Shown here: piece by piece, positions 1 to 64,000 of the stretch | Numbering within the stretch: the first letter of the stretch is position 1 | Layout of the letters: each line of letters opens with the position of its first letter | Assembly: GCF_000473165.1 (NCBI RefSeq) | Contig: NZ_AXBE01000014.1 | Coordinates: forward strand, 1-64,000 | Length of the DNA: 64,000 bases | Direction: 5' to 3' | From: Leisingera aquimarina DSM 24565 | Lineage (GTDB): Bacteria; Pseudomonadota; Alphaproteobacteria; Rhodobacterales; Rhodobacteraceae | Translations under genes and position numbers: made by a program | Notes under the pieces: generated by a model | The model's input: only the letters and a program-made list of their open reading frames with translations | What the model was told of the DNA's origin: nothing | The model's database searches: none

Positions 1-2035
1 CCAGCCCCGCCTCCAGCGGTGTGATTTCCGGCCCCAGGTCATGGCCCCAAGCGCGAAAACCCTTTTCGATCCGGCAGGCCTCCAGCGCGAAATGGCCCAT
101 GGGCTGCACCCCGGCCGCCTTGAGCGCGTCAAACACCTGGCCCGCTGCCGCAGCCGGGACCGACAGCTCCCAGCCCAGCTCGCCAACGAAGCTCACGCGG
201 GTGGCGCGCACCGCCTGCCCGGCCAGCGTTACATCGCGGGCGGTGGAGAAGGGAAAGGCCCACCAATCATCACGGCCCAAACCCTCCAGCACCGACCGCG
301 CGCCGGCGCCCATGACGCCGATCACAGATTCCAGTTCTGTCACATCCCGGACCTGCACATCCCGGCCCGCTGCATGGCGGCGCAGCCAGGCCAGATCCTT
401 GCGCCGTGTCGCCGCGCCGGAGGTCACCCGGAAGTGATCCGCCGCAAGCCGGGTGATGGTCACATCCGCCTCAATCCCGCCTTTGGCGTTGAGCATTGGC
501 GTATAGACCGCGCGGCCCGCGTCGACATCCACGTTGCCCGCTGCCAGATGCTGCAGCAGCGCCAGCGCCTCCGGCCCCTGCGCATCGAACTTGCCGAATG
601 GGGAGAGGTCCAGCATCACCGCGCCCTGCGCCATCACCGCCGCTTCGCGGGCTGCAATCGGATACCAGGGCTGATCACCAACCGAATAGGGCAGGTTCCT
701 CTCAGCCTCGTTCTGCGCATACCACAAGCCCCGTTCCCAGCCAGCGGTCAGGCCGAAGTGTGCACCCGCGGCCTCCCAGCGATCATGCAGCGCAGATTTG
801 CGCAACCCCCGGCCCGCTTTCGGCTGCTTGAACGGCCAGTGCAGGGCAAAGGCATCGCTGACGGCCTCCTCCATCCGGGTTTCGATATGCGCCTGCCCGG
901 CGGCCAAAGGATCAACCCGGGCAATATCCACCTCCCACAGGTCCATCGGCAGTTCGCCTGCGAGCATCCAATCCGCCAGCACCCGCCCCACCCCGGCCGA
1001 GGACATGACGCCGACCGAGTTCATCCCCGCCGCCACATAAAGCCCCTCCGCCTCCGGCGTCTGGCCGATCAGCGGGCGGGTGTCATGGGTGAAGCTTTCG
1101 GGGCCGTTCATGAAATGCTGAATGCCCGCATCCTGCAGTCCGGGAACCAGCGCCAGCGCCGCCTCCATAAAGGGCATGAACTGGTCCCAATCCTCAGGCA
1201 GCTCCAGAAACGGCCGGTCGCCCTCGGGGCCAAAGGCATCCCAGACCTTGGCCTGCGGCTCAAACCCACCAAAGACCAGCTTGCCGGCGTCGCCCTTCAC
1301 ATAGATGCCGCGGTCCAGGTCGCGCAGCACCGGATAGGGATGGGGCAGGCCCTGCATGGGTTCGGTCACCACATACATATGCTCGACCGCCTGCAGCGGC
1401 AGCGCCACCCCGGCGGCATCAGCCAGGCGTTTCGACCAGGCCCCGGCGCACAGCGCCACCTGATCCGCCAACAGCTCAGACCCATCCGCCAAACGCACAC
1501 CCTTGCACGTGCCGTTCTCCACCAGCAGCGCCTCAACCTGCACGCCCTCGCGGATCACCGCCCCCTTGGCGCGGGCCGCCTTGGCATAAGCCATGCACAG
1601 ATCCACCGGGTTCACATTGGCGTCTTCCTCGACCCGCAGGGCGCCAACGACCCCCTGCAGGTCCAGCCCCGGCACATCAATCCCGTCCGGCGCCAGGATG
1701 GAGGGCGTCAGCCCGAAATGCCGCCCCAGCGCCGCAATCCGGTGCAGCTCATCCATCCGCGCCTCTTTCCGCGCGATCCAATAACCGCCGGTCTGGCGGT
1801 AGCCGGTGGACAGGCCCGCCTCTTCCTCCAGCTTGGGAAACAGCTCCCCCGCATACATCGCCAGCTTCGTCATGTTCAGCGTCGCGCGCAGCGGCCCGAC
1901 AATACCGGCGGCATGCCAGCTGGTGCCGCTGGTCAGCTGGTTGCGCTCCAGCACCGTGACCTCAGCCCGCCCGGCCAGGTGATAGGCCAGCCCCAGCCCG
2001 ATCGCGCCGCCGCCAATAATGATGATCTGCGCCAT
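1..2035 (-). CDS. FAD-dependent N-methyl amine dehydrogenase with GcvT domain (3' end cut by window)
   Basis: The minus-strand reading from the ATG at 2035 gives 678 residues without a stop and leaves the window, so the C-terminus is missing. The N-terminus carries a Rossmann FAD motif (IIIIGGGAIGLGLAYHL) followed by an LERNQLTSGTSWHAAG stretch typical of the dimethylglycine/sarcosine dehydrogenase family. The second half resembles the aminomethyltransferase (GcvT) fold, ending in ELGWELSVPAAAAGQ and CRIEKGFRAWGHDLGPEITP. Family members oxidise an N-methyl group and pass the one-carbon unit to tetrahydrofolate. The intact family usually has 800-850 residues, so about 130-150 are probably lost here. 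It is divergent from a LysR gene, with a palindromic operator between them. The substrate (dimethylglycine, sarcosine or another N-methyl amino acid) is not settled by sequence. Confidence 0.85.
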   Translation of the reverse strand, partial: MAQIIIIGGGAIGLGLAYHLAGRAEVTVLERNQLTSGTSWHAAGIVGPLRATLNMTKLAMYAGELFPKLEEEAGLSTGYRQTGGYWIARKEARMDELHRIAALGRHFGLTPSILAPDGIDVPGLDLQGVVGALRVEEDANVNPVDLCMAYAKAARAKGAVIREGVQVEALLVENGTCKGVRLADGSELLADQVALCAGAWSKRLADAAGVALPLQAVEHMYVVTEPMQGLPHPYPVLRDLDRGIYVKGDAGKLVFGGFEPQAKVWDAFGPEGDRPFLELPEDWDQFMPFMEAALALVPGLQDAGIQHFMNGPESFTHDTRPLIGQTPEAEGLYVAAGMNSVGVMSSAGVGRVLADWMLAGELPMDLWEVDIARVDPLAAGQAHIETRMEEAVSDAFALHWPFKQPKAGRGLRKSALHDRWEAAGAHFGLTAGWERGLWYAQNEAERNLPYSVGDQPWYPIAAREAAVMAQGAVMLDLSPFGKFDAQGPEALALLQHLAAGNVDVDAGRAVYTPMLNAKGGIEADVTITRLAADHFRVTSGAATRRKDLAWLRRHAAGRDVQVRDVTELESVIGVMGAGARSVLEGLGRDDWWAFPFSTARDVTLAGQAVRATRVSFVGELGWELSVPAAAAGQVFDALKAAGVQPMGHFALEACRIEKGFRAWGHDLGPEITPLEAGL

Positions 2036-2105
2036 GCCCGGCCCTTTCGATGTTTGACGCAGGATTGACTTGGGCATAGGCGCAGCACAAGAATTTGCTC
2101 CGACA

Positions 2106-2120
2106 ATTAGAAAGACTAAT
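2106..2120. promoter_or_regulatory. LysR-type operator (T-N11-A) between FAD/GcvT dehydrogenase and lysR
   Basis: ATTAGAAAGACTAAT is an interrupted inverted repeat (ATTAG / CTAAT) with the T-N11-A spacing of LysR-type boxes. It lies 15 bases before the LysR start codon and about 70 bases before the divergent dehydrogenase. A closely related site sits at 3108-3124 before the methyltransferase gene, which supports a shared regulator. Confidence 0.6.
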
Positions 2121-2134
2121 GAAAGTCAGAAATA

Positions 2135-3100
2135 ATGAAGAAAACGCAGGCGGAATCGGATGTTAACCTGCTGCGCGCGCTGGAGGTCTTCATGGCTGTC
2201 GCCGATTCCCGCCATGTGACAGCGGCGGCAGCAGCCCTGGGGATGACCCAATCGGCGGTCTCCCAGCAACTGAAAAAGCTGGAATGGGCGCTGGATGCGC
2301 CGCTGTTCAACCGCGCCCGCCGCCCGCTGGAGCTGACCCACGCGGGCGAGATCCTGCGCCGCCGCGCCTTCCGCATCCTCAGCGAGGTGGAGGACCTGCG
2401 GTCCGAGCTGCGCCATGTGCAGTCCAGCTCAATCCCGATCCTGCGGGTGGCCTTGCTGGCCTCGGTTGCCACCACTCTGACCCCCGGCCTCCTGGACATG
2501 GTACGGGGCGGGCTGGGCATTCCGGAGCTCAGCCTGTCGGCCGGGCTGGCCACCGATCATCAGGCCGCGCTGAACGCCCGCAGTATCGACATCGCCATCA
2601 CCTCGGACCCGCAGTTCGACCTGACGGACTACACCTGCACGCCGGTGCTGGAAGAGCCTTTTTTCCTCGTTTTGCCAACGGATTACGATGGCCCCACCGA
2701 TGACATTCACGCGCTCTCGGAACGCCTGTCCCTGGTCCGTTTCAGCGCCGACGCACCTGTCGGGCGCCGCACCGATCAGCACCTGCAGCGCTGCCGCCTG
2801 GACCTGCCGCGCTCTATGGAAGCTGACCGCGCATCGATGGTGGTCGCGGGGGTGATCACCGGCAAATGCTATGCCATCCTGACGCCCTCGCTGCTGATCG
2901 ACGCAATTGCCGAGGGCATGGCGCTGCGCATCGAGCCGCTGCCCTTTGCCGGCTTCAAACGCTCCATCGTGGCGATCCACCGCACCGGGGAGCTGGGCGG
3001 TATCCCGGATCAGGTCGCAGAGGAAAGCCGCCGCCTGCTGCAGCAAAGTTTCGAGCGGCTGCTGCCCCACGCCGCGGACCATGTTATCTACCCCGCCTAA
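2135..3100 (+). CDS. LysR-family transcriptional regulator
   Basis: The 321-residue product has the standard LysR layout. A winged helix-turn-helix covers roughly residues 12-70 (FMAVADSRHVTAAAAALGMTQSAVSQQLKKLE), followed by a periplasmic-binding-protein-like effector domain. It is divergent from the FAD/GcvT dehydrogenase and is followed after 101 bases by the MttB-family gene on the same strand. The same T-N11-A motif lies on both sides of it, so it probably controls both neighbours, perhaps in response to a methylated amine; that is inference. No strong Shine-Dalgarno sequence precedes the ATG. Confidence 0.9.
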   Translation: MKKTQAESDVNLLRALEVFMAVADSRHVTAAAAALGMTQSAVSQQLKKLEWALDAPLFNRARRPLELTHAGEILRRRAFRILSEVEDLRSELRHVQSSSIPILRVALLASVATTLTPGLLDMVRGGLGIPELSLSAGLATDHQAALNARSIDIAITSDPQFDLTDYTCTPVLEEPFFLVLPTDYDGPTDDIHALSERLSLVRFSADAPVGRRTDQHLQRCRLDLPRSMEADRASMVVAGVITGKCYAILTPSLLIDAIAEGMALRIEPLPFAGFKRSIVAIHRTGELGGIPDQVAEESRRLLQQSFERLLPHAADHVIYPA

Positions 3101-3107
3101 TCCGCAT

Positions 3108-3124
3108 CATTAATGAAACTAATG
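3108..3124. promoter_or_regulatory. Second LysR-type operator, upstream of mttB-like gene
   Basis: CATTAATGAAACTAATG is an inverted repeat (CATTA / TAATG) with T-N11-A spacing. Over 16 bases it matches the site at 2106 at 12 positions (ATTAGAAAGACTAATG against ATTAATGAAACTAATG). It lies just after the lysR stop codon and about 80 bases before the methyltransferase start. Confidence 0.55.
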
Positions 3125-3201
3125 CTGCGTGGTTTTGCTGTGCAGGCCACGGCTTCCTTGCCATGTCTAGTGCCAGACATGACCGCAACGGAGGCCCCCG
3201 C

Positions 3202-4734
3202 ATGGCCCGCACACCCTCCCGCCGCGCCGGACGGCAAGAGCGCATGGCCGCCCGCGCTGCCCAGGGCGCGCTAGCGGCACCCTATACGATCCGAAAAACC
3301 GGCCTCTTCAGCCTGATCAATGACGAGGCGGTTGCCATCATCGAACGCAACGCCGACCGCATCCTGGACGAGATCGGCATGGACTTCCGCGGCGATCCGG
3401 AGACGCTGGAACTGTTCCGCAAACACGGCGCCAGGGTCGACGGTGAGCGGGTCCGGTTCGATCCCGGCTGGTGCCGCGACAAGATCAAGACCGCACCGCG
3501 CGTCTTTACCCAGCACGCCCGCAATCCGGCGCGCTCGGTGCAGATCGGCGGCGACGCGCAGGTCTACGCCCCCAGCTTCGGCCCTCCTTTTGTGCACGAC
3601 ATGGAAAAGGGCCGCCGTTACGCCACGCTGGAGGATTTCAAGAACATCACCAAGCTGCACCACCAATTGGGCGCGGTGAACCACTCCGGCGGGGTGGTGG
3701 TGGAGCCGGTCGATGTCCCCGTCGAGCTGCGCCACCTGCATATGGCGCACACGCATCTAACGCTGAATGACAAGCCCTTCATGGGCGCCGTCACCGCACC
3801 CGAACGCGCCCGCGACACCGTCGAGATGTGCCGCATCGCCATGGGGCGGGAGTTTGTCGACAACAACTGCGTGCTCTATTCCGTGGTCAACACCAACGCA
3901 CCCTTGGTGATGGACGAAACCATGCTTTGGGCGCTGAAGGAATATGCACAGGCTGGGCAATGCACCGTGGTCTCTCCTTTCGTCTTGGGCGGTGCAATGT
4001 CGCCGGTCTCAGTCGCCGCCACCCTGGCGCAGGTGCTGGCGGAGGTGATGGCCTCAGTCGCGCTGACCCAGTTGATCCGCCCCGGCGCGCCTGCGGCATT
4101 CGGCACGTTTTTCTCGCCGATCAGCCTGAAAACCGGCGCGCCGACCTTTGGCACACCGGAAGGCACCCAGTTTCAGATGTGCGCCAAAACACTGGCGGAC
4201 CGGCTAGGCCTTCCCTTCCACTCGGTCGGCGGGCTGACCGCGGCCAAGGTGCCGGACGCGCAGGCCGGCTATGAGAGCCAGGCGCAGCTGATGGGCGCGG
4301 CGCTTGCCGGCGTCAACTTCATAATCCATGCCACCGGCTGCCTGGAGGGGCTCTTGACCACTGGCTACGAGAAGATCGTGATGGACGCTGACCGCTGCTC
4401 CGCCATGCAGCGGTTCATCGGCGGCGTTGATTTCTCTGAAGCGGCACAGGCGATGGATGCGTTTTTCGAGGTGGAGCCGGGCGGCCATTTCCTCGGTGCC
4501 CAGCACACCCAGGACAACTACCAGACCGCCTTTTGGATGGGCGATATGTCCGACAACGGAACTTACGAACAATGGGCCGCCGAAGGCGCCGAATGGCAGC
4601 ACGAGCGCGCCAGCGCCCGGGTGAAACAGCTGCTCAATGACTACGAACACCCCGCAATGGACGACAGCATACGCGCGGCACTCGACGATTTCGTAGCCCG
4701 CCGCACCAAGGAGATCAAGGGAGGACACACATGA
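3202..4734 (+). CDS. MttB/MtgB-family methyltransferase without pyrrolysine (copy 1)
   Basis: This 510-residue protein belongs to the trimethylamine/glycine betaine methyltransferase superfamily. Characterised members (MttB with pyrrolysine, MtgB without) move a methyl group from a quaternary or tertiary amine to a corrinoid protein. The frame has no internal TAG, so this is a non-pyrrolysine type. Typical stretches include VVSPFVLGGAMSPVSVAATL, FFSPISLKTGAPTFGTPEG and DAQAGYESQAQLMGAAL. The start at 3202 is chosen because GGAGG precedes it by seven bases; an in-frame ATG at 3163 lacks such a site. Its last four bases overlap the aminotransferase start, so the two are translationally coupled. 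No corrinoid (MttC-like) or reactivase (RamA-like) gene is visible in the window, so the methyl acceptor is unknown. Confidence 0.88.
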   Translation: MARTPSRRAGRQERMAARAAQGALAAPYTIRKTGLFSLINDEAVAIIERNADRILDEIGMDFRGDPETLELFRKHGARVDGERVRFDPGWCRDKIKTAPRVFTQHARNPARSVQIGGDAQVYAPSFGPPFVHDMEKGRRYATLEDFKNITKLHHQLGAVNHSGGVVVEPVDVPVELRHLHMAHTHLTLNDKPFMGAVTAPERARDTVEMCRIAMGREFVDNNCVLYSVVNTNAPLVMDETMLWALKEYAQAGQCTVVSPFVLGGAMSPVSVAATLAQVLAEVMASVALTQLIRPGAPAAFGTFFSPISLKTGAPTFGTPEGTQFQMCAKTLADRLGLPFHSVGGLTAAKVPDAQAGYESQAQLMGAALAGVNFIIHATGCLEGLLTTGYEKIVMDADRCSAMQRFIGGVDFSEAAQAMDAFFEVEPGGHFLGAQHTQDNYQTAFWMGDMSDNGTYEQWAAEGAEWQHERASARVKQLLNDYEHPAMDDSIRAALDDFVARRTKEIKGGHT

Positions 4735-6038
4735 CCCTGCACACCGACTGGACCCTGACTGAGACCGCCGAACGGCGCGACAACTACTACGCCGCAAGCC
4801 AGCGCAAATTCATCCCCTTCAAGGATCCGATGGTCTTCAAGAAAGGGTCGATGCAGTACCTGTGGGACGTCGAAGGGCGCAAATACACCGATCTTCTGGG
4901 CATGAACGTCTGCATCTCGGTCGGGCATTCCCACCCCAAGGTGGTCGCCGCCGCAATGAGCCAAGCGCAGGAGCTGACCCATTGCACCACCATGTTCTAT
5001 CACCCCGTCCCGGCCCATTTTGCCGAGGAGCTGGCCGCCACCATGCCGAACCCCAACGGCGATATCGAATGGGTGGTGCATTTCACCAACTCAGGCTCCG
5101 AGGCGATCGACCTCGCCATGACCATGGCGCGCAGTTATACCGGCAATCTGGACCTGCTGGCCCTGCGCTCTGCCTATCACGGGCCGACGGCGGCGGCGCA
5201 ATCGATCACCGGTATCAGCGGCTGGCGCCATCCCGGCATGCCGGGCAACGTGGCCTTTGTTGCGGAGCCGAACCAGTACCGCGGCATCTTTGGCGCAGGT
5301 GTTGATCCCTACCTGGACGAGATCGAACGCACCATCCACACCGCCACAACAGGCCGCATTGCCGGCATGTTCATCGAAAGCGTGCAAGGCTACGGCGGCA
5401 TAATTGAGATGCCCAAAGGATACATGTACGGCGCCGCCGAACGGGTCCGCGCGGCAGGCGGGCTGCTGATTGCGGATGAAGTCCAGGCCGGGTTCGGGCG
5501 CACCGGCGATCACATGTGGGGGTTCGAGGCCGATGGCGTGATCCCCGACATTGTGGTGATGGCCAAAGGCATCGGCAACGGCTTCCCGCTGGGCGCCGTG
5601 GTCGCGCGCAAGGAAATCGCCGCCCCGATGGCGGAGAAATTCATGTTCCACACCTATGGCGCCAACCCGACCTCCTGCGCTGCCGGCCGTGCCGTGCTGC
5701 AGGTCCTCAAGGAAGACAAGGTGCAGGAAAACGCCCGCACCGTCGGCGCCGCCCTGCTGGAACGGCTGCACGCGCTGAAGGAAAAACACCCGGCGATCGG
5801 CGACGTGCGCGGCCGCGGCCTGATGCTTGCGATTGAAATGGTCAAGGACCGCAAGACCAAGGAACCGGATCCGCAAACCACTGCCGCTGTTTTTGAGGCG
5901 ACACGCGAAAGCGGGATTATCCTGTCAAAATCAGGCGCCTACCAGTCCTGCCTGCGCATGGTGCCGCCGATGTGCCTGTCAATGGCGAACGTCGATCAGG
6001 TTCACGACGGCCTCGACCGCGCGTTTGCCAGCCTCTGA
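4731..6038 (+). CDS. Class III PLP aminotransferase, AGXT2-like
   Basis: The 435-residue product is a fold-type I, class III aminotransferase. Visible marks are FTNSGSEAIDLAMTMAR (cofactor phosphate region, about residues 118-134), IADEVQAGFGRTG with the PLP-contacting aspartate near 249, and MAKGIGNGFPLGA with the Schiff-base lysine near 279. Overall it resembles alanine-glyoxylate aminotransferase 2, which also takes beta-alanine, beta-aminoisobutyrate and methylated arginines. The ATG overlaps the mttB-like stop by four bases. Coupling suggests it deaminates the primary amine left after N-demethylation; that is inference. The amino donor and acceptor cannot be read from sequence. Confidence 0.85.
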   Translation: MTLHTDWTLTETAERRDNYYAASQRKFIPFKDPMVFKKGSMQYLWDVEGRKYTDLLGMNVCISVGHSHPKVVAAAMSQAQELTHCTTMFYHPVPAHFAEELAATMPNPNGDIEWVVHFTNSGSEAIDLAMTMARSYTGNLDLLALRSAYHGPTAAAQSITGISGWRHPGMPGNVAFVAEPNQYRGIFGAGVDPYLDEIERTIHTATTGRIAGMFIESVQGYGGIIEMPKGYMYGAAERVRAAGGLLIADEVQAGFGRTGDHMWGFEADGVIPDIVVMAKGIGNGFPLGAVVARKEIAAPMAEKFMFHTYGANPTSCAAGRAVLQVLKEDKVQENARTVGAALLERLHALKEKHPAIGDVRGRGLMLAIEMVKDRKTKEPDPQTTAAVFEATRESGIILSKSGAYQSCLRMVPPMCLSMANVDQVHDGLDRAFASL

Positions 6039-6086
6039 CCCCTCGCCGCAAAAGAGATCCTTCATTCATCTGGATAATAATATCCT

Positions 6087-6125
6087 CGGGTAAACGAGGG
6101 GGCAGACAGCCCCCTCGTTTACCCG
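6087..6125. terminator. Long perfect hairpin between convergent genes (GC-rich Rhodobacteraceae-type repeat)
   Basis: Arms of 17 bases (6087-6103 and 6109-6125, CGGGTAAACGAGGGGGC and its complement) enclose a 5-base loop. The hairpin lies between the convergent aminotransferase and binding-protein genes, so it can serve as a bidirectional terminator. The bases just before it (AATATCCTCGGG) resemble the lead-in of the repeats at 16711 and 53251. Confidence 0.65.
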
Positions 6126-6146
6126 GACCAAGTCCAGGCGGGCCGG

Positions 6147-7184
6147 TCACTTCTTGAGATTGGTCCAAATCTGGTCATAGACCGCCTGCGTTTGCTGATC
6201 GCAGACCTCAATGAACACGCCATCGCCTGCGCCGGCATGGGGGCTCTTTTCCGGCTGCGCAGCCAGCGCCGGGTCCAGGAATTCGGCAACCCCGCTCACA
6301 CCGGCATTGTACTGCGCATAGTTGCTGACGGCTGCGATGTTTTCCGGCTCCAGCAGAAAATCCATGAATTTCAGCGCACTGTCACGATTGGGCGCGTCCT
6401 TCAGAAGCACCACATTGTCCATCCAGGCAACATAGCCTTGCGTGGGATAGGCGTATTCCACATTGGCGCCTTCCTCACGGGCCTTGGCTGCAAAGCCGTC
6501 ATAGATCTGCCCCACTGCCGCATCGCCAGACACAAGCACCTCCTTGGCGGTGTCGGAGTTGAAGGACGCCCAGTGCTGCTTGGCCGCCTGCAGCATCGCG
6601 TTCAGCGCCTTCAGCTGTTCGCGGTCGGTGGAGCACTGCGGGATACCCATATGCAGCGAGGCCATTGCAATAACCTCGCCCTGGCTGTCCAGCATGTTGA
6701 TCTTGCCCGACAATTCCGCCGGGGGCTCAAACAGGATGGCGGTGGTCTGAATGTCGCCGCCATAGGCATCCCGGTTCACCGCAAAGGATGTCGAGCCCCA
6801 CTGATACGGGATCGAGGACGCCCGGCCAGGATCGAAACTAGGATCGGCCCATTCCGGCGCGATGTTGCCCTTGTTGGCCAGCTCGCCGTCGGCGATGGTG
6901 TCCAGCAGGCCCTCGCCCGCCATGATGCTGACCATGTAATCGCCCGGCACCGCCAGGTCATAGGTGCCCATGCCGCCGGCCTTCAGGGTGGCCAGCATGG
7001 ATTCATTGGAATCGTAGGTGTCCATCGTCACCACGATGCCGGTTTCAGCGGTGAATTTCTCCAGCAGCTCTTGCGGCATGTATTCGAACCAATGATACAA
7101 GACCAGCTTGCCCTCGGCGGCGGCGGCATTGGCGGCAACGCTCAGCGCAAGGGCGGCGGCACTGGGTTTCAGCAGTTTTTTCAT
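6147..7184 (-). CDS. Polyamine-type ABC transporter substrate-binding protein
   Basis: The 345-residue precursor begins with a signal peptide (MKKLLKPSAAALALSVAANAAAA) and then LVLYHWFEYMPQELLEKF and TYDSNESMLATLKAG, the usual opening of PotD/PotF-type binding proteins. The start at 7184 has GGGAGG upstream; a longer frame to 7208 has none. It is the last gene of a four-gene transporter operon in the order ATPase, permease, permease, binding protein. The likely ligands are polyamines or related diamines taken from the periplasm; family assignment is firm, ligand is not. Confidence 0.88.
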   Translation of the reverse strand: MKKLLKPSAAALALSVAANAAAAEGKLVLYHWFEYMPQELLEKFTAETGIVVTMDTYDSNESMLATLKAGGMGTYDLAVPGDYMVSIMAGEGLLDTIADGELANKGNIAPEWADPSFDPGRASSIPYQWGSTSFAVNRDAYGGDIQTTAILFEPPAELSGKINMLDSQGEVIAMASLHMGIPQCSTDREQLKALNAMLQAAKQHWASFNSDTAKEVLVSGDAAVGQIYDGFAAKAREEGANVEYAYPTQGYVAWMDNVVLLKDAPNRDSALKFMDFLLEPENIAAVSNYAQYNAGVSGVAEFLDPALAAQPEKSPHAGAGDGVFIEVCDQQTQAVYDQIWTNLKK

Positions 7185-7204
7185 GATGTTCCTCCCGGGT
7201 TGGA

Positions 7205-8014
7205 TCATTTTGTGTTGTCGGATTTGCTGACGAAATAGCTGATGGTGACCATCACGACCGACACGCTCAGCAGCATGGTCGAGATCGCCATGATGTTGGG
7301 TTTGATGCCCTGCTTGACGGAGCCGAAGATCGCGGTCGGCAGGGTCTCAACACCGGCGCCCTTGACGAAATTGGTGATGATGAAGTCATCCAGCGAGACG
7401 ATGAAGGCCAGCAGGAAGCCCGAGATGATACCTGGCGCCATCAGGGGCATCAGAATCCGGGTAAAGGCCTGCCGCCGGGTCGCGTAAAGATCCATCGCCG
7501 CCTGCTCGAAACTGTCCTCGATCCCCTGCATCCGGGCCGAAATCGGCAGGTAGGCAAAGGGGATGCAGAAGGCGATATGGGCGACCAGGATGGTCAGGTA
7601 GCCGCGGGTGAAGCCGATGGCGTTGAAGAAGATCAGGGTGGCCACCGCGGTCACGATCTCCGGCACCATCAGCGGCAGGCTGATCAGGCCGAAGGAAACG
7701 GTGCGCAGTTTGAAATTGCCGCCGCGCACCATCGCCGTCGCTGCCAGCGTGGCAATTGCGGTGCTGGCGGTGGCTGCGATGATTGCGATGGTGAAGCTGT
7801 TGAAGGCCGCGGTCTTGAACTTGGCGCTTTCCGGGCCGGTGAACACATCGGCGTACCAGCGGAAACTGACCCCCTCCCAGTTGGTGATCGATTGGGAGGC
7901 GTTGAAACTGTAGATGGTGACAATCACCAGAGGGGCATAGAGCACCACCAGGCACAGCAGGGTGATCGCGCGAAAGCCTTTGTAGGTCTTTATGTCGTTG
8001 TTCACATGCGCCAT
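7205..8014 (-). CDS. potC: ABC transporter permease, PotC-like
   Basis: The 269-residue inner-membrane protein has about six hydrophobic segments and the cytoplasmic EAA loop that contacts the ATPase ([20 protein letters not shown], near residue 165). It lies three bases after the PotB-like gene and is followed by the binding-protein gene. It forms the second half of the translocation channel of this importer. Confidence 0.88.
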
Positions 8015-8017
8015 GGC

Positions 8018-8947
8018 TCAGCTCCCTGCCGTGTCTGCTTTGGCCTGCTGGCGGGCCGAGAACATCAGGATGATCAGCACCATGGTCAGCAGCACCATTG
8101 ATGCGGCGGCGCCGAACGGCCAGTTGCCGGCGTTGCCCTTGAATTGTTCCTCGATCAGCGAGCCAATCATGAAATTCTTGGCCCCGCCCAGAAGGTCCGG
8201 CGCCAGGAACGACCCCATTGAGGGCACAAACACCAGGATGCAGCCCGCCACCACGCCCGGCTTCACCGCGGGCAGCACAATGCGGCGCAGGGTGGTCCAT
8301 TTGCTGGCGTAAAGATCCGCCGCTGCCTCAGACAGCGAGAAGTTGTAGCGCTCCACCGCGGCATAGACCGGCAGCACCATGAACGGCAGGTAGGAGTAGA
8401 ACAGCCCCAGCTGCACGGCAAAGTTGGTGTTGACGATGTGGATGGGGCTGTCGATCAGCCCGGTGCCGATCAGGAAATCATTCAGCGGGCCTTGGTCCCG
8501 CAGCAGAAACTTCATCGAAACGGTGCGGATCAGCAGATTCACCCAATAGGGGATGGTGATCAGGAACACCCAGACGGGGCGCACATGTTCGGGCCGGGTG
8601 GCAATGAAATAGGCGGTCGGAAAGCCAATCACCAGGCTGAGGAGCGTCGCCGCCCCGGCCTGCCAGATCGAACGCCAGAAGATGGTGATATAGGTCCATT
8701 CAAGCTTGGCTGGCTCATCCCCGAACAGTCCGCGGTCAAAGAAGAACTGGTCATAGGCCGAAAGGCTGAACTCCCAGATCACCCCGCCGCGGAATTCCTT
8801 GGTCAGGAAAGAATAGATCAGCATCATGCAGACGGGACCCAGCACAAAGATGCCAAGCACCGCCCAGGACGGCAGCAGCAGCCAGCCGCGGGCGTCTTTA
8901 TATGTGTCTGCGCGGGCTGAGCCGCCGCTTGCTGCGCCTGCTGCCAT
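8018..8947 (-). CDS. potB: ABC transporter permease, PotB-like
   Basis: The 309-residue permease has a long N-terminal cytoplasmic tail, about six membrane segments and an EAA loop (SLSEAAADLYASKWTTLRRI). Its ATG shares one base with the ATPase stop codon (TGATG), so translation is coupled. With the PotC-like protein it builds the heterodimeric channel typical of spermidine/putrescine importers. Confidence 0.88.
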   Translation of the reverse strand: MAAGAASGGSARADTYKDARGWLLLPSWAVLGIFVLGPVCMMLIYSFLTKEFRGGVIWEFSLSAYDQFFFDRGLFGDEPAKLEWTYITIFWRSIWQAGAATLLSLVIGFPTAYFIATRPEHVRPVWVFLITIPYWVNLLIRTVSMKFLLRDQGPLNDFLIGTGLIDSPIHIVNTNFAVQLGLFYSYLPFMVLPVYAAVERYNFSLSEAAADLYASKWTTLRRIVLPAVKPGVVAGCILVFVPSMGSFLAPDLLGGAKNFMIGSLIEEQFKGNAGNWPFGAAASMVLLTMVLIILMFSARQQAKADTAGS

Positions 8948-10038
8948 CAGTCCATCAGGAGGCGCCCGGCCCCCAGCTCCATATTGACGAAAATCTCGCT
9001 GCCCGGCTCAAAGATCCGCTTGTTGCCGCGGTCGGAATTGGAGGTGCGCACGATGAACTGCGGCCCCTCGGCCAGATCGACCAGCGTACTGATGTCGGTG
9101 CCCACGAATATATTCTCGGCGACCCGGCCCTTCAGGCTCTCGGCCTCGACCGGCACGTCGGACATGAACAGCCGCTCGGGCCGCACCGACATATGCACTT
9201 TGGCGCCGGTCCCGATGCCCTCGACCGAATTGCAGGTCAGCGCCTGGCCGCCGCCCAGATGACAGGTGGCCCGGCCGTTCATGACCTGATCCACCGACAC
9301 CTCCAGCAGATTGGTCTCGCCGATGAAATCCGCCACAAACATGTTGCGCGGCTGCTCGTAGATCTCGGTCGGGGTGCCCAGCTGCTGCATCTCGCCCGCC
9401 GACATCACCGCGATGCGGTCGGACATGGTCAGCGCCTCTTCCTGATCGTGGGTCACAAAGATGAAGGTGATCCCGGTCTCTCGCTGCAGGTGCTTCAGCT
9501 CCAGCTGCATCTGCTTGCGCAGCTTCAGGTCCAGCGCCGACAGCGGCTCATCCAGCAGCAGGACTTTAGGTTGTGGCGCCAGCGCACGCGCCAGCGCCAC
9601 ACGCTGCTGCTGACCGCCTGAGAGCTGAGACGGCTTGCGGGCAGCGAATTGCGTCAGCTGGACCAGCTCCAGCATTTCCCCCGCGCGGGTGCGGGCCTCG
9701 GCTTTGGACTTGCCGCGCATCTCCAGGCCAAAGGCGACGTTTTCCAGGATCGTCATATGTGGAAACAAGGCATAATTCTGGAACACCGTGTTCACCGGCC
9801 GCTGATGCGGCGGCAGCTTTGCAATCGCTTCGCCAAACAGCAGGATCTCGCCTTCGGTCACATCCTCGAACCCGGCAATCATCCGCAAAAGCGTGGTCTT
9901 ACCGCAGCCAGAGGGTCCCAGCAGGGTGAAGAACTCATTGTCCTCGATGGTCAGCGAGATCCGCTTGAGGGCGGTGAAATCGCCATAGCGCTTGACCGCA
10001 TTGCGCACATCAATCGCATTTGTCGTGTTACCGGGCAC
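8947..10038 (-). CDS. potA: ABC transporter ATP-binding protein, PotA-like
   Basis: The 363-residue ATPase has Walker A (GPSGCGKTT), Q-loop, signature ([15 protein letters not shown]) and Walker B (VLLLDEPLSALD), then a C-terminal TOBE domain as in PotA. It is the first gene of the polyamine-type transporter operon. The 163-base gap before it, after the argE-like gene on the same strand, may hold a separate promoter, although I could not define one. Confidence 0.9.
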   Translation of the reverse strand: MPGNTTNAIDVRNAVKRYGDFTALKRISLTIEDNEFFTLLGPSGCGKTTLLRMIAGFEDVTEGEILLFGEAIAKLPPHQRPVNTVFQNYALFPHMTILENVAFGLEMRGKSKAEARTRAGEMLELVQLTQFAARKPSQLSGGQQQRVALARALAPQPKVLLLDEPLSALDLKLRKQMQLELKHLQRETGITFIFVTHDQEEALTMSDRIAVMSAGEMQQLGTPTEIYEQPRNMFVADFIGETNLLEVSVDQVMNGRATCHLGGGQALTCNSVEGIGTGAKVHMSVRPERLFMSDVPVEAESLKGRVAENIFVGTDISTLVDLAEGPQFIVRTSNSDRGNKRIFEPGSEIFVNMELGAGRLLMD

Positions 10039-10201
10039 TTGTGCCTCCCCCTCTGCCGCGTATCGTTAACCCAGCATAGGCAGCGGCGGGGGCTTGCTTA
10101 AGAATTGACTCCCTCAGCAAATGTTAGTCTTTGCCTAACCTTTGAAATTCATTTGTTTTCCAATAGTTGCACAGGGTTTTCCTGATCTGGCAGGTACTGG
10201 C

Positions 10202-11341
10202 TCAAGCAGTCAGATCGTCCAGCAGGCGGTCCATCATCGCGTCGCATTGGCTAAGCTGACGCAGCTCCAGGTATTCGTCGGGCTTGTGCCCCTGCCCCGC
10301 CATCGAGCCGGGACCGCAGACCACTGTTGGAATGCCCAGCTGATGGAAAAACCCGGCTTCGGTGCCAAAGGCGACCTTGGCGGTGCCAGTGCTGCGGGCA
10401 AGCGTCCGGGCAAAGGGGACAACTGCGCTGTCCGCTGGCACGTCGAGGCCGGGATACGCGTTGTACTGCTCCACCTCGATGCGGGCCTCCGCAGGGTAGC
10501 GGTTGCTGACACGATCCGCGGCGGCTTGAATGCGGGCCAGGATGTCTTCGCCCCGGTCAGCGGCCAGGTGACGGTACTCAAAGGTCAGCTCTGCCCGGTC
10601 CGGCACGATGTTGAGCGCGGTGCCGCCGCGCATCACGCCCGCATGCACGGTGGAATAGGGCACCTCATAGGCCGCATCGCGCGCGCCGTTGGCGGCGAAG
10701 TCTTCTTGCAGCGCGCACAGTTCGGATAGGAAATCCCCCGCCAGATGCAGCGCGTTGGTGAATACCGGAGCCAGCGCCGAGTGGCCGCTTTGGCCAAAGC
10801 AGACCGCGCGCAGCGCGGCCTTGCCCTTGTGGCCGATGGCAACTTCCATTTCGGTCGGCTCGCCAACAAAGCAGGCGCGCGGGCTTCCGATCAGCGGTTT
10901 CAAACGGTCCAGCATTTGCTGAATACCAACGCAGCCGACCTCCTCATCATAAGACAGCACGATCTTCAGCGGCTCCTTCAGATCCACCGTCGCCGCCCGG
11001 TCCGCCAAGGCCAAGGCACTGGCCACATAGCCCTTCATGTCGGTGGCGCCGCGGCCATAGACGCGGTCCCCTTCGCGCGTCAGGCGGAAGGGGTCGCGGG
11101 TCCACTCCTGCCCGTCCACCGGCACCACATCGGTATGCGCCGACAGCAGCACCCCCTGACCTGCCGGGCCTTTTTCGGCATAAAGCCCGGTTTTGCTGCC
11201 ATCCGGTGACGGCAGGCGCGTCACTGTAAATCCATGCTGCGTCAGGAAACCCTCAGCATAGGCGGCCAGCGCCAGATTCGAATTACGGCTGACCGTGTCG
11301 AACCCGATCAGCCGCTCCAGTATGTTCAGCGTCGCTGTCAT
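10202..11341 (-). CDS. argE: M20-family deacylase, acetylornithine deacetylase-like
   Basis: The 379-residue metallohydrolase shows the M20 metal and catalytic motifs: SAHTDVVPVDG, GRGATDMKG, DEEVGCVG and GTEAGFF. The closest family is acetylornithine deacetylase (ArgE). It begins two bases after the stop codon of the TMADH-like flavoprotein, so the two are translationally coupled. Being coupled to an amine dehydrogenase and upstream of a polyamine-type importer, it may remove an acyl group from an imported amine or amino acid rather than serve arginine synthesis; that part is inference. Confidence 0.82.
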   Translation of the reverse strand: MTATLNILERLIGFDTVSRNSNLALAAYAEGFLTQHGFTVTRLPSPDGSKTGLYAEKGPAGQGVLLSAHTDVVPVDGQEWTRDPFRLTREGDRVYGRGATDMKGYVASALALADRAATVDLKEPLKIVLSYDEEVGCVGIQQMLDRLKPLIGSPRACFVGEPTEMEVAIGHKGKAALRAVCFGQSGHSALAPVFTNALHLAGDFLSELCALQEDFAANGARDAAYEVPYSTVHAGVMRGGTALNIVPDRAELTFEYRHLAADRGEDILARIQAAADRVSNRYPAEARIEVEQYNAYPGLDVPADSAVVPFARTLARSTGTAKVAFGTEAGFFHQLGIPTVVCGPGSMAGQGHKPDEYLELRQLSQCDAMMDRLLDDLTA

Positions 11342-11343
11342 CG

Positions 11344-13413
11344 TCAGTCCACGGCCAGCTCGGTGATCTCGCGGCGGAAGGGCAGCGCATCGCCGATGTC
11401 CGGCCCATCCAGTTCCCGCGCATAGCGGTGGCCCGCATAGGTGGCCCAGGCAATCGGCCCCGGCGCGCTGGCATCGCCGATCAGCTTGACCGACTTAATG
11501 CCGGCATCCGCCCAGTCCGCCTGCCGGGCGCTCAGGTCTTCGTAAAGCCCGTCGTTGCCAACGCGCGAGGCGACCATGACCACTGCGTCTGCCTCAATAT
11601 CCCAGGTGCGTTCCGTATAGGTGCAATTGCTGACCACATGGCCGGCATGGATTTCCTTCACGCCGCGGTTCAGCACAATCTCCACCCCGGCCTCGACCAG
11701 ACGCGGATGGATGGCCACTTGCTCCAGCGTGTTGTTGGTCCAGTCGCTGACATAGGCGGACGGCGTGACCAGCGTCACTTGCGCGCCCTTGGAAGCCAAG
11801 AGTTCGGCCAAAACCCCGCCCATGTAGTAGTGGTCGTCGTCATAGACCACCACGCGGCCCTCGGGGAGGGTGCCGTCCATCAGGTCATCGGGGGTATAAA
11901 CCCTGGCGCCCTCAGTGACCGGCATCGGCACCACATGCTGGCGGGAAACCCCGTCGGCGCGCCATTTCGCACCGGTGGCAATACAGACATTTTCAAAGCC
12001 GAAGTCCAGAATGCTGTCCGCATCCAGCGGGCTTTCGCGGTAGATCTCCACGTTCGGGCGCTGGCTCAGCTGGTAGTCGCGGTAATCGACCACCCGGCCC
12101 CAGGCATTCAGCCCCGGCAACTGGCGCTCGCGGGCCACCCGGCCGCCGATCACATCCTTGGCCTCGGCCACCGCCACGTCGTAACCGCGGCGGCACAGCG
12201 CCCAGGCAGCTTCCAGCCCGGCAGGGCCGGAGCCCACCACCAGCACGTTGGAGCTGTCGCCCTTGGTGTTCATGGTCTCCGGATGCCAGCCCTTGCGCCA
12301 TTCCTCCATAAAGGTGGGGTTCTGGGTACAGCGGCTGATCGACATGGTCATGTCGCCGGTGATGCAGATGTTGCAGCCGATGCATTCGCGGATGTCCTCG
12401 ATGCGGCCTTCCTCGATCTTCTTGGGGAGGAACGGGTCGGCAATCGAAGGCCGCGCGCAGCCGATGAAATCCAATGTGCCGGATTTTACCATCTTGGCCA
12501 TCACATCCGGGCTGGTGAAACGGCCAACGCCGACAATGGGCTTATCGGTCAGCTCATGAATGCCGCGCACCAGCTGCTCCTGTGCGGCTTCTTCCTTGAA
12601 CCGGGACGGGCCGGAGCAATCCTCCCACGTCCCCTGCGCCAGGTCCCACAGGTCCGGCAGGTCCTTGTTCATCTCGATGTAATCGCGCACCTCGGCGTTA
12701 GAGAACCCCAGATCGCCAATGGTTTCGTCCAAGGACACCCGCAGGGTGATCGCCATGGTGTCGCCCACCGCATCGCGCATATCCGCGATCACCTCCTGGC
12801 TGAACCGCGCGCGGTTCTCCAGGGAGCCGCCGTATTCATCCGACCGCTGGTTGGTGGCGCGGCTCAGGAAGTGCTGGAAGATGCCGAACCCATGCGCGCC
12901 GTAAAGGCAGATCAGGTCGAAACCGGCCTGTTTCGAGCGCTTCGCCGCATTCACAAACCAGCGGCGCAGGTCCTTGATGTCCTGCTTGTCCAGCGCCCGC
13001 GCCTGCACCGGGTCATTGGTAAAGGTGCGGATCGGCAAGGCGGAGGGCGCCAGCGGCACCTCCTTGGAATAAAGGTTCGGCCCGTTGATCCCGGAATAGG
13101 CCAGCTGGATCCCCGCCAGTGCGCCATGCGTCTTCATCCGCTCCGACATCTTGTGCAGCTGCGGGATGTCCTTGTCCTCCCACAGGCGCAGTTCGATGAA
13201 GGGGGTGATCTCGCTGGTGTGATGCATCTCGCATTGTTCGGTGAAAATCACGCCCCAGCCGCCTTCGGCCTTGATGCCCCGCATCGCCGCCGCGGCAGAG
13301 GGGTCGCGGTAGCCGCCTCCGTTGCAATGGGGCACCTGATAAAAGCGGTTCTTGGCGGTGAGCGGGCCGATTTTCATCGGCTCAAACAGAATGTCATAGC
13401 GGGGATCGCGCAA
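11344..13413 (-). CDS. Trimethylamine/histamine dehydrogenase-like Fe-S flavoprotein
   Basis: The 689-residue protein has an N-terminal old-yellow-enzyme barrel, four cluster cysteines (C344, C347, C350, C362) and a C-terminal FAD/ADP-binding half, as in trimethylamine dehydrogenase (TMADH). The TTG at 13413 is taken as start because AAGGAGAGG precedes it and because C30, which carries 6-S-cysteinyl FMN in TMADH (QVPHC), then falls at residue 30. The TMADH substrate bowl Tyr60/Trp264/Trp355 is here Q60, W256 and D354. That is the Gln/Trp/Asp set reported for histamine dehydrogenase. N-methylproline demethylases (StcD-like) belong to the same family and remain an alternative. It is followed directly by the argE-like gene. 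Confidence 0.85.
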   Translation of the reverse strand: MRDPRYDILFEPMKIGPLTAKNRFYQVPHCNGGGYRDPSAAAAMRGIKAEGGWGVIFTEQCEMHHTSEITPFIELRLWEDKDIPQLHKMSERMKTHGALAGIQLAYSGINGPNLYSKEVPLAPSALPIRTFTNDPVQARALDKQDIKDLRRWFVNAAKRSKQAGFDLICLYGAHGFGIFQHFLSRATNQRSDEYGGSLENRARFSQEVIADMRDAVGDTMAITLRVSLDETIGDLGFSNAEVRDYIEMNKDLPDLWDLAQGTWEDCSGPSRFKEEAAQEQLVRGIHELTDKPIVGVGRFTSPDVMAKMVKSGTLDFIGCARPSIADPFLPKKIEEGRIEDIRECIGCNICITGDMTMSISRCTQNPTFMEEWRKGWHPETMNTKGDSSNVLVVGSGPAGLEAAWALCRRGYDVAVAEAKDVIGGRVARERQLPGLNAWGRVVDYRDYQLSQRPNVEIYRESPLDADSILDFGFENVCIATGAKWRADGVSRQHVVPMPVTEGARVYTPDDLMDGTLPEGRVVVYDDDHYYMGGVLAELLASKGAQVTLVTPSAYVSDWTNNTLEQVAIHPRLVEAGVEIVLNRGVKEIHAGHVVSNCTYTERTWDIEADAVVMVASRVGNDGLYEDLSARQADWADAGIKSVKLIGDASAPGPIAWATYAGHRYARELDGPDIGDALPFRREITELAVD

Positions 13414-13504
13414 TTTTCCTCTCCTTCGGGCAACAGCACTCAAAAGGTACAGGACCGCGCCAGAGGCGAAAGTTGCGCTTACGGAACCATTGGTTAGCCG
13501 CGGC

Positions 13505-14440
13505 CTAAGCGCTTCCGATGCGGATACCGGGAACAGTGCCGTCGGTGATCCGTTCCTGGCAGTAGCTGATGAAGGTCTTAACCGTCAGCACGTTCTCCGC
13601 GCCTTCGGCGGTCAGCAGCCCCATCCGCATTGGTCTGAGCGGGCCCCTGATCGGAACGAACCGCAGCTTGCGCCCGTCCGGCGCCATATCCGTTGCCGGG
13701 CGGATATTGGCGATGGAATAGCCAAAACCGTTCGCCACCAGCCCGCGCATCACCGCCATGTCGCGGGTGCGCTCGGCGATCTGCGGGGTGACACCGGCAT
13801 CCTCAAAGAACGACAGAAAGTATTCAGCGCTCAGCGGCAAGTCCAGCAGCACCATCGGATGCTGGGCCAGTTCCTCAACCGTGACACTGCCGCGGCCTGC
13901 CAGCGGGTGGTCCTCGCCCAGCAGCGCATAGGGCGGCAGTTCTGCCAGCGCGTTGAACTGCAGATCCGCCGGAATGTTCAGGTCATAAGTCAGCGCCACA
14001 TCTATCCGCGCCTGGCGTATCAACTCGATGAGCCCAGCCTGATCCCGCTCCAATTGGCTGATGGTAACCGCCGGATACAGCGCCTCAAACTGGCGCCGGA
14101 GCCCCGGCACGATCAGTTGGGCAAAGGTCAGAAGGCAGCCGACCGACAGCGGTCCCTGCACAAAGCCAGAGATATTGTCCGCCAGACGGCTCAGCGCGCC
14201 AGCCTCATGCAGCACCGCGCGCGCCTGATCCATGAACTGATGCCCGGCCTGGGTCAGCGACAATCCTTGCGCGTGCTTGCGCACAAACAGCTGCAGGCCG
14301 AACTCATTCTCCAGCTGCGACACCGCCGCCGAGATCGACGGCGAGGAGACGTTCACCTTCTCCGAGGCCAGGGCAATGGACCCGGCCTCGCCGACGGCGA
14401 CGAAATATTCCAGCTGGCGCAAGGTGAAACGCAAGGGCAT
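13505..14440 (-). CDS. LysR-family transcriptional regulator
   Basis: The 311-residue product has the LysR wHTH at about residues 6-65 (LEYFVAVGEAGSIALASEKVNVSSPSISAAVSQLENEFG) and a C-terminal effector domain. It sits 91 bases upstream of the TMADH-like gene and 33 bases after an aldehyde dehydrogenase gene, all on the minus strand. It therefore may be co-transcribed with and regulate either. Several LysR proteins of this subgroup control pyrimidine or amine catabolism, but no ligand can be read here. Confidence 0.88.
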   Translation of the reverse strand: MPLRFTLRQLEYFVAVGEAGSIALASEKVNVSSPSISAAVSQLENEFGLQLFVRKHAQGLSLTQAGHQFMDQARAVLHEAGALSRLADNISGFVQGPLSVGCLLTFAQLIVPGLRRQFEALYPAVTISQLERDQAGLIELIRQARIDVALTYDLNIPADLQFNALAELPPYALLGEDHPLAGRGSVTVEELAQHPMVLLDLPLSAEYFLSFFEDAGVTPQIAERTRDMAVMRGLVANGFGYSIANIRPATDMAPDGRKLRFVPIRGPLRPMRMGLLTAEGAENVLTVKTFISYCQERITDGTVPGIRIGSA

Positions 14441-14473
14441 GTCAGCGACTATGCCGGAGGCGGCCCATGCCCA

Positions 14474-15970
14474 TCAAGCCCGGTATTTGATCCAAGTGGT
14501 TTTCAGTGCGGTGTATTTTTCCAGGCTGTGCAGCGACAGGTCGCGCCCGAACCCGGACTGTTTCATGCCGCCAAAGGGTGTCTGCGCCGACAGCGCGTCC
14601 ACCGTGTTGACCGAAACGGTGCCGACTTGCAGCTTGTCCGCCACCCGGCAGGCGCGGCTCAGGTTATCGGTCCAGACGGAGGCCGCCAGCCCGTAGATCG
14701 AGTCATTGGCCATGGCGACCGCCTCCTCCTCGCTGTCAAACGGGATCACTGACAGGACAGGGCCAAAAATCTCATCCCGCGCCAGCGGGTCGCTATGGCT
14801 GACGTCATCAAAGATCGTCGGCTGCACGAAACAGCCCTTGCCATCGACCGTCACGCGCTCACCGCCCGCCACCAGATTGGCCGAGAATTTGCCTGCCTCG
14901 ACAAAGCGCATAATGCCCTCGGTCTGCTTCTCGTCCACGATTGCCCCCATTTTCGAGGCCGGATCCAGCGGGTCGCCCGGCTGGGTGGCCTTCGCCCGGG
15001 CAATCAGCTTCTCGACAAAGGCGTCTTTGATCGAACGCTCGACGTAAAGCCGCGAGTTGGCCGAACAGACCTCCCCCTGATTGAAGAAGATGCCAAAGGC
15101 CGCCATATCCGCCGCTGCATCCAGATCCTCACAATCACCGAACACCAGATTGGGGCTCTTGCCGCCGGTCTCAGGCCAGACCTGTTTCAGGTTCGACTGG
15201 CCGGAGTACTGCATGAACATCTTGCCGATGGCGGTGGAGCCGGTGAAGGCCAGGCAGTCCACATCCATATGCAGCCCCAGCGCCCTGCCCGCGGTGGCGC
15301 CAAAACCCGGCACCACGTTAAAGACTCCATCCGGCACTCCGGCCTCGGCTGCCAATTCGGCCAGGCGCAGGGCGGACAAGGGCGACTGCTCTGCCGGTTT
15401 CAGCACCACGGAATTGCCCGCCGCCAGCGCCGCCGCCGCCTTCCAGGTCGCCATGTCCAGCGGGAAATTCCAAGGCGTCACCGCCCCCACAACACCCAAA
15501 GGCACGCGGGACACAAGCGCCAGATCACCCGGCCCGGTCGGCGCCACCTCGTCATAGACCTTGTCGATTGCCTCCGCATACCATTGGAAAAAATGCGCTG
15601 AGCCGGGCGCGTCCACCGTGGCCGCATCCGTCACCAGCTTGCCCATGTCGAGCGAATCCAGCAGCGCCATCTCCCCCAGGTTGGCGCGGATCAAATCCGC
15701 CAGTCTCAAGAGCACCGCCTTGCGGTCCCCTGGCGCCATCCGCGACCAACGCCCATTCTGAAAGGCCCGGCGTCCTGCGGCCACGGCGCGGTTCACGTCT
15801 TCCTCATCGCATTCGGCAACCTGCGCCAGCACCGCACCCGTTGCGGGGTTCACGCTGGCAAACGTCCTGCCCGAGGCCGCATCCGTAAAACGGCCATCAA
15901 TGAATGCCTGCCCCCGGAACGAAAGAGCCGCCGCGCGGGTTTTCCAGTCGTCGTGCGTATAGTCCAGCAT
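14474..15970 (-). CDS. NAD(P)-dependent aldehyde dehydrogenase (PuuC-like)
   Basis: The 498-residue protein is a full-length aldehyde dehydrogenase. It has the cofactor stretch VTPWNFPLDMATWKAAAALAAG, the glutamate motif PETGGKSPNL and the cysteine motif FNQGEVCSANSRL. It resembles gamma-glutamyl-gamma-aminobutyraldehyde/guanidinobutyraldehyde dehydrogenases. The ATG at 15970 follows GGAGAGAGACC; a longer frame reaching 16105 would run into DUF1028. It is 14 bases downstream of the DUF1028 gene, probably in one operon. It likely oxidises an amino aldehyde made by a neighbouring amine-oxidising enzyme. Confidence 0.88.
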   Translation of the reverse strand: MLDYTHDDWKTRAAALSFRGQAFIDGRFTDAASGRTFASVNPATGAVLAQVAECDEEDVNRAVAAGRRAFQNGRWSRMAPGDRKAVLLRLADLIRANLGEMALLDSLDMGKLVTDAATVDAPGSAHFFQWYAEAIDKVYDEVAPTGPGDLALVSRVPLGVVGAVTPWNFPLDMATWKAAAALAAGNSVVLKPAEQSPLSALRLAELAAEAGVPDGVFNVVPGFGATAGRALGLHMDVDCLAFTGSTAIGKMFMQYSGQSNLKQVWPETGGKSPNLVFGDCEDLDAAADMAAFGIFFNQGEVCSANSRLYVERSIKDAFVEKLIARAKATQPGDPLDPASKMGAIVDEKQTEGIMRFVEAGKFSANLVAGGERVTVDGKGCFVQPTIFDDVSHSDPLARDEIFGPVLSVIPFDSEEEAVAMANDSIYGLAASVWTDNLSRACRVADKLQVGTVSVNTVDALSAQTPFGGMKQSGFGRDLSLHSLEKYTALKTTWIKYRA

Positions 15971-15984
15971 GGTCTCTCTCCAGA

Positions 15985-16659
15985 TTATTCGTCGCCTGGC
16001 ACGCCGTACGACGGTGCCGCGCGCGGGTCGAGCGCGCGCTGGACATAAGCCTCCAGCTGCGGCTTGTAGATGCCCCAGGCGGTCGCGATGTTCTCGATCG
16101 GGCAAGCTTCGGTCCAGTCACAGCGCAGATCGGCCACCGGCCAGCTTACCTTGTCCACCAGTTTCATGCCCGCAGAATGCAGCGGCCCGGCCTCTCCGCC
16201 CGCGGCCAGCCCGGCGCGCATTGCGGCAATCAAGCGGTCGCCGAGATGCCCAGAAGACGCGGAAAACCCGTCCGCAATCGCCTGGCACACCCCGTCATTG
16301 GCCAAAAGGTTGCCGCCCGACGCAACATCCTTCCCTTCGGCCTGGGTCCAGATGCCCAGCGAATTCGGTCCGGAATGAATGGCGGTGCCGCCGATCCTGT
16401 CCACCGCCAGCACCTGCCGGTACTCCATGAACCGCCCGATTTCGCGCACTTTGGCCAGCGCGGCGGCCGCGGTCATGCCCTGCTCCATCAGGTCCAGCGC
16501 CAGCGGCCCAAGACTGGGATCGGTCACATTCTGGCTCGCCACCGCGCCAACGCCTGCGCGGGCAAAGGAACACCGCGCCGCCACCGCTGGCGAAGACGAG
16601 GATATTGCAACCCCGAACATCCCGGTCTCCGCACAGCGCGCAACAAGCGAAAACGTCAT
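15985..16659 (-). CDS. DUF1028-domain protein
   Basis: This 224-residue protein has the DUF1028 start MTFSLVARCAETGMFGVAISSSSPAVAARC and covers the whole domain. The family is thought to share the Ntn-hydrolase fold, with no defined reaction known to me. GAGGAAAGACG precedes the ATG. It lies directly upstream of the aldehyde dehydrogenase and downstream of RidA, with a GC-rich repeat between RidA and it. DUF1028 genes often accompany RidA and amidohydrolase genes, suggesting a role in opening or hydrolysing small nitrogen compounds; that is inference. Confidence 0.82.
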   Translation of the reverse strand: MTFSLVARCAETGMFGVAISSSSPAVAARCSFARAGVGAVASQNVTDPSLGPLALDLMEQGMTAAAALAKVREIGRFMEYRQVLAVDRIGGTAIHSGPNSLGIWTQAEGKDVASGGNLLANDGVCQAIADGFSASSGHLGDRLIAAMRAGLAAGGEAGPLHSAGMKLVDKVSWPVADLRCDWTEACPIENIATAWGIYKPQLEAYVQRALDPRAAPSYGVPGDE

Positions 16660-16710
16660 CGTCTTTCCTCCTCACCAGCCATCCAAGATGGATCTGTTCT
16701 TCTTCTGGCC

Positions 16711-16762
16711 CAAAATATCCCCGGGGGAGCGCGAGCGGGCAGGCAGCCCCCTCGTTCCCGCC
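16711..16762. repeat. GC-rich intergenic repeat, Rhodobacteraceae type
   Basis: The stretch starting CAAAATATCCCCGGGGGAG and containing AGGCAGCCCCCTCG lies in the 122-base gap between ridA and DUF1028. It shares its AAATA-C-CGGGGGAG lead with the repeat at 53251 and its AGACAGCCCCCTCGTT-like tail with the hairpin at 6087. It can fold (GGGGGAG with CCCCC) and may act as a terminator or processing site. Confidence 0.5.
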
Positions 16763-16781
16763 CTCAATCGCGGGCCGATCA

Positions 16782-17198
16782 TCAATCCGGAATGACTGCC
16801 GTACCGTCGATCTCCACCAGCCACTCCGGCCGCGCCAGCGCCTGCACCACCAGCCCGGTGGACACCGGATGCACCCCTTTGATGTACTCGCCCATGGTGC
16901 GGTAGACCGCCTCGCGGTGGCGCACGTCGGTGATGTAGACCACCACCTTGACCAGATGCTCCATGCGCCCGCCGGCCTCTTCGATCAGCTGCTGGATGTT
17001 CTGCATCACCTTATGTGTCTGCTCAACCGGGTCGTGGCTTTCGATATTCTTCGCATCATCCAGATTCTGCGGGCACTGGCCGCGCAGGTACACGGTCTTG
17101 CCGCCGGTGGTCACCACCGCCTGGCACAAGTCATTGTCCAGGTTCTGTTCGGGATAGGTATCTGAAGTGTTGAATTTACGGATACGGATGTGGGCCAT
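16782..17198 (-). CDS. ridA: RidA/YjgF/YER057c/UK114-family protein
   Basis: The 138-residue product has the RidA layout, with the core around AVVTTGGKTVYLRGQCPQ and a C-terminal RPEWLVEIDGTAVIPD. RidA proteins hydrolyse reactive enamines and imines, or in operons such as rut act on aminoacrylate-type intermediates. The start at 17198 has AGGAGG upstream. In place of the canonical RidA arginine (the R of the usual motif near residue 105), I read an ARPEWLVEIDG stretch, so arginine is present. It sits 58 bases after a flavin monooxygenase gene. It probably detoxifies or hydrolyses an imine made by that enzyme. Confidence 0.85.
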   Translation of the reverse strand: MAHIRIRKFNTSDTYPEQNLDNDLCQAVVTTGGKTVYLRGQCPQNLDDAKNIESHDPVEQTHKVMQNIQQLIEEAGGRMEHLVKVVVYITDVRHREAVYRTMGEYIKGVHPVSTGLVVQALARPEWLVEIDGTAVIPD

Positions 17199-17256
17199 GA
17201 TGTCCTCCTGGCATGGCGGGATGGCAGCGCCGCCGGTCAGCGCCCGGCGGCAGAGT

Positions 17257-18531
17257 TCAGACAGCGTCCGCGCGGTCCTCACCGGGGCCGCGGTAACCCT
17301 CATAGTGGCGCTGGATGGCGATCTGGTCGGCCACATGTTTGGCATCATGCCAGACCCCCCAGATAAAGGTCGAGCCGCGCCGCGACTGCCAGGGCAGGCC
17401 CAGAAAGTAGATCCCCGGCTCTGCCGAGACACCGCGCTGATGCTGCGGGCGGCCCTGCGCGTCAAAGGCATCCACCGTCATCCAGCTGAAATCCTGCCGG
17501 AAACCCGTGGCCCATAGGATCGTGGTGATGCCCTCCTCCGCCAGATCCAGCGCCCGGATCGGATTGGTCAGGCTTGCCGGATCGGGGAAGGCCTTGCGGG
17601 CTTCGGGCTCCTGCGGCAGGTCAATGCCGGTGCGCGCGGCATAGGCGTCCGCCAGGTCGAGCATCTTCAGGTAGTCGGCATCGCCCGCCGCGATATTATC
17701 CTGCAGGTCGCCTGCAAATTTCATGATACCGCCGTCATAGGATCCGGTCATCCCCAGCAGCGTCACACCCTCGCCGCCCAAGCGGCGGAAATCCATGGTC
17801 TGACCGCCATAGGCGCCGCTGACCGATATCGTCACATGCTCCTTGCCCGGCTCCAGCGCGGCCTGATCCCACAGGCCCAAAACCCCCAGCCACCAGACAA
17901 AATCGCGGCCCCGGTACATCCGCGGCGGCCGGTCATGCGGGCCCACCGACAGATAGACCTTGCGGCCTGCCCGGTTCAGCTCATCGGCGATCTGCGCGCC
18001 GGAAGATCCGGCCCCCACCACCAGCACCGCGCCGTCCGGCAACTGATCGGGATTGCGGTAGTGGAAGGAATGCAACTGGTTCACATCCGCCCCTTCCGGC
18101 ACCAGCGGCGGGATCACCGGGTGCTGAAAGGCGCCGGTGGCGGCCACAATCCGCTGCGCCTCAATCTCGCCGCCCGAGGTTTCGACCCGGAAACCGCCGG
18201 AGCCATTGATGCGCTCAGCCTTAAGAACCTCAACCGTGGTGCGGATGGGCGCCTTGATCCGTTCCGCATATTCGGCAAAGTAATCCGCCACCCGGTCCTT
18301 GCCGGCAAAGGCCTCGGGATCGGTGCCGGTGAATTCGAGATTGGGAAAGCGGTCATGCCAGGCCGGGCCGTTGGCCACCAGCGAATCCCAGCGCCCGGTG
18401 CGCCAAGCTTCGGCAATCCGGTTTTTCTCCAGCACCAGATGCGGCACGCCATGGCTGGTCAGATGCTCGCTCATGGCCACGCCCGCCTGGCCCGCTCCGA
18501 CAACCAGCGTGTCTGTCTTTTCAATCGCCAT
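17257..18531 (-). CDS. Flavin-containing monooxygenase (FMO/BVMO-like)
   Basis: The 424-residue protein has two dinucleotide-binding motifs: FAD-binding LVVGAGQAGVAMSEHL near residue 10 and NADP-binding VVGAGSSGAQIADEL near residue 175. AWRTGRWDSLVANGPAWHDRFPN lies between them, and the ATG motif region is VAATGAF. It belongs to the single-component FMO/YUCCA-like group that oxygenates amines or sulfides. The ATG at 18531 is preferred over the GTG at 18552, which itself carries the AGGAG that serves 18531. It is the first gene of a minus-strand run with RidA, DUF1028 and an aldehyde dehydrogenase. Confidence 0.85.
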   Translation of the reverse strand: MAIEKTDTLVVGAGQAGVAMSEHLTSHGVPHLVLEKNRIAEAWRTGRWDSLVANGPAWHDRFPNLEFTGTDPEAFAGKDRVADYFAEYAERIKAPIRTTVEVLKAERINGSGGFRVETSGGEIEAQRIVAATGAFQHPVIPPLVPEGADVNQLHSFHYRNPDQLPDGAVLVVGAGSSGAQIADELNRAGRKVYLSVGPHDRPPRMYRGRDFVWWLGVLGLWDQAALEPGKEHVTISVSGAYGGQTMDFRRLGGEGVTLLGMTGSYDGGIMKFAGDLQDNIAAGDADYLKMLDLADAYAARTGIDLPQEPEARKAFPDPASLTNPIRALDLAEEGITTILWATGFRQDFSWMTVDAFDAQGRPQHQRGVSAEPGIYFLGLPWQSRRGSTFIWGVWHDAKHVADQIAIQRHYEGYRGPGEDRADAV

Positions 18532-18701
18532 CCCGAAACCCTCTCCTGACACCGCGGCACGGGCTCGCCCCTGCCTGTCTTCCTCAATAGGAATTCCACA
18601 TCCCCGGAGCGCGAAAAAGAAATCTATGGCTTACCTCTGCTTCGCTTGGGGCTAAGCAGGGGATTCCCAATTTTGCGCAACGGCTTGCCAGGCCAGCGCA
18701 G

Positions 18702-18742
18702 CAAAAGAAAAGCCGCCCTGCCACGTGAATGGCAGAACGGCT
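18702..18742 (-). terminator. Rho-independent terminator after aldehyde dehydrogenase
   Basis: Read on the minus strand, AGCCG-TTC-TGCCA-loop-TGGCA-GGG-CGGCT is followed by TTTTCTTTT. It starts 38 bases beyond the stop codon of the aldehyde dehydrogenase at 18780 and would separate that operon from the FMO gene. Confidence 0.75.
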
Positions 18743-18779
18743 GAGCGCGCGCCTTGCATAGGAACCGGCGCGAGGAGGG

Positions 18780-20243
18780 TCAGCGCATCACAAAGGGATC
18801 CGGGATCGCCTCATCGCTGGTGCGCAGCCAGACGGATTTCACCTTGGTGTAATCCAGCGCCGCCTGCAGCCCGCCCTCGCGCCCGTGACCGGACAGGCCG
18901 TGGCCGCCAAAGGGCGCAATCGGGCTGACCGCGCGGTAGGTGTTGACCCAGACGATGCCCGCCCGGATGCCCCGGATCATCCGATGCGCCCGGGTGAGGT
19001 TCCGGGTGAACACGCCAGAGGCCAGACCAAAGGCGGTGCTGTTGGCGATCTCCAGCGCTTCCGCTTCGGTCTCGAAAGTGACCACCGACAGGACCGGGCC
19101 AAAGAATTCAGTCGACAGGCAGGGCGCCTCCGGCGCGCCGGAGCAATCCAGCACCGTGGGCGGGAAATAGAAACCCTCCCCTTCCGGCACGGAGCCGCCG
19201 GTGACCAGTTTGGCACCCGCCTGCAGCGACGCCCCGATCAGCCGCAGCGCATGGTCGCGCTGTTTGAGTGTGCAGAGCGGGCCGACCTCAGTGGCCATGT
19301 CATCCGGCGCGCCAATCACCACCGCTTCGGCCTTCTCCTTCAGCCGCTTGAGGAACGCGTCCTTGATCCCCTTCTGGATCACCAGCCGCGAGCCTGCGAC
19401 GCAGCTTTGCCCGGTGGCGGCGAAAATCCCGGAGACCTGCGCGTTCACGGCACTTTCCAGGTCGGCGTCGTCAAACACGATAAAGGGCGACTTGCCGCCC
19501 AGCTCCAGCGAGGTGGAGGCGAGGTTTTCCGCCGAATTTCTCACGATATGCCGCGCCGTCTCCGGCCCGCCGGTGAACGCCACATGGGCCACTTTCGGAT
19601 GGCTGGTCAGCGCAGCCCCGGCCTCCGGCCCGCCGGTGATGACGTTGAAAACACCGGGCGGGAAACCCGCCTGATCAAAGATCCGGGCGAATTCCAGCAT
19701 CGGAGCGGGGCCTTCCTCGGACGCCTTCAGCACCACGGTGCAGCCCGCTGCCAGCGCCGGGCCGATTTTCACCGCCGACAGGAACAGCTGCGAATTCCAC
19801 GGCACGATGGCGGCTACCACCCCCACCGGCTCGCGCCGCAGCCAGACCTCCATGTCGGGCTTGTCGATCGGCAAATGCGCGCCTTCGATCTTATCCGCCA
19901 ACCCTGCGTAATAGCGGTAGTATTCCGCCACATAGGCGATCTGCGCCGAGGTCTCGCGGATGATCTTTCCGGTGTCACGGGTTTCCAGCTCTGCCAGCTT
20001 TGGTGCGTTTTCCGCCACCAGATCGGCCAGCCGCATCAACAGCTTGCCGCGCTGGGTGGCGCTCATCCCGGCCCATTCTGGCGACAAAAACGCAGCCTCC
20101 GCCGCCGTGACCGCCCGGTCCACGTCCGCTGCAGACGCTGCAGGCATCAGCGCCCAGGGCGTGCCTGTTGCCGGATCAAGACTGTCAAACGTGGCATCTG
20201 CGTCCTCAAACGCGCCGCCGATGTATTGCTGGAAGGACAGCAT
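18780..20243 (-). CDS. Aldehyde dehydrogenase, betaine-aldehyde dehydrogenase-like
   Basis: The 487-residue protein contains IVPWNSQLFLSAVKIGPALAAG, the glutamate motif LELGGKSPFIVFDDAD and the cysteine motif FAATGQSCVAGSRL. AAGGAG lies eight bases before the ATG at 20243; an upstream in-frame codon at 20285 has no such site. A strong terminator follows it. It is 150 bases downstream of the four-gene monooxygenase operon and so may oxidise the aldehyde from that pathway; the substrate is unknown. Confidence 0.86.
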   Translation of the reverse strand: MLSFQQYIGGAFEDADATFDSLDPATGTPWALMPAASAADVDRAVTAAEAAFLSPEWAGMSATQRGKLLMRLADLVAENAPKLAELETRDTGKIIRETSAQIAYVAEYYRYYAGLADKIEGAHLPIDKPDMEVWLRREPVGVVAAIVPWNSQLFLSAVKIGPALAAGCTVVLKASEEGPAPMLEFARIFDQAGFPPGVFNVITGGPEAGAALTSHPKVAHVAFTGGPETARHIVRNSAENLASTSLELGGKSPFIVFDDADLESAVNAQVSGIFAATGQSCVAGSRLVIQKGIKDAFLKRLKEKAEAVVIGAPDDMATEVGPLCTLKQRDHALRLIGASLQAGAKLVTGGSVPEGEGFYFPPTVLDCSGAPEAPCLSTEFFGPVLSVVTFETEAEALEIANSTAFGLASGVFTRNLTRAHRMIRGIRAGIVWVNTYRAVSPIAPFGGHGLSGHGREGGLQAALDYTKVKSVWLRTSDEAIPDPFVMR

Positions 20244-20353
20244 TTTCAGCTCCTTTGATGGACCTTTAATGATACTTGAACACATTTTTCATCAGTTAAC
20301 CGCAAAGTGGCCTTCAGAGCATTTAGCTCTTTTACCACCCTTAGGCCAATCAG

Positions 20354-20384
20354 ACCCGGCGGGCCCCCACCTTGCCCGCCGGGT
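20354..20384. terminator. GC-rich hairpin downstream of the monooxygenase operon
   Basis: Perfect 11-base arms (ACCCGGCGGGC and its complement) enclose a 9-base loop. It lies 10 bases beyond the stop of the luciferase-like monooxygenase gene. There is no clear T-run, so it may act as an mRNA-stabilising or weak termination structure. Confidence 0.5.
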
Positions 20385-20393
20385 TACCTGTCT

Positions 20394-21431
20394 TCACTGA
20401 AATGCGGGCATGACTTCGGTGGTGAACCGTTCAAGCGAGGCTTTTTTGCGATTAAAGCTCATGCTGCTGTCGATCCAGAACGAGTACTCATCATAGCCCA
20501 AGGCTTCATATTTTTTCAGCCGCTTGATCACCGCAGCCGGTTCGCCGATCACCAGATCGCGCTCCATCGCTTCGGGGCTATAGAACGGATGCGCGGCGAT
20601 ATCCGCGTCAGTCAGGGGATCAATCAAACCCTGCGACACGTCCCTCTTGTTCATAAACCAGGCGCCGAAATAGCAGTAGAACCGGTTCAGCTCCTCCGCC
20701 CCGCGTTTCACATCCGCCGCACTGTCGGCCACATATGTGTGCTGCAGCAGCATAATCCTGGGCCGCGGCACCTCGGAATGCTTTGCGCACGCGGCATTGA
20801 ACTTGCCCATCAGCTCTTCAATCTCGCCGTCGCCCTGCCACAGCGGCGTCACCTGCACGTTGCAACCGTTTGCCACCGCGAATTCATGGCTGTTGGGATC
20901 GCGCGCCGCCACCCAGATCGGCGGGCCGTTTTCCTGCAGCGGTTTTGGCGACGACGTGGTTTTCGGGAAAGAATGAAACTCCCCCTCCTGCGCATAATCG
21001 CCTTGCCACAGACCCTGCACCGCCGGGATCAGCTCGCGCATCCGCTGGCCGGCCTCCCAGGCATCCATACCCGGCAGCATCCGTTCGTACTCATAGGAAT
21101 AAGCGCCCCGCGCGATACCCAGATCCAAGCGGCCATCGGTGATGATATCGGTCATCGCCGCCTCGCCTGCCAACCGGATCGGATGCCAGAACGGCGCGAT
21201 CACGGTGCCGGTGCCCAGGCGCACGTTCTTGGTGTGCCGTGCCACATCGATCAGGTTCAGAAACGGGTTCGGCGCGATGGTGAAATTCATCCCGTGATGC
21301 TCACCCGTCCAAACGGCATGCATGCCGCCGTCATCGGCGATTTTGCACAGCTGGATGAACTCGTCATAAAGCTGCTTCTGATCCTGATCGTTCGAAATCC
21401 GCTCCATATGCGCAAAAAGCGAAAACTTCAT
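20394..21431 (-). CDS. Luciferase-like (LLM class) flavin-dependent monooxygenase
   Basis: The 345-residue protein has the bacterial-luciferase barrel features: KFSLFAHMER start, WTGEHHGMNFTIAPNP, TKNVRLGTGTVIAPFWHP and DGRLDLGIARGAYSYEYERM. Such enzymes use reduced FMN from a partner reductase to oxygenate and often open C-N or aromatic rings. It overlaps the flavin reductase stop by four bases and ends a translationally coupled four-gene operon with DUF1185, alpha/beta-hydrolase and flavin reductase genes. RutA and pyridine monooxygenases are analogues with similar partners; the substrate here is unknown. Confidence 0.88.
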   Translation of the reverse strand: MKFSLFAHMERISNDQDQKQLYDEFIQLCKIADDGGMHAVWTGEHHGMNFTIAPNPFLNLIDVARHTKNVRLGTGTVIAPFWHPIRLAGEAAMTDIITDGRLDLGIARGAYSYEYERMLPGMDAWEAGQRMRELIPAVQGLWQGDYAQEGEFHSFPKTTSSPKPLQENGPPIWVAARDPNSHEFAVANGCNVQVTPLWQGDGEIEELMGKFNAACAKHSEVPRPRIMLLQHTYVADSAADVKRGAEELNRFYCYFGAWFMNKRDVSQGLIDPLTDADIAAHPFYSPEAMERDLVIGEPAAVIKRLKKYEALGYDEYSFWIDSSMSFNRKKASLERFTTEVMPAFQ

Positions 21432-22354
21432 GAGCCACTGCCCCCTGTCCCCACCGCGCGGACCTGGCCGCGGGTCTGGTTTCCATAATACACCCCGAAA
21501 TTGCCCATCCGGCTTTCACTGGCGAACCGTTCCAGCATGATGCAGACTGCCGCATCGGCGACATCCATCAGCGTGGTTTGGCTCAACTGGGTAAAAGCGC
21601 CCTTGGCCGGTGTGCCGCCGGCCGATTGGCACAGAAACGAGATGTGCTGATGTTCGCGCGCTTCGTCCTCAAAAACTGAATAAATGAACCCCGGCTCTGC
21701 CTCGACCCCGGTCTCCGCAATCAGCCGGGCCAAGGCGGCTGAGGCGCCCTCCTTGCCCACCCTGGTTTCCGGCAGCGTCAGCCTGCCCTGATCGTTGCCC
21801 ATCAAGAGCACTTTGCCCTCGTGTTCGATCAGGGCAGAGACAATCAGCTTGGCGCCCTGGCTCAAGGCTTCGGCTTCGGCAGCCGCTGTCACATAGGCAC
21901 CGCGGGCGTATCCCAAACCCGGTGCGGGCGAGGTTTCAAACGCCCCGACCCTGCCGATCAGGATCAGGTGGTCGCCTGCCTCCACCCGTTTGTGCATCGA
22001 ACAGTCGAACCATGCGGAAACACCTTCGAAGACCGGGCTGCCCTCTGGCCCCGGGTGCCACTCAACAGCAGCAAAGCGGTCCTCGACCGGCCGGGCAAAA
22101 GTGTTGGAGACGTCTTTCTGGTCTTCCGCCAGCACGTTGATGGCAAAGCCTTCCGCCTGTTCAAATGCGGCGTAATTGCTGGAGGAGTTGGCCAGGCATA
22201 CCAATACCAAAGGCGGATCCAAGGAGACCGAGGTAAAGGAGTTGGCGGTAAAACCGATTGGATTACCGTCCTGATCCTGTGCCGTCACCACGGTGACGCC
22301 GGTCATGAAGGTGCCAAAGGCGTTGCGCAAGGCGCGCGGGTCGATATCGCTCAT
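21428..22354 (-). CDS. Flavin reductase fused to a degenerate Nudix-like domain
   Basis: Residues 1-160 form an FMN-binding split-barrel flavin reductase (DPRALRNAFGTFMTGVTVVT, IGFTANSFTSVSLDPPLVLV, DHLILIGRVGAF). Residues about 168-290 look like a Nudix fold (KLIVSALIEHEGKVLLMGND, then LPETRVGKEGASAALARLIA followed by ETGVE). The Nudix box lacks the REXXEE metal ligands, so hydrolase activity is doubtful; the domain may sense a nucleotide or ligand. At 308 residues it is nearly twice the usual flavin reductase length. It should supply reduced flavin to the adjoining monooxygenase, with which it overlaps by four bases. Confidence 0.85.
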   Translation of the reverse strand: MSDIDPRALRNAFGTFMTGVTVVTAQDQDGNPIGFTANSFTSVSLDPPLVLVCLANSSSNYAAFEQAEGFAINVLAEDQKDVSNTFARPVEDRFAAVEWHPGPEGSPVFEGVSAWFDCSMHKRVEAGDHLILIGRVGAFETSPAPGLGYARGAYVTAAAEAEALSQGAKLIVSALIEHEGKVLLMGNDQGRLTLPETRVGKEGASAALARLIAETGVEAEPGFIYSVFEDEAREHQHISFLCQSAGGTPAKGAFTQLSQTTLMDVADAAVCIMLERFASESRMGNFGVYYGNQTRGQVRAVGTGGSGS

Positions 22355-23172
22355 GACGGCTCCTTTTCCGCTGATGTGTTCAGCCAGTCCCGTAGGGCGG
22401 CGCTGACCGCTGCCGGGGCGGTCAGGTTGACCATATGCCGGTGGCCCTCAATGACAACTGCGCCGCCTTGCGGCGCGGCGCCGGCCATCGCCTGCGCCAT
22501 GTCCGGGGTTGAGTTCGGATCGCCATCGCCGGTCAGCGCCAGCAGCGGGCAAGCAATGCCGCCAAAGCCATCCGCGTAAGTACTGTCGCCGCGGGCAAAG
22601 GCGGTATAGGCGGCGGCGTAGCCCTGATGGTTCACGCCCGATAGCCAGTCGGCCACCTGCGCCCGCGCAGTCTGGTCCGCCGCAGTATCCCCGAACCAGC
22701 GGATCAGGGGTGTTTCCAGATCAAAGCTGCCCGCGCGGATTTCGGCAGCACGGGCTTCAACCGCTTGCCGGGCTGCAGGCGAACGCCGGAACACACCGTT
22801 CAGCAGCGCCACTCGTAAGACGTTCTCAGCATGGCAGACCGCATAGCCGCCCGCAATAAGCGCGCCCATGGAGTGGCCCGCCAGCGATACCGGCCCCAGG
22901 TCCATCGCCAGCAGAGCCGCATGCAGCCAAGCCACATAGTCCGGCAGCTCTGCACCCTCCGGCAGCGGCGCGCTGCCGCCATGGCCGGGCATGTCCAGCG
23001 CGATCACCTGATGGGTTTCAGCCAGTGCCGCAATCTGCGGCGCCCAGGCCTCCGACTGCATGCCAACCCCGTGGATCAGCACCACAGGCTCGCCTTTGCC
23101 TATCCCCGGCCCTGCCCTTTGGCAGGTGACAGTGCCGTAAGAGTCAGACAGATGCAGGGTTGTCGAGGTCAT
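22351..23172 (-). CDS. Alpha/beta-hydrolase
   Basis: The 273-residue protein has the oxyanion-hole motif VLIHGVGMQSEAW, the nucleophile elbow AGHSMGALIAGG and a late histidine in EGHRHMVNLTAP. It overlaps the DUF1185 gene by 29 bases at its start (AAGGAACTGGGGC before the ATG at 23172) and the flavin reductase by four bases at its end. In the Rut analogy this would be the RutD-like partner, hydrolysing an ester, amide or carbamate made by the monooxygenase. Confidence 0.88.
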   Translation of the reverse strand: MTSTTLHLSDSYGTVTCQRAGPGIGKGEPVVLIHGVGMQSEAWAPQIAALAETHQVIALDMPGHGGSAPLPEGAELPDYVAWLHAALLAMDLGPVSLAGHSMGALIAGGYAVCHAENVLRVALLNGVFRRSPAARQAVEARAAEIRAGSFDLETPLIRWFGDTAADQTARAQVADWLSGVNHQGYAAAYTAFARGDSTYADGFGGIACPLLALTGDGDPNSTPDMAQAMAGAAPQGGAVVIEGHRHMVNLTAPAAVSAALRDWLNTSAEKEPS

Positions 23173-23746
23173 GCCCCAGTTCCTTCAGGTCCTGATAGCG
23201 GTCGCCAATGCGGTGATGAGGCCGGCCGCCAATAGAGGCACCAAGCGCGATCACAATCTCATCCGGGCCGGGCGCATCCGCGACCGACAACTGGATGGTC
23301 AGGTAATGGCTGCGCCGGCCGCCGTCGTTCTTGTCCATCAGCGGGATCTGCAGCGGCGCGTTGGCCGGTCCGCGGGTGTTAGTGAAAGCCAGATAGGATT
23401 TCGCCCCCACCGCCTCGCGGTAGTGATTGCCGAACCGCAGCGTGTGGATCAGGGCCGAGGCATGTTCGACCTCGCCATTCACCCCGACGATGGCGGATTT
23501 TCCATAGCCTTCAACCTTGTCGCCGCCGCCTGCGGCCTCAAGGATCATCGCGGTCAGCTTCTCCCCCAGACCCGGCGCGCAGTCATGGATTGCCGGGCGC
23601 AGATCCTCGGTAAATCCCTGCCCGGCCCAGGGGTTTTTGATCACAGCGACTGCGGCAATCATCTTCAGCGGCGTCTCCGCTGCCTTGCCGCCCTCGATCA
23701 GGGTCTCTTCGACATGCAGCAGCGTTTTGCGGATTTCAGCGGGCAT
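23144..23746 (-). CDS. DUF1185 / 'amino acid synthesis' family protein
   Basis: This 200-residue protein matches the DUF1185 family in length and layout (KMIAAVAVIKNPWAGQGF, GYGKSAIVGVNGEVEHASALIHTLRFGN, IVIALGASIGGRPHHRIGDR). The family carries the label amino acid synthesis protein but I know of no established reaction. It is the first gene of the four-gene monooxygenase operon and lies 109 bases from the divergent GntR gene, with a GntR-type palindrome between them. In this context it is likely an isomerase or hydrolase acting on a ring-derived intermediate; that is inference. Confidence 0.78.
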   Translation of the reverse strand: MPAEIRKTLLHVEETLIEGGKAAETPLKMIAAVAVIKNPWAGQGFTEDLRPAIHDCAPGLGEKLTAMILEAAGGGDKVEGYGKSAIVGVNGEVEHASALIHTLRFGNHYREAVGAKSYLAFTNTRGPANAPLQIPLMDKNDGGRRSHYLTIQLSVADAPGPDEIVIALGASIGGRPHHRIGDRYQDLKELGHDLDNPASV

Positions 23747-23783
23747 GGGCTGTGTCTTTCGTCAGTGATTCCAGTTAATATAA

Positions 23784-23797
23784 TATGGTATACCATA
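23784..23797. promoter_or_regulatory. GntR/FadR-type operator between DUF1185 operon and gntR
   Basis: TATGGTATACCATA is a perfect 14-base palindrome containing TGGTATACCA, the kind of core bound by FadR-subfamily GntR regulators. It lies in an AT-rich divergent promoter region, 38 bases from the DUF1185 start and 58 from the gntR start. Confidence 0.65.
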
Positions 23798-23854
23798 AGA
23801 CAGTATGTCAATGCAGACTTGTTCAGCTCCGCCGGGGCTGGTATCGGAGGATCC

Positions 23855-24565
23855 ATGAACCACCCAGCAGACCGCTCAACAAACCCACCTGTGATGCGCA
23901 AAATAGACCAGCCGCCGCAGACCCTGCGCGACATCGTGCAAGAGCGGATGCGCGAGGCGATCATCGCAGGCCAGTTCGCCCCCGGCGAACGGCTGGTGGA
24001 GCGCCCCCTGTGTAACCAGCTCGGCGTCAGCCGCACCGTGGTGCGCGAAACCATCCGCTATCTGGAGGCTGAGGGGCTGGTCGAAATCCTGCCCGGCAAA
24101 GGCCCCATCGTGGCGAAACTCTCGTGGGAAGACGCGCGGCAGATCTATGATATCCGCCAGATGCTGGAGACCGCCGCCGCCACCGCCTGCGCCCGGAACA
24201 TGACACCGGAGCTGGCAGAGCAGCTTCAAGCCGCGCAACACGCCCTGCAGGACGCTGTGGCGGCGGGCGTCGCCGGTCCCATGCTGCGCGCCACCACCGA
24301 GTTTTACCGGATCATCTTTGAAGGCGCCGGCCACAATGTCGCCTGGGAAATCGCCCAGCGTCTGAACGGCCGCATCAGCCGGCTGCGGGCGGTGACCCTG
24401 TCGACCGAAGACCGCCTGAAACCGGGACCTGCCCATATGCAGGATATCTGCCAGGCCATTGTATCAGCCAATGCAGAGGCCGCGCGGGCGGCCATCGAGC
24501 AGCACCTCGGCGACGCCAAGCGCACTGCGCAACGGCTGCTGCTGGAAGAAAAGCCGTTCAGCTGA
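23855..24565 (+). CDS. GntR-family (FadR/FCD) transcriptional regulator
   Basis: The 236-residue protein has a GntR wHTH at about residues 20-85 (LRDIVQERMREAIIAGQFAPGERLVE, LGVSRTVVRETIRYLEAEGLV) and an FCD effector domain. The start at 23855 has GGAGG five bases upstream; the frame extends further upstream without a ribosome site. It is divergent from the DUF1185/hydrolase/reductase/monooxygenase operon and convergent with the creatininase gene, whose 3' end it overlaps by eight bases. It most likely represses the divergent operon. Confidence 0.9.
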   Translation: MNHPADRSTNPPVMRKIDQPPQTLRDIVQERMREAIIAGQFAPGERLVERPLCNQLGVSRTVVRETIRYLEAEGLVEILPGKGPIVAKLSWEDARQIYDIRQMLETAAATACARNMTPELAEQLQAAQHALQDAVAAGVAGPMLRATTEFYRIIFEGAGHNVAWEIAQRLNGRISRLRAVTLSTEDRLKPGPAHMQDICQAIVSANAEAARAAIEQHLGDAKRTAQRLLLEEKPFS

Positions 24566-25310
24566 TCTTCTGTTCAGCCGCCTCGGCAAAGGCCTGGAAA
24601 TCCTCGCAAATCCCCCGCGCCGCGGCCTCCAGCAAGCGGGCACCGTCCTGCGGATTGGCCAGGGCGGAATGCGAGCCGACACGCCCGTCCGGAAACTCTG
24701 CCCTGTGTTCCTCCGGCGGGCCGTGCTTGTCGCCGGCATGGGCCTTGATGAACTCCGGGGTCAGTTTCTGCGGCGGCTTTGCCGCCCCGCCCGCGGGCAG
24801 CGCGCCCAGCAGGGCCTGGGTGATGGCAACTTCCGACGGGGTCGCGTGCATCCCTTCCCAATCGCCGTACAGATCCTTGCGCATTTCGTTGACCTCCTGC
24901 GGCTCCCACCAGCTGCGGATTACGACGCGCTCCAGATCCAGTGCCTGTGCCGCGCGCTGCAAGGGCGCCAAATTCGCACCGTGGCCGTTGACGATAAACA
25001 CCCCGGCAAACCCCTGCGCCAGCAGCCCGCGGAACACAGCCGTGGCATGGGCCTGAAACAAATCCTCAGGCATTGAAACAGTGCCGGGAAAAGCAGTGTT
25101 GAACGGCGCCGGCGTATAGGCCAGCGCGGGCGCAACAATTGCATCGCACAGCTCCGCCGCCCGCAGCGCCACCGCCTCGGCGCAGATCGTGTCGGTGCCG
25201 ATCATGCCCATCGGCCCGTGCTGTTCGGTCGACCCCACCGGCACCATCACCGCCGCGCCCGCCTTCAGGCGGGCCTCCACCTCAAGCCAGGTCATATGGG
25301 CAAGCTGCAT
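24558..25310 (-). CDS. Creatininase-family metal-dependent amidohydrolase
   Basis: The 250-residue protein has the creatininase metal sites: PVGSTEQHGPMGMIGTD at about residues 24-40 and VNGHGANLAPL near residue 108, plus a downstream glutamate region (GDWEGMHATPSEVAIT). Family members hydrolyse cyclic amides or formamides (creatinine, mycofactocin precursors, FAPy-type compounds). AGGAG precedes the ATG. The gene sits beside the GntR regulator and the monooxygenase operon, so it may open a cyclic amide in the same pathway. It is divergent from the XRE-cupin regulator. Confidence 0.85.
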   Translation of the reverse strand: MQLAHMTWLEVEARLKAGAAVMVPVGSTEQHGPMGMIGTDTICAEAVALRAAELCDAIVAPALAYTPAPFNTAFPGTVSMPEDLFQAHATAVFRGLLAQGFAGVFIVNGHGANLAPLQRAAQALDLERVVIRSWWEPQEVNEMRKDLYGDWEGMHATPSEVAITQALLGALPAGGAAKPPQKLTPEFIKAHAGDKHGPPEEHRAEFPDGRVGSHSALANPQDGARLLEAAARGICEDFQAFAEAAEQKIS

Positions 25311-25331
25311 AACTCTCTCCTGTCATTTCGC

Positions 25332-25355
25332 CACGCATCGCTTTTCCTTTGCGTG
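25332..25355. promoter_or_regulatory. Possible operator between creatininase and XRE-cupin genes
   Basis: CACGCA and TGCGTG form an inverted repeat with a 12-base spacer in the 66-base gap between the two divergent genes. It is a candidate autoregulatory site for the XRE-cupin protein, judged on position only. Confidence 0.35.
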
Positions 25356-25376
25356 CGGGCGGCATAGTCTGTGGCA

Positions 25377-25985
25377 ATGGAAGATTCATCGCCCTCTGAG
25401 ATCGAAAAACCCGCGCTGGACCAGCTGGTCGGCGCCGCGGTCAAGACCCACCGGATGCTGGCCGGGCTGACCCTGGCCGGGCTGTCGGAACGCGCAGGCG
25501 TGTCCACCGCGATGATCTCCAAGATCGAGCGCGGCCAGGTCTCTGCCTCGCTGACGACGCTGGAAGCACTGGCCAATGCCATCGGCGCGCCGCTGATCAA
25601 CTTCTTTGCCGGCACGGTGGAGCATTCGGACGTGTCCTTTGTTGCGGCAGGCGAAGGCATGACCGTGCAGCGGCTGGGCAGCGGCTTTGGCCATACCTAC
25701 AAGATGATCGGCCGGGCCGAGAGCAGCCATGTGAGTTTCGAGAGCTTCGCCGTTACCCTGGAACAGCCGCTGAAGCCGCGCCCGCTGTACCGCCACCGCG
25801 GGCTGGAGTTCATGCATATCACCAGCGGCGAGATGGTCTTCCAATGCGGCGAGGCCTCGTATCATATGAAGCCCGGCGACAGCATCAGCTTTGATTCCAG
25901 CAACGCCCACGGCCCGGTGGAGCTGAAGACGGACAAGGTGAGTTTCATCACCATGGTCACCAAAGCCGAATCCAGCGAGGTTTAA
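25377..25985 (+). CDS. XRE-family regulator with C-terminal cupin domain
   Basis: The product (202 residues from the ATG at 25377; a GTG six bases earlier is possible) has an N-terminal HTH (LAGLTLAGLSERAGVSTAMISKIERGQ, about residues 28-56). A C-terminal cupin barrel follows (LYRHRGLEFMHITSGEMVFQ, YHMKPGDSISFDSSNAHGPV). This architecture regulates many amine and amino-acid pathways. It is divergent from the creatininase gene and convergent with an amino-acid-type binding-protein gene. Confidence 0.88.
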   Translation: MEDSSPSEIEKPALDQLVGAAVKTHRMLAGLTLAGLSERAGVSTAMISKIERGQVSASLTTLEALANAIGAPLINFFAGTVEHSDVSFVAAGEGMTVQRLGSGFGHTYKMIGRAESSHVSFESFAVTLEQPLKPRPLYRHRGLEFMHITSGEMVFQCGEASYHMKPGDSISFDSSNAHGPVELKTDKVSFITMVTKAESSEV

Positions 25986-25988
25986 AGA

Positions 25989-26009
25989 CGCAGCCGGAAC
26001 AGGCTGCGC
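25989..26009. terminator. Short hairpin between convergent genes
   Basis: CGCAGCC and GGCTGCG (7-base arms) with a 7-base loop lie directly after the XRE-cupin stop and before the stop of the convergent binding-protein gene. There is a short T-rich stretch after it (GGATTTTGCC). A bidirectional terminator is plausible. Confidence 0.45.
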
Positions 26010-26029
26010 CCTGGATTTTGCCTGGGCTG

Positions 26030-26800
26030 TTACAGGCCCCACTTGGCCCGGTTGGTTTCAAAGAAACCGGTGGCCTTTTTCACCTTCACCCAGTTGTTCA
26101 CGTAGTTGATCCAGACCTGATCGTCCTGCGGCAGCAGCATCGCAATCGGCGACGGTGCGCGCGGGCCGGTATCCGGCACCCGGGTCACCGGGAACTTTTC
26201 CTCCAGAGTGGAGCCTTCGATGTTGGAGGTGATGAACACATCCGCCCGGCCTGCCAGCACTTCTTGGAAGCCGCGTGCCGGGGCCTCGACCACCTTGATA
26301 TCGGCCTCGGGGAACCACTCCCGCGCCAGTTTCTCAAACGTCGTGCCCAGCGTCGTCGCCACCTTCACCCCCGGCTGATTGATCGAGTCATAGCCAGAGA
26401 AGTTCCCGGCCTTGTCCTTAAGTGTGAACGGAAAAATCTCCACCGCGATATAGCTGTCGGAGAACCCCGCGACCTTCATCCGCGGCGGCGAGATCGAGGC
26501 CGAACCGGTCAGATGGTACTTGCCCGCAACCACGCCATTGACCAGCGTTTTCCAATCGGCCGGCACAAATTCCACCTCGACACCCAGATCCTTGGCAAGC
26601 TCGGCCATGATATCGATGTCATACCCCTTGTAGCTGTTGGTCGCCGGATCGCGCAGCGTCATCGGGTTCCAATCGCCCGTCGTGCCGACCTTCAGCACAC
26701 CGCTGTCCAGAATGTCGTGCAGCGCCGATTGCGCCTGCGCGGCCCCCGCCAGCGCCACAGTCACAGCCGCGGCTGCCACCGCCTTGATAATGCGTTTCAT
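26030..26800 (-). CDS. Amino-acid-type ABC transporter substrate-binding protein
   Basis: The 256-residue precursor has a signal peptide (MKRIIKAVAAAAVTVALAGAAQA) and the family-3 binding-protein layout: LHDILDSGVLKVGTTGDWNP and YKGYDIDIMAELAKDLGVEVEFV. It is divergent from the ATPase and permease genes of the same importer, sharing a 117-base promoter region with a perfect 18-base palindrome. The ligand is a small polar amino acid or cyclic acid; proteins of this group also resemble cyclohexadienyl dehydratase. Confidence 0.86.
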   Translation of the reverse strand: MKRIIKAVAAAAVTVALAGAAQAQSALHDILDSGVLKVGTTGDWNPMTLRDPATNSYKGYDIDIMAELAKDLGVEVEFVPADWKTLVNGVVAGKYHLTGSASISPPRMKVAGFSDSYIAVEIFPFTLKDKAGNFSGYDSINQPGVKVATTLGTTFEKLAREWFPEADIKVVEAPARGFQEVLAGRADVFITSNIEGSTLEEKFPVTRVPDTGPRAPSPIAMLLPQDDQVWINYVNNWVKVKKATGFFETNRAKWGL

Positions 26801-26888
26801 TGATAACTCCCCGTTGGTGCGTTTTTTGGTTGCCTAGGAAAAGTAGCAGATTTGATGCTTGATTTAACGGCAACCGGGCAGTTAACCT

Positions 26889-26906
26889 CAAGAAAAATTT
26901 TTCTTG
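26889..26906. promoter_or_regulatory. 18-base palindrome in the divergent ABC promoter region
   Basis: CAAGAAAAATTTTTCTTG is a perfect palindrome ending 11 bases before the ATPase start codon, next to its ribosome site. It is well placed to act as an operator for the importer, perhaps for the XRE-cupin or the LysR at 31770; the binding protein is unknown. Confidence 0.5.
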
Positions 26907-26917
26907 GGAAGAAAAAT

Positions 26918-27679
26918 ATGCCAGGAAACCCGCAGCCAGACCCCGCACTTGCCATCGAACTTGCCGGTGTCAACAAATGGTATGGCACGTTTCATGTGCT
27001 GAAGGATATCAGCCTGACGGTGCGTGCCGGTGAAAAGGTTGTGATTTGCGGGCCGTCCGGGTCCGGCAAATCCACTGTGGTGCGCTGCATCAACCGGCTG
27101 GAGGAGCATCAGAAGGGTATCATCCGGGTCGACGGGACTGAGCTGACCAATGATCCCCAATCCGTGGCAGCGATCCGCTCCGAGGTCGGCATGGTGTTCC
27201 AGCAATTCAACCTGTTCCCGCATCTGACGGTGCTGGAGAACCTGACACTGGGCCCCATCAAAGCCCGCGGCATGTCCAAGGCGGAGGCCGAAGCCAAGGC
27301 GATGCATTACCTGGAACGCGTCCACATCCCTGACCAGGCAAGGAAACGCCCCGGCCAGCTGTCCGGCGGCCAGCAACAGCGGGTGGCAATTGCCCGCTCG
27401 CTTTGCATGGAGCCCAAAGTGCTGCTGTTTGACGAGCCGACCTCTGCCCTGGACCCGGAGATGATCTCTGAAGTCTTGGACGTGATGGCGGAGCTGGCGG
27501 TGGACGGCATGACCATGGTGGTGGTCACCCACGAGATGGGATTTGCCCGCAAGGTGGCCGACCAGATGGTGTTCATGGATGCCGGCGAGATTGTCGAGCA
27601 GGGCCCGCCGGAGGAATTCTTTGGCTCCCCCCGCTCACCGCGCTGCCAGAAATTCCTGTCGCAGATCCTGCAGCACTGA
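26918..27679 (+). CDS. Amino-acid ABC transporter ATP-binding protein (GlnQ/HisP-like)
   Basis: The 253-residue ATPase has Walker A (GPSGSGKST), signature ([15 protein letters not shown]), Walker B ([12 protein letters not shown]) and the GlnQ-type [20 protein letters not shown]. The ATG at 26918 follows GGAAG and the palindrome at 26889; upstream in-frame codons lie inside the promoter region. The permease gene follows after 15 bases. Confidence 0.9.
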
Positions 27680-27694
27680 CCGGAAGGATCAAGC

Positions 27695-28456
27695 ATGAAA
27701 AAGACCCTGATCCTTCTGCTGCCCTTGCTGGCGCTTGCGGGCTGTTCCAGTTCTTCGACTTGGGGCTGGTATGTGATCAACCCGATGACCGCCAGCGGCT
27801 GGGTGAATGTGAAATTCCTGATCTCCGGCATGGGCGACACCATCCTGATCTCGGTGATTGCCGCAGTGATCTCCATCGCGCTGGGACTGGTGGTCGCCCT
27901 GCCCGGCCTCGCCAAAAGCCGCGGCTGGCGGATGGTGAACCGGGTCTATGTGGAGCTGGTCCGCTCGATCCCGCTGCTGCCGATGCTGTTCTGGGTGTTC
28001 TACGGCTTGCCAATCATCTTCCGCGAAATGGGAATGAACGTGCCGATCGACCCGTTCTGGGGCGCCATCATCACCCTGGCGCTGTCCGACAGCGCCTTTA
28101 CCGCCGAGATTTACCGCGCGGGCATCCAGTCGATTGCAAAGGGCCAGACCGAGGCGGCCCAGACCATCGGCCTCAACTACCTGCAGACGATGCGCTATGT
28201 GATCCTGCCGCAGGCGATCCGCCGCATCCTGCCGCCGCTGGCCAACCAGTTCATCTACATCGTCAAGATGAGCGCCTTTGCCTCTGTCATCGGCATGCAG
28301 GAACTGACCCGGCGCGCCAATGAACTGGTGGTCAGCGAATACCGCCCGCTGGAAATCTACACCCTGCTGATCCTGGAATATCTGGTGCTGGTGCTGATCA
28401 TCAGCGCCGGCGTGCGCTGGCTGGAACGCCGCATGGGATCGGACGAAAGAGGCTGA
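27695..28456 (+). CDS. Amino-acid ABC transporter permease (HisM/GlnP-like) with lipoprotein-like N-terminus
   Basis: The 253-residue protein has about five membrane segments and the EAA loop AAQTIGLNYLQTMRYVILPQ of polar-amino-acid permeases. Oddly, it starts with a lipoprotein-type signal: MKKTLILLLPLLALAGCSSSS, with a lipobox LALAGC before the first permease segment. Only one permease gene is present, so the channel is probably a homodimer. It ends 12 bases before the AhpD-like gene, suggesting a transporter plus enzyme operon (27-30 kb). Confidence 0.85.
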   Translation: MKKTLILLLPLLALAGCSSSSTWGWYVINPMTASGWVNVKFLISGMGDTILISVIAAVISIALGLVVALPGLAKSRGWRMVNRVYVELVRSIPLLPMLFWVFYGLPIIFREMGMNVPIDPFWGAIITLALSDSAFTAEIYRAGIQSIAKGQTEAAQTIGLNYLQTMRYVILPQAIRRILPPLANQFIYIVKMSAFASVIGMQELTRRANELVVSEYRPLEIYTLLILEYLVLVLIISAGVRWLERRMGSDERG

Positions 28457-28468
28457 GGAGAGACAAAC

Positions 28469-28813
28469 ATGGACTGGAAAACCTTCATGGCCGAGACCGA
28501 GGCCAATATCGGCAGCTTCTCCAAGGAAGTCCCCGATACCGTGCGCGGCTTTGGTGCCATGGGCCAAGCCGCCAAAAAGGACGGCGCCCTCAGCGAGAAG
28601 ACCAAGGAATTCATCGCCCTTGGCATCGCCATCGCCACCCGCTGCGACAGCTGCATCGGCTTTCACGTGCGGTCCCTGGTGCGGCTGGGTGCCACCCGCG
28701 GGGAACTGAGCGAGGCGCTCGCGATGGCCACCTATATGGGCGGCGGGCCTTCCTATGCCTACAGCGCCAAGGCGCTGAAAGCCTTTGATGTATTCTCAGA
28801 GGGGCAACCATGA
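28469..28813 (+). CDS. AhpD-like carboxymuconolactone decarboxylase family protein
   Basis: The 114-residue protein has the AhpD/CMD core with a CxxC pair (C59 and C62 in RCDSC) and a nearby histidine (H66), the redox centre of AhpD-like alkylhydroperoxidases. It overlaps the Rieske oxygenase start by four bases, so both are made together. It may relieve peroxides produced by uncoupled oxygenase turnover or act on an intermediate; neither is shown. Confidence 0.85.
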   Translation: MDWKTFMAETEANIGSFSKEVPDTVRGFGAMGQAAKKDGALSEKTKEFIALGIAIATRCDSCIGFHVRSLVRLGATRGELSEALAMATYMGGGPSYAYSAKALKAFDVFSEGQP

Positions 28814-29859
28814 GACCGGATCTGATCGGCGGCGAGGGGTATGTCCGGAACTGCTGGTATGTGGCGGGGCGCAGCGAGGATTTCGGGCGCGAGCTGACTG
28901 CGCTCACCATGCTGGAAGAGCAGATCGTGATCTACCGCGACACCAAGGGCGCGGCCATCGCGCTGGAGGACGCCTGCCCGCACCGCAAACTGCCGCTGTC
29001 GCGCGGCACTATCGAGGGCGACCACGTGGTCTGCGGCTATCACGGGCTGACCTTCGACTGCCGCGGCGAATGCGTGATCGCGCCGACCCAGCTCGACAAC
29101 CCGCCGCGCCGCGCTGCCGTGCATTCCTACCCGGCCGAGGACCGCTGGGGGTTTCTGTGGCTGTGGATGGGCGATCCGGATCAGGCGGACCGGGGCCGGA
29201 TCATCGACATTCCGAACTTCGACAATCCGTCCTGGGGCAAGACGCAGAAGGGCGCGATGGAGATAGCCTGCCACTATCTCTATATCACCGACAACCTGTT
29301 AGACCCCAGCCATGTGGCCTGGGTGCATCTGACCTCATTCGCCGGGGCCGGAACCGACAACCGCCCGCTGGACCTGGAAGAAACACAGGATGGCGTCATC
29401 GTCTCCCGCTGGGTGCTGGATGAGGCACCGCCGCCCTATTACAAACCGATGCTGCCCTTCGGTCCCGCTTGCGACCGCAAGCAGCATTACGAATGCCGCC
29501 TGCCCGCCACCGCGATCAACATGTCGGTCTATGCGCCCAAGGGCGAAGGCGGCAAGGATGTGCCCCTGTCGCCCAATGCCTTCGTCAACATCTCCTATAA
29601 CTTCATCACCCCGGTGGACGCCGGGCGCTCGCGCTATTTCTGGTTCCAGCATCGCAATATGCATGCGGAGGATGCGGCGATGTCGCAGCGTATGTTCGAG
29701 GGCGCCATCATGGCCTTTACCGAGGACAAGGACGTGCTGGAATATGTCCAGACCGGCATGGCAAAACGCAAGACGCCCTATATCAACCTTGGCTTGGATG
29801 CAGGCGCGATGCGCTTCCGCACCCGCGTTGCCCGGCAGATCAAGTCCGAGGCCGGCTGA
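28810..29859 (+). CDS. Rieske non-heme iron oxygenase, vanillate O-demethylase (VanA)-like
   Basis: The 349-residue protein has a Rieske cluster site (C56, H58, C75, H78: CPHRKLPLS and CGYHGL) and the mononuclear iron site DNLLDPSHVAWVH with H168 and H173. Size and layout fit the VanA/DdmC group, which demethylates or hydroxylates small aromatic or N-methyl compounds. No ferredoxin reductase (VanB-like) gene is visible anywhere in the window, so the electron donor must be encoded elsewhere. It is coupled to the AhpD-like gene and follows the amino-acid-type importer. Confidence 0.87.
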   Translation: MRPDLIGGEGYVRNCWYVAGRSEDFGRELTALTMLEEQIVIYRDTKGAAIALEDACPHRKLPLSRGTIEGDHVVCGYHGLTFDCRGECVIAPTQLDNPPRRAAVHSYPAEDRWGFLWLWMGDPDQADRGRIIDIPNFDNPSWGKTQKGAMEIACHYLYITDNLLDPSHVAWVHLTSFAGAGTDNRPLDLEETQDGVIVSRWVLDEAPPPYYKPMLPFGPACDRKQHYECRLPATAINMSVYAPKGEGGKDVPLSPNAFVNISYNFITPVDAGRSRYFWFQHRNMHAEDAAMSQRMFEGAIMAFTEDKDVLEYVQTGMAKRKTPYINLGLDAGAMRFRTRVARQIKSEAG

Positions 29860-29866
29860 AAAAGAA

Positions 29867-29938
29867 GCCGTTTCCCTGCGAGGGAAACGGCCATGAAAAA
29901 TCGATTTTTCATGGCTGAAATCCGCGCCGGATTTCAGC
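29867..29938. repeat. Compound triple-palindrome repeat, copy A
   Basis: Three abutting hairpins follow one another. The first has arms GCCGTTTCCCT/AGGGAAACGGC (29867-29891). The second is a perfect 24-base palindrome centred on AAAAATCGATTTTT (29891-29914). The third has arms GCTGAAATCCG/CGGATTTCAGC (29914-29938). It lies between convergent genes and its last arm includes the stop codon of the gene ending at 29934. Related copies are at 37949 and, inverted, at 58960. Confidence 0.85.
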
Positions 29939-31037
29939 TGGCGAGCCGCCCGCCCGGTCCCTGCCCTACCGCTTGCGCAGGTGCGTCAAACACCGCCTTG
30001 ATGCAGGGGAATTGCGCCAGAACTTCCGTCCCGCCCGGCACCAGATGCGGGTCGAACACACCGTCTTTCCAGACTGCCGCGCCATCCATCTCAATCGTCG
30101 GGTCCAGCACGTTCAGCGAAATCTCCCCCGGCGCGTAATGCCCGCAAGTGTGGAAATGCATCAGCCGCGGATTGCCAAAGGCCGCGCCGCTCCAGCGCTC
30201 GAAATTCTCTGCCGCCGCCATGCCATAGGCACAGCCCGGATGGATGCCGGCATGCCAGGAATGCATGGTCATCGCATCCAGACCGAACTGCTTCCCCACT
30301 TTGGCGTAATGCATCCGGGCGCAATGCACGTCCCTTTCGTGGCCCTCGAACCTCTCCAGCACGCTGCCGCGGAAATGCACCGCAAGCGGTTCGCGCAGAC
30401 CGCAGCCGTAGGGGTCATAGAATTTCGAGCCGGTCCCGACCAGGAACCCGTCCTGCATGACCACGCCCGAGAACCCCTGCGCCGGCACCGGCGCAAAGAC
30501 CGACATCGGGAACCGCGTCACCGACACATCCGCAGCACCCGACTTGGGATAGGCCGCACCCGGCCCGCTGAAATCCGTGCCCAGCGGGCAGGTCACCCGG
30601 ATATGCTGCGCCGCCGCCATCAGCGCGTTGACCGCATCTTTCAGCGCCACAAACCCCTGATAGTTCGCGCGCCCGAAACCAGATGCCAGCATCCCCGCAT
30701 CCAGCGCATAAGACATGATCGGGCGGATGCCCTGCATGTCCTTGCTGAACCGGATTTGATCACCGCTGCGCGACAGGAACAGCACCCGGTCCGCCGCCTT
30801 CATCCGCGCGACCAGCGCCGGCGGCAACGCGGCACCCATCGGATCAAACGCCAGCACCTCGCACTTCGCGTCAATCCCCAGCGCGCGGGCACTCTCCATC
30901 ACCGCCCCGGCAATCGCTGCGTCGTAATAGCCGTTCGCGGGGTCTTCCCGCAGGATCAGCAGATGGTCCCCGGCGCGCAAGCCGCCGCAGGTCACCAGCA
31001 GATTTTCGGCGCCGGCGCGCAGATCCGCATCCTGCAT
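29934..31037 (-). CDS. M29-aminopeptidase/NicX-like metalloprotein
   Basis: The 367-residue product resembles the M29 leucyl aminopeptidase superfamily that also contains 2,5-dihydroxypyridine dioxygenase NicX. Likely metal ligands lie in MHSWHAGIHPGC and HFHTCGHYAPGEIS near residues 275-325. The N-terminal half (GGLRAGDHLLILREDPANGYYDAAIAGAVMESARALG) also fits this family. The ATG at 31037 follows GGGAG; a GTG at 31064 is less likely. It is divergent from an AhpD-like gene. A ring-cleaving or peptidase-like role is possible; I cannot choose from sequence alone. Confidence 0.6.
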   Translation of the reverse strand: MQDADLRAGAENLLVTCGGLRAGDHLLILREDPANGYYDAAIAGAVMESARALGIDAKCEVLAFDPMGAALPPALVARMKAADRVLFLSRSGDQIRFSKDMQGIRPIMSYALDAGMLASGFGRANYQGFVALKDAVNALMAAAQHIRVTCPLGTDFSGPGAAYPKSGAADVSVTRFPMSVFAPVPAQGFSGVVMQDGFLVGTGSKFYDPYGCGLREPLAVHFRGSVLERFEGHERDVHCARMHYAKVGKQFGLDAMTMHSWHAGIHPGCAYGMAAAENFERWSGAAFGNPRLMHFHTCGHYAPGEISLNVLDPTIEMDGAAVWKDGVFDPHLVPGGTEVLAQFPCIKAVFDAPAQAVGQGPGGRLAS

Positions 31038-31111
31038 CCCGCAGTTCTCCCTCTTGATCCTCACCCGGATGTTACCCGCAGCCGCCCCCTCCGATCCAGG
31101 AAAATTTCACA

Positions 31112-31131
31112 ACAGTAAAATTTTCTACTGT
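31112..31131. promoter_or_regulatory. Inverted repeat in divergent promoter region
   Basis: ACAGTA and TACTGT flank an AT-rich 8-base centre between the divergent NicX-like and AhpD-like genes. It is a candidate operator; the LysR at 31770 is a possible binder. Confidence 0.45.
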
Positions 31132-31184
31132 CATTCAGGACGCCCCTTCCCCTATCCTGCCCCTGGAAACCGCGGAGAAAGCAT

Positions 31185-31766
31185 ATGAGCGCATGGATTG
31201 AGATGATCCCGGACGAGAAGGCCGAGGGCCGTCTCAAGGAATTGCTGGACAAGGCGCGCACGCCGCATGGCACTGTCGACACCGTGATGCGGGTGCATTC
31301 GCTGCGCCCGGAGACGATGAACGGCCATGTCACCCTCTACCGGTCGGTGCTGCACTCGGACGACAATCAGCTGCCGTTCTGGTTTCTGGAGGTAATCGCC
31401 AGCTACACCTCTATTCTGAACGACTGCACCTATTCGCTGACCCATCACTTCATGAACGTGCGCAACCTGTTGAAGAACCAACTGCGCAGCGACCGGATTT
31501 TCACAGCACTCAAGGCGCACCGGCCCGAGGATGAGTTCGCGGGCAAGGATCTGGCTCTGCTGCGTTATGCCGGCAAGCTGACAACGGATGCGGGCAAGAT
31601 GGTGAAATCCGATTTCGAAGCGCTGAAAATCGCGGGCTGCGACGATGGCGAGATCCTGGAGGTGAACCAAGTCTGCGCCTATTTCAACTACTCGAACCGC
31701 CTGCTGAACGGGCTGGGTGCCACGACGGAGAACGACGTGATCGGCTATTACAAGGGCGATGAATAG
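31185..31766 (+). CDS. AhpD-like peroxidase-related protein lacking the second cysteine
   Basis: The 193-residue protein matches the uncharacterised peroxidase-related branch of the carboxymuconolactone decarboxylase family. Where relatives usually have CxxC followed by HH, this one reads DCTYSLTHH, keeping C81, H87 and H88 but with serine at 84. CGGAGAAAGC precedes the ATG. Loss of the resolving cysteine makes classic AhpD disulfide chemistry unlikely. It is convergent with the LysR gene, 3 bases apart. Confidence 0.8.
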   Translation: MSAWIEMIPDEKAEGRLKELLDKARTPHGTVDTVMRVHSLRPETMNGHVTLYRSVLHSDDNQLPFWFLEVIASYTSILNDCTYSLTHHFMNVRNLLKNQLRSDRIFTALKAHRPEDEFAGKDLALLRYAGKLTTDAGKMVKSDFEALKIAGCDDGEILEVNQVCAYFNYSNRLLNGLGATTENDVIGYYKGDE

Positions 31767-31769
31767 CCG

Positions 31770-32726
31770 CTAGCCCCGCGCCGTTTCCAAATCGGCGCGG
31801 AACGGCGCCAGGCTATCGGTAAAAGCGTCCAGGAAATCCAGCGCCAGCAGCGACCGGCTGCCCGACACCGGCCGCAGGATCGACAGCCGGTGCTGCAGCT
31901 CGGGCGCAAAGGGCACGATGGCAATATTCTGGCCGCGGAACTGCTCGGCATCCAGGGCGCTGACGACCGAGGCGCCCTGCCCCTGGCTGATGATGATGCA
32001 GGCGGTGGAGAACTGCCGCACCTCGATCCAGCTGTTCAATTCCACCCCGGCCTCGGAAAATGATTTGTGCAGCTTGCGGAAAAACGGGCTGTCGCGCCGG
32101 GTGTGGATGATCTTGCGGTGCTGCAGGTCGCGGGGCGTGATAACATCCTGTTCTGCCAGCGGATCATTCTGCGGCAGCACACAGACCGTGCGGACGGGGA
32201 TGTCGATGTTTTCCACCGCCGGATGGGCGGCGAACCCATCTGTGATGCCGCAGTCATACTGCTCGCCGATGATCCACTCCAAAATCCGCTCAGGCCGGTC
32301 CGGCTCCAGCGTCAGCCGCACGCCGGGGCGGTGCTCCAGAAATCCGGCCAGCAGCTTGGGAAGCAGCGCTGTAGCAAACCCCGGCAGACAGGCGATGCGC
32401 AGATGGCCTGCGGTGCGCTCGGTCAAGTCCCGGTTGAGTTCCTCAAGATGGTTCAAACTGTCAAACACCCGCCCCACTTCGGACAGCAGATAACGCGCCT
32501 CACTGGTGGGAATCAGCAGCCCGTCCTTGCGGGTGAACAGATCCACCGCCACCGTTTTGGAAAAATCAGACAGCAGACGGCTGGCCGCCGGCTGGGAAAT
32601 ACCCAGGCTTTCAGCGGCGCGGGTGACAGAGCCCGTGCGGGCAACGGCCTGAAAGGCCTCAAGCTGGCGGAGTTTGAATTTCAAGGGGTTAGCCGCTTTC
32701 AAAGGAAGAATGACACGCCATCGCAT
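31770..32726 (-). CDS. LysR-family transcriptional regulator
   Basis: The product (up to 318 residues) has a LysR wHTH (LRQLEAFQAVARTGSVTRAAESLGISQPAASRLLSDF) and an effector domain. The farthest start, ATG 32726, lies inside a 17-base palindromic operator, so a TTG at 32684 (giving MKFKLRQLEAF) may be the true start. It is divergent from ugpB and convergent with the AhpD-like gene, and probably regulates the ugp operon. Confidence 0.85.
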   Translation of the reverse strand: MRWRVILPLKAANPLKFKLRQLEAFQAVARTGSVTRAAESLGISQPAASRLLSDFSKTVAVDLFTRKDGLLIPTSEARYLLSEVGRVFDSLNHLEELNRDLTERTAGHLRIACLPGFATALLPKLLAGFLEHRPGVRLTLEPDRPERILEWIIGEQYDCGITDGFAAHPAVENIDIPVRTVCVLPQNDPLAEQDVITPRDLQHRKIIHTRRDSPFFRKLHKSFSEAGVELNSWIEVRQFSTACIIISQGQGASVVSALDAEQFRGQNIAIVPFAPELQHRLSILRPVSGSRSLLALDFLDAFTDSLAPFRADLETARG

Positions 32727-32740
32727 AACATCATGTTATG
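32724..32740. promoter_or_regulatory. Perfect LysR-type operator between lysR and ugpB
   Basis: CATAACATCATGTTATG is a perfect odd palindrome with T-N11-A spacing, 84 bases upstream of ugpB. It overlaps the most distal lysR start codon, which fits autorepression and activation of the divergent operon. Confidence 0.65.
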
Positions 32741-32823
32741 AAATTTGTCAAAAAACTTTTGCTTGAATTATCTTTCCCGCCGGACAAAAGCTATCGGCAG
32801 AGCCAACTTTGGGAGAGAAGCTC

Positions 32824-34131
32824 ATGTCCGTAAAATCCTTGCTCTGCGCTTCGGCTGTTCTGGCCGTTGCTGGCAGCACCGCATTTGCAGAAACCGAAAT
32901 TCAGTGGTGGCACGCCATGGGCGGCACCAATGGCGAGCGCGTCAACAAGATCGCCGCAGACTTCAACGCCACTCAGGACGACTACAAGGTCGTGCCCGTC
33001 TACAAGGGCAACTACACCGAAACCATGACCGCGGCGATCGCTGCTTTCCGCGCCAAGGAACACCCGCAGATTGTGCAGGTCTTTGAGGTCGGCACCGCCA
33101 CCATGATGGCTGCCAAGGGCGCCATCTACCCGGTTGAAAAACTGATGAAGGACGCAGGCGAGCCGTTTGACGGCGACGCCTTCCTGCCCGCGGTGGTGTC
33201 CTACTATGAGACGCCCGAGGGCGAGCTCTTGTCGATGCCCTTCAACAGCTCCACCCCGGTGCTGTGGTACAACAAGGACGCGCTGGAGGCCGCGGGCGCC
33301 GAAGTCCCGGCAACTTGGGATGAAGTGAAAACCGCCTCGCAAAAGCTGGTAGACAACGGCATGAAATGCGGCGTCTCCTTTGGCTGGCAGTCCTGGGTGA
33401 TGATCGAGAACTTCTCGGCCTGGCACAACCTGCCCACCGGCACCAAGGAAAACGGCTTTGCCGGGTTCGACACCGAGTTGACCTTCAACAACGCCAGCGT
33501 GGCGGCGCGCCTGGATGACGTCGCCTCCATGGGCAAGGATGGGTTGTTTGTCTACGGCGGCCGCCGCGGCGACAGCCTGCCGATGTTCACCAACGGCGAA
33601 TGCGGCATGTGGATGAACTCCTCGGCCTACTACGGGTCGATCTCTTCGCAGGCCGAGTTCGAGTTCGGCCAGTCCATGCTGCCGCTGGACACCAAGGTCG
33701 CCGACGCGCCGCAGAACTCGATCATCGGCGGCGCCACCCTGTGGGTGCTCGAGGGCCACGACGAGGCGGAATACAAGGGCACTGCCAAGTTCCTGACCTA
33801 CCTGTCCTCGCCCGAGGTGCAGTCCTGGTGGCACCAGGAAACCGGCTATGTGCCGATCACCACCGCTGCCTATGAGCTGTCCAAGGAACAGGGGTTCTAC
33901 GAGAGCAACCCCGGCACCGACACCGCGATCAAGCAGCTGAGCCTGAACACCCCGACGGCAAACAGCCGCGGCCTGCGCTATGGCAACTTCGTTCAGGTCC
34001 GCGACGTGATCAACGAAGAACTGGAGGCCCTGTGGGGCGGCGAGAAGACCGCCCAGGACGCGCTGGACGCCGCGGTTGAGCGCGGCAACGACCTGCTGCG
34101 CCGGTTCGAGCGCACCGCCAACCCGTCCTAA
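32824..34131 (+). CDS. ugpB: Glycerol-3-phosphate/glycerophosphodiester ABC transporter binding protein UgpB
   Basis: The 435-residue precursor has a signal peptide (MSVKSLLCASAVLAVAGSTAFA) followed by ETEIQWWHAMGG, the start typical of UgpB. Further marks are FNSSTPVLWYNKDALEAAG and LWVLEGHDEAEYKGTAKFLTYL. GGGAGAG precedes the ATG at 32824. It heads a run with ugpA, ugpE, ugpC and a glycerophosphodiester phosphodiesterase, so ligand assignment is supported by context. Confidence 0.92.
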   Translation: MSVKSLLCASAVLAVAGSTAFAETEIQWWHAMGGTNGERVNKIAADFNATQDDYKVVPVYKGNYTETMTAAIAAFRAKEHPQIVQVFEVGTATMMAAKGAIYPVEKLMKDAGEPFDGDAFLPAVVSYYETPEGELLSMPFNSSTPVLWYNKDALEAAGAEVPATWDEVKTASQKLVDNGMKCGVSFGWQSWVMIENFSAWHNLPTGTKENGFAGFDTELTFNNASVAARLDDVASMGKDGLFVYGGRRGDSLPMFTNGECGMWMNSSAYYGSISSQAEFEFGQSMLPLDTKVADAPQNSIIGGATLWVLEGHDEAEYKGTAKFLTYLSSPEVQSWWHQETGYVPITTAAYELSKEQGFYESNPGTDTAIKQLSLNTPTANSRGLRYGNFVQVRDVINEELEALWGGEKTAQDALDAAVERGNDLLRRFERTANPS

Positions 34132-34147
34132 TCCATCCTGACGACCC

Positions 34148-34181
34148 GGCCCTGCCGCCCCTCCCCTGGGGCGGCAGGGCC
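34148..34181 (+). other. Stable stem-loop between ugpB and ugpA
   Basis: Perfect 14-base arms (GGCCCTGCCGCCCC and its complement) enclose a 6-base loop in the 72-base gap between ugpB and ugpA. There is no T-run. Such hairpins behind binding-protein genes commonly block 3' decay or attenuate read-through, giving more binding protein than permease. Confidence 0.7.
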
Positions 34182-34203
34182 ACTTTCCTGACTGGGGCCT
34201 TTC

Positions 34204-35085
34204 ATGCTCAAACGGGTGCATTTCCCAACCTCGGCGCTGCCTTACCTGCTGGTCGCGCCGCAAATCGCCATCACGCTGGTGTTCTTCATCTGGCCCGCCA
34301 GCCAGGCGATGTATCAATCTTTTCTGATCGAAGACGCCTTTGGCCTTGGCACCGAATTTGTCTGGTTCGAAAACTTTGAAATCCTGTGGTCGGACAGCCA
34401 TTACCTGGCCAGTTTCCAGCGCACCGCGGTTTTCTCCTTGCTGGTGGCGGGGCTGTCGATGGGCGTGGCGCTTCTGCTGGCAGGTTTTGCCCAGCGGGTG
34501 GTGCGCGGTGCGATGTTCTACCGGACCCTGCTGATCTGGCCCTATGCGGTCGCCCCCGTTCTGGCAGGCGCCCTGTGGGTGTTCATGTTCAACCCGACCC
34601 TTGGCATCTTTCCCTATTTCCTGGAATTCGCAGGCATCACCTGGAACCATTACCTGAACGGCACCCAGGCGATGGCGCTGGTGATCCTGGCCGCTGCCTG
34701 GAAACAGGTCGCCTATAATTTTCTGTTCTACCTCGCCGCCATGCAATCCATCCCCAATTCCGTGATCGAAGCCGCCGCCATCGACGGCGCAGGCCCGGCG
34801 CGGCGGTTCTGGACCATCATCTTTCCGCTGATCTCGCCCACCACGTTTTTCCTGCTGGTCATCAACATGGTCTACGCCTTTTTCGAGACCTTCGGCATCA
34901 TCCACGCGGTCACCCAGGGCGGCCCCGGCACCTCCACCACCATTCTGGTCTACAAGGTGTTCAACGACGGTTTTGTCGGTCTCGACCTTGGCGGCTCAGC
35001 CGCGCAGTCGGTGGTGCTGATGGTGCTGGTCATCGCCATGACCGTGGTCCAGTTCCGCTTTGTTGAAAGAAAGGTGGCTTACTGA
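34204..35085 (+). CDS. ugpA: Glycerol-3-phosphate ABC transporter permease UgpA
   Basis: The 293-residue permease has six predicted membrane segments and the EAA loop [20 protein letters not shown]. The start [21 protein letters not shown] is typical of UgpA. Its stop overlaps the ugpE start by one base, so translation is coupled. Confidence 0.92.
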
Positions 35086-35936
35086 TGGTTGAAAACCGCC
35101 CCCTGATCACTTTCCTTACCCATCTGGTGCTGGTGCTTGGCGTTCTGGCCATCGCGCTGCCGGTGTGGATCACCTTTGTCGCCTCCACCCATGACCAGCT
35201 GCGCATGAACCAGGCGCCGCTGCCGCTGTGGCCCGGCGACTATTTCCTGGCCAACATGAAGCAGACCCTGTTCGGCTCCGGTCTCAGCGGCACCGAAACC
35301 GCGCCGGTTTGGCTGATGCTGCTGAATTCTTTGGCGATGGCGCTGATGATTTCCACTGGCAAGATCGCCATTTCACTTCTGTCGGCCTTTGCCATCGTCT
35401 ATTTCAAGTTTCCCTTCCGCATGGGCTTCTTCTGGATGATCTTCATCACCCTGATGCTGCCGGTCGAAGTGCGGATCCTGCCCACCTTCGAGGTGGTCGC
35501 CAACCTTGGCATGCTGAACAGCTACTGGGGTTTGTCGATCCCGCTGATCGCCTCGGCCACCGCCACCTTCATGTTCCGCCAGGTGTTCCTGACGGTCCCG
35601 GATGAGCTGCTGGAAAGCGCCCGCATCGACGGCGCCGGGCCGCTCAGGTTCTTCTTCGACATCCTGCTGCCCTTGTCGCGCACCAATATCGCCGCGCTGT
35701 TTGTGATCCTGTTTATCTTCGGCTGGAACCAGTACCTCTGGCCGCTCTTGATCACCACCGACACCTCGATGACCACCATCGTGATGTCGATCAAGCAGAT
35801 GCTGGAAGCAGCCGAGCAAAGCCCGCAATGGAACATCATCATGACCACGGCCCTTTTGGCGATGATCCCGCCGGTGTTTGTGGTCATCGCAATGCAAAAG
35901 CTCTTTGTGCAGGGCTTGACGGAAACCGATAAGTAA
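35085..35936 (+). CDS. ugpE: Glycerol-3-phosphate ABC transporter permease UgpE
   Basis: The 283-residue permease carries LPVWITFVASTHD near its start, characteristic of UgpE, and the EAA loop ELLESARIDGAGPLRFFFDI. It lies between ugpA and ugpC and forms the second channel subunit. Confidence 0.92.
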   Translation: MVENRPLITFLTHLVLVLGVLAIALPVWITFVASTHDQLRMNQAPLPLWPGDYFLANMKQTLFGSGLSGTETAPVWLMLLNSLAMALMISTGKIAISLLSAFAIVYFKFPFRMGFFWMIFITLMLPVEVRILPTFEVVANLGMLNSYWGLSIPLIASATATFMFRQVFLTVPDELLESARIDGAGPLRFFFDILLPLSRTNIAALFVILFIFGWNQYLWPLLITTDTSMTTIVMSIKQMLEAAEQSPQWNIIMTTALLAMIPPVFVVIAMQKLFVQGLTETDK

Positions 35937-35948
35937 GGCGCCTGACAG

Positions 35949-37004
35949 ATGGCTGATATTCAACTCACAGATCTGGTGAAATCCTACGGGCCCACAGAGG
36001 TGCTCCACCATGTCGAAGGAGGCATCAAGGATGGCGAGTTCATCGTCATCGTCGGCCCCTCCGGCTGCGGCAAATCCACGTTGCTGCGGATGGTGGCGGG
36101 GCTGGAAAGCGTTACCTCCGGCGAAATCCGCATCGGCGGCAACCGGGTGAACGAGCTGGAGCCATCGGCGCGCGACATCGCCATGGTGTTCCAGAACTAC
36201 GCGCTTTATCCGCATATGTCGGTGCGCCAGAACATGGCTTACGGCCTGAAGATCCGCAAACTCCCCAAAGATGAGATCAACCGCCGCGTTGAAGAGGCCG
36301 CCGAGATCCTGGAGATCAAGCAATACCTCGACCGCAAGCCGCGCCAGCTGTCGGGCGGCCAGCGCCAGCGGGTGGCCATGGGCCGCGCCATCGTGCGCGA
36401 TCCGCAGGTGTTCCTGTTTGACGAGCCGCTGTCGAACCTTGATGCCAAGCTGCGGGTGCAGATGCGGCTGGAAATCCGCAAATTGCAGCAGCGGCTGGGG
36501 GTGACCTCGATCTACGTGACCCACGATCAGGTCGAGGCGATGACGCTGGGCGACCGGCTGATGGTGCTGAACGGTGGCTATGTCGAGCAGTTCGGCACCC
36601 CGATTGAGCTGTATGACCGCCCGGCCTCGGTGTTTGTGGCGGGCTTCATCGGCAGCCCGGCGATGAATTTCCTGCCTGCAGACCTGAACGGCGGCCGCGC
36701 CACCCTGCCCGATGGGGCTGTACTGGCCGTGCCGCCCCGCCACACCGGCGCTGCAACTCTTGGCCTGCGTCCGGAACATCTGGCGGACGATCCCGCTGGC
36801 CCGATCGCGCTTGAGGTGGACCTGCTCGAACAGCTGGGTGCCAACACCCTGATCCACGGACGCCTGCAGGGCACCGAACACGCCCTCACCGCCAGCGTTC
36901 CGGGCCACGCCTGCGACAGCATCGGCAGCATCCGCCGCTTCTCGGCCACGCCAGCGCTGACACATCTGTTCGATACCGCCTCGGGCAAACGTCTGGCAGA
37001 CTGA
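35949..37004 (+). CDS. ugpC: Glycerol-3-phosphate ABC transporter ATPase UgpC
   Basis: The 351-residue ATPase has Walker A (GPSGCGKST), signature ([15 protein letters not shown]), Walker B ([12 protein letters not shown]) and a C-terminal regulatory OB-fold region ([19 protein letters not shown]). It overlaps the phosphodiesterase start by one base. Confidence 0.92.
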
Positions 37005-37945
37005 TGGCCTTTCCCCAGATCCCTGCCTTTGCAGGCACGCCGGGTGTGATCCGGCTGGTCGGCCACCGCGGTGCCCGCGGCGTGCTGCCGGAAAACACCA
37101 TGGAAGGCTTTGAGTTCACCCTGAAAACCGGGGTGGAGCTGTTGGAACTGGACGTCACCGCCACCCGCGACGGGGTGGTGGTGATCACCCACAACCACCA
37201 TCTGACCCGGTCGATGGTCCGCGATGCCGATGGCCACTGGCTGCAAGGCGCTGAACCCAAAGTCTCGGCCCTCAGCTACGCCGAATTGCAGCGCTATGAT
37301 GTGGGCGGGCTGGACGGCGCCAGCGCCTATGGCCGGCGGTTCCCGGATCAGGCCTTTCTGACCGGCCTGCGCATTCCCCGCCTCGCCGATCTGCTGGCGC
37401 TGCTGCAGCAGCCGCAGCACCAGAACGTGCATCTGCTGCTGGAGATCAAATCCGACCCGGACCTGCTGGAAGCCCCCCCCGCGCGCCAGGCGCTGGTTGA
37501 GGCTGTGGTGTCAGAGGTCCGCCAGGCCGGGATGCAGCCGCGCACAGTGCTGCACAGTTTCGACTGGGACCTGCTGGCGGACTGCCAGCGGATTGCCCCG
37601 GAAATGCCCGCCTCCTTCCTGACTCAGCTGCCGGAGAACGCGGATGAGGTGGGCGAGGATTCTTCCAAGGCGGTGAACCCGGTGGCGGGCTGCACCGCCT
37701 TGGACCTGCCGGACCGCGTCGCCGCCGCCAAGGGCCGGTTCTGGTGCCCCTATTACCTGGACATCACGCCAGACTCGCTGGCCCGCGCCCGCGCGCTGGG
37801 GCTGATAACCGTTGTCTGGACGGTGAATGAGCCGGAGGACATCGAGCGGATGATCGCCCTTGGCGTCGATGCGATCTGCACCGATTATCCAGGGCGGGTG
37901 CAGCGGCAATTGCTGATGCATGGCCTGCACTGGCGCACCACCTGA
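37004..37945 (+). CDS. ugpQ: Glycerophosphodiester phosphodiesterase UgpQ
   Basis: The 313-residue protein has the GDPD-family catalytic stretch VGHRGARGVLPENTMEGF (about residues 21-38), with the metal ligands in ELDVTATRDGVVVITHN, and a C-terminal TVNEPEDIERMIALGVDAICTDYP. It hydrolyses imported glycerophosphodiesters to glycerol-3-phosphate and an alcohol such as choline, so it could supply choline or phosphate. No signal peptide is visible, consistent with a cytoplasmic enzyme. Confidence 0.92.
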   Translation: MAFPQIPAFAGTPGVIRLVGHRGARGVLPENTMEGFEFTLKTGVELLELDVTATRDGVVVITHNHHLTRSMVRDADGHWLQGAEPKVSALSYAELQRYDVGGLDGASAYGRRFPDQAFLTGLRIPRLADLLALLQQPQHQNVHLLLEIKSDPDLLEAPPARQALVEAVVSEVRQAGMQPRTVLHSFDWDLLADCQRIAPEMPASFLTQLPENADEVGEDSSKAVNPVAGCTALDLPDRVAAAKGRFWCPYYLDITPDSLARARALGLITVVWTVNEPEDIERMIALGVDAICTDYPGRVQRQLLMHGLHWRTT

Positions 37946-37948
37946 AAA

Positions 37949-38024
37949 GGGCCGTTCTCCTGCAAGGAAAACGGCCATGAAAAATCGGATTTTTCATGGC
38001 TGAAATCCGCGCCGGATTTCAGCC
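37949..38024. repeat. Compound triple-palindrome repeat, copy B
   Basis: It has the same order as copy A. A GGCCGTT..AACGGCC hairpin (37950-37976) is followed by an ATGAAAAATCGGATTTTTCAT inverted repeat with one extra G in its centre (37975-37999), then a GGCTGAAATCCG/CGGATTTCAGCC hairpin (37998-38024). It fills the gap between the convergent ugpQ and hutU genes. Confidence 0.85.
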
Positions 38025-38041
38025 TCGCTTCAGCCGGACCG

Positions 38042-39724
38042 TCAGTCCAGAATGCCGGGCAGGTTCAGCCCGTGCTCGCGGGCGCAGTCCTTGGCAATGT
38101 CATAGCCCGCATCCGCGTGGCGCATGACCCCGGTCGCCGGGTCGTTCCACAGCACCCGGCCGACGCGGCGCTCGGCGTCTTCGCTGCCGTCGCAGCAGAT
38201 CACCACGCCGGAATGCTGCGAAAAGCCCATGCCAACACCGCCGCCGTGGTGCAGCGACACCCAAGTGGCACCTGAGGCAGTGTTCAAGAGCGCGTTCAGC
38301 AGCGGCCAGTCAGACACCGCATCGGAGCCGTCCATCATCGATTCAGTTTCGCGGTTGGGCGAGGCGACCGAGCCGCTGTCCAGATGGTCGCGGCCAATGA
38401 CGACCGGCGCCGACAGTTCGCCGTTGCGGACCATCTCGTTGAACGCGAGGCCCGCCTTGTGGCGGTCGCCGAGACCAATCCAGCAGATCCGCGCCGGGAG
38501 GCCCTGAAACGCAATCCGCTCCTGCGCCATGTCCAGCCAGCGGTGCAGGCCTTCGTTCTCGGGGAACAGTTCCTTCATCTTGGCGTCGGTCTTGCGGATA
38601 TCCTCGGGGTCGCCCGACAGGGCGCACCAGCGGAACGGACCGATGCCGCGGCAGAACAGCGGGCGGATATAGGCGGGCACAAAGCCGGGGAAGTCGAATG
38701 CGTTCTCCAGCCCCTCCTCCAGCGCCATCTGGCGGATGTTGTTGCCGTAATCCACCGTGGGCACGCCCATCGCGTGGAAATCGCACATCGCCTTCACTTG
38801 CACCTTCATCGAGGCGCGGGCGGCCTTCTCAACCGCTTTCTTATCGCTCTCGCGGCGTTCCTTCCACTCACCCATGGTCCAGCCCAGCGGCAGGTACCCG
38901 TTCACCGGATCATGCGCCGAGGTCTGGTCGGTTACGATATCGGGGCGGATGCCGCCTGCTTCCGCACGCTTCACCAGCTCAGGGAATATCTCCGCCGCGT
39001 TGCCCAAAAGGCCCACGGATTTCGCCTCGCCCGCGGCAGTCCAGCGCGCGATCATCTCCAGCGCCTCGTCCAGGGTTTCCGCCTTCTCGTCCAGGTATTT
39101 GGTGCGCAGGCGGAAGTCGATGCTGTCCGGATTGCACTCCACTGCCAGGCAGCTGGCCCCGGCAAACACCGCCGCCAAAGGCTGCGCGCCGCCCATGCCG
39201 CCCAGGCCGCCGGTCAGGATCCACTTGCCGGTCAGATCACCACCGAAATGCTGGCGCCCGGCTTCGGCAAATGTCTCATAGGTGCCCTGCACAATGCCTT
39301 GGGTGCCAATGTAAATCCACGAGCCAGCGGTCATCTGGCCGTACATCATCAGGCCCTTTTTATCGAGCTCGTTGAAGTGGTCCCAATTGGCCCAATGCGG
39401 CACCAGGTTGGAATTGGCGATCAGCACCCGCGGCGCGTCCTTGTGGGTCTGGAACACGCCCACGGGTTTGCCGGACTGCACCATCAGCGTCTGGTCTTCT
39501 TCCAGGTTCTTCAGGGTCTCGACAATCATGTCGAAGTCCTGCCAGGTGCGCGCGGCGCGGCCGATGCCGCCGTAGACCACCAGCTCATGCGGGTTTTCGG
39601 CCACATCGGGATGCAGGTTGTTCATCATCATCCGCATCGGCGCCTCGGTCATCCAGGACTTGGCAGTGATTTCCGGGCCGGTGGGCGGGAAGATGTCGCG
39701 GGTGTTCTTGCGGGGATCGCTCAT
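38042..39724 (-). CDS. hutU: Urocanate hydratase HutU
   Basis: The 560-residue protein matches urocanase from end to end, including [29 protein letters not shown] (NAD-binding) and [16 protein letters not shown] near the C-terminus. It converts urocanate to imidazolonepropionate in histidine catabolism. It is the last gene of the hutIHGU operon and overlaps hutG by four bases. Confidence 0.97.
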
Positions 39725-40502
39725 GCCGAGGGCCTCCAGTTTTTGAGATCAGTCAGAATTTTGGTGAGATGGGTGCGCAGTTTGTCCGCGCGCTCCGGCA
39801 GGTAGGTCCAGGAAGGGCATTCCTGGCAGTAGGTGGCCTGCGCCAGCTCCATCTGGATCGCGTGCAGGCCTTCGGCAGGGCGGCCATAGTGGCGGGTGGT
39901 CCAGCCGCCCTTGAAACGCCCGTTGAGAACCGAGGTATAGCCCTCAGCGCCCGCGCAATTGGCCACGGTCATGGCCTCAATCGCCGGATCGCAGGTTTCG
40001 CCATTGTTGGTGCCGGTGTTGAAATCCGGCAGGCGGCCTTCGAACAGGAACGGGATATCGCCCCGGATCGAGTGGCAGTCATACAGGATGGCAAAACCAT
40101 GAATGGCCTTCACCCGCTCCAGTTCTGCCGTCAGCGCCGTGTGGTAAGGCGCATGATAGGCGGCGCGGCGGCGCGTGATTTCCGCCTCGTCCGGCTCCTG
40201 CCCGTCGCGCCAGATCGGCAGCCCGTCGAAATCGGTCAGCGGCACCAGAGTGGTGGTGTTTTGCCCAGGATAGAGACTGATTCCAGCGGGATCGCGGTTC
40301 ACGTCAATCACATAGCGGTGGATCGGCGTGCGGACGGTTGTCACCTCCTCAACCAGCCCGGCATAGAGGTCGTGGATATGCCAATCGGTATCCGCCAGCG
40401 CCTGGCCGGTTTCATTAAGGCACTCCCGGATATCCGGCGGCACATCGGTGCCAGTGTGGGGCAGCCCCAGCACCAGAGGGGAGCTGCCTTGGGTCACTTC
40501 GA

Positions 40503-40506
<4 letters not shown>
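39721..40506 (-). CDS. hutG: N-formylglutamate deformylase HutG
   Basis: The 261-residue protein begins [18 protein letters not shown] and has [11 protein letters not shown] and [17 protein letters not shown], as in N-formylglutamate amidohydrolase. It releases glutamate from N-formylglutamate, the product of the route through HutF. HutF (formiminoglutamate deiminase) is not in the window. It overlaps both neighbours by four bases. Confidence 0.94.
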
Positions 40507-42022
<1,516 letters not shown>

Positions 42023-42026
<4 letters not shown>

Positions 42027-43231
42027 TGGGTGCCCTCATAGATACGGGTGTAAAGCGGGTTGAAGCCGATGCGGTAGGCAAGCTCACCGGGCGTTTCCAC
42101 GTCCCAGACCGCCAGATCGGCGCGCATACCGGCAGAAATTTGACCGCGGTCATTTAGACCCAGCGCGCGTGCGGCATTGCAGGTGACACCGGCCAGCGCC
42201 TCCTCCGGCGTCATGCGGAACAGGGTGCAGCCCATGTTCATGGTCAGCAGCAAGGATGTCAGCGGCGAGGAACCGGGGTTGCAATCGGTCGCCAGCGCCA
42301 TCGGCACGCCGTGGCTGCGGAAATGTTCAATCGGCGGCGCCTGGGTTTCGCGGATGGTGTAAAACGCGCCCGGCAGGATCACCGCAACGGAGCCAGCGGC
42401 AGCCATCGCCCTGGCGTCGTCTTCGGTCGCGTATTCCACATGATCAACTGACAATGCGCTGTACTGCGCCGCCAGTGCGGTGCCGCCCTGATGGCTCAGC
42501 TGCTCGGCGTGCAGCTTGACCGGCAGGCCCAGCTCCTGCGCAACTTTGAACACCCGTTCGATCTGCGCAGGCGCAAAGGCTATGTTCTCACAGAAGCCAT
42601 CCACCGCATCGGCCAGCCCCTCCGCATGGGCAGCGCGCAAGGCGGGAATGCAGACCTCGTCAATGTAGGCGTCATCCCGGCCCTTGTACTCCGCCGGGGT
42701 GGCATGTGCGCCAAGGAAAGTGGTCTTAACTGTCACTGGGCGCAGTTCGCCCAGACGGCACGCGGCGCGCAGCATGTTCAGCTCGGTTTCGCGGTCCAGC
42801 CCGTAGCCGGACTTCACCTCCACCACCGTCGCGCCTTCAGCAATCAGCGCATCCAGCCGCGGCAGTGCGTCTTTCACCAGATCCTCCAGCGATGCGGTGC
42901 GGGTCGCGGACACGGTGGAGACGATGCCGCCCCCTGCCCTTGCGACCTCTTCATACGAGGCGCCGTTCAGACGCATCTCGAATTCCATCGCCCGGTTGCC
43001 GCCAAAGACGATATGGGTGTGGCAGTCGATCAGCCCCGGCGTCACCAGCCGGCCGCCCAGATCGCGCTGCTCCCAAGAAAAATTGTCAGCTGGCAATTTT
43101 TCCCGCGGACCGGCCCAGACAATCCTGCCGCCGGAAACCGCAACCGCACCGTCCTCGATCAAGCCATAAGGCGCGTCCGTCCCAGCCATAGTGGCCAGAC
43201 GTGCGCCGGTCAGAACAAATTCCCCAGTCAC
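42023..43231 (-). CDS. hutI: Imidazolonepropionase HutI
   Basis: The 402-residue amidohydrolase has the metal motif [13 protein letters not shown] and [12 protein letters not shown], as in HutI. It opens the imidazolone ring to formiminoglutamate. The start is GTG at 43231, preceded by AGGGA. It is the first gene of the four-gene operon, so the hut promoter lies in the 91-base gap before it. Its 5' coding region contains an imperfect parS-like palindrome (43077-43102). Confidence 0.95.
43077..43102. other. Imperfect parS-like palindrome inside hutI
   Basis: The core ATTGTCAGCTGGCAAT matches the palindromes beside repC except for one base (G for A at 43093). Symmetry extends over 26 bases apart from that mismatch. 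It lies within the hutI coding sequence, about 1.7 kb from the other copies. Confidence 0.55.
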
Positions 43232-43322
43232 AGAATCCCTAAGTCCCTTTACTTCCGTTTCGGCAATAAACTACTGAAATAGGTGATTATGTCTAGGCAT
43301 AAAGTATGGCAGCTCTCCTGCC

Positions 43323-44648
43323 CTATCTACCCTCACTATGCGGGACCCGCGGGTGCAGATCATCGATGATGATCGGATGCACATGCGGGTGGCCGCTCTG
43401 CAGATGCGGATGATCCGGCGGCAGATCGGGGTGGCTATGCGCAACTGGGGATGCGCTGTCCGCTGGCCACAGGCGGTGCGCGGCGATCAGCCCGGCGGTT
43501 GCCAGCAGAGCCAGGGCCAGCATCGCCGCTCCCCCGCCCCAGGCGGCCATCAGCCAGGCCGACAGCGGGTAGAACAGCAGCCAGCAGGCATGTGACAGAG
43601 TGAACTGTGCGGCAAAGATCGCGGGCCGGTCCTCTGCATGGGCTGAGCGCGCCAGCAACCGCCCTGACGGTGTCAGAATGGCAGAATAGCCGGCGCCGAT
43701 CACGGCCCATGCAATTGCCAGCCGTGCATATGTCAGCGGCGCCGCAAAGGCAGCCAGCGACAAACCCGCCAGCGCAGCAATACCCAAACCCGCCCCCGCC
43801 AGCATAACCGTCCGGTCGCTGATCCGATCCAGCAGGCGCGGCAGCAGCATAGCCGACAGCATCGAGCCGCCGCCAAACGCAGCCAGCGTCAGCGCAACCG
43901 AGCTTTCCGGCAGCTCCAGTTCCGCGCGCACCAGCACCACGGTATTCACGATCACCATCGACCCGATTGCGGAAACCACCCAGTTCAGCGCCAGCAGCCC
44001 GCGCAGCCGCGGCGTTTTCAGGTAATTCCGGATCCCCCGGGTGGTCCGCTCGTACACCGGGCGCGGCGCGGACGGCTTAGGCGAAGGCAGCACGATGGAG
44101 AACAGCAGCAGCGCTGATCCCGCGAACCCAGCGGCAGTGCCCCAGAACAGCGTCGAGGAGCTCACCAGCAGCAGCAGTGCAGCGGCCAGCATCGGACTGA
44201 CCAGGCTTTCCAGCTCGAAAGCCATCCGCGACAGGGACAGCGCCTGAGTGTAATCCTTCTCCTGTGTCAGCACATCGGGGATCGACGCCTGGAAGGCAGG
44301 CGTAAACCCGGCGGAGGCTGATTGCAGCACAAAGATCAGCACATAGACCTGCCAGATCTCATTGACGAACGGCAGGCAAACGGCGACCGCCATCCGCACC
44401 AGGTCCAGCACGATCAGCATCCTTCGCCGGTTCACCTGCTGGGCCCAGGCAGCGGCAACCGGGGCGACGGTAACATAGGCCACCATCTTGATCGTCAGCG
44501 CAGTGCCCAGAACCAGCCCGGCGCGCTCACCTGCCAGGTCAAAGGCCAGAAGGCCAAGCGCCACGGTCGCCAGCCCGGTGCCGGTCAGGGCCACGATCTG
44601 GGCCAGGAACAGATGCCGGTAAGTCCGGTTGCGCAGGATAGTGAGCAT
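43323..44648 (-). CDS. MFS transporter with histidine-rich C-terminus
   Basis: The 441-residue protein has about twelve hydrophobic segments and MFS hallmarks (QQVNRRRMLIVLDLVRM in the loop 2-3 position). The last 35 or so residues are rich in histidine (SHPDLPPDHPHLQSGHPHVHP). NreB-type nickel exporters have a similar His-rich tail, so metal efflux is one possibility; drug export is the other. The ATG at 44648 is preferred over an upstream frame to 44735 because it is preceded by AAAGGAA and begins with the usual first segment. Confidence 0.82.
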   Translation of the reverse strand: MLTILRNRTYRHLFLAQIVALTGTGLATVALGLLAFDLAGERAGLVLGTALTIKMVAYVTVAPVAAAWAQQVNRRRMLIVLDLVRMAVAVCLPFVNEIWQVYVLIFVLQSASAGFTPAFQASIPDVLTQEKDYTQALSLSRMAFELESLVSPMLAAALLLLVSSSTLFWGTAAGFAGSALLLFSIVLPSPKPSAPRPVYERTTRGIRNYLKTPRLRGLLALNWVVSAIGSMVIVNTVVLVRAELELPESSVALTLAAFGGGSMLSAMLLPRLLDRISDRTVMLAGAGLGIAALAGLSLAAFAAPLTYARLAIAWAVIGAGYSAILTPSGRLLARSAHAEDRPAIFAAQFTLSHACWLLFYPLSAWLMAAWGGGAAMLALALLATAGLIAAHRLWPADSASPVAHSHPDLPPDHPHLQSGHPHVHPIIIDDLHPRVPHSEGR

Positions 44649-44746
44649 GGTGCGGCGTGTTCCTTTTGCTGTAAAGACCCCGTCACTGTGGTCATCCTGC
44701 GGTGGCGAAAGCAATGGATTGATTTGCCGTAGCAATGCGGCAGATT

Positions 44747-44770
44747 AGAAATTGTCAGCTGACAATTTCT
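44747..44770. other. Probable parS site
   Basis: A perfect 24-base palindrome with core AAATTGTCAGCTGACAATTT. It belongs to the same family as the sites at 44872 and 45007. Confidence 0.8.
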
Positions 44771-44871
44771 GCAGCGGCGTCCGGGCCGGGACCGGAAAGA
44801 TAGGGCCCGTCTATGCCAGGAAACACCCCGCTGCCGGCCTCCGGCTTTGCCGTGAATTTCAGCGGCGGGCA

Positions 44872-44893
44872 ATAGTTGTCAGCTGACAACTAT
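44872..44893. other. Probable parS site (best consensus match)
   Basis: A perfect 22-base palindrome. Its 16-base core GTTGTCAGCTGACAAC fits the repABC partition-site pattern GTTNNCNGCNGNNAAC exactly, as I recall that consensus. Confidence 0.85.
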
Positions 44894-45006
44894 GCTCCGA
44901 GGCATCGATGCAAGCCGTTCCCTAGCGAACTGTCTGGCGGAGTTTCCGCAGCAGACAGAGAACCGATCCGGGCCTGAGCTGCCAAAGACCCCCCCTATGC
45001 TCCAAA

Positions 45007-45028
45007 AAAATTGTCAGCTGACAATTTT
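45007..45028. other. Probable parS site overlapping the repC stop codon
   Basis: A perfect 22-base palindrome with core AAATTGTCAGCTGACAATTT. The repC stop codon (TGA on the minus strand, 45014-45016) is inside it, so the last codons of repC are part of the palindrome. Confidence 0.8.
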
Positions 45029-46156
45029 CGCCCGGTGGCCTGTCTGCAGCAGCGCATTCAGCATTGGCGCAGTAGAAAATTGACCGGTACGCGCCTTCTG
45101 CGCCAGTCGCCGGAGATAGGCGCCGGGACTGCGGATGGTGCTGAGTTTCTCCAGGATGCACATAACCGCGGTTGCGGCCTCCTTGCGGCCCATCGCTGCG
45201 CGCGCGTCGCTGAGCACAGGCATCTCGATACCGATCATCGGTGAAATCTTCTCGGCTATGCGGTCGGCATCCTGCCAGCTGCGCAACCGGTCAGGATAGT
45301 AGGTTTGCACTTCCGGGCAGGCACGCAGGACGGTGGCCAGTTCGCTGTTTTTCTCTGCCTTGCTGTCCTCAGCGGCTGAACGCGCAGGCTGTTTGGAGGG
45401 CTGTCCGGCCTGCGCCCCTTCAGAGTCAGAATCTTTTTTTATTGAATCCTGTATGTGCCGCTCATTCTGGCTGCCGGGGCCGCTCAAAATGCGTGCAGGC
45501 AGCTTAGCGGCCCGCGGGGATTCTTCGGGTGTACGGCTGGCAATTTCACTGCGCAGCGTTTGGGCCGCCTGGGTCAATTCGGCTTCGCAGGGCTTGCGGC
45601 GCAACAGTTTGCGCACAGTCTCCAGCAGCACCTCTGCCGTGCCATCTGCCAGTTCCAGAAGTTCTTGCCGCAACACGGCAACCCGGTCGCGCAGCACCGC
45701 CAAATGCTCGGCACGGGCTTTGGCATCCAGCGCCGCATCAAAGATCTGGCAGGCATGGCAGGCGAGGGGCGACAGATCAAAGCCAAAGGCGAGCGGCATG
45801 TCATCGCCCGTGCGCCGGGCATAGCGTTTGCGGTTGGGACTGTTCTTCCGGCTGACAATTCCCAGCTTGGTGAGGGCGGCCAGGTGGCGGCGCAGGGTGC
45901 TCTCGGGCATCCCGTTCAACCGCTCCATCAGCTTGCGGTTCGACGGGAATACAATGGCGCTGCCCGGTTCCGCAGGCAGCGCCCGGTCCGGGAAAAAGGT
46001 CAGCAATGCCTTCAGCACGCCAAGGGTGCGGTGGCTCAGTTCAAATTCCGCGGCGGCGTGCGTCAGCGCAGCCAGAAGGTCCCACTTGTCGTGAGTACCT
46101 GCCAGCCGGCCGCACGGATCCTGCCGCCCAAATGCGATTTGGGACGTCTGTTCCAT
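45014..46156 (-). CDS. repC: Plasmid replication initiator RepC
   Basis: The 380-residue protein has the RepC layout. An N-terminal winged-helix region (HRTLGVLKALLTFFPDRAL, IVFPSNRKLMERLNGMPEST, LRRHLAALTKLGIVSRKNSP) is followed by a variable linker and a C-terminal part (VMCILEKLSTIRSPGAYLRRL). In repABC plasmids RepC is the initiator and the origin lies inside its gene. It is the third gene of repABC, separated from repB by 182 bases that encode an antisense RNA. Confidence 0.93.
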   Translation of the reverse strand: MEQTSQIAFGRQDPCGRLAGTHDKWDLLAALTHAAAEFELSHRTLGVLKALLTFFPDRALPAEPGSAIVFPSNRKLMERLNGMPESTLRRHLAALTKLGIVSRKNSPNRKRYARRTGDDMPLAFGFDLSPLACHACQIFDAALDAKARAEHLAVLRDRVAVLRQELLELADGTAEVLLETVRKLLRRKPCEAELTQAAQTLRSEIASRTPEESPRAAKLPARILSGPGSQNERHIQDSIKKDSDSEGAQAGQPSKQPARSAAEDSKAEKNSELATVLRACPEVQTYYPDRLRSWQDADRIAEKISPMIGIEMPVLSDARAAMGRKEAATAVMCILEKLSTIRSPGAYLRRLAQKARTGQFSTAPMLNALLQTGHRAKIVS

Positions 46157-46206
46157 GTTATTTTCACGAAAGACAAAGAATTCCCGCCCCCATGCGGCGC
46201 ATGGAG

Positions 46207-46236
46207 TTGACAGTAACGAGTCTGAAGGGCTATTCC
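46207..46236 (+). promoter_or_regulatory. Promoter of the repABC counter-transcribed RNA
   Basis: TTGACA at 46207-46212 and TATTCC at 46231-46236 are separated by 18 bases, on the strand opposite to repC. A terminator follows about 23 bases later, as expected for a short antisense RNA. Confidence 0.65.
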
Positions 46237-46240
46237 AAAG

Positions 46241-46296
46241 GTGCTAAATCTGAGAACGGCCTTCTGGGATGTAATGTCCTGGGGGGCTTTTCTTTT
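46241..46296 (+). ncRNA. repABC antisense RNA (ctRNA, incompatibility determinant)
   Basis: The region between repB and repC encodes a short RNA opposite to the rep operon. It ends in a stem of 11 pairs, some of them G-U (46259-46269 with 46277-46287), a 7-base loop and a T-rich run (46288-46296, TTTTCTTTT). In repABC plasmids such a ctRNA binds the repC leader and limits its expression, setting copy number and incompatibility. The exact 5' end is estimated from the promoter. Confidence 0.75.
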
Positions 46297-46338
46297 GCCT
46301 GTTTACGTGCCTCCTGTCCTTAGTGTTTCTGCTCTTGC

Positions 46339-47313
46339 TCAGTCTTCCGGCTGCTCGGGCTGGTCTTGCTGCCAGCGGCCGTGAAGCTCTTCCATGATCT
46401 CTTCTGCATGGGCGTCGAACCAAGCGTCAAAGCCAGGCGCGTCCTTGGCAGAGATCGTCAGGGTAATGCCTTTGGCGGTGGACCTGATACCTGCAACCTC
46501 AGCGCCGCCGCTGCCGGGCAGGCCACGGGTCTTCGGCGGGGCAGGGGCGGGTTTCGGTTCCTGCGGCACGTTCCGGGCATGTTTCAGAACGGCCTCGAAC
46601 CGCCCGTCGGAGTCATAGGTCGTAAAGTCGGGCCGGTTTGTTCTGGTGATCGCCCGGGCCCGTGCTGCGGAATCGTCGAACAGTTTGACCAGCATCATCC
46701 AGCGGTCGCGGCCAATGCCGGGGGCTGAACCGATCGTCCGCAGGAAGGGCAAATCAAAGGCCGTGCCAACCTTGAGCATCCGCGACACCATCGGCAGGTC
46801 GATCGACAGCGCCGCGGCAATTGTCTGCCGTCCATAGCCATCTGCCTGGAGCTGCGCCGCAAAGGCGGCTTTTTCAATGAAACTGAGATCCTGGCGCGAG
46901 GTGTTCTCTTGGCCCTGGGCCATCACCAGCGCATGATCATCCAGCTGCCGCACCATCGCCTTCACGGGCAGGCCCAGCTCGCGCAGCGCCTTCAGGCGGC
47001 GGCGGCCATAGACGATTTCGAACCGCCCTTGTGTCTTGGGGTGCGGGCGCAGCAGCACCGGCACCTGCTGGCCATAGGTCTGCAGGCTGTCCTTCAACTG
47101 GTTGAAAGCCACCCCGTCCATGCCCAGGCGGTCCTCATAGCCCGCATCGTCGATCAACGCAGTGTCGATCTCCTGCACTGCGCTTTCCTGCAGCTTGCTG
47201 AGCGAGGATTGCAGCGCCCCGACCGCGCCGCGCGGCATCATTTTGGGTTTCGGCCCGCCAGCGGATGCTGCGGGGCTGTTCAGGGCTGTGCTGAGAATGC
47301 CTTTGCGTGCCAT
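46339..47313 (-). CDS. repB: Plasmid partition protein RepB (ParB family)
   Basis: The 324-residue protein has the ParB/Srx N-terminal domain (YGQQVPVLLRPHPKTQGRFEIVYGRRRLKALRELG), then ALVMAQGQENTSRQDLSFIEKA and an HTH (YGRQTIAAALSIDLPMVSRMLKVG). It binds parS palindromes. The start at 47313 overlaps the repA stop (TGATG) with GGAGG five bases before it; the upstream ATG at 47325 is less likely. Confidence 0.93.
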   Translation of the reverse strand: MARKGILSTALNSPAASAGGPKPKMMPRGAVGALQSSLSKLQESAVQEIDTALIDDAGYEDRLGMDGVAFNQLKDSLQTYGQQVPVLLRPHPKTQGRFEIVYGRRRLKALRELGLPVKAMVRQLDDHALVMAQGQENTSRQDLSFIEKAAFAAQLQADGYGRQTIAAALSIDLPMVSRMLKVGTAFDLPFLRTIGSAPGIGRDRWMMLVKLFDDSAARARAITRTNRPDFTTYDSDGRFEAVLKHARNVPQEPKPAPAPPKTRGLPGSGGAEVAGIRSTAKGITLTISAKDAPGFDAWFDAHAEEIMEELHGRWQQDQPEQPED

Positions 47314-48488
47314 CAACGCCTCCATGCGTGTTGAAGGAGCGATTCTATTTCATCGTTAACTTGATTCAGTGAATCGACCGCACGGTCATAGGTTGACCTG
47401 TGAAACTGGGATCTTTCGACCTCATAGACCGTCTGCTGGGTCAGCCCCGCGTCGGAAATCGCGGTGGATTTCAGCATCGGCGCGACCATGACTTCCTCGC
47501 CGAACAGCTGCCGCATGAAGGCAACGACCTGTTGCTGCGGGCCGTCGTTTGGCTCGTAACGGTTGATCAGGAAGCGAAGAAAATCAAACTCAAGCGCGGC
47601 GCCCGCATTCGAGACCACATCCAGCAGTTCGGCTGACATTTGCAGGAACTGCGACATTGAGGCGATGTCGAGCATGTTCGGCACCACGGTGATGATCACG
47701 CCAGTCGAGGCACAGAGCGCCGACATGGTCAGATAGCCCAGCTGCGGCGGGCAGTCGAAGATGATCACGTCGTAATCCTTCTCGACCTCCTCGAGCGCTG
47801 CGGCCATGCGCGAGAAAAATGCAGGTTGAACGTTGTTCAGAAGCGCCTGCGGGGTCTCGTGCTCAAATTCCTGCAGGATCAGCCCGCCGGGGGCCAGATC
47901 CAGACCGCTGAAATAGGTCTGCTGAATGATTTGGCGCAGGGGCAGGGGGTCTTCATAGCGGATTGCGTCATAAATCGTCCCTGTTTCAAGGAAATCGACC
48001 TCGGGCCGATAGCCGAAAAGCGTCGTCAGCGACGCCTGCGGGTCGATATCCACCGCCAGCACCCGGTAGCCTTTCAAGGCCAGCCGTTGCGCGGTATGAA
48101 TCGATGACGTGGTCTTGCCCGATCCGCCCTTGAAGTTCAGGAACGACAGCACCTGCACCTTGTCGCCGTCGCGGCGGCCGCGCAGGTAGGTGCCGGGCGT
48201 CTTGGCCGCGGCATCCAGGATCTTGCGCATTTCCAACAGATCGGCGGCGGAATAGTGGCGCCGCCCGCCTGGCGTGGTGTGAACCTCGGGGAACTTACCG
48301 TCAAAATGCAGCTTGCGCAGGAAACTGGAGGAAATGCCCAGCATCTCTGCCGCCTCGCCCGCGCTGAACAGGCGCAATTCCTTCCTTGCATCCGGCGCAA
48401 AACTCGCCAGCATGTGGCTTTCGAGGGCCGCACTGAGGCTTTCCGCGTTCTCGCGGATTCGCTGATTGATGTGGAGTGCTACTGCCAA
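47313..48488 (-). CDS. repA: Plasmid partition ATPase RepA (ParA family)
   Basis: The 391-residue protein has an N-terminal MerR-like HTH (FSAGEAAEMLGISSSFLRKLHFDGKFPEVHTTPGGRRHYS) and a ParA ATPase with the deviant Walker A KGGSGKTT (residues 120-127). It drives segregation and represses the rep operon. The start is TTG at 48488, preceded by AGAGGGCAGCAG. It is first in the repABC operon. Confidence 0.93.
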   Translation of the reverse strand: MAVALHINQRIRENAESLSAALESHMLASFAPDARKELRLFSAGEAAEMLGISSSFLRKLHFDGKFPEVHTTPGGRRHYSAADLLEMRKILDAAAKTPGTYLRGRRDGDKVQVLSFLNFKGGSGKTTSSIHTAQRLALKGYRVLAVDIDPQASLTTLFGYRPEVDFLETGTIYDAIRYEDPLPLRQIIQQTYFSGLDLAPGGLILQEFEHETPQALLNNVQPAFFSRMAAALEEVEKDYDVIIFDCPPQLGYLTMSALCASTGVIITVVPNMLDIASMSQFLQMSAELLDVVSNAGAALEFDFLRFLINRYEPNDGPQQQVVAFMRQLFGEEVMVAPMLKSTAISDAGLTQQTVYEVERSQFHRSTYDRAVDSLNQVNDEIESLLQHAWRR

Positions 48489-48997
48489 CTGCTGCCCTCT
48501 CGATAGTAACGCTGTTTTGCGTCAGCGCTTTATTTATCGTTTCTATACGCAATGCGAACAGTGTTTTGCAATAGATTCCTTCGTTTACAGGTTGCAGGCG
48601 GGGTTCCGGAGTTGCACCCGTGCGGCGCGTTCTGCCTGAGATTTTGCTCTAAGTTGTTGAAATAAAATACTATAATTTAGGGGTAGGAGCTATCCAAGAA
48701 GAAGCGTGTTACTCCGCCCTCAGTGTACATGATCCGCAGTGGGGCGCAGCGGGTGAGTCGCTGCAGTTCAGCGATTTCTCCAGAAATAGACCGAAACAGG
48801 CTCTACTTAGGGTCTATTATGCTGCTGTGCGGCCTCAGCACCGATGTGGGAACGCCCCATAGCCGTACTTTGCAAATGGAACAAGGTACAAGCCGGTTCC
48901 CCTGGATGGAGTGTCGGTTTTTGCAACCGTATTTCGTAATCCTGCAGGTGAAACCGCATTCATTAGGTGAAACTCTCCGCCAAAGGAGACCCCTGCC
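48489..48997. other. Intergenic region between repA and the second mttB-like gene
   Basis: This 509-base gap holds the divergent repA promoter and the leader of the mttB-like gene. Near repA an inverted repeat (CGCTG / CAGCG, about 48511-48528) may be a RepA operator. The middle part (48600-48960) has no supported gene; a short open frame from 48723 overlaps the mttB start and lacks family features. Its base composition is lower in GC than the genes around it. Confidence 0.5.
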
Positions 48998-50554
48998 ATG
49001 ACTGAGCAAGCCACTGCCCCCCGCGCCCGCTCCGGCGGCCGCAACGCCCGCCGCGCCCTGCGCACAGCACCCAAATTCGACATGCTGCCGGGCCTCACCC
49101 GCAATATCCCCCTGTGCGAGGTGATGGACGGCGCCCAGGTTGAGATGATCGACAACGCCTCGATGGATATTCTGGAAAACGTGGGTGTCCAATTCCGCGA
49201 CCCGATTGCGCTGGAGGACTGGAAACGCGCCGGCGCCAAGGTTGAGGGCGAGCTGGTCTATCTGGACCGCGGTCTGGTGCGCGAGCTGATCGCCACCATC
49301 CCCAGCGATTTCACCTATCACGCGCGCGATCCGCAAAAGAGCGTGCGTCTGGGCGGCAAGCATTCGATTTTTGTGCCGATGACCGGCGCGCCTTTTCTGC
49401 GCGATCTTGACGACGTGCGCCGGAACCCGATGCTGGACGACTTGGCGATGTTCCACAAGCTGGCGCATATGATGCCGTCCTTGCATTCTTCGGCGCATCA
49501 CATCGTAGAACCTTATGATCACCCGATCAGCCAGCGGCACCTGCGCATCACCTATTCGTCGATGAAATACTCGGACAAGACGTTTATGGGCATGACCACT
49601 AGCCCAAAGAACGCCGAGGATGTGCTGGACATGTGCGCGATCCTGTTCGGCGCCGATTTCATCGACCAGAACCCGGTCACCACCGGCAATTGCAACGGCA
49701 ACTCGCCGCTGGTCTGGGACGAAACCATGCTGGGCGCCATGCGCGCCTTCTGCCGCCGCAACCAGCCGGTTCTGTGCTCACCCTTTGTGCTGGGCGGCGC
49801 CAACACCCCGGCGTCGGTGCCCGCCACGGTGGCGCAGCTGAACGCCGAGGCGCTGTCGGCGCTGGCCTATACGCAGGTGATCCGCAAGGGCGCGCCTGCG
49901 ATCTATGGCCACTACCTGTCCACCGTCAGCATGAAATCCGGCGCGCCGATGGCCGGCACGCCTGAAATCAGCCTGATGAACTTTATGATCGGCCAGATGG
50001 CGCGGTACTATGGCGTGCCCTGGAGGACCTCCAACACATTGGGCGGCGCCAAAACGTTTGACGCGCAGGCGGGGTACGAATCCGCCACCACCCTGCAGGC
50101 GGTGATGCATGCGGGCGCCAACTATGTCTGGCATTCGGCGGGCTGGAACGAGGCCGGGATGCATTGTTCCGTCGCCAAGTTCATCGTCGACGCCGAGCAA
50201 TGCGCGATGGCCTACCGGATGGCGGAAGGGCCGAAATGGCACGACTTCGACCAGGCGCTCTCGGCTGTTCCCGATGTTGGCCCCGGCGGCCACTACCTGG
50301 GCCACCCGCACACGCAGGAAAACTTCCAGGAGGCGTTCTTCATGCCGGAAATGTTCGACAACAACTCGATCGAGCAATGGCAGGCCGAGGGCGGCGTTGA
50401 GATCACCGAACGCGCCCTGACCCGCGCTAAGAAGCTGCTGGCGGAGTACCAGGAACCGAAGCTGGACGAGGCGAAGAACGAAGAACTGCTCGACTACATC
50501 GCCCGGCGCGAGCGGGAAATCCCCGCCGCGGATGAGCTGAACCAGAGCTACTGA
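48998..50554 (+). CDS. MttB/MtgB-family methyltransferase without pyrrolysine (copy 2)
   Basis: The 518-residue protein is a second member of the trimethylamine/betaine methyltransferase superfamily, with no in-frame TAG. Marks shared with the copy at 3202 include CSPFVLGGANTPASVPATV, SMKSGAPMAGTPE, DAQAGYESATTLQAVMHAGANYVWHS and PGGHYLGHPHTQENFQEAF. AAAGGAG precedes the ATG by 10 bases. A strong terminator follows, so it is a single-gene unit. It neighbours the HpbD-like epimerase, pointing to demethylation of a proline-type or other betaine; no corrinoid protein is encoded nearby. Confidence 0.88.
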   Translation: MTEQATAPRARSGGRNARRALRTAPKFDMLPGLTRNIPLCEVMDGAQVEMIDNASMDILENVGVQFRDPIALEDWKRAGAKVEGELVYLDRGLVRELIATIPSDFTYHARDPQKSVRLGGKHSIFVPMTGAPFLRDLDDVRRNPMLDDLAMFHKLAHMMPSLHSSAHHIVEPYDHPISQRHLRITYSSMKYSDKTFMGMTTSPKNAEDVLDMCAILFGADFIDQNPVTTGNCNGNSPLVWDETMLGAMRAFCRRNQPVLCSPFVLGGANTPASVPATVAQLNAEALSALAYTQVIRKGAPAIYGHYLSTVSMKSGAPMAGTPEISLMNFMIGQMARYYGVPWRTSNTLGGAKTFDAQAGYESATTLQAVMHAGANYVWHSAGWNEAGMHCSVAKFIVDAEQCAMAYRMAEGPKWHDFDQALSAVPDVGPGGHYLGHPHTQENFQEAFFMPEMFDNNSIEQWQAEGGVEITERALTRAKKLLAEYQEPKLDEAKNEELLDYIARREREIPAADELNQSY

Positions 50555-50570
50555 TTTCCTCCCCCCAACT

Positions 50571-50604
50571 GGCCCGCCCCCGCAATAGAGGGCGGGCCTT
50601 TTTT
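50571..50604 (+). terminator. Rho-independent terminator after mttB-like copy 2
   Basis: GGCCCGCCC (50571-50579) pairs with GGGCGGGCC (50590-50598), followed by TTTTTT. It separates the methyltransferase from the hpbD-like gene. Confidence 0.85.
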
Positions 50605-50620
50605 CCAACAGGGCAAGCAA

Positions 50621-51724
50621 ATGAAAATCGCGGAAATCCATACTTATCAGCACGATCTGCCGGTTAAGAACGGCCCCTATACGATGGCCGCATCGGCGAT
50701 CTGGTCACTGGATACAACCTTGGTGAAACTGGTGACGGACAACGGGCTGACTGGCTGGGGCGAGACCTGCCCGCTGGGCTCGGTTTATGACAAAGCACAT
50801 GGCAAGGGTGCGCGCGCAGCGCTGATGGAAATGGCGCCGGGGCTGATCGGAACGGACTGCCAGCCGCTGACGCTGAACCGGCGGATGAATGCGCTTCTGA
50901 TGGGGCATTCCTATGCAAAGGCTGCGGTTGATATCGCGCTGCATGACGTGTTGGGCAAGCATCTGGGGCTGCGGGTTGCGGATCTCCTGGGCGGCGCGGT
51001 CACAGACCGTGTGCCGTCGTATTACGCCATCGGGATCGAGACGCCGGAGGAGGCCGCCCGCCTTGCCCGTGAAAAGCGCGCCGAAGGGTTCGGCCGCCTT
51101 CAGGTCAAGGCGGGCGGGCGCGATCCGGAGGTTGACATTGCGGTGGCGCACAAGGTCTGGGAGCAGATCCAGGGCAGCGGCATGCGGCTGGCGCTGGATG
51201 CCAACCGCGGCTGGACAATGCGGGATGCCCAGTTCGTCAGCCGGGGCTGCAGCGGTATTCCACTGATCATCGAGCAGCCCTGCCAGACCCTTCAGGAGTT
51301 CCGGAAACTGCGGCCCTTGCTGTGCCACCCGCTGTACATGGATGAATCCTCCGAAGACCTGGCCATCGTGACCGAGGCAATCGGCTGCGGGCAGGCGGAT
51401 GGCTTCGGCATGAAGGCGACCCGCATCGGCGGTCTGCAGAACATGCGCGCGTTCCGCGATGTCTGCGAGGCAAACCAGATACCGCATACCTGCGATGACG
51501 CTTGGGGCGGCGATATTCTGGCCGCCGCCTGCACCCATATCGGGGCAACGGTGCGTCCGGACCTGCTGGAAGGCGTCTGGATTGCAGCCCCCTACATCGA
51601 CGGCCATTACGACGCTGAAAACGGTATCCGGCTGGACGGTGGCCATATTGCACTGCCGCAAGGTCCCGGCCTGGGCATCACCCCGGACGAAAGCCTGTTC
51701 GGCGCGCCGGTGGCATCCTTCTGA
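50621..51724 (+). CDS. hpbD: Enolase-superfamily hydroxyproline-betaine/proline-betaine epimerase (HpbD-like)
   Basis: The 367-residue protein begins [20 protein letters not shown], close to HpbD (4R-hydroxyproline betaine 2-epimerase of Pelagibaca bermudensis). The two acid-base lysines fall at K163 (LQVKAGG) and K265 (FGMKATR), the positions reported for HpbD. Y56, D292 and W320, which I recall as contacts for the betaine, are also conserved at the same numbers. Metal ligands are expected at D193, E218 and D241. The enzyme should epimerise the alpha carbon of a proline-type betaine before demethylation. It has only a weak ribosome site (GGGCAA). Confidence 0.85.
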
Positions 51725-51738
51725 TTGGAGACAGAATT

Positions 51739-52473
51739 ATGGAATTTCAGGGAAAATGCGCGCTGGTCACAGGTGCAGCTGGCGGTATCGGTGCGGCAAT
51801 CGTCCAGCGCCTGCGGGCCGCGGGTGCCAAGGTGGCGGTTGCCGACCGCGATACCAGCAGCATTGAGGCGGATGCGCATCTGCCGGGCGACCTGCTTGAT
51901 GCGGACTATGCCAATGCGCTGCCGCAAGCGGCGTTTGACGCGCTTGGCGGGTTGGACATCGTCATCAACAACGCCGGCGTCATCACCCGCGGCCCGGTGA
52001 CGGACACGTCGGATGCCGACTGGGACCTGTCGATGGGTGTGAACGTCGAGGCTCCCTTCCGCATCTGCCGCGCCGCAATCCCGCTGATGGCTGAAACCGG
52101 CGGCGGCGCCATCGTCAACACCGCGTCCTGCTGGGGCGGCAAGGCCCCGGGGCCGAACCACGCGCTCTACTGCATGACCAAGGCGGCGATTGCCTCGCTG
52201 ACCCAATGCATGGGCATGGATCACGCCCATCAGGGCATCCGCATCAACGCGGTCTGCCCGAACGAGGTGAACACGCCGATGCTGCGCTCAGGCTTTGCCA
52301 AACGCGGCTTTGATCCAGATTCCGCGGTGGCGGAGCTGGGCAAATCCGTGCCGCTGGGCCGCATTGCCGAGCCGGAAGACATCGCCGATGTGATCCTGTT
52401 CCTGGCTTCAGGCGCTGCCCGTTACATGTGCGGCGCGCTGGTTGAGGTCAACGGCGGGAAACCGGTGTCATGA
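51739..52473 (+). CDS. SDR-family oxidoreductase
   Basis: The 244-residue short-chain dehydrogenase has the cofactor glycines ([12 protein letters not shown]), NNAG (residues 76-79) and the catalytic S..Y..K set ([24 protein letters not shown]). GGAGACAG precedes the ATG. It starts 14 bases after the hpbD-like gene and overlaps the second SDR gene by four bases, so hpbD and both SDRs probably form one operon. The alcohol substrate is unknown. Confidence 0.87.
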
Positions 52474-53204
52474 GCCGGTTCGAAGGCAAGGTTGCGCTTG
52501 TTACCGGCGGCCGCAGCGGCATCGGCCAGGCCATCGCCCGCCGTCTGCGCGACGAAGGCGCCCGCGTTTTCACCGCACAGCGCGGTGAGGATGCCGAATT
52601 TGAGGCGATCCCGGCGGATTTCACTGTTCCGGACAGCCCCGCACAAGTGGTGACAGACGTCGTCAGCAGGGCAGGGGGGCTGGATGTGCTGGTCAACAAC
52701 GCCGGCATGATGCAGGAGGCCAGCGTCGAGGATATGACCCTCGCCGACTGGCAGCGCAATCTGACGGTGAACCTGACGGCTCCCTTCCTGATGATCCAGG
52801 CGGCTCTGCCGCACCTGCGCGAATCCCGCGGCAGCATCGTCAATACAGGATCGATCGAGGGTCTGGGCAGCAACCCCGGCCACGCCGCCTATTGCGCCTC
52901 CAAGGCAGGTCTGCACGGCCTGACCCGTGCAGTGGCAGTGGATCACGGGCCTGAAGGCATCCGCTGCAACGCGGTGGCGCCGGGCTGGATCGACACGGAC
53001 CTGAATCTGGATTTCATCGAAGGCATGCCCGACCCCGGCGCCTTTCGCCGCGATATCGCGGGCATCCACCCGGTCGCCCGCACCGGCAGGCCGCAGGAAG
53101 TGGCGGCACTGGTGGCCTTCCTCGCGTCAACGGATGCCGGTTTCATCACCGGGCAGGTTTATACCGTCGATGGCGGCCGCATGGCCAAGCTGAGCCTGCC
53201 TTGA
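52470..53204 (+). CDS. SDR-family oxidoreductase
   Basis: The 244-residue protein has the glycine motif [16 protein letters not shown] and the YCASK active site ([15 protein letters not shown]). It is the third gene of the hpbD-SDR-SDR operon. It resembles 3-oxoacyl-reductase-like sugar or hydroxy-acid dehydrogenases; no substrate is evident. Confidence 0.87.
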
Positions 53205-53240
53205 AGCCATGGGATCCGGGCCTCCATGGCCCAAATCCCC

Positions 53241-53298
53241 TTCATCTTTGCAAAAATACTCCGGGGGAGGCCGCAGGCCGGGGGCAGCGCCCCCAAAC
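53241..53298. repeat. GC-rich intergenic repeat, Rhodobacteraceae type
   Basis: The stretch from ATCTTTGCAAAAATACTCCG through the GGGGGCAGCGCCCCC inverted repeat lies between convergent genes. It shares the AAATA-CTCCGGGGGAG lead with the repeat at 16711. It can act as a bidirectional terminator. Confidence 0.55.
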
Positions 53299-53300
53299 CC

Positions 53301-54641
53301 TTATTCCTTCCCGGACCGCCATTCCTTCCACATCAGATAAGTATTGGCCCCAAGCGAGGCAAAGGGCTCCGGCGGCAGTTTCGGCGGCTCCGGCTGGGCC
53401 AGAAAATGGCTGGCGATATCCGATCCGCCCTGCAGCAGAAGCTCGGCCGCGCCCATCCCCTGCAACGTGCCGCGGGCAATGCCGAGGCCGTTCTGGCAGC
53501 AGGCGGAATAGACACCGTGGTCCAGCTCGCCAAACGCTGCAGACCCGTTGCGGCTAAGGCACAGCATCCCGGCCCAGCGGTGCTCCATCCGCACGTCCTC
53601 CAGATGCGGAAAGCGTTCGCGGAACTTGCGGTCATGCACCCAGCCGGCGTTGCGCAGACGCATCCGGCTGGTCTCGATCGTGGGGTGAAAACTGGCGCAG
53701 GTGCGGATCAGGATGCGGTCGCCGTAAGAGCCGGAAATCCGCCGCACCGAGGTGCCGACCGGGTCCGATGGTGTCACCGACCAGCGCGCCTCGCCGCCCA
53801 AGCGCTTGATCTGCTCCGGCGTCAGGCGTTCTGTCATCGAGGCATAAAGGCAGATGTGCATCAGGCGGCGCTGGTAAAAGCCGAAGCTTTCCAGATGGCC
53901 GTTATTGGCCAGGATAATCCGGCCGGTGCTGATGCGGCCCTTGGGGGTTGCGACAACCCAGCCATTACCCTGTTTCTCAAACCCCGTGGCAGGGGTGTTT
54001 TCAAACACTCTGATTTGCCCGGCCAGATGCGCCGACAAAGCCCGGATGTAGCCCGCGGGCTGGATCATCACCGTCCCCGGCGCATAAAGGCCGGATGTGT
54101 AATGCGGGCTGCCTGTCAGCGCCTGCATCTCCGCTTGGCTGTATAACGTATGCGGCTCGTCCAGCCGTTTCAGATGGGCGGCGAAATCGCGGTTGTGCCG
54201 GTCGCCTGCGCGGGTGGCCGCAGCGTTGATTTTACCCGCAGGATCAAAAAGTTCTTGCGGCAGCGCGCAGTCTTCGGCGATGCCCTTGGCAAAACGGATG
54301 GCCTGGCGGTTCATGGCAATAGCGGCGCGGTCCGCGTCCAATGCGTCGCCGGCGTAATTGTCGGAGGCCAGATCATGCGGCAGATCGATCATGAAGCCGG
54401 AATTGCGCCCGGCTGAGCCTTCGGCGAATTTACCGGCCTCCAGCACTGCGACTTTCAGCGACGGGTCCAGCTGATGCAGGCGGCGGGCGGCGGACAGCCC
54501 GGCGAACCCGCCGCCGATGATGGTGACATCGGCGGTCAGATCCTGTTCCAGCACCGGCAGTGGGTCTTGCGGCGGCAGGATGGCATTCCACCCTGCCGCC
54601 GCAGTCTGCCGGGGCAGGCGTTTGGCGGTGTACGTGCTCAA
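53301..54641 (-). CDS. FAD-dependent amine/amino-acid oxidase (PuuB/DAO-like)
   Basis: The 446-residue protein has a DAO-type FAD motif (VTIIGGGFAGLSAARRL), EGSAGRNSGFMIDLPHD and a C-terminal GELDHGVYSACCQNGLGIARG. It resembles gamma-glutamylputrescine oxidase and D-amino-acid oxidases. The start is a TTG at 54641 that overlaps the aldehyde dehydrogenase stop codon. It is last in the GntR / DHDPS-family / ALDH / oxidase operon. A role in oxidising a D-amino acid such as cis-4-hydroxy-D-proline fits the context, but this is inference. Confidence 0.85.
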   Translation of the reverse strand: MSTYTAKRLPRQTAAAGWNAILPPQDPLPVLEQDLTADVTIIGGGFAGLSAARRLHQLDPSLKVAVLEAGKFAEGSAGRNSGFMIDLPHDLASDNYAGDALDADRAAIAMNRQAIRFAKGIAEDCALPQELFDPAGKINAAATRAGDRHNRDFAAHLKRLDEPHTLYSQAEMQALTGSPHYTSGLYAPGTVMIQPAGYIRALSAHLAGQIRVFENTPATGFEKQGNGWVVATPKGRISTGRIILANNGHLESFGFYQRRLMHICLYASMTERLTPEQIKRLGGEARWSVTPSDPVGTSVRRISGSYGDRILIRTCASFHPTIETSRMRLRNAGWVHDRKFRERFPHLEDVRMEHRWAGMLCLSRNGSAAFGELDHGVYSACCQNGLGIARGTLQGMGAAELLLQGGSDIASHFLAQPEPPKLPPEPFASLGANTYLMWKEWRSGKE

Positions 54642-56137
54642 TCCACGGCCTCGTCTGCGTCGTCGGCCAAGTCGATCCAGATGGTTTTCAGCTGGGTGTA
54701 CTGGTCGTGGGCATGGACCGAATTGTCGCGGCCGCCAAAGCCCGATTGCTTGTAGCCGCCGAAGGGGGTGGAGATATCGCCCTCGCCAAAGCTGTTCACC
54801 GTCACCGTGCCCGCCCGGATGGCGCGGGCGCCGCGGATCGCGCGTTTGGCGTTGGCGGTGAAGATCGAGGCACAGAGGCCGTAATCCGTGTCATTGGCGA
54901 TGCGGATGGCCTCGTCAAAGCCAGAAACCTCGATCACCGACAGCACTGGGCCGAAAATCTCTTCGCGCGCCAGCACCGCATCATTGCCCGGCACCTCGAT
55001 CACGGTGGCTTCGACAAAGGCACCGTCATGCGCCTTGCCGCCCAGAACCACGGTGTCCGCCTGCTCCAGATAACCGCAGACCTTGTCGAAATGCGCCTGG
55101 CTGACCAGCGCGCCCATGCGGACTTCAGGGTCCAGCGGATCGCCGATGTTCCATTGCTTGGTGTGATGGGTGATGCGTTCCAATAGCTCCGCCTTCACAT
55201 CCTTATGCACGATCAGCCGCGAGGCGGCGGAGCAGTTCTCGCCCATGTTCCAAAAGGCGCCGTTCACCACATGCGATGCGACGCGGTCCAGGTTTTCGGC
55301 GTCGTCCATCACAATGGCGGGGTTCTTGCCGCCCATCTCCAGCACGACCTCTTTGGCGTTGCTTTCGGCCGAATAAGACAGGAACCGTTTGCCGGTCACG
55401 GTGGAACCGGTGAAGGACACCATGTCGATGTCCATATGGCGGCCAATCGGTTCGCCCACGTCAGCGCCGCCGCCGGGCACGATGTTCAAGACACCGCGCG
55501 GCAGGCCGGCTTCCATTGCCAATTCCGCCACCCGCAGGGCGGTCAGGGTGGTCTCGGCTGCCGGTTTCACGACTACGGAGCAGCCCGCGGCCAGCGCCGG
55601 GCCGATCTTCCAGGCGAGCATCAGCAGAGGGAAGTTCCAGGGCAGCACCAGGCCGACAACACCAATGGGTTCACGCACCACCATGGCGATGTGATCATCC
55701 GAGGTAGGCGCCACTTGATCATAGATCTTGTCGATCGCCTCGGCGTGCCATTTGATGCAGTGGATGGTCTCCGGCACATCAACGGTTTCGCAGTCATAGA
55801 TGGTCTTGCCGCTGTCGATGCTCTCCATCACCGCCAGTTCCCGCGCATTGCGGGTCATCAGTTTGGCAAGCCGGATCAGCACGTCCTTGCGCTCTGACGG
55901 GTGCAGACGGGACCAGCGGCCATCGTCAAAGGCTTCGCGGGCCTTTTCAACCGCGAAATCAACGTCCTCGGCACCGCAGGCCGCGATTTCAGCCAGTTTT
56001 TCACCGGTCGCAGGGTTCACGGTCGCAAAGGTGTTGCCCGAGGCCGCCGGGCGGAATTTGCCGTCGATAAAGGCGCCGGTGGGAAGGGCCAGCCCTGCGG
56101 CGATGGATTTGTATTCGTCCTGGGTCAGCAATGTCAT
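54638..56137 (-). CDS. NAD(P)-dependent aldehyde dehydrogenase
   Basis: The 499-residue protein has LVLPWNFPLLMLAWKIGPALAAG, VLEMGGKNPAIVMDDAE and the cysteine motif FWNMGENCSAASRLIV. GGAGGG precedes the ATG. It is three bases after the DHDPS-family gene, and alpha-ketoglutarate semialdehyde or gamma-aminobutyraldehyde-type aldehydes are likely substrates. Confidence 0.9.
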   Translation of the reverse strand: MTLLTQDEYKSIAAGLALPTGAFIDGKFRPAASGNTFATVNPATGEKLAEIAACGAEDVDFAVEKAREAFDDGRWSRLHPSERKDVLIRLAKLMTRNARELAVMESIDSGKTIYDCETVDVPETIHCIKWHAEAIDKIYDQVAPTSDDHIAMVVREPIGVVGLVLPWNFPLLMLAWKIGPALAAGCSVVVKPAAETTLTALRVAELAMEAGLPRGVLNIVPGGGADVGEPIGRHMDIDMVSFTGSTVTGKRFLSYSAESNAKEVVLEMGGKNPAIVMDDAENLDRVASHVVNGAFWNMGENCSAASRLIVHKDVKAELLERITHHTKQWNIGDPLDPEVRMGALVSQAHFDKVCGYLEQADTVVLGGKAHDGAFVEATVIEVPGNDAVLAREEIFGPVLSVIEVSGFDEAIRIANDTDYGLCASIFTANAKRAIRGARAIRAGTVTVNSFGEGDISTPFGGYKQSGFGGRDNSVHAHDQYTQLKTIWIDLADDADEAVD

Positions 56138-56140
56138 GGC

Positions 56141-57058
56141 TCAGCCCTCCGCCTGAATGTCGGCAATTTTCTGTTTCAGCACCCGCACAACCTGTTCCAA
56201 TGCGCGTTTGTCGTCCTTGTTCAGCCCCTTCAGCGGTGCGCGCATGGCGCCGGCGGCGATGCCGTTCAGGGTGACTCCGTGTTTGATGGTCTGGATGAAC
56301 TTGCCGCCCTGCTCCAGCACATGCATCAGGGGCATCATTGCCGACATGATGCGGCGGCCCTTGGTGTAGTTCCCCTCCACCACGCAGGCGTTATACAGCG
56401 CCACATGTTCGGCCGGCAGGAAGTTCGACCCGCCGCAGACCCAGAAGGGTGCGCCCCAGGCAAAGAATTCCAGCGCCTGATCATCCATGCCGCAGCCCAG
56501 CTGGATATGCGGATAGTCCCGCGCCAGCAGGTGCACCCGGTTGATATCGCCCGAGCTTTCCTTGATGCCGCAGAAATTGCGGCTGCGGCCCACCCGGTCC
56601 AGGAACTCCTCGCCCATCATGGTGCCGGTGCGGTGCGGGTAGTTGTACAGCATCACCGGCAGATCGGCGGCCTTGTCGATCGCAAGGGCATTCAGTGCGT
56701 TTTCGCGGTCGGTCGGAACGGAATAGGGCGGCGAGGCCAGCAGAATGCAGTCGGCGCCGATTTCCTTGGCGCCCGCGGCCAGCGCGACGGAATCGCCGGT
56801 CAGCATCGCGCCGGTGCCGACCACCAAGGGCAGGCGGCCTTTCAGCTGTTCATGGGTGAACTTCGCCAGCTCCAGCCGTTCCTCGACGGTCTGGGCATAA
56901 TTCTCACCGGTCGAGCCGCCGGAGATCAGGCCATGCACGCCGTTTTCAACCAGATATTCGATCACCTCGGCCAGCGCGTCCCAATTGACGCTGCCATCCT
57001 CGAAATGGGGGGTCACCACGGGGGTGTAGATCCCATTGAAACTAAACAGGGGGGTCAT
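56141..57058 (-). CDS. Dihydrodipicolinate synthase-family aldolase/deaminase
   Basis: The 305-residue protein has the family Schiff-base lysine near residue 166 (GIKESSGD), the catalytic tyrosine near 138-140 (MLYNYP) and GGSTGENYAQT. With an aldehyde dehydrogenase, an FAD oxidase and a GntR regulator in one operon, it resembles the deaminase of D-hydroxyproline catabolism, which makes alpha-ketoglutarate semialdehyde. Other keto-deoxy acid aldolases are possible. Confidence 0.87.
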   Translation of the reverse strand: MTPLFSFNGIYTPVVTPHFEDGSVNWDALAEVIEYLVENGVHGLISGGSTGENYAQTVEERLELAKFTHEQLKGRLPLVVGTGAMLTGDSVALAAGAKEIGADCILLASPPYSVPTDRENALNALAIDKAADLPVMLYNYPHRTGTMMGEEFLDRVGRSRNFCGIKESSGDINRVHLLARDYPHIQLGCGMDDQALEFFAWGAPFWVCGGSNFLPAEHVALYNACVVEGNYTKGRRIMSAMMPLMHVLEQGGKFIQTIKHGVTLNGIAAGAMRAPLKGLNKDDKRALEQVVRVLKQKIADIQAEG

Positions 57059-57068
57059 TCGGGGTCCT

Positions 57069-57779
57069 CTATGCAGGGGTTTTGCGGGTTACCGTGCCGA
57101 GCGGCACATCAAGCCCCGCAGGCATGACAAACAGTTCGATCCGGTCGCGTGACAGATTCCAGTGATCAATCGCCAGCTGCGCCGCCGCCGTCTCATTGCC
57201 GGTCTCGATGGCGGCAATGATGGCGTCGTGCTGGGCGCTGGCCTCTGAGACGTTTTCGGCCATCTCGGCGCTTTGCGGCCGGTAAAAGGTCATCGAGATG
57301 CGGGCGTGGTCAATCAACAGCCGCTGAAACGAGGGCAGCAGATAGATATTGTCCGCCATTTCGCCGGTCACTTCGTGAAAGCGGTTGTTGGCCATCGCCC
57401 GCTCAGCGCTGGAGCCGCTGCGCAGGGCGGATTTGAAGTCCTCCTGTGCGGCCTTCAGCACCTCGATCTGCGCGGGTGTGGCGTGTTTGGCGGCCAGCTG
57501 CAGCACCGCGCCATAGATCATCGGGGCGGCCAGGAAAAAATCGCGCAGGGTCATATGCGACATCTCGCTGACCCGCGCACCGCGGTTTTCGCGCAGATCC
57601 ACATAGCCCTCGCCTGCCAGCTGGCGCAGCACTTCGCGCAAGGGGGTGCGCGACAGGCCGGTGTCCTCGGACAGCTTTGCCTCGTCCAGATCAGCGCCGG
57701 GGCGCAGCTCCAGCGTCATGATGGCCGCCTTGAGACGGCTGTGCAGCGCTGCCTTGCGGGTCTTGGAGGCGTCTTTCAT
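57069..57779 (-). CDS. GntR-family (FCD) transcriptional regulator
   Basis: The 236-residue protein has a GntR wHTH (LHSRLKAAIMTLELRPGADLDEAKLSEDTGLSRTPLREVLRQL) and an FCD effector domain. AGGAG precedes the ATG at 57779; the frame runs further upstream through the promoter region. It begins the DHDPS-family / ALDH / oxidase operon, and the TGTGTACACA palindrome at 57851 is its probable operator. Confidence 0.9.
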   Translation of the reverse strand: MKDASKTRKAALHSRLKAAIMTLELRPGADLDEAKLSEDTGLSRTPLREVLRQLAGEGYVDLRENRGARVSEMSHMTLRDFFLAAPMIYGAVLQLAAKHATPAQIEVLKAAQEDFKSALRSGSSAERAMANNRFHEVTGEMADNIYLLPSFQRLLIDHARISMTFYRPQSAEMAENVSEASAQHDAIIAAIETGNETAAAQLAIDHWNLSRDRIELFVMPAGLDVPLGTVTRKTPA

Positions 57780-57850
57780 GGGTCTTTCTCCTGCCGCTGA
57801 TGCGGGTGGGATTCTTCGGGTCGCGGTCTCTATGGCATAAAAATACATAT

Positions 57851-57860
57851 TGTGTACACA
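57851..57860. promoter_or_regulatory. GntR-type operator upstream of the GntR-DHDPS operon
   Basis: TGTGTACACA is a perfect palindrome in an AT-rich part of the 225-base gap between the divergent gntR and GlxA-type genes. The spacing agrees with FCD-type GntR sites. Confidence 0.55.
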
Positions 57861-58004
57861 GAAAAAATGTGATGTGTGCAGTTCGCGGGCGCTTTGCGCA
57901 GTACAGCAGCTTGCGGCGGACGGGGCAGGGGGCTTAGCCTGACCGGGCTGCAGGGCTGTGATCCACAAGGCGGTCCCGCGCGTTTCTTGTCAGGCGGTCC
58001 CACT

Positions 58005-58955
58005 ATGTCCAAAACCCAGCATTTTGCCTTTCTTCTGGTCGAGGAATTCTCGCATCTCGCCTTTTCCTGCGCAGTGGAACCCCTGCGGATCGCCAATCTG
58101 GTCAGCGGTCAGGACTTGTTTGACTGGTCATTTGGCTCGGAGAACGGCGAGACCGCGACCTGTTCCAACGGATCGGTGACGCTGGTGCATTACGGGTTTG
58201 ATGCGATCCCGAAATGCGATCAGCTGTTTGCCCTGTCCGGGATCCACATGCGCAGCCATGTGACCCGGCCGCTGCTGGCCGCCTTGCGTCGTGAACGGGC
58301 GCGGGGCACCCGGATCGGCGCCTTGTGTTCCGGCGCCTGGGTGCTGGCCGAGGCCGGGTTCCTCAATGGCATGCAGGCGGCGATCCACTGGGAATACCAC
58401 GACAGTTTCATGGAAGGCTTTCCCGAGGTGAACCTGGTGCGCAGCGTTTTTGTGGCAGACGAAAAGCACATGACCGCCTCCGGCGGCACCGCCACGGCGG
58501 ACCTGATGCTGCATCTGATCGAGCGCGATCACGGCTACGACCTGGCCGTCGCGGTGGCGGATCAGATGGTCTATAATGCGGTGCGCAACGCAACAGCCGA
58601 GCAGAAGGTTTCGCTGCAATCGCGCAATGGTATGCGCAACCGGCATTTGGCACGGGCAATCCAGATGATGCACGACCATATCAGCGATCCCATCTCGCCG
58701 GCGCTGATTGCCGAGGATATCGGCATTTCCACCCGCCAGCTGGAGCGGCTGTTCGGCAAATACCTGAACACCTCGCCCAAGAAATATTCGATGGAAATGC
58801 GGCTGGAGCGCGCCCGCAACCTGCTGATCCAGACCGAGGCCTCGGTGACCGAGGTGGCGCTGTCCTGCGGCTTTGACAGCCCGGGTCATTTCTCGCGGGT
58901 GTACAAGGCCGCCTTCAGCGTGACGCCGATGCTGCAACGCGGCCGGATCGACTAG
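58005..58955 (+). CDS. GlxA-family AraC regulator (GATase1-like plus AraC HTH)
   Basis: The 316-residue protein has a DJ-1/PfpI-like N-terminal domain (LSGIHMRSHVTRPLL, GALCSGAWVLAEAGFL) and a C-terminal AraC domain (ISPALIAEDIGISTRQLERLFGKYL, SVTEVALSCGFDSPGHFSRVYKAAF). This architecture includes GbdR and CdhR, which sense glycine betaine and carnitine derivatives. It is divergent from the GntR operon and could sense a betaine breakdown product; the ligand is inferred. Confidence 0.88.
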   Translation: MSKTQHFAFLLVEEFSHLAFSCAVEPLRIANLVSGQDLFDWSFGSENGETATCSNGSVTLVHYGFDAIPKCDQLFALSGIHMRSHVTRPLLAALRRERARGTRIGALCSGAWVLAEAGFLNGMQAAIHWEYHDSFMEGFPEVNLVRSVFVADEKHMTASGGTATADLMLHLIERDHGYDLAVAVADQMVYNAVRNATAEQKVSLQSRNGMRNRHLARAIQMMHDHISDPISPALIAEDIGISTRQLERLFGKYLNTSPKKYSMEMRLERARNLLIQTEASVTEVALSCGFDSPGHFSRVYKAAFSVTPMLQRGRID

Positions 58956-58959
58956 GGGC

Positions 58960-59031
58960 GCCGGAAACCGGCGCGGTTTCCGGCTATGAAAAATCGATTT
59001 TTCATGGCCGTTTCCCTTGCAGGGAAACGGC
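58960..59031. repeat. Compound triple-palindrome repeat, copy C (inverted order)
   Basis: A GCCGGAAACCG/CGGTTTCCGGC hairpin (58960-58984) is followed by ATGAAAAATCGATTTTTCAT (58986-59005) and GCCGTTTCCCT/AGGGAAACGGC (59007-59031). The order is reversed relative to copies A and B, so the element lies in the opposite orientation. It sits directly behind the GlxA-type gene. Confidence 0.85.
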
Positions 59032-59124
59032 AGGCGCAGGGCGAAATCTTTGCTGGTGTTCAAAGCAGTATTTCCCATATTGAAATGAAGCCCTTTCATC
59101 CGAGCCATATGCCAGGAGCCGCAG

Positions 59125-60039
59125 ATGTCCCGCCGCCATTACAACCTGCCGCCGCTCACCACCCTGGCTGCATTTGAGGCCGCTGCCCGGCACCTCAGCT
59201 TCAAGAACGCCGCTCAGGAACTGTCCGTCACCCCCGGCGCCGTCAGCCATCAGGTGAAAGCACTGGAAGCGGAACTGCAGGTGCCGCTGTTCCAGCGCAA
59301 ACACCGCGGCGTGGAGCTGACCCAGGAGGGCGAGGCACTGTTTGATACGCTGGCAACGTCCTTCTCGAAAATCTCGCTTAACCTGAAAACCATCCGCGAC
59401 CGCCATACCGGCGACACCGTGACTATCGGCTCCACCTCTGCTGTGGCCTCGCTGTGGCTGTCGCCCTCAGTGGTGCGGTTCTGGCGCCGGCATCCGGATG
59501 TGAACGTCAATCAGATCGTCAACGACCGGCCGTTGCGCAGCATGCCCGATGTGGATTTCTATATCCGCTACGGGCGCGAACGTGACACAAGGCTGCAGCA
59601 GACCGAGCTGTACCGCGATCATCTGGTGCCGGTCGGCAATGCCGGGCTGGCGGAAAATCTGACCGGCTGCCCGCTGGAGGAGCTGGCGCAGCAGCGGCTG
59701 CTACATCTGGAATCCGACGACAAAAGCTGGACCACCTGGGCCGATTGGTTTCAGCAGCAGGGCTATGACGGCCCGATTGCACCGGGCGTGCGGGTCAACA
59801 ACTACTCGGTTGCGCTGCAGGCAGCACAGGACGGGGCCGGGCTGGCGCTGGGGTGGCAGCGGCTGCTGAACCCCCTGCTGACCACGGGTCAGCTGGTGCC
59901 GATCGGGCCGCATGTTCTGGCCGCACCGCATGGGTTCCATGTGGTGGGCCGCCCGGATGCGGAAATGTCGGAATCTGCCCGAATGCTTCGCAATTGGGTG
60001 ATTGACGAGGTCAGTCGAAGCTCAGGTGAATCCAGCTAA
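59125..60039 (+). CDS. LysR-family transcriptional regulator (GcvA-like)
   Basis: The 304-residue protein starts LPPLTTLAAFEAAARHLSFKNAAQELSVTPGAVSHQVKALE, the GcvA-type wHTH, with an effector domain after it. It lies 95 bases upstream of the Rieske oxygenase on the same strand and probably controls it. The ligand is unknown. Confidence 0.9.
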   Translation: MSRRHYNLPPLTTLAAFEAAARHLSFKNAAQELSVTPGAVSHQVKALEAELQVPLFQRKHRGVELTQEGEALFDTLATSFSKISLNLKTIRDRHTGDTVTIGSTSAVASLWLSPSVVRFWRRHPDVNVNQIVNDRPLRSMPDVDFYIRYGRERDTRLQQTELYRDHLVPVGNAGLAENLTGCPLEELAQQRLLHLESDDKSWTTWADWFQQQGYDGPIAPGVRVNNYSVALQAAQDGAGLALGWQRLLNPLLTTGQLVPIGPHVLAAPHGFHVVGRPDAEMSESARMLRNWVIDEVSRSSGESS

Positions 60040-60134
60040 GGCCAGCGCGAAGTTTTCTGATATTGAGTGAAACCCCTCTCTGCCTTCAATGGCGCACAAC
60101 GCGCACATCTTTACCCAGGTTTGGAGAGACCCAG

Positions 60135-61289
60135 ATGAACAAGCATGACTCGCTTGCCCCGGTGATGGCTCCGGTCAACGTGGCCAACGGCCTGCCGAAC
60201 GCCCATTACATCGACCCCGCCGTCTTTGCCGAAGAGAAACGCTCGGTGCTGTTTGCCAATTGGTCCGGCATCGGTTTTGGCAAGGATGTGCCGGAACCGG
60301 GGTATGCTAAGCCGGTGGATTTCCTCGGAATGCCGCTCTTGATCGTGCGCGATACCGACGGCGCCGTTGGCGTGTTCCAGAACACCTGCCGCCACCGCGG
60401 CATGATTCTGGTTGAAAAGCCCGGCAAGATCCGCGGTGCCATCCGCTGCCCCTATCACAGCTGGTGCTATGGCTTGAACGGCCGTCTGGTCTCGACCCCG
60501 CATGTTGGCGGCCCCGGCAACAACAAGCATGAAGACATCAAGCTGGACGAGCTGGGCCTGGTGCGCATCCGTTCTTACGTCTGGCGCGACGTGATCTTTG
60601 CCAATGTCGACGGCAACGCGCCCGAGTTTGAGGACGCTCACGCCGGCCTGCTTGAACGCTGGAAAGAATTCGAAACCCCGGTGCATCACGGCGGCGAAAC
60701 CTCGGGCTTCCAGCTGGAAGTCAAAACCAACTGGAAGCTGGCGGTCGAAAACTACTGCGAAAGCTATCACCTGCCGTGGGTGCATCCGGGGCTGAACAGC
60801 TATTCGCGCCTGGAAGACCATTACAACATCGAGGTGCCAGGGCATTATTCCGGCCAGGGCACCCTGGTTTACCGCCAGATGAAGGGCGAAGATGGCAAGA
60901 TGTTCCCGGATTTCGAGGGTCTCAGCAGCAAATGGGACGAGGGCGGCGAATATGTGGCCGTCTACCCGAACGTGCTGCTGGGTGTGCAGCGCGACCATGC
61001 CTTTGCCATCATCCTTGAGCCGGTCGACACCGAAAACACCGTTGAGCACATCGAGCTCTACTATTCCAAATCCGCCGACGACACGCCGGACCTGGAACAG
61101 CTGCGCGACGAGAACGCCAAACTGTGGAAGACCGTGTTCGAGGAAGACGTCTTTGTCGTCGAGGGCATGCAGAAGGGCCGCCACGGTGAGCTGTTCGACG
61201 GCGGGCGTTTTTCGCCGGCGATGGACGGGCCGACCCATAACTTCCACGCCTGGGTGGCCGATCAGGTGACCAAAGGTCGCGCGGCATGA
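60135..61289 (+). CDS. Rieske non-heme iron oxygenase, choline monooxygenase/betaine demethylase-like
   Basis: The 384-residue protein has a Rieske site (C85, H87, C105, H108: CRHRG and CPYHSW) and the mononuclear site NWKLAVENYCESYHLPWVH with H212 and H217. These fit the choline monooxygenase/stachydrine (Stc2) or GbcA-type group acting on quaternary amines. GGAGAG precedes the ATG at 60135. The stop overlaps the aldehyde dehydrogenase ATG by four bases. The reductase partner is not in the window. Confidence 0.88.
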   Translation: MNKHDSLAPVMAPVNVANGLPNAHYIDPAVFAEEKRSVLFANWSGIGFGKDVPEPGYAKPVDFLGMPLLIVRDTDGAVGVFQNTCRHRGMILVEKPGKIRGAIRCPYHSWCYGLNGRLVSTPHVGGPGNNKHEDIKLDELGLVRIRSYVWRDVIFANVDGNAPEFEDAHAGLLERWKEFETPVHHGGETSGFQLEVKTNWKLAVENYCESYHLPWVHPGLNSYSRLEDHYNIEVPGHYSGQGTLVYRQMKGEDGKMFPDFEGLSSKWDEGGEYVAVYPNVLLGVQRDHAFAIILEPVDTENTVEHIELYYSKSADDTPDLEQLRDENAKLWKTVFEEDVFVVEGMQKGRHGELFDGGRFSPAMDGPTHNFHAWVADQVTKGRAA

Positions 61290-62737
61290 GTTCTTTCCTG
61301 AACGACGGGCTGGCCAGGAACTTCCTGGCTGGCGAATGGGTCGGAGGCGACGGCGGCAAACGCATGGCCGTCGAAGATCCCGGCAACGGCAGCCATGTGG
61401 CGGATTGCGCGCTGGCGGGCGAGGAAACCCTGGCCCGCGCGCTGGAGGCCGCCCGCGCCAGCTTTGACCGCGGCGATCTGGCGGGTATGAAACCTGCCAA
61501 ACGCGGCCAGCTGATGCAGCGCATCGCGGCTGAAATCCGCACCATCGCCGAAGAGGGCGCCGAGCTGTTGTGCCGCGAAAGCGGCAAGAGCCTCAGCGCC
61601 GCCCATGACGAGTTCGAAGAGGCCGCGCAGTATTTCGAATATTACGGCGGCATGGCCGACAAGATCGAAGGTAAGTCGATCCCGCTTGGCCCCGATTATG
61701 CTGACTTTACGGTCTATGAGCCGTATGGCGTCTCCGCCCAGATCGTGCCTTGGAACTTCCCTGTGTCGATTGCCGCACGCTCGCTGGCGCCTGCGATGGC
61801 GGCGGGCAACTCGGTGATCATCAAGTCGCCGGAACTGGACCCGATGGCGCTGGCGATGCTGGGCGTGGCGCTGGAACGCGCCGATGTCCCCGCGGGGACA
61901 GTGTCGATCCTGAACGGCATCGGTGCCGATCTGGGGGCGCGTCTGGTGGAAAGCAGCCAAATCGACCAGATCGTCTTTACCGGCTCGGTGCCGACCGGCC
62001 AGGCAATCCTGCGCGCGGCGGCCAGCCCGGTGACGCCTGCGCTGATGGAGCTGGGCGGCAAATCCGCGGCTGTGGCGTTTGAGGACACCAATCTCGACAC
62101 GCTGATGTCCAGCCTGCAAAGCGGTATCTTCTATAACGCTGGTCAGGTCTGTTCTGCGATGTCGCGGGTGCTTGTGCACCGCTCGATCTATAAGGAAGCA
62201 GTGGAGCGCGCCGCCGCGCTGGCAAATGGCCTCAGCGTCGGCCACGGGCTGGAAAACCCGGGCCTGACCCCGGTGATATCGGCGCGCCAGCTGGACGGTA
62301 TCGAAACCCTGGTGGCCACCGCCCGCCAAAGCGGCGCCCGTGCGGCTTCGGGGGGTGCCCGGCTGGAGCGTGACGGCTATTTCATGGCGCCGACCATCCT
62401 TGCAGACGTGGACCCCGCATCCCGCGTCGCGCAGGAAGAAATCTTTGGTCCCGTCACCTGCTTCACGCCCTTCGATACCGAGGCGGAAGCGATTGCCATG
62501 GCAAACGGCACCGAGTTCGGGCTGGTGGGTGGCGTCTTCACCCGTGACCTTGCTCGTGCGCACCGCGTCGCCAACCGTCTGCGCGCGGGGCAGGTGTTTG
62601 TGAACGAATGGTTCGCGGGCGGCATTTCCACCCCGTTCGGCGGGGTCGGTAAATCCGGTTTCGGCCGCGAGAAGGGGCTGGAGGCGCTTTACAATTACGT
62701 TCGCACCAAGAACATCGCGATCTCGCTGAAGGGCTGA
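61286..62737 (+). CDS. Aldehyde dehydrogenase coupled to the Rieske oxygenase
   Basis: The 483-residue protein has IVPWNFPVSIAARSLAPAMAAG, LMELGGKSAAVAFEDTN and the cysteine motif FYNAGQVCSAMSRV. It overlaps the oxygenase stop by four bases. A Rieske hydroxylation of an N-alkyl group would release an aldehyde, so this enzyme may oxidise that product; for choline this would be betaine aldehyde. The substrate is not proven. Confidence 0.9.
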   Translation: MSSFLNDGLARNFLAGEWVGGDGGKRMAVEDPGNGSHVADCALAGEETLARALEAARASFDRGDLAGMKPAKRGQLMQRIAAEIRTIAEEGAELLCRESGKSLSAAHDEFEEAAQYFEYYGGMADKIEGKSIPLGPDYADFTVYEPYGVSAQIVPWNFPVSIAARSLAPAMAAGNSVIIKSPELDPMALAMLGVALERADVPAGTVSILNGIGADLGARLVESSQIDQIVFTGSVPTGQAILRAAASPVTPALMELGGKSAAVAFEDTNLDTLMSSLQSGIFYNAGQVCSAMSRVLVHRSIYKEAVERAAALANGLSVGHGLENPGLTPVISARQLDGIETLVATARQSGARAASGGARLERDGYFMAPTILADVDPASRVAQEEIFGPVTCFTPFDTEAEAIAMANGTEFGLVGGVFTRDLARAHRVANRLRAGQVFVNEWFAGGISTPFGGVGKSGFGREKGLEALYNYVRTKNIAISLKG

Positions 62738-62740
62738 TGG

Positions 62741-62980
62741 ATGGATCGCGCAGACCTCGACCGCGCCTTGCTGAAGGCGCATGAAGACAAGGACAGCGTG
62801 GCGCTGGTGCGACTTTACACGCTGGCCGGTGACAGAGCTGAGGAGGCAGGCAACATCGACGCTGCCTGTTTCTACCTGACCCACGCCTTTGTCTTTGCAC
62901 TGGAGGGCGGGCTGCCGGAGGCCAAGGAGCTGAACCGGCGGCTGGCGGAGCGTGGCCGGGCGCATCCGCTGGAGCCGTGA
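62741..62980 (+). CDS. Small hypothetical protein, helical (TPR-like)
   Basis: The 79-residue product is short, mostly helical by eye and unlike any enzyme I recognise. The stretch LVRLYTLAGDRAEEAGNIDAACFYLTHAFVFALEGG resembles a pair of tetratricopeptide-type helices. It begins three bases after the aldehyde dehydrogenase and is on the same strand, so it is likely translated from the same transcript. A scaffold or adaptor for the oxygenase pathway is one idea, not shown. Confidence 0.7.
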   Translation: MDRADLDRALLKAHEDKDSVALVRLYTLAGDRAEEAGNIDAACFYLTHAFVFALEGGLPEAKELNRRLAERGRAHPLEP

Positions 62981-63074
62981 CACAAGTTTCAGGCGGTTGC
63001 CCCCGCGGGGACAGCGGCCTGTTTTGGCCGGCAGGGGAGGGCCGGCCAATCTAATTCCAAAGGGAGTAATAAGA

Positions 63075-64000
63075 ATGATCCCCAGCAAAATGGCGGCGGT
63101 CCTGCTGACCGGCCACGGCGGCATCGGCAAACTGGACTACCGCACCGATGTGCCGGTGCCGCAGCCCAAGGCCGGCGAGGTGCTGATCCGCATCGCGGCC
63201 GCAGGCATCAACAACACCGACATCAATACCCGCATCGGCTGGTACTCCAAGGCGGTGGATGCGGATACCAATGCGGGCGGCGCCACCGGGTTTGACAGCG
63301 TCGATGACGGCGATGCCAGCTGGTCCGGCAAGCCGCTGGAGTTTCCCCGCATCCAGGGAGCGGATGCCTGCGGGCACATCGCGGCGGCGGGGGAGGGGGT
63401 TGACCCGTCCCGCATCGGCGAGCGGGTTCTGGTGCGCAACATGCTGCGCTCCTACGTCGACTACCGCCCCTATGAATGCTGGACCTTCGGCAGCGAATGC
63501 GACGGCGGCTTTGCCCAATTCGCGGTGGCGCCTGCGCGCGAAACCCATGCGGTGAAATGCGACTGGTCCGATGCGGAGCTGGCCTCGATCCCCTGCGCTT
63601 ACTCGACGGCGGAGAACATGCTGCACCGGGTTGGTCTGGGTGCCGAAACCGTGCTGATCTCCGGCGCCTCCGGCGGCGTGGGTTCCGCTGCCGTTCAGCT
63701 GGCCAAGCGCCGCGGCGCCACCGTGATCGCGCTGTCCTCGTCTGCCAAGGCGGATGAAGTTCTGGCGCTTGGCGCGGACCGTGTCATCGACCGCAACGCC
63801 GATCTGTGCGGCGAATTGGGCGAAGGCTCGGTCGACGTGGTGGTCGATCTGGTGGCTGGCCCGCAGTGGCCGGCTTTTCTGGACGTTTTACGGCGCGGCG
63901 GGCGCTATGCCACCGCCGGCGCCATCGCCGGGCCGATCAGCGAGATCGACGTGCGCACGCTCTACCTCAAGGACCTGACCTTGATGGGCTGCACCTTTCA
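63075..64000 (+). CDS. Zinc-type/MDR alcohol dehydrogenase (3' end cut by window)
   Basis: From the ATG at 63075, preceded by AGGGAG, 308 codons are open to the window end. It has the MDR groove motif (AGINNTDINTRIGW, IQGADACGHIAAAGEGVD) and the cofactor motif SGASGGVGSAAVQLAKRRG. It belongs to the quinone-reductase/alcohol dehydrogenase superfamily. It follows the Rieske/aldehyde dehydrogenase operon after a 94-base gap. The missing C-terminus should be about 40-50 residues. Confidence 0.88.
   Translation, partial: MIPSKMAAVLLTGHGGIGKLDYRTDVPVPQPKAGEVLIRIAAAGINNTDINTRIGWYSKAVDADTNAGGATGFDSVDDGDASWSGKPLEFPRIQGADACGHIAAAGEGVDPSRIGERVLVRNMLRSYVDYRPYECWTFGSECDGGFAQFAVAPARETHAVKCDWSDAELASIPCAYSTAENMLHRVGLGAETVLISGASGGVGSAAVQLAKRRGATVIALSSSAKADEVLALGADRVIDRNADLCGELGEGSVDVVVDLVAGPQWPAFLDVLRRGGRYATAGAIAGPISEIDVRTLYLKDLTLMGCTF

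What the first reader, a model, noticed from the sequence alone, without database searches (positions are those of the whole stretch)
3202..50554. Two pyrrolysine-free MttB homologues without a corrinoid partner
Members at 3202-4734 and 48998-50554 belong to a family whose characterised enzymes (MttB, MtgB) hand methyl groups to a small corrinoid protein. I find no B12-binding MttC-like protein and no RamA-like reactivase in the 64 kb, and the host looks like an aerobic marine bacterium. Both lie beside betaine or methylamine genes. They may use tetrahydrofolate directly, use a distant corrinoid protein, or do a different reaction.
Basis: partly seen in the sequence, partly recalled or inferred. 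Interest (0 to 1): 0.72.

Follow-up and report, generated by a model that had tools for sequence, protein, structure and literature searches.

The report
Plasmid betaine demethylases sharing chromosomal B12 hub
Two plasmid genes of a Leisingera-like marine bacterium look like enzymes that strip a methyl group from betaine-type nutrients; their vitamin-B12 partner is probably not missing but sits once on the chromosome, shared with methionine synthesis, so the gap is explained while what each enzyme eats remains open.

Summary
Both genes are real, full-length, pyrrolysine-free MttB-superfamily genes on a RepABC plasmid. The 64 kb holds no corrinoid protein and no reactivase. 'Without a corrinoid partner' is a window artefact: contig C1 carries one MtgC-type corrinoid protein, with DUF1638, MtgE, MtgD and one RamA-type activase; the two other B12-domain proteins are acyl-CoA mutases. 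The genome holds 13 full-length MttB homologues. Among 100 family genomes, 91 of 94 with MttB have MtgC; 4 of 6 without MttB lack it. In Ruegeria pomeroyi MtgC is known to be essential for glycine-betaine demethylation and methionine synthesis (PMC12478193). New here are the substrate modules. Copy 1 sits in a conserved cassette: two dimethylglycine-dehydrogenase-like genes, LysR, MttB, class III PLP enzyme. Copy 2 sits with an FAD oxidase, ALDH and DHDPS protein in 39 of 47 loci, in some with an SDR pair and an enolase closest to 4-hydroxyproline-betaine 2-epimerase. Most likely copy 1 starts full demethylation of an acyclic trimethylammonium compound and copy 2 that of a cyclic (hydroxy)proline-type betaine. 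Substrates and partner use are inferred.

The parts
2..2077 (-). Dimethylglycine/sarcosine-dehydrogenase-like flavoprotein (DAO + FAO_M + GCV_T); runs off the left end of the window
   Evidence: Pfam; frame open at window end; 743-aa frame if contig C7 is circular; found next to copy 1 in 37 of 37 orthologous loci
2135..3100 (+). LysR-type regulator of cassette 1
   Evidence: present in 35 of 37 orthologous loci
3202..4734 (+). MttB copy 1, pyrrolysine-free MttB-superfamily methyltransferase, 510 aa
4731..6038 (+). Class III PLP enzyme (aminotransferase or phospho-lyase), overlapping copy 1 by 4 bases
   Evidence: present in 36 of 37 orthologous loci
48998..50554 (+). MttB copy 2, pyrrolysine-free MttB-superfamily methyltransferase, 518 aa
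50621..51724 (+). Enolase-superfamily protein closest to 4-hydroxyproline-betaine 2-epimerases; K163, D193, E218, D241, K265 present
   Evidence: (4e8g 555 bits, 4h2h 490 bits); identity of 4H2H from PMC11961199 passage; in 7 of 47 copy-2 loci
51739..52473 (+). SDR family oxidoreductase 1
   Evidence: in 16 of 47 copy-2 loci, together with SDR 2 in 15 of 47
52470..53204 (+). SDR family oxidoreductase 2
   Evidence: in 16 of 47 copy-2 loci, together with SDR 1 in 15 of 47
53301..54641 (-). DAO-type FAD oxidoreductase, weakly like L-pipecolate oxidase
   Evidence: in 39 of 47 copy-2 loci
54638..56137 (-). Aldehyde dehydrogenase
   Evidence: in 40 of 47 copy-2 loci
56141..57058 (-). DHDPS-superfamily lyase/deaminase
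   Evidence: in 40 of 47 copy-2 loci
57069..57968 (-). GntR/FCD regulator (start uncertain)
   Evidence: in 36 of 47 copy-2 loci
57876..58955 (+). GlxA-type AraC regulator at the edge of cassette 2 (start uncertain)
   Evidence: in 13 of 47 copy-2 loci

Best explanation
Both copies are corrinoid-dependent N-methyltransferases that take the first methyl from a quaternary ammonium compound and pass it to the cob(I) form of the single MtgC encoded on contig C1. MtgD moves it to tetrahydrofolate, RamA and possibly DUF1638 keep the cobalt reduced, and MtgE draws on the same MtgC for methionine. The plasmid supplies substrate-specific modules, the chromosome the hub. Copy 1: MttB removes one methyl of an acyclic trimethylammonium compound, the two DMGDH-like enzymes remove the other two, and the class III PLP enzyme acts on the primary amine. 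Copy 2: MttB removes one of the two N-methyls of a cyclic betaine, probably a (hydroxy)proline betaine whose stereochemistry is set by the HpbD-like epimerase in some genomes; the FAD oxidase, DHDPS-family deaminase and ALDH would carry the ring on to a 2-oxoglutarate-type product. Shown: gene content, uniqueness of MtgC, co-occurrence, cassette conservation. Inferred: partner use by these two copies, reaction order and substrates.
For: One PF02607 protein in the genome; of three PF02310 proteins it is one and the other two are mutases. Its best NCBIfam match is MtgC (197 bits, below the cut-off of 370) and it has DIHDIG, a DxHxxG motif (motif meaning recalled). One RamA/RACo protein; MtgD over the PRK07535 cut-off and MtgE over the PRK07534 cut-off. 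94 of 100 family genomes have MttB, 93 of 100 have MtgC; 91 both, 3 MttB only (two of these 76 and 82% complete), 2 MtgC only, 4 neither (Fisher p 1.3e-4). In at least 10 of 100 genomes an MttB lies within 10 kb of MtgC (searches compared by eye; match list cut, so a lower bound). L104 and L106 hold MttB, MtgC and MtgE within 8 kb; on Paracoccus and Sinorhizobium replicons an MttB 52-55% identical to copy 1 lies less than 1 kb from MtgC. Cassette 1 is conserved in 37 orthologous loci; the FAD oxidase, ALDH and DHDPS genes of cassette 2 occur together in 39 of 47. 10 of 19 DMGDH-like genes lie within 5 kb of an MttB; 0 of 5000 random placements gave as many. Published: R. pomeroyi MtgC and MtgD needed for glycine betaine use and methionine (PMC12478193).
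Against: No corrinoid, MtgD, MtgE or RamA gene was found in the fetched stretches of the 37 copy-1 and 47 copy-2 loci, so nothing ties these two clades to MtgC except co-occurrence and homology. MtgC may be retained for methionine synthesis alone: 2 of 6 MttB-free genomes keep it, and G088, a 99% complete genome, has one MttB but only a match in a MetH-sized frame. The Fisher test ignores relatedness. HpbD is present in only 7 of 47 copy-2 loci, 7 of 47 lack the whole FAD oxidase/ALDH/DHDPS set, and 6 of 13 other HpbD-like loci lack MttB. The copy-2 ALDH and DHDPS proteins reach no hydroxyproline-specific family. MtgC and RamA fall below the NCBIfam cut-offs for their types.
Confidence: 0.82

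Rival explanations
1. The two MttBs hand the methyl group straight to tetrahydrofolate, without corrinoid.
For: No corrinoid gene in the cassettes. DMGDH-like neighbours of copy 1 carry a GCV_T folate domain, and the C2 paralogue lies beside a GCV_T-only protein.
Against: Pfam shows only PF06253 in both. The nearest characterised structure, 2qne MtgB, is a corrinoid-linked glycine betaine methyltransferase (39% identity; function from passages of PMC9842639 and PMC12155760 and from PMC12478193). MttB-bearing genomes nearly always have MtgC, 91 of 94.
Confidence: 0.05
2. Copies 1 and 2 are catalytic and corrinoid-dependent, but with substrates other than those proposed (for copy 1 many are possible: phosphocholine, beta-alanine betaine, gamma-butyrobetaine, trimethylaminoethylphosphonate; for copy 2 pipecolate betaine or a betaine that is not cyclic).
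For: The PLP enzyme's best solved relatives are phospho-lyases, 277 and 224 bits, but racemases and 4-aminobutyrate aminotransferase follow at 223 and 217. The copy-2 FAD oxidase is weakly like L-pipecolate oxidase, 110 bits. E. limosum MttBs take phosphocholine, gamma-butyrobetaine, carnitine and proline betaine (PMC12155760 and PMC8604678 passages). HpbD is absent from 40 of 47 copy-2 loci.
Against: The HpbD-like enolase with its five catalytic residues favours a hydroxyproline-type betaine where present.
Confidence: 0.4
3. The clades are non-catalytic or do another reaction.
For: No biochemical data on either clade turned up in the listings of the paper searches.
Against: Full-length domain, 73-95% identity among orthologues across genera and conserved catabolic cassettes.
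Confidence: 0.07
4. Each copy uses its own unrecognised corrinoid carrier.
For: Some relatives carry further MtgC-like proteins (G040, G064).
Against: The own genome has one PF02607 protein and three PF02310 proteins, two of them mutases.
Confidence: 0.04

Closest known systems
MtgBCDE glycine betaine demethylase / split methionine synthase of Ruegeria pomeroyi DSS-3 (PMC12478193)
   Same: Same kinds of parts: MtgC, MtgD, MtgE, RamA, DUF1638 and MttB-family donors, in an aerobic marine roseobacter; the authors note up to seven PF06253 genes and suggest other substrates.
   Different: Copies 1 and 2 are other clades than the own C1:2905625 gene, which groups with MttBs of which two of four lie near mtgC; they sit in other catabolic cassettes on a plasmid; 13 full-length paralogues here. 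R. pomeroyi sequences were not compared.
MtgB of Desulfitobacterium hafniense (PDB 2qne, 9yce)
   Same: Full-length homology, 39% identity of both copies to 2qne, Leu at the Pyl position.
   Different: Anaerobe with its own mtgA and mtgC (as told in PMC12478193).
Eubacterium limosum MtpB/MtcB/MtyB with shared corrinoid protein MtqC (PMC8604678, PMC12155760, passages)
   Same: Several substrate-specific non-Pyl MttBs feeding one corrinoid protein and one THF methyltransferase.
   Different: Anaerobic acetogen; the passages read do not say whether the carrier also serves methionine synthesis; sequences not compared here.
4-hydroxyproline betaine 2-epimerase HpbD (4H2H)
   Same: The enolase beside copy 2 scores 490-555 bits to this group and keeps the KDEDK residues. 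That 4e8g belongs to the same group is recalled.
   Different: The known hpb pathway is recalled to use Rieske-type demethylases; no Rieske motif was found at the 13 other HpbD-like loci fetched (the pattern does find the Rieske protein of the window).

Membership tests
MttB superfamily (PF06253) | Full-length PF06253 domain | tested here: met
   673 and 720 bits, cut-off 25
Pyrrolysine MttB (TIGR02369) | In-frame TAG/Pyl and score over the equivalog cut-off | tested here: not met
   No in-frame stop; 246 and 276 bits against 525; Leu at the Pyl position
Non-Pyl quaternary amine:corrinoid methyltransferase | Corrinoid protein, reactivase and THF methyltransferase in the genome | tested here: met
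   MtgC, RamA, MtgD on C1
Non-Pyl quaternary amine:corrinoid methyltransferase | Methyl transfer from a quaternary amine to Co(I) corrinoid | not testable with these tools
   Needs enzyme assay
Glycine betaine MtgB proper | Orthology to the characterised glycine betaine enzymes | tested here: inconclusive
   39% to 2qne; both copies form clades apart from own C1:2905625; R. pomeroyi MtgB sequences not compared
MtgC corrinoid protein (own C1 gene) | B12-binding_2 cap plus B12-binding domain with DxHxxG | tested here: met
MtgC corrinoid protein (own C1 gene) | NCBIfam MtgC curated cut-off | tested here: not met
   197 bits against 370; PMC12478193 reports the roseobacter type as distinct from that of the anaerobes
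RamA-type activase (own C1 gene) | RACo linker, middle and C-terminal domains and an N-terminal Cys cluster | tested here: met
   below the NCBIfam cut-offs
HpbD 4-hydroxyproline betaine 2-epimerase (copy 2 neighbour) | KDEDK catalytic residues and closest similarity to 4H2H-type proteins | tested here: met
   best NCBIfam model is cis-3-hydroxyproline dehydratase, 273 bits against a cut-off of 500
Classical hpb pathway (recalled) | Rieske demethylase at the locus | tested here: not met
   No Rieske motif in ORFs of at least 200 aa at 13 other HpbD-like loci; pattern found in 4 of 47 copy-2 loci and in the window protein 60063-61289, which is not part of the conserved set tested

The most novel reading that the evidence does not exclude
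Aerobic Rhodobacterales run a modular B12 methylotrophy: many plasmid- or chromosome-borne MttB modules (13 here), each specific for one quaternary amine and many paired with their own downstream demethylases, all discharge into one MtgC that also makes methionine. Copy 2 would be a cobalamin-dependent (hydroxy)proline-betaine demethylase in aerobes, and copy 1 the entry to a three-methyl stripping line (MttB plus two DMGDH-like enzymes plus a PLP enzyme).
Probability: 0.45. Interest if true: 0.62.

Novelty: new member of a known kind. Interest (0 to 1): 0.42.

Why it matters
The apparent paradox (corrinoid enzymes with no corrinoid partner in an aerobe) largely disappears, and the loci become a concrete list of substrate predictions. 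If right, one vitamin-B12 carrier limits both methionine synthesis and the use of several algal betaines, and plasmids can add new betaine diets without bringing their own B12 machinery. That ties B12 supply to nutrient turnover by marine bacteria and gives two widespread, experimentally tractable cassettes.

Tried and rejected
Considered and rejected: a plasmid-borne corrinoid partner (no PF02310, PF02607 or PF14574 match on C7). The + strand ORF 41-2068 as a gene: no Pfam match; the minus-strand frame over it is a DMGDH-like protein. HpbD as a core part of cassette 2: present in only 7 of 47 loci, each time with both SDRs. A Rieske demethylase as the usual partner of HpbD: no motif at 13 loci, with the window's own Rieske protein as positive control for the pattern, run only afterwards. 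Calling the copy-1 PLP enzyme a phospho-lyase: scores do not separate it from aminotransferases and racemases. The Pot-type ABC transporter 6147-10038 as part of cassette 1: PotB, PotC and PotD found in 2 of 37 orthologous loci, both Leisingera; matches to the ATPase PotA alone, 39-68% identical, appear in further loci and were not followed. The enolase as cis-3-hydroxyproline dehydratase: 273 bits against a cut-off of 500; not excluded outright.

Led nowhere: paper searches for homarine and for phospho-lyases; a paper looked up by a recalled DOI was not held. No structure prediction was run, since solved relatives cover nearly the whole length. Neighbours of the six HpbD-like loci without MttB were sampled with ten proteins from five of them only.
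Full report
The observation. The two ORFs are real and complete. Window 3202-4734 and 48998-50554 (+) translate without internal stops and end in TGA. Each matches PF06253 end to end (673 and 720 bits). Both fall under the pyrrolysine-MttB cut-off, and the residue aligned to Pyl334 is Leu in both, as in D. hafniense MtgB. Their nearest solved relatives are 4yyc (559 bits for copy 1, 507 for copy 2), then 2qne/9yce, glycine betaine methyltransferase. The window is the first 64 kb of contig C7 (182 kb) of a 5.34 Mb assembly in 8 contigs. C7 carries RepABC genes; the nearest plasmid record is Leisingera sp. M658, 91% identical over 97% of 45000-56200.

The missing partner. A search of the window's own genome finds three PF02310 proteins. 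Two are mutases of 709 and 736 aa with an MM_CoA_mutase domain; the third is a 232-aa protein with B12-binding_2 and B12-binding domains and the motif DIHDIG. It is also the only PF02607 match at E <= 0.001, which argues that the genome has no MetH of the usual kind. A DUF1638 gene lies next to it. MtgE (PF02574; NCBIfam PRK07534, 607 bits against 338) lies about 5 kb away; MtgD (PRK07535, 408 bits against 259) is at C1:3086239. One RamA/RACo protein is at C1:2977863. All of these are on C1 (4.25 Mb); none is on C7.

What is published. PMC12478193 (parts 1-4 of 6 read) shows with mutants of Ruegeria pomeroyi DSS-3 that MtgC and MtgD are needed for methionine synthesis and for growth on glycine betaine, names MtgE, RamA and DUF1638 as further parts, and suggests that the several PF06253 genes (up to seven) serve other methylated compounds. 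In Eubacterium limosum several MttBs with different substrates share one corrinoid protein (PMC8604678 and PMC12155760, passages). The hub idea is therefore not new.

How general the link is. The own genome has 13 full-length PF06253 genes and one fragment: six full-length on C1, one on C2, two on C5, four on C7. Among 100 family genomes, 94 have PF06253 matches at E <= 1e-40; the median is 3.5 per genome and the highest count 13, reached by two genomes (scoring stopped at 13 candidates, so the top counts of relatives may be low). 93 have an MtgC at 384 bits or more. 91 have both; G008, G068 and G088 have MttB only (G008 and G068 are 82% and 76% complete); G042 and G074 have MtgC only; G023, G046, G083 and G094 have no MttB and show only a weaker MtgC match in a frame of 910-1293 aa. 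Fisher p is 1.3e-4, with no correction for relatedness. In at least 10 of the 100 genomes an MttB lies within 10 kb of mtgC (searches compared by eye; the match list was cut, so this is a lower bound). Of the four more distant hits of the copy-1 scan (50-51% identical), two, L104 and L106, carry MtgC and MtgE within 8 kb; the own C1:2905625 gene is 77-83% identical to these four. In the plasmid collection 180 records hold an MttB at E <= 1e-60 to copy 1 and 15 hold an MtgC at that limit, so at most 15 of the 180 carry both. No Leisingera record is among the 15, against 17 Leisingera records with MttB. On replicons of Paracoccus aminovorans, P. methylovorus and Sinorhizobium the two genes are less than 1 kb apart.

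Cassette 1. A scan of named genomes gave 41 loci, 37 of them 75-95% identical to copy 1, in Leisingera, Ruegeria, Roseovarius, Shimia, Paracoccus, Defluviimonas, Tabrizicola and others. In these 37 the first DMGDH-like gene is found in 37, the second in 35 (the two misses are contigs of 5.5 and 4.3 kb), LysR in 35 and the class III PLP enzyme in 36; MtgC, MtgD, MtgE and RamA in none of the fetched stretches, at most 8 kb each side. In the window the first DMGDH-like gene is the minus-strand frame 2-2077, which leaves the window; the second lies at the far end of C7. More widely, 10 of the genome's 19 DMGDH-like genes lie within 5 kb of an MttB (one of them only if C7 is circular) and 7 of 13 MttBs are so placed; random placement within contigs gave means of 1.3 and 1.1, and 0 of 5000 trials reached either value. 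At 3 kb the counts are 6 and 6, reached in 2 and 0 of 5000 trials. A C5 paralogue repeats MttB - class III PLP enzyme - DMGDH-like. My reading: one methyl to MtgC, two to folate through the flavoproteins, then removal of the amine. One MttB plus two demethylases matches a trimethylammonium group. This is inference.

Cassette 2. The enolase after copy 2 is closest to 4e8g (555 bits) and 2pmq/4h2h (490 bits). 4H2H is 4-hydroxyproline betaine 2-epimerase with a KDEDK motif (PMC11961199 passage); the window protein has all five residues (read against the alignment). Copy-2 orthologues occur in 52 of 197 family genomes. Of the 51 other than the own I examined 47 neighbourhoods, counting a neighbour at 40% identity or more: ALDH in 40, DHDPS in 40, FAD oxidase in 39, GntR in 36; FAD oxidase, ALDH and DHDPS together in 39, none of the three in 7, both SDRs in 15, HpbD in 7 and each time with both SDRs, MtgC, MtgD, MtgE or RamA in 0. 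G068, G078, G090 and G102 were not examined. From the other side, 7 of 13 other HpbD-like loci carry MttB 2 and the SDR pair, 6 do not. In Cereibacter sphaeroides 2.4.1 plasmid pB the cassette is followed by a glycine betaine/proline-type ABC transporter. The FAD oxidase is weakly like L-pipecolate oxidase (110 bits against a cut-off of 600). A cyclic betaine fits best; hydroxyproline betaine is the leading guess, and only where HpbD is present is it specific.

Phylogeny. In a FastTree of the 13 own paralogues, selected orthologues and solved chains, copies 1 and 2 fall in the MtgB-like half in separate clades; four own genes form a divergent clade and a fifth (C5:142072) stands apart. The tree is small and several inner nodes are weak.

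Verdict. The puzzle is explained by scale: plasmid modules plus a B12 hub on the main contig. The enzymes are new members of a known kind. The two cassettes did not turn up in the listings of the paper searches, a library that lacks most subscription journals. The rest is biochemistry.

Noticed in passing
window 41-2068 (+) against 2-2077 (-): A long spurious + strand ORF overlies a real minus-strand DMGDH-like gene that crosses the left end of the window and, if C7 is circular, the contig junction.
   Followed up: yes
L020 (G000:C7:78300-91800): Another C7 MttB sits by an MmgE/PrpD protein, hydantoinase A and B genes and a DMGDH-like gene: a further module of unknown substrate.
   Followed up: partly
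L019 (G000:C2:131300-144800): The frame of the C2 MttB overlaps that of a GCV_T-only protein of 422 aa, a folate-type partner without the flavin domain.
   Followed up: no
L027 (G000:C1:1597434-1597766): A short MttB match of 111 profile positions, possibly a pseudogene remnant.
   Followed up: no
G088: A 99% complete relative with one MttB but no strong MtgC, only a match in a MetH-sized frame: a place to look for an MttB that uses MetH or another acceptor.
   Followed up: no
L051, L052, L061: HpbD-like enolases without MttB lie directly beside a zinc alcohol dehydrogenase in three of six such loci, hinting at a different use of this epimerase family.
   Followed up: partly
window 42023-43231 and upstream: An imidazolonepropionase gene near the RepABC region; the related Leisingera sp. 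M658 plasmid has hutU, hutG, hutH and hutI there.
   Followed up: no
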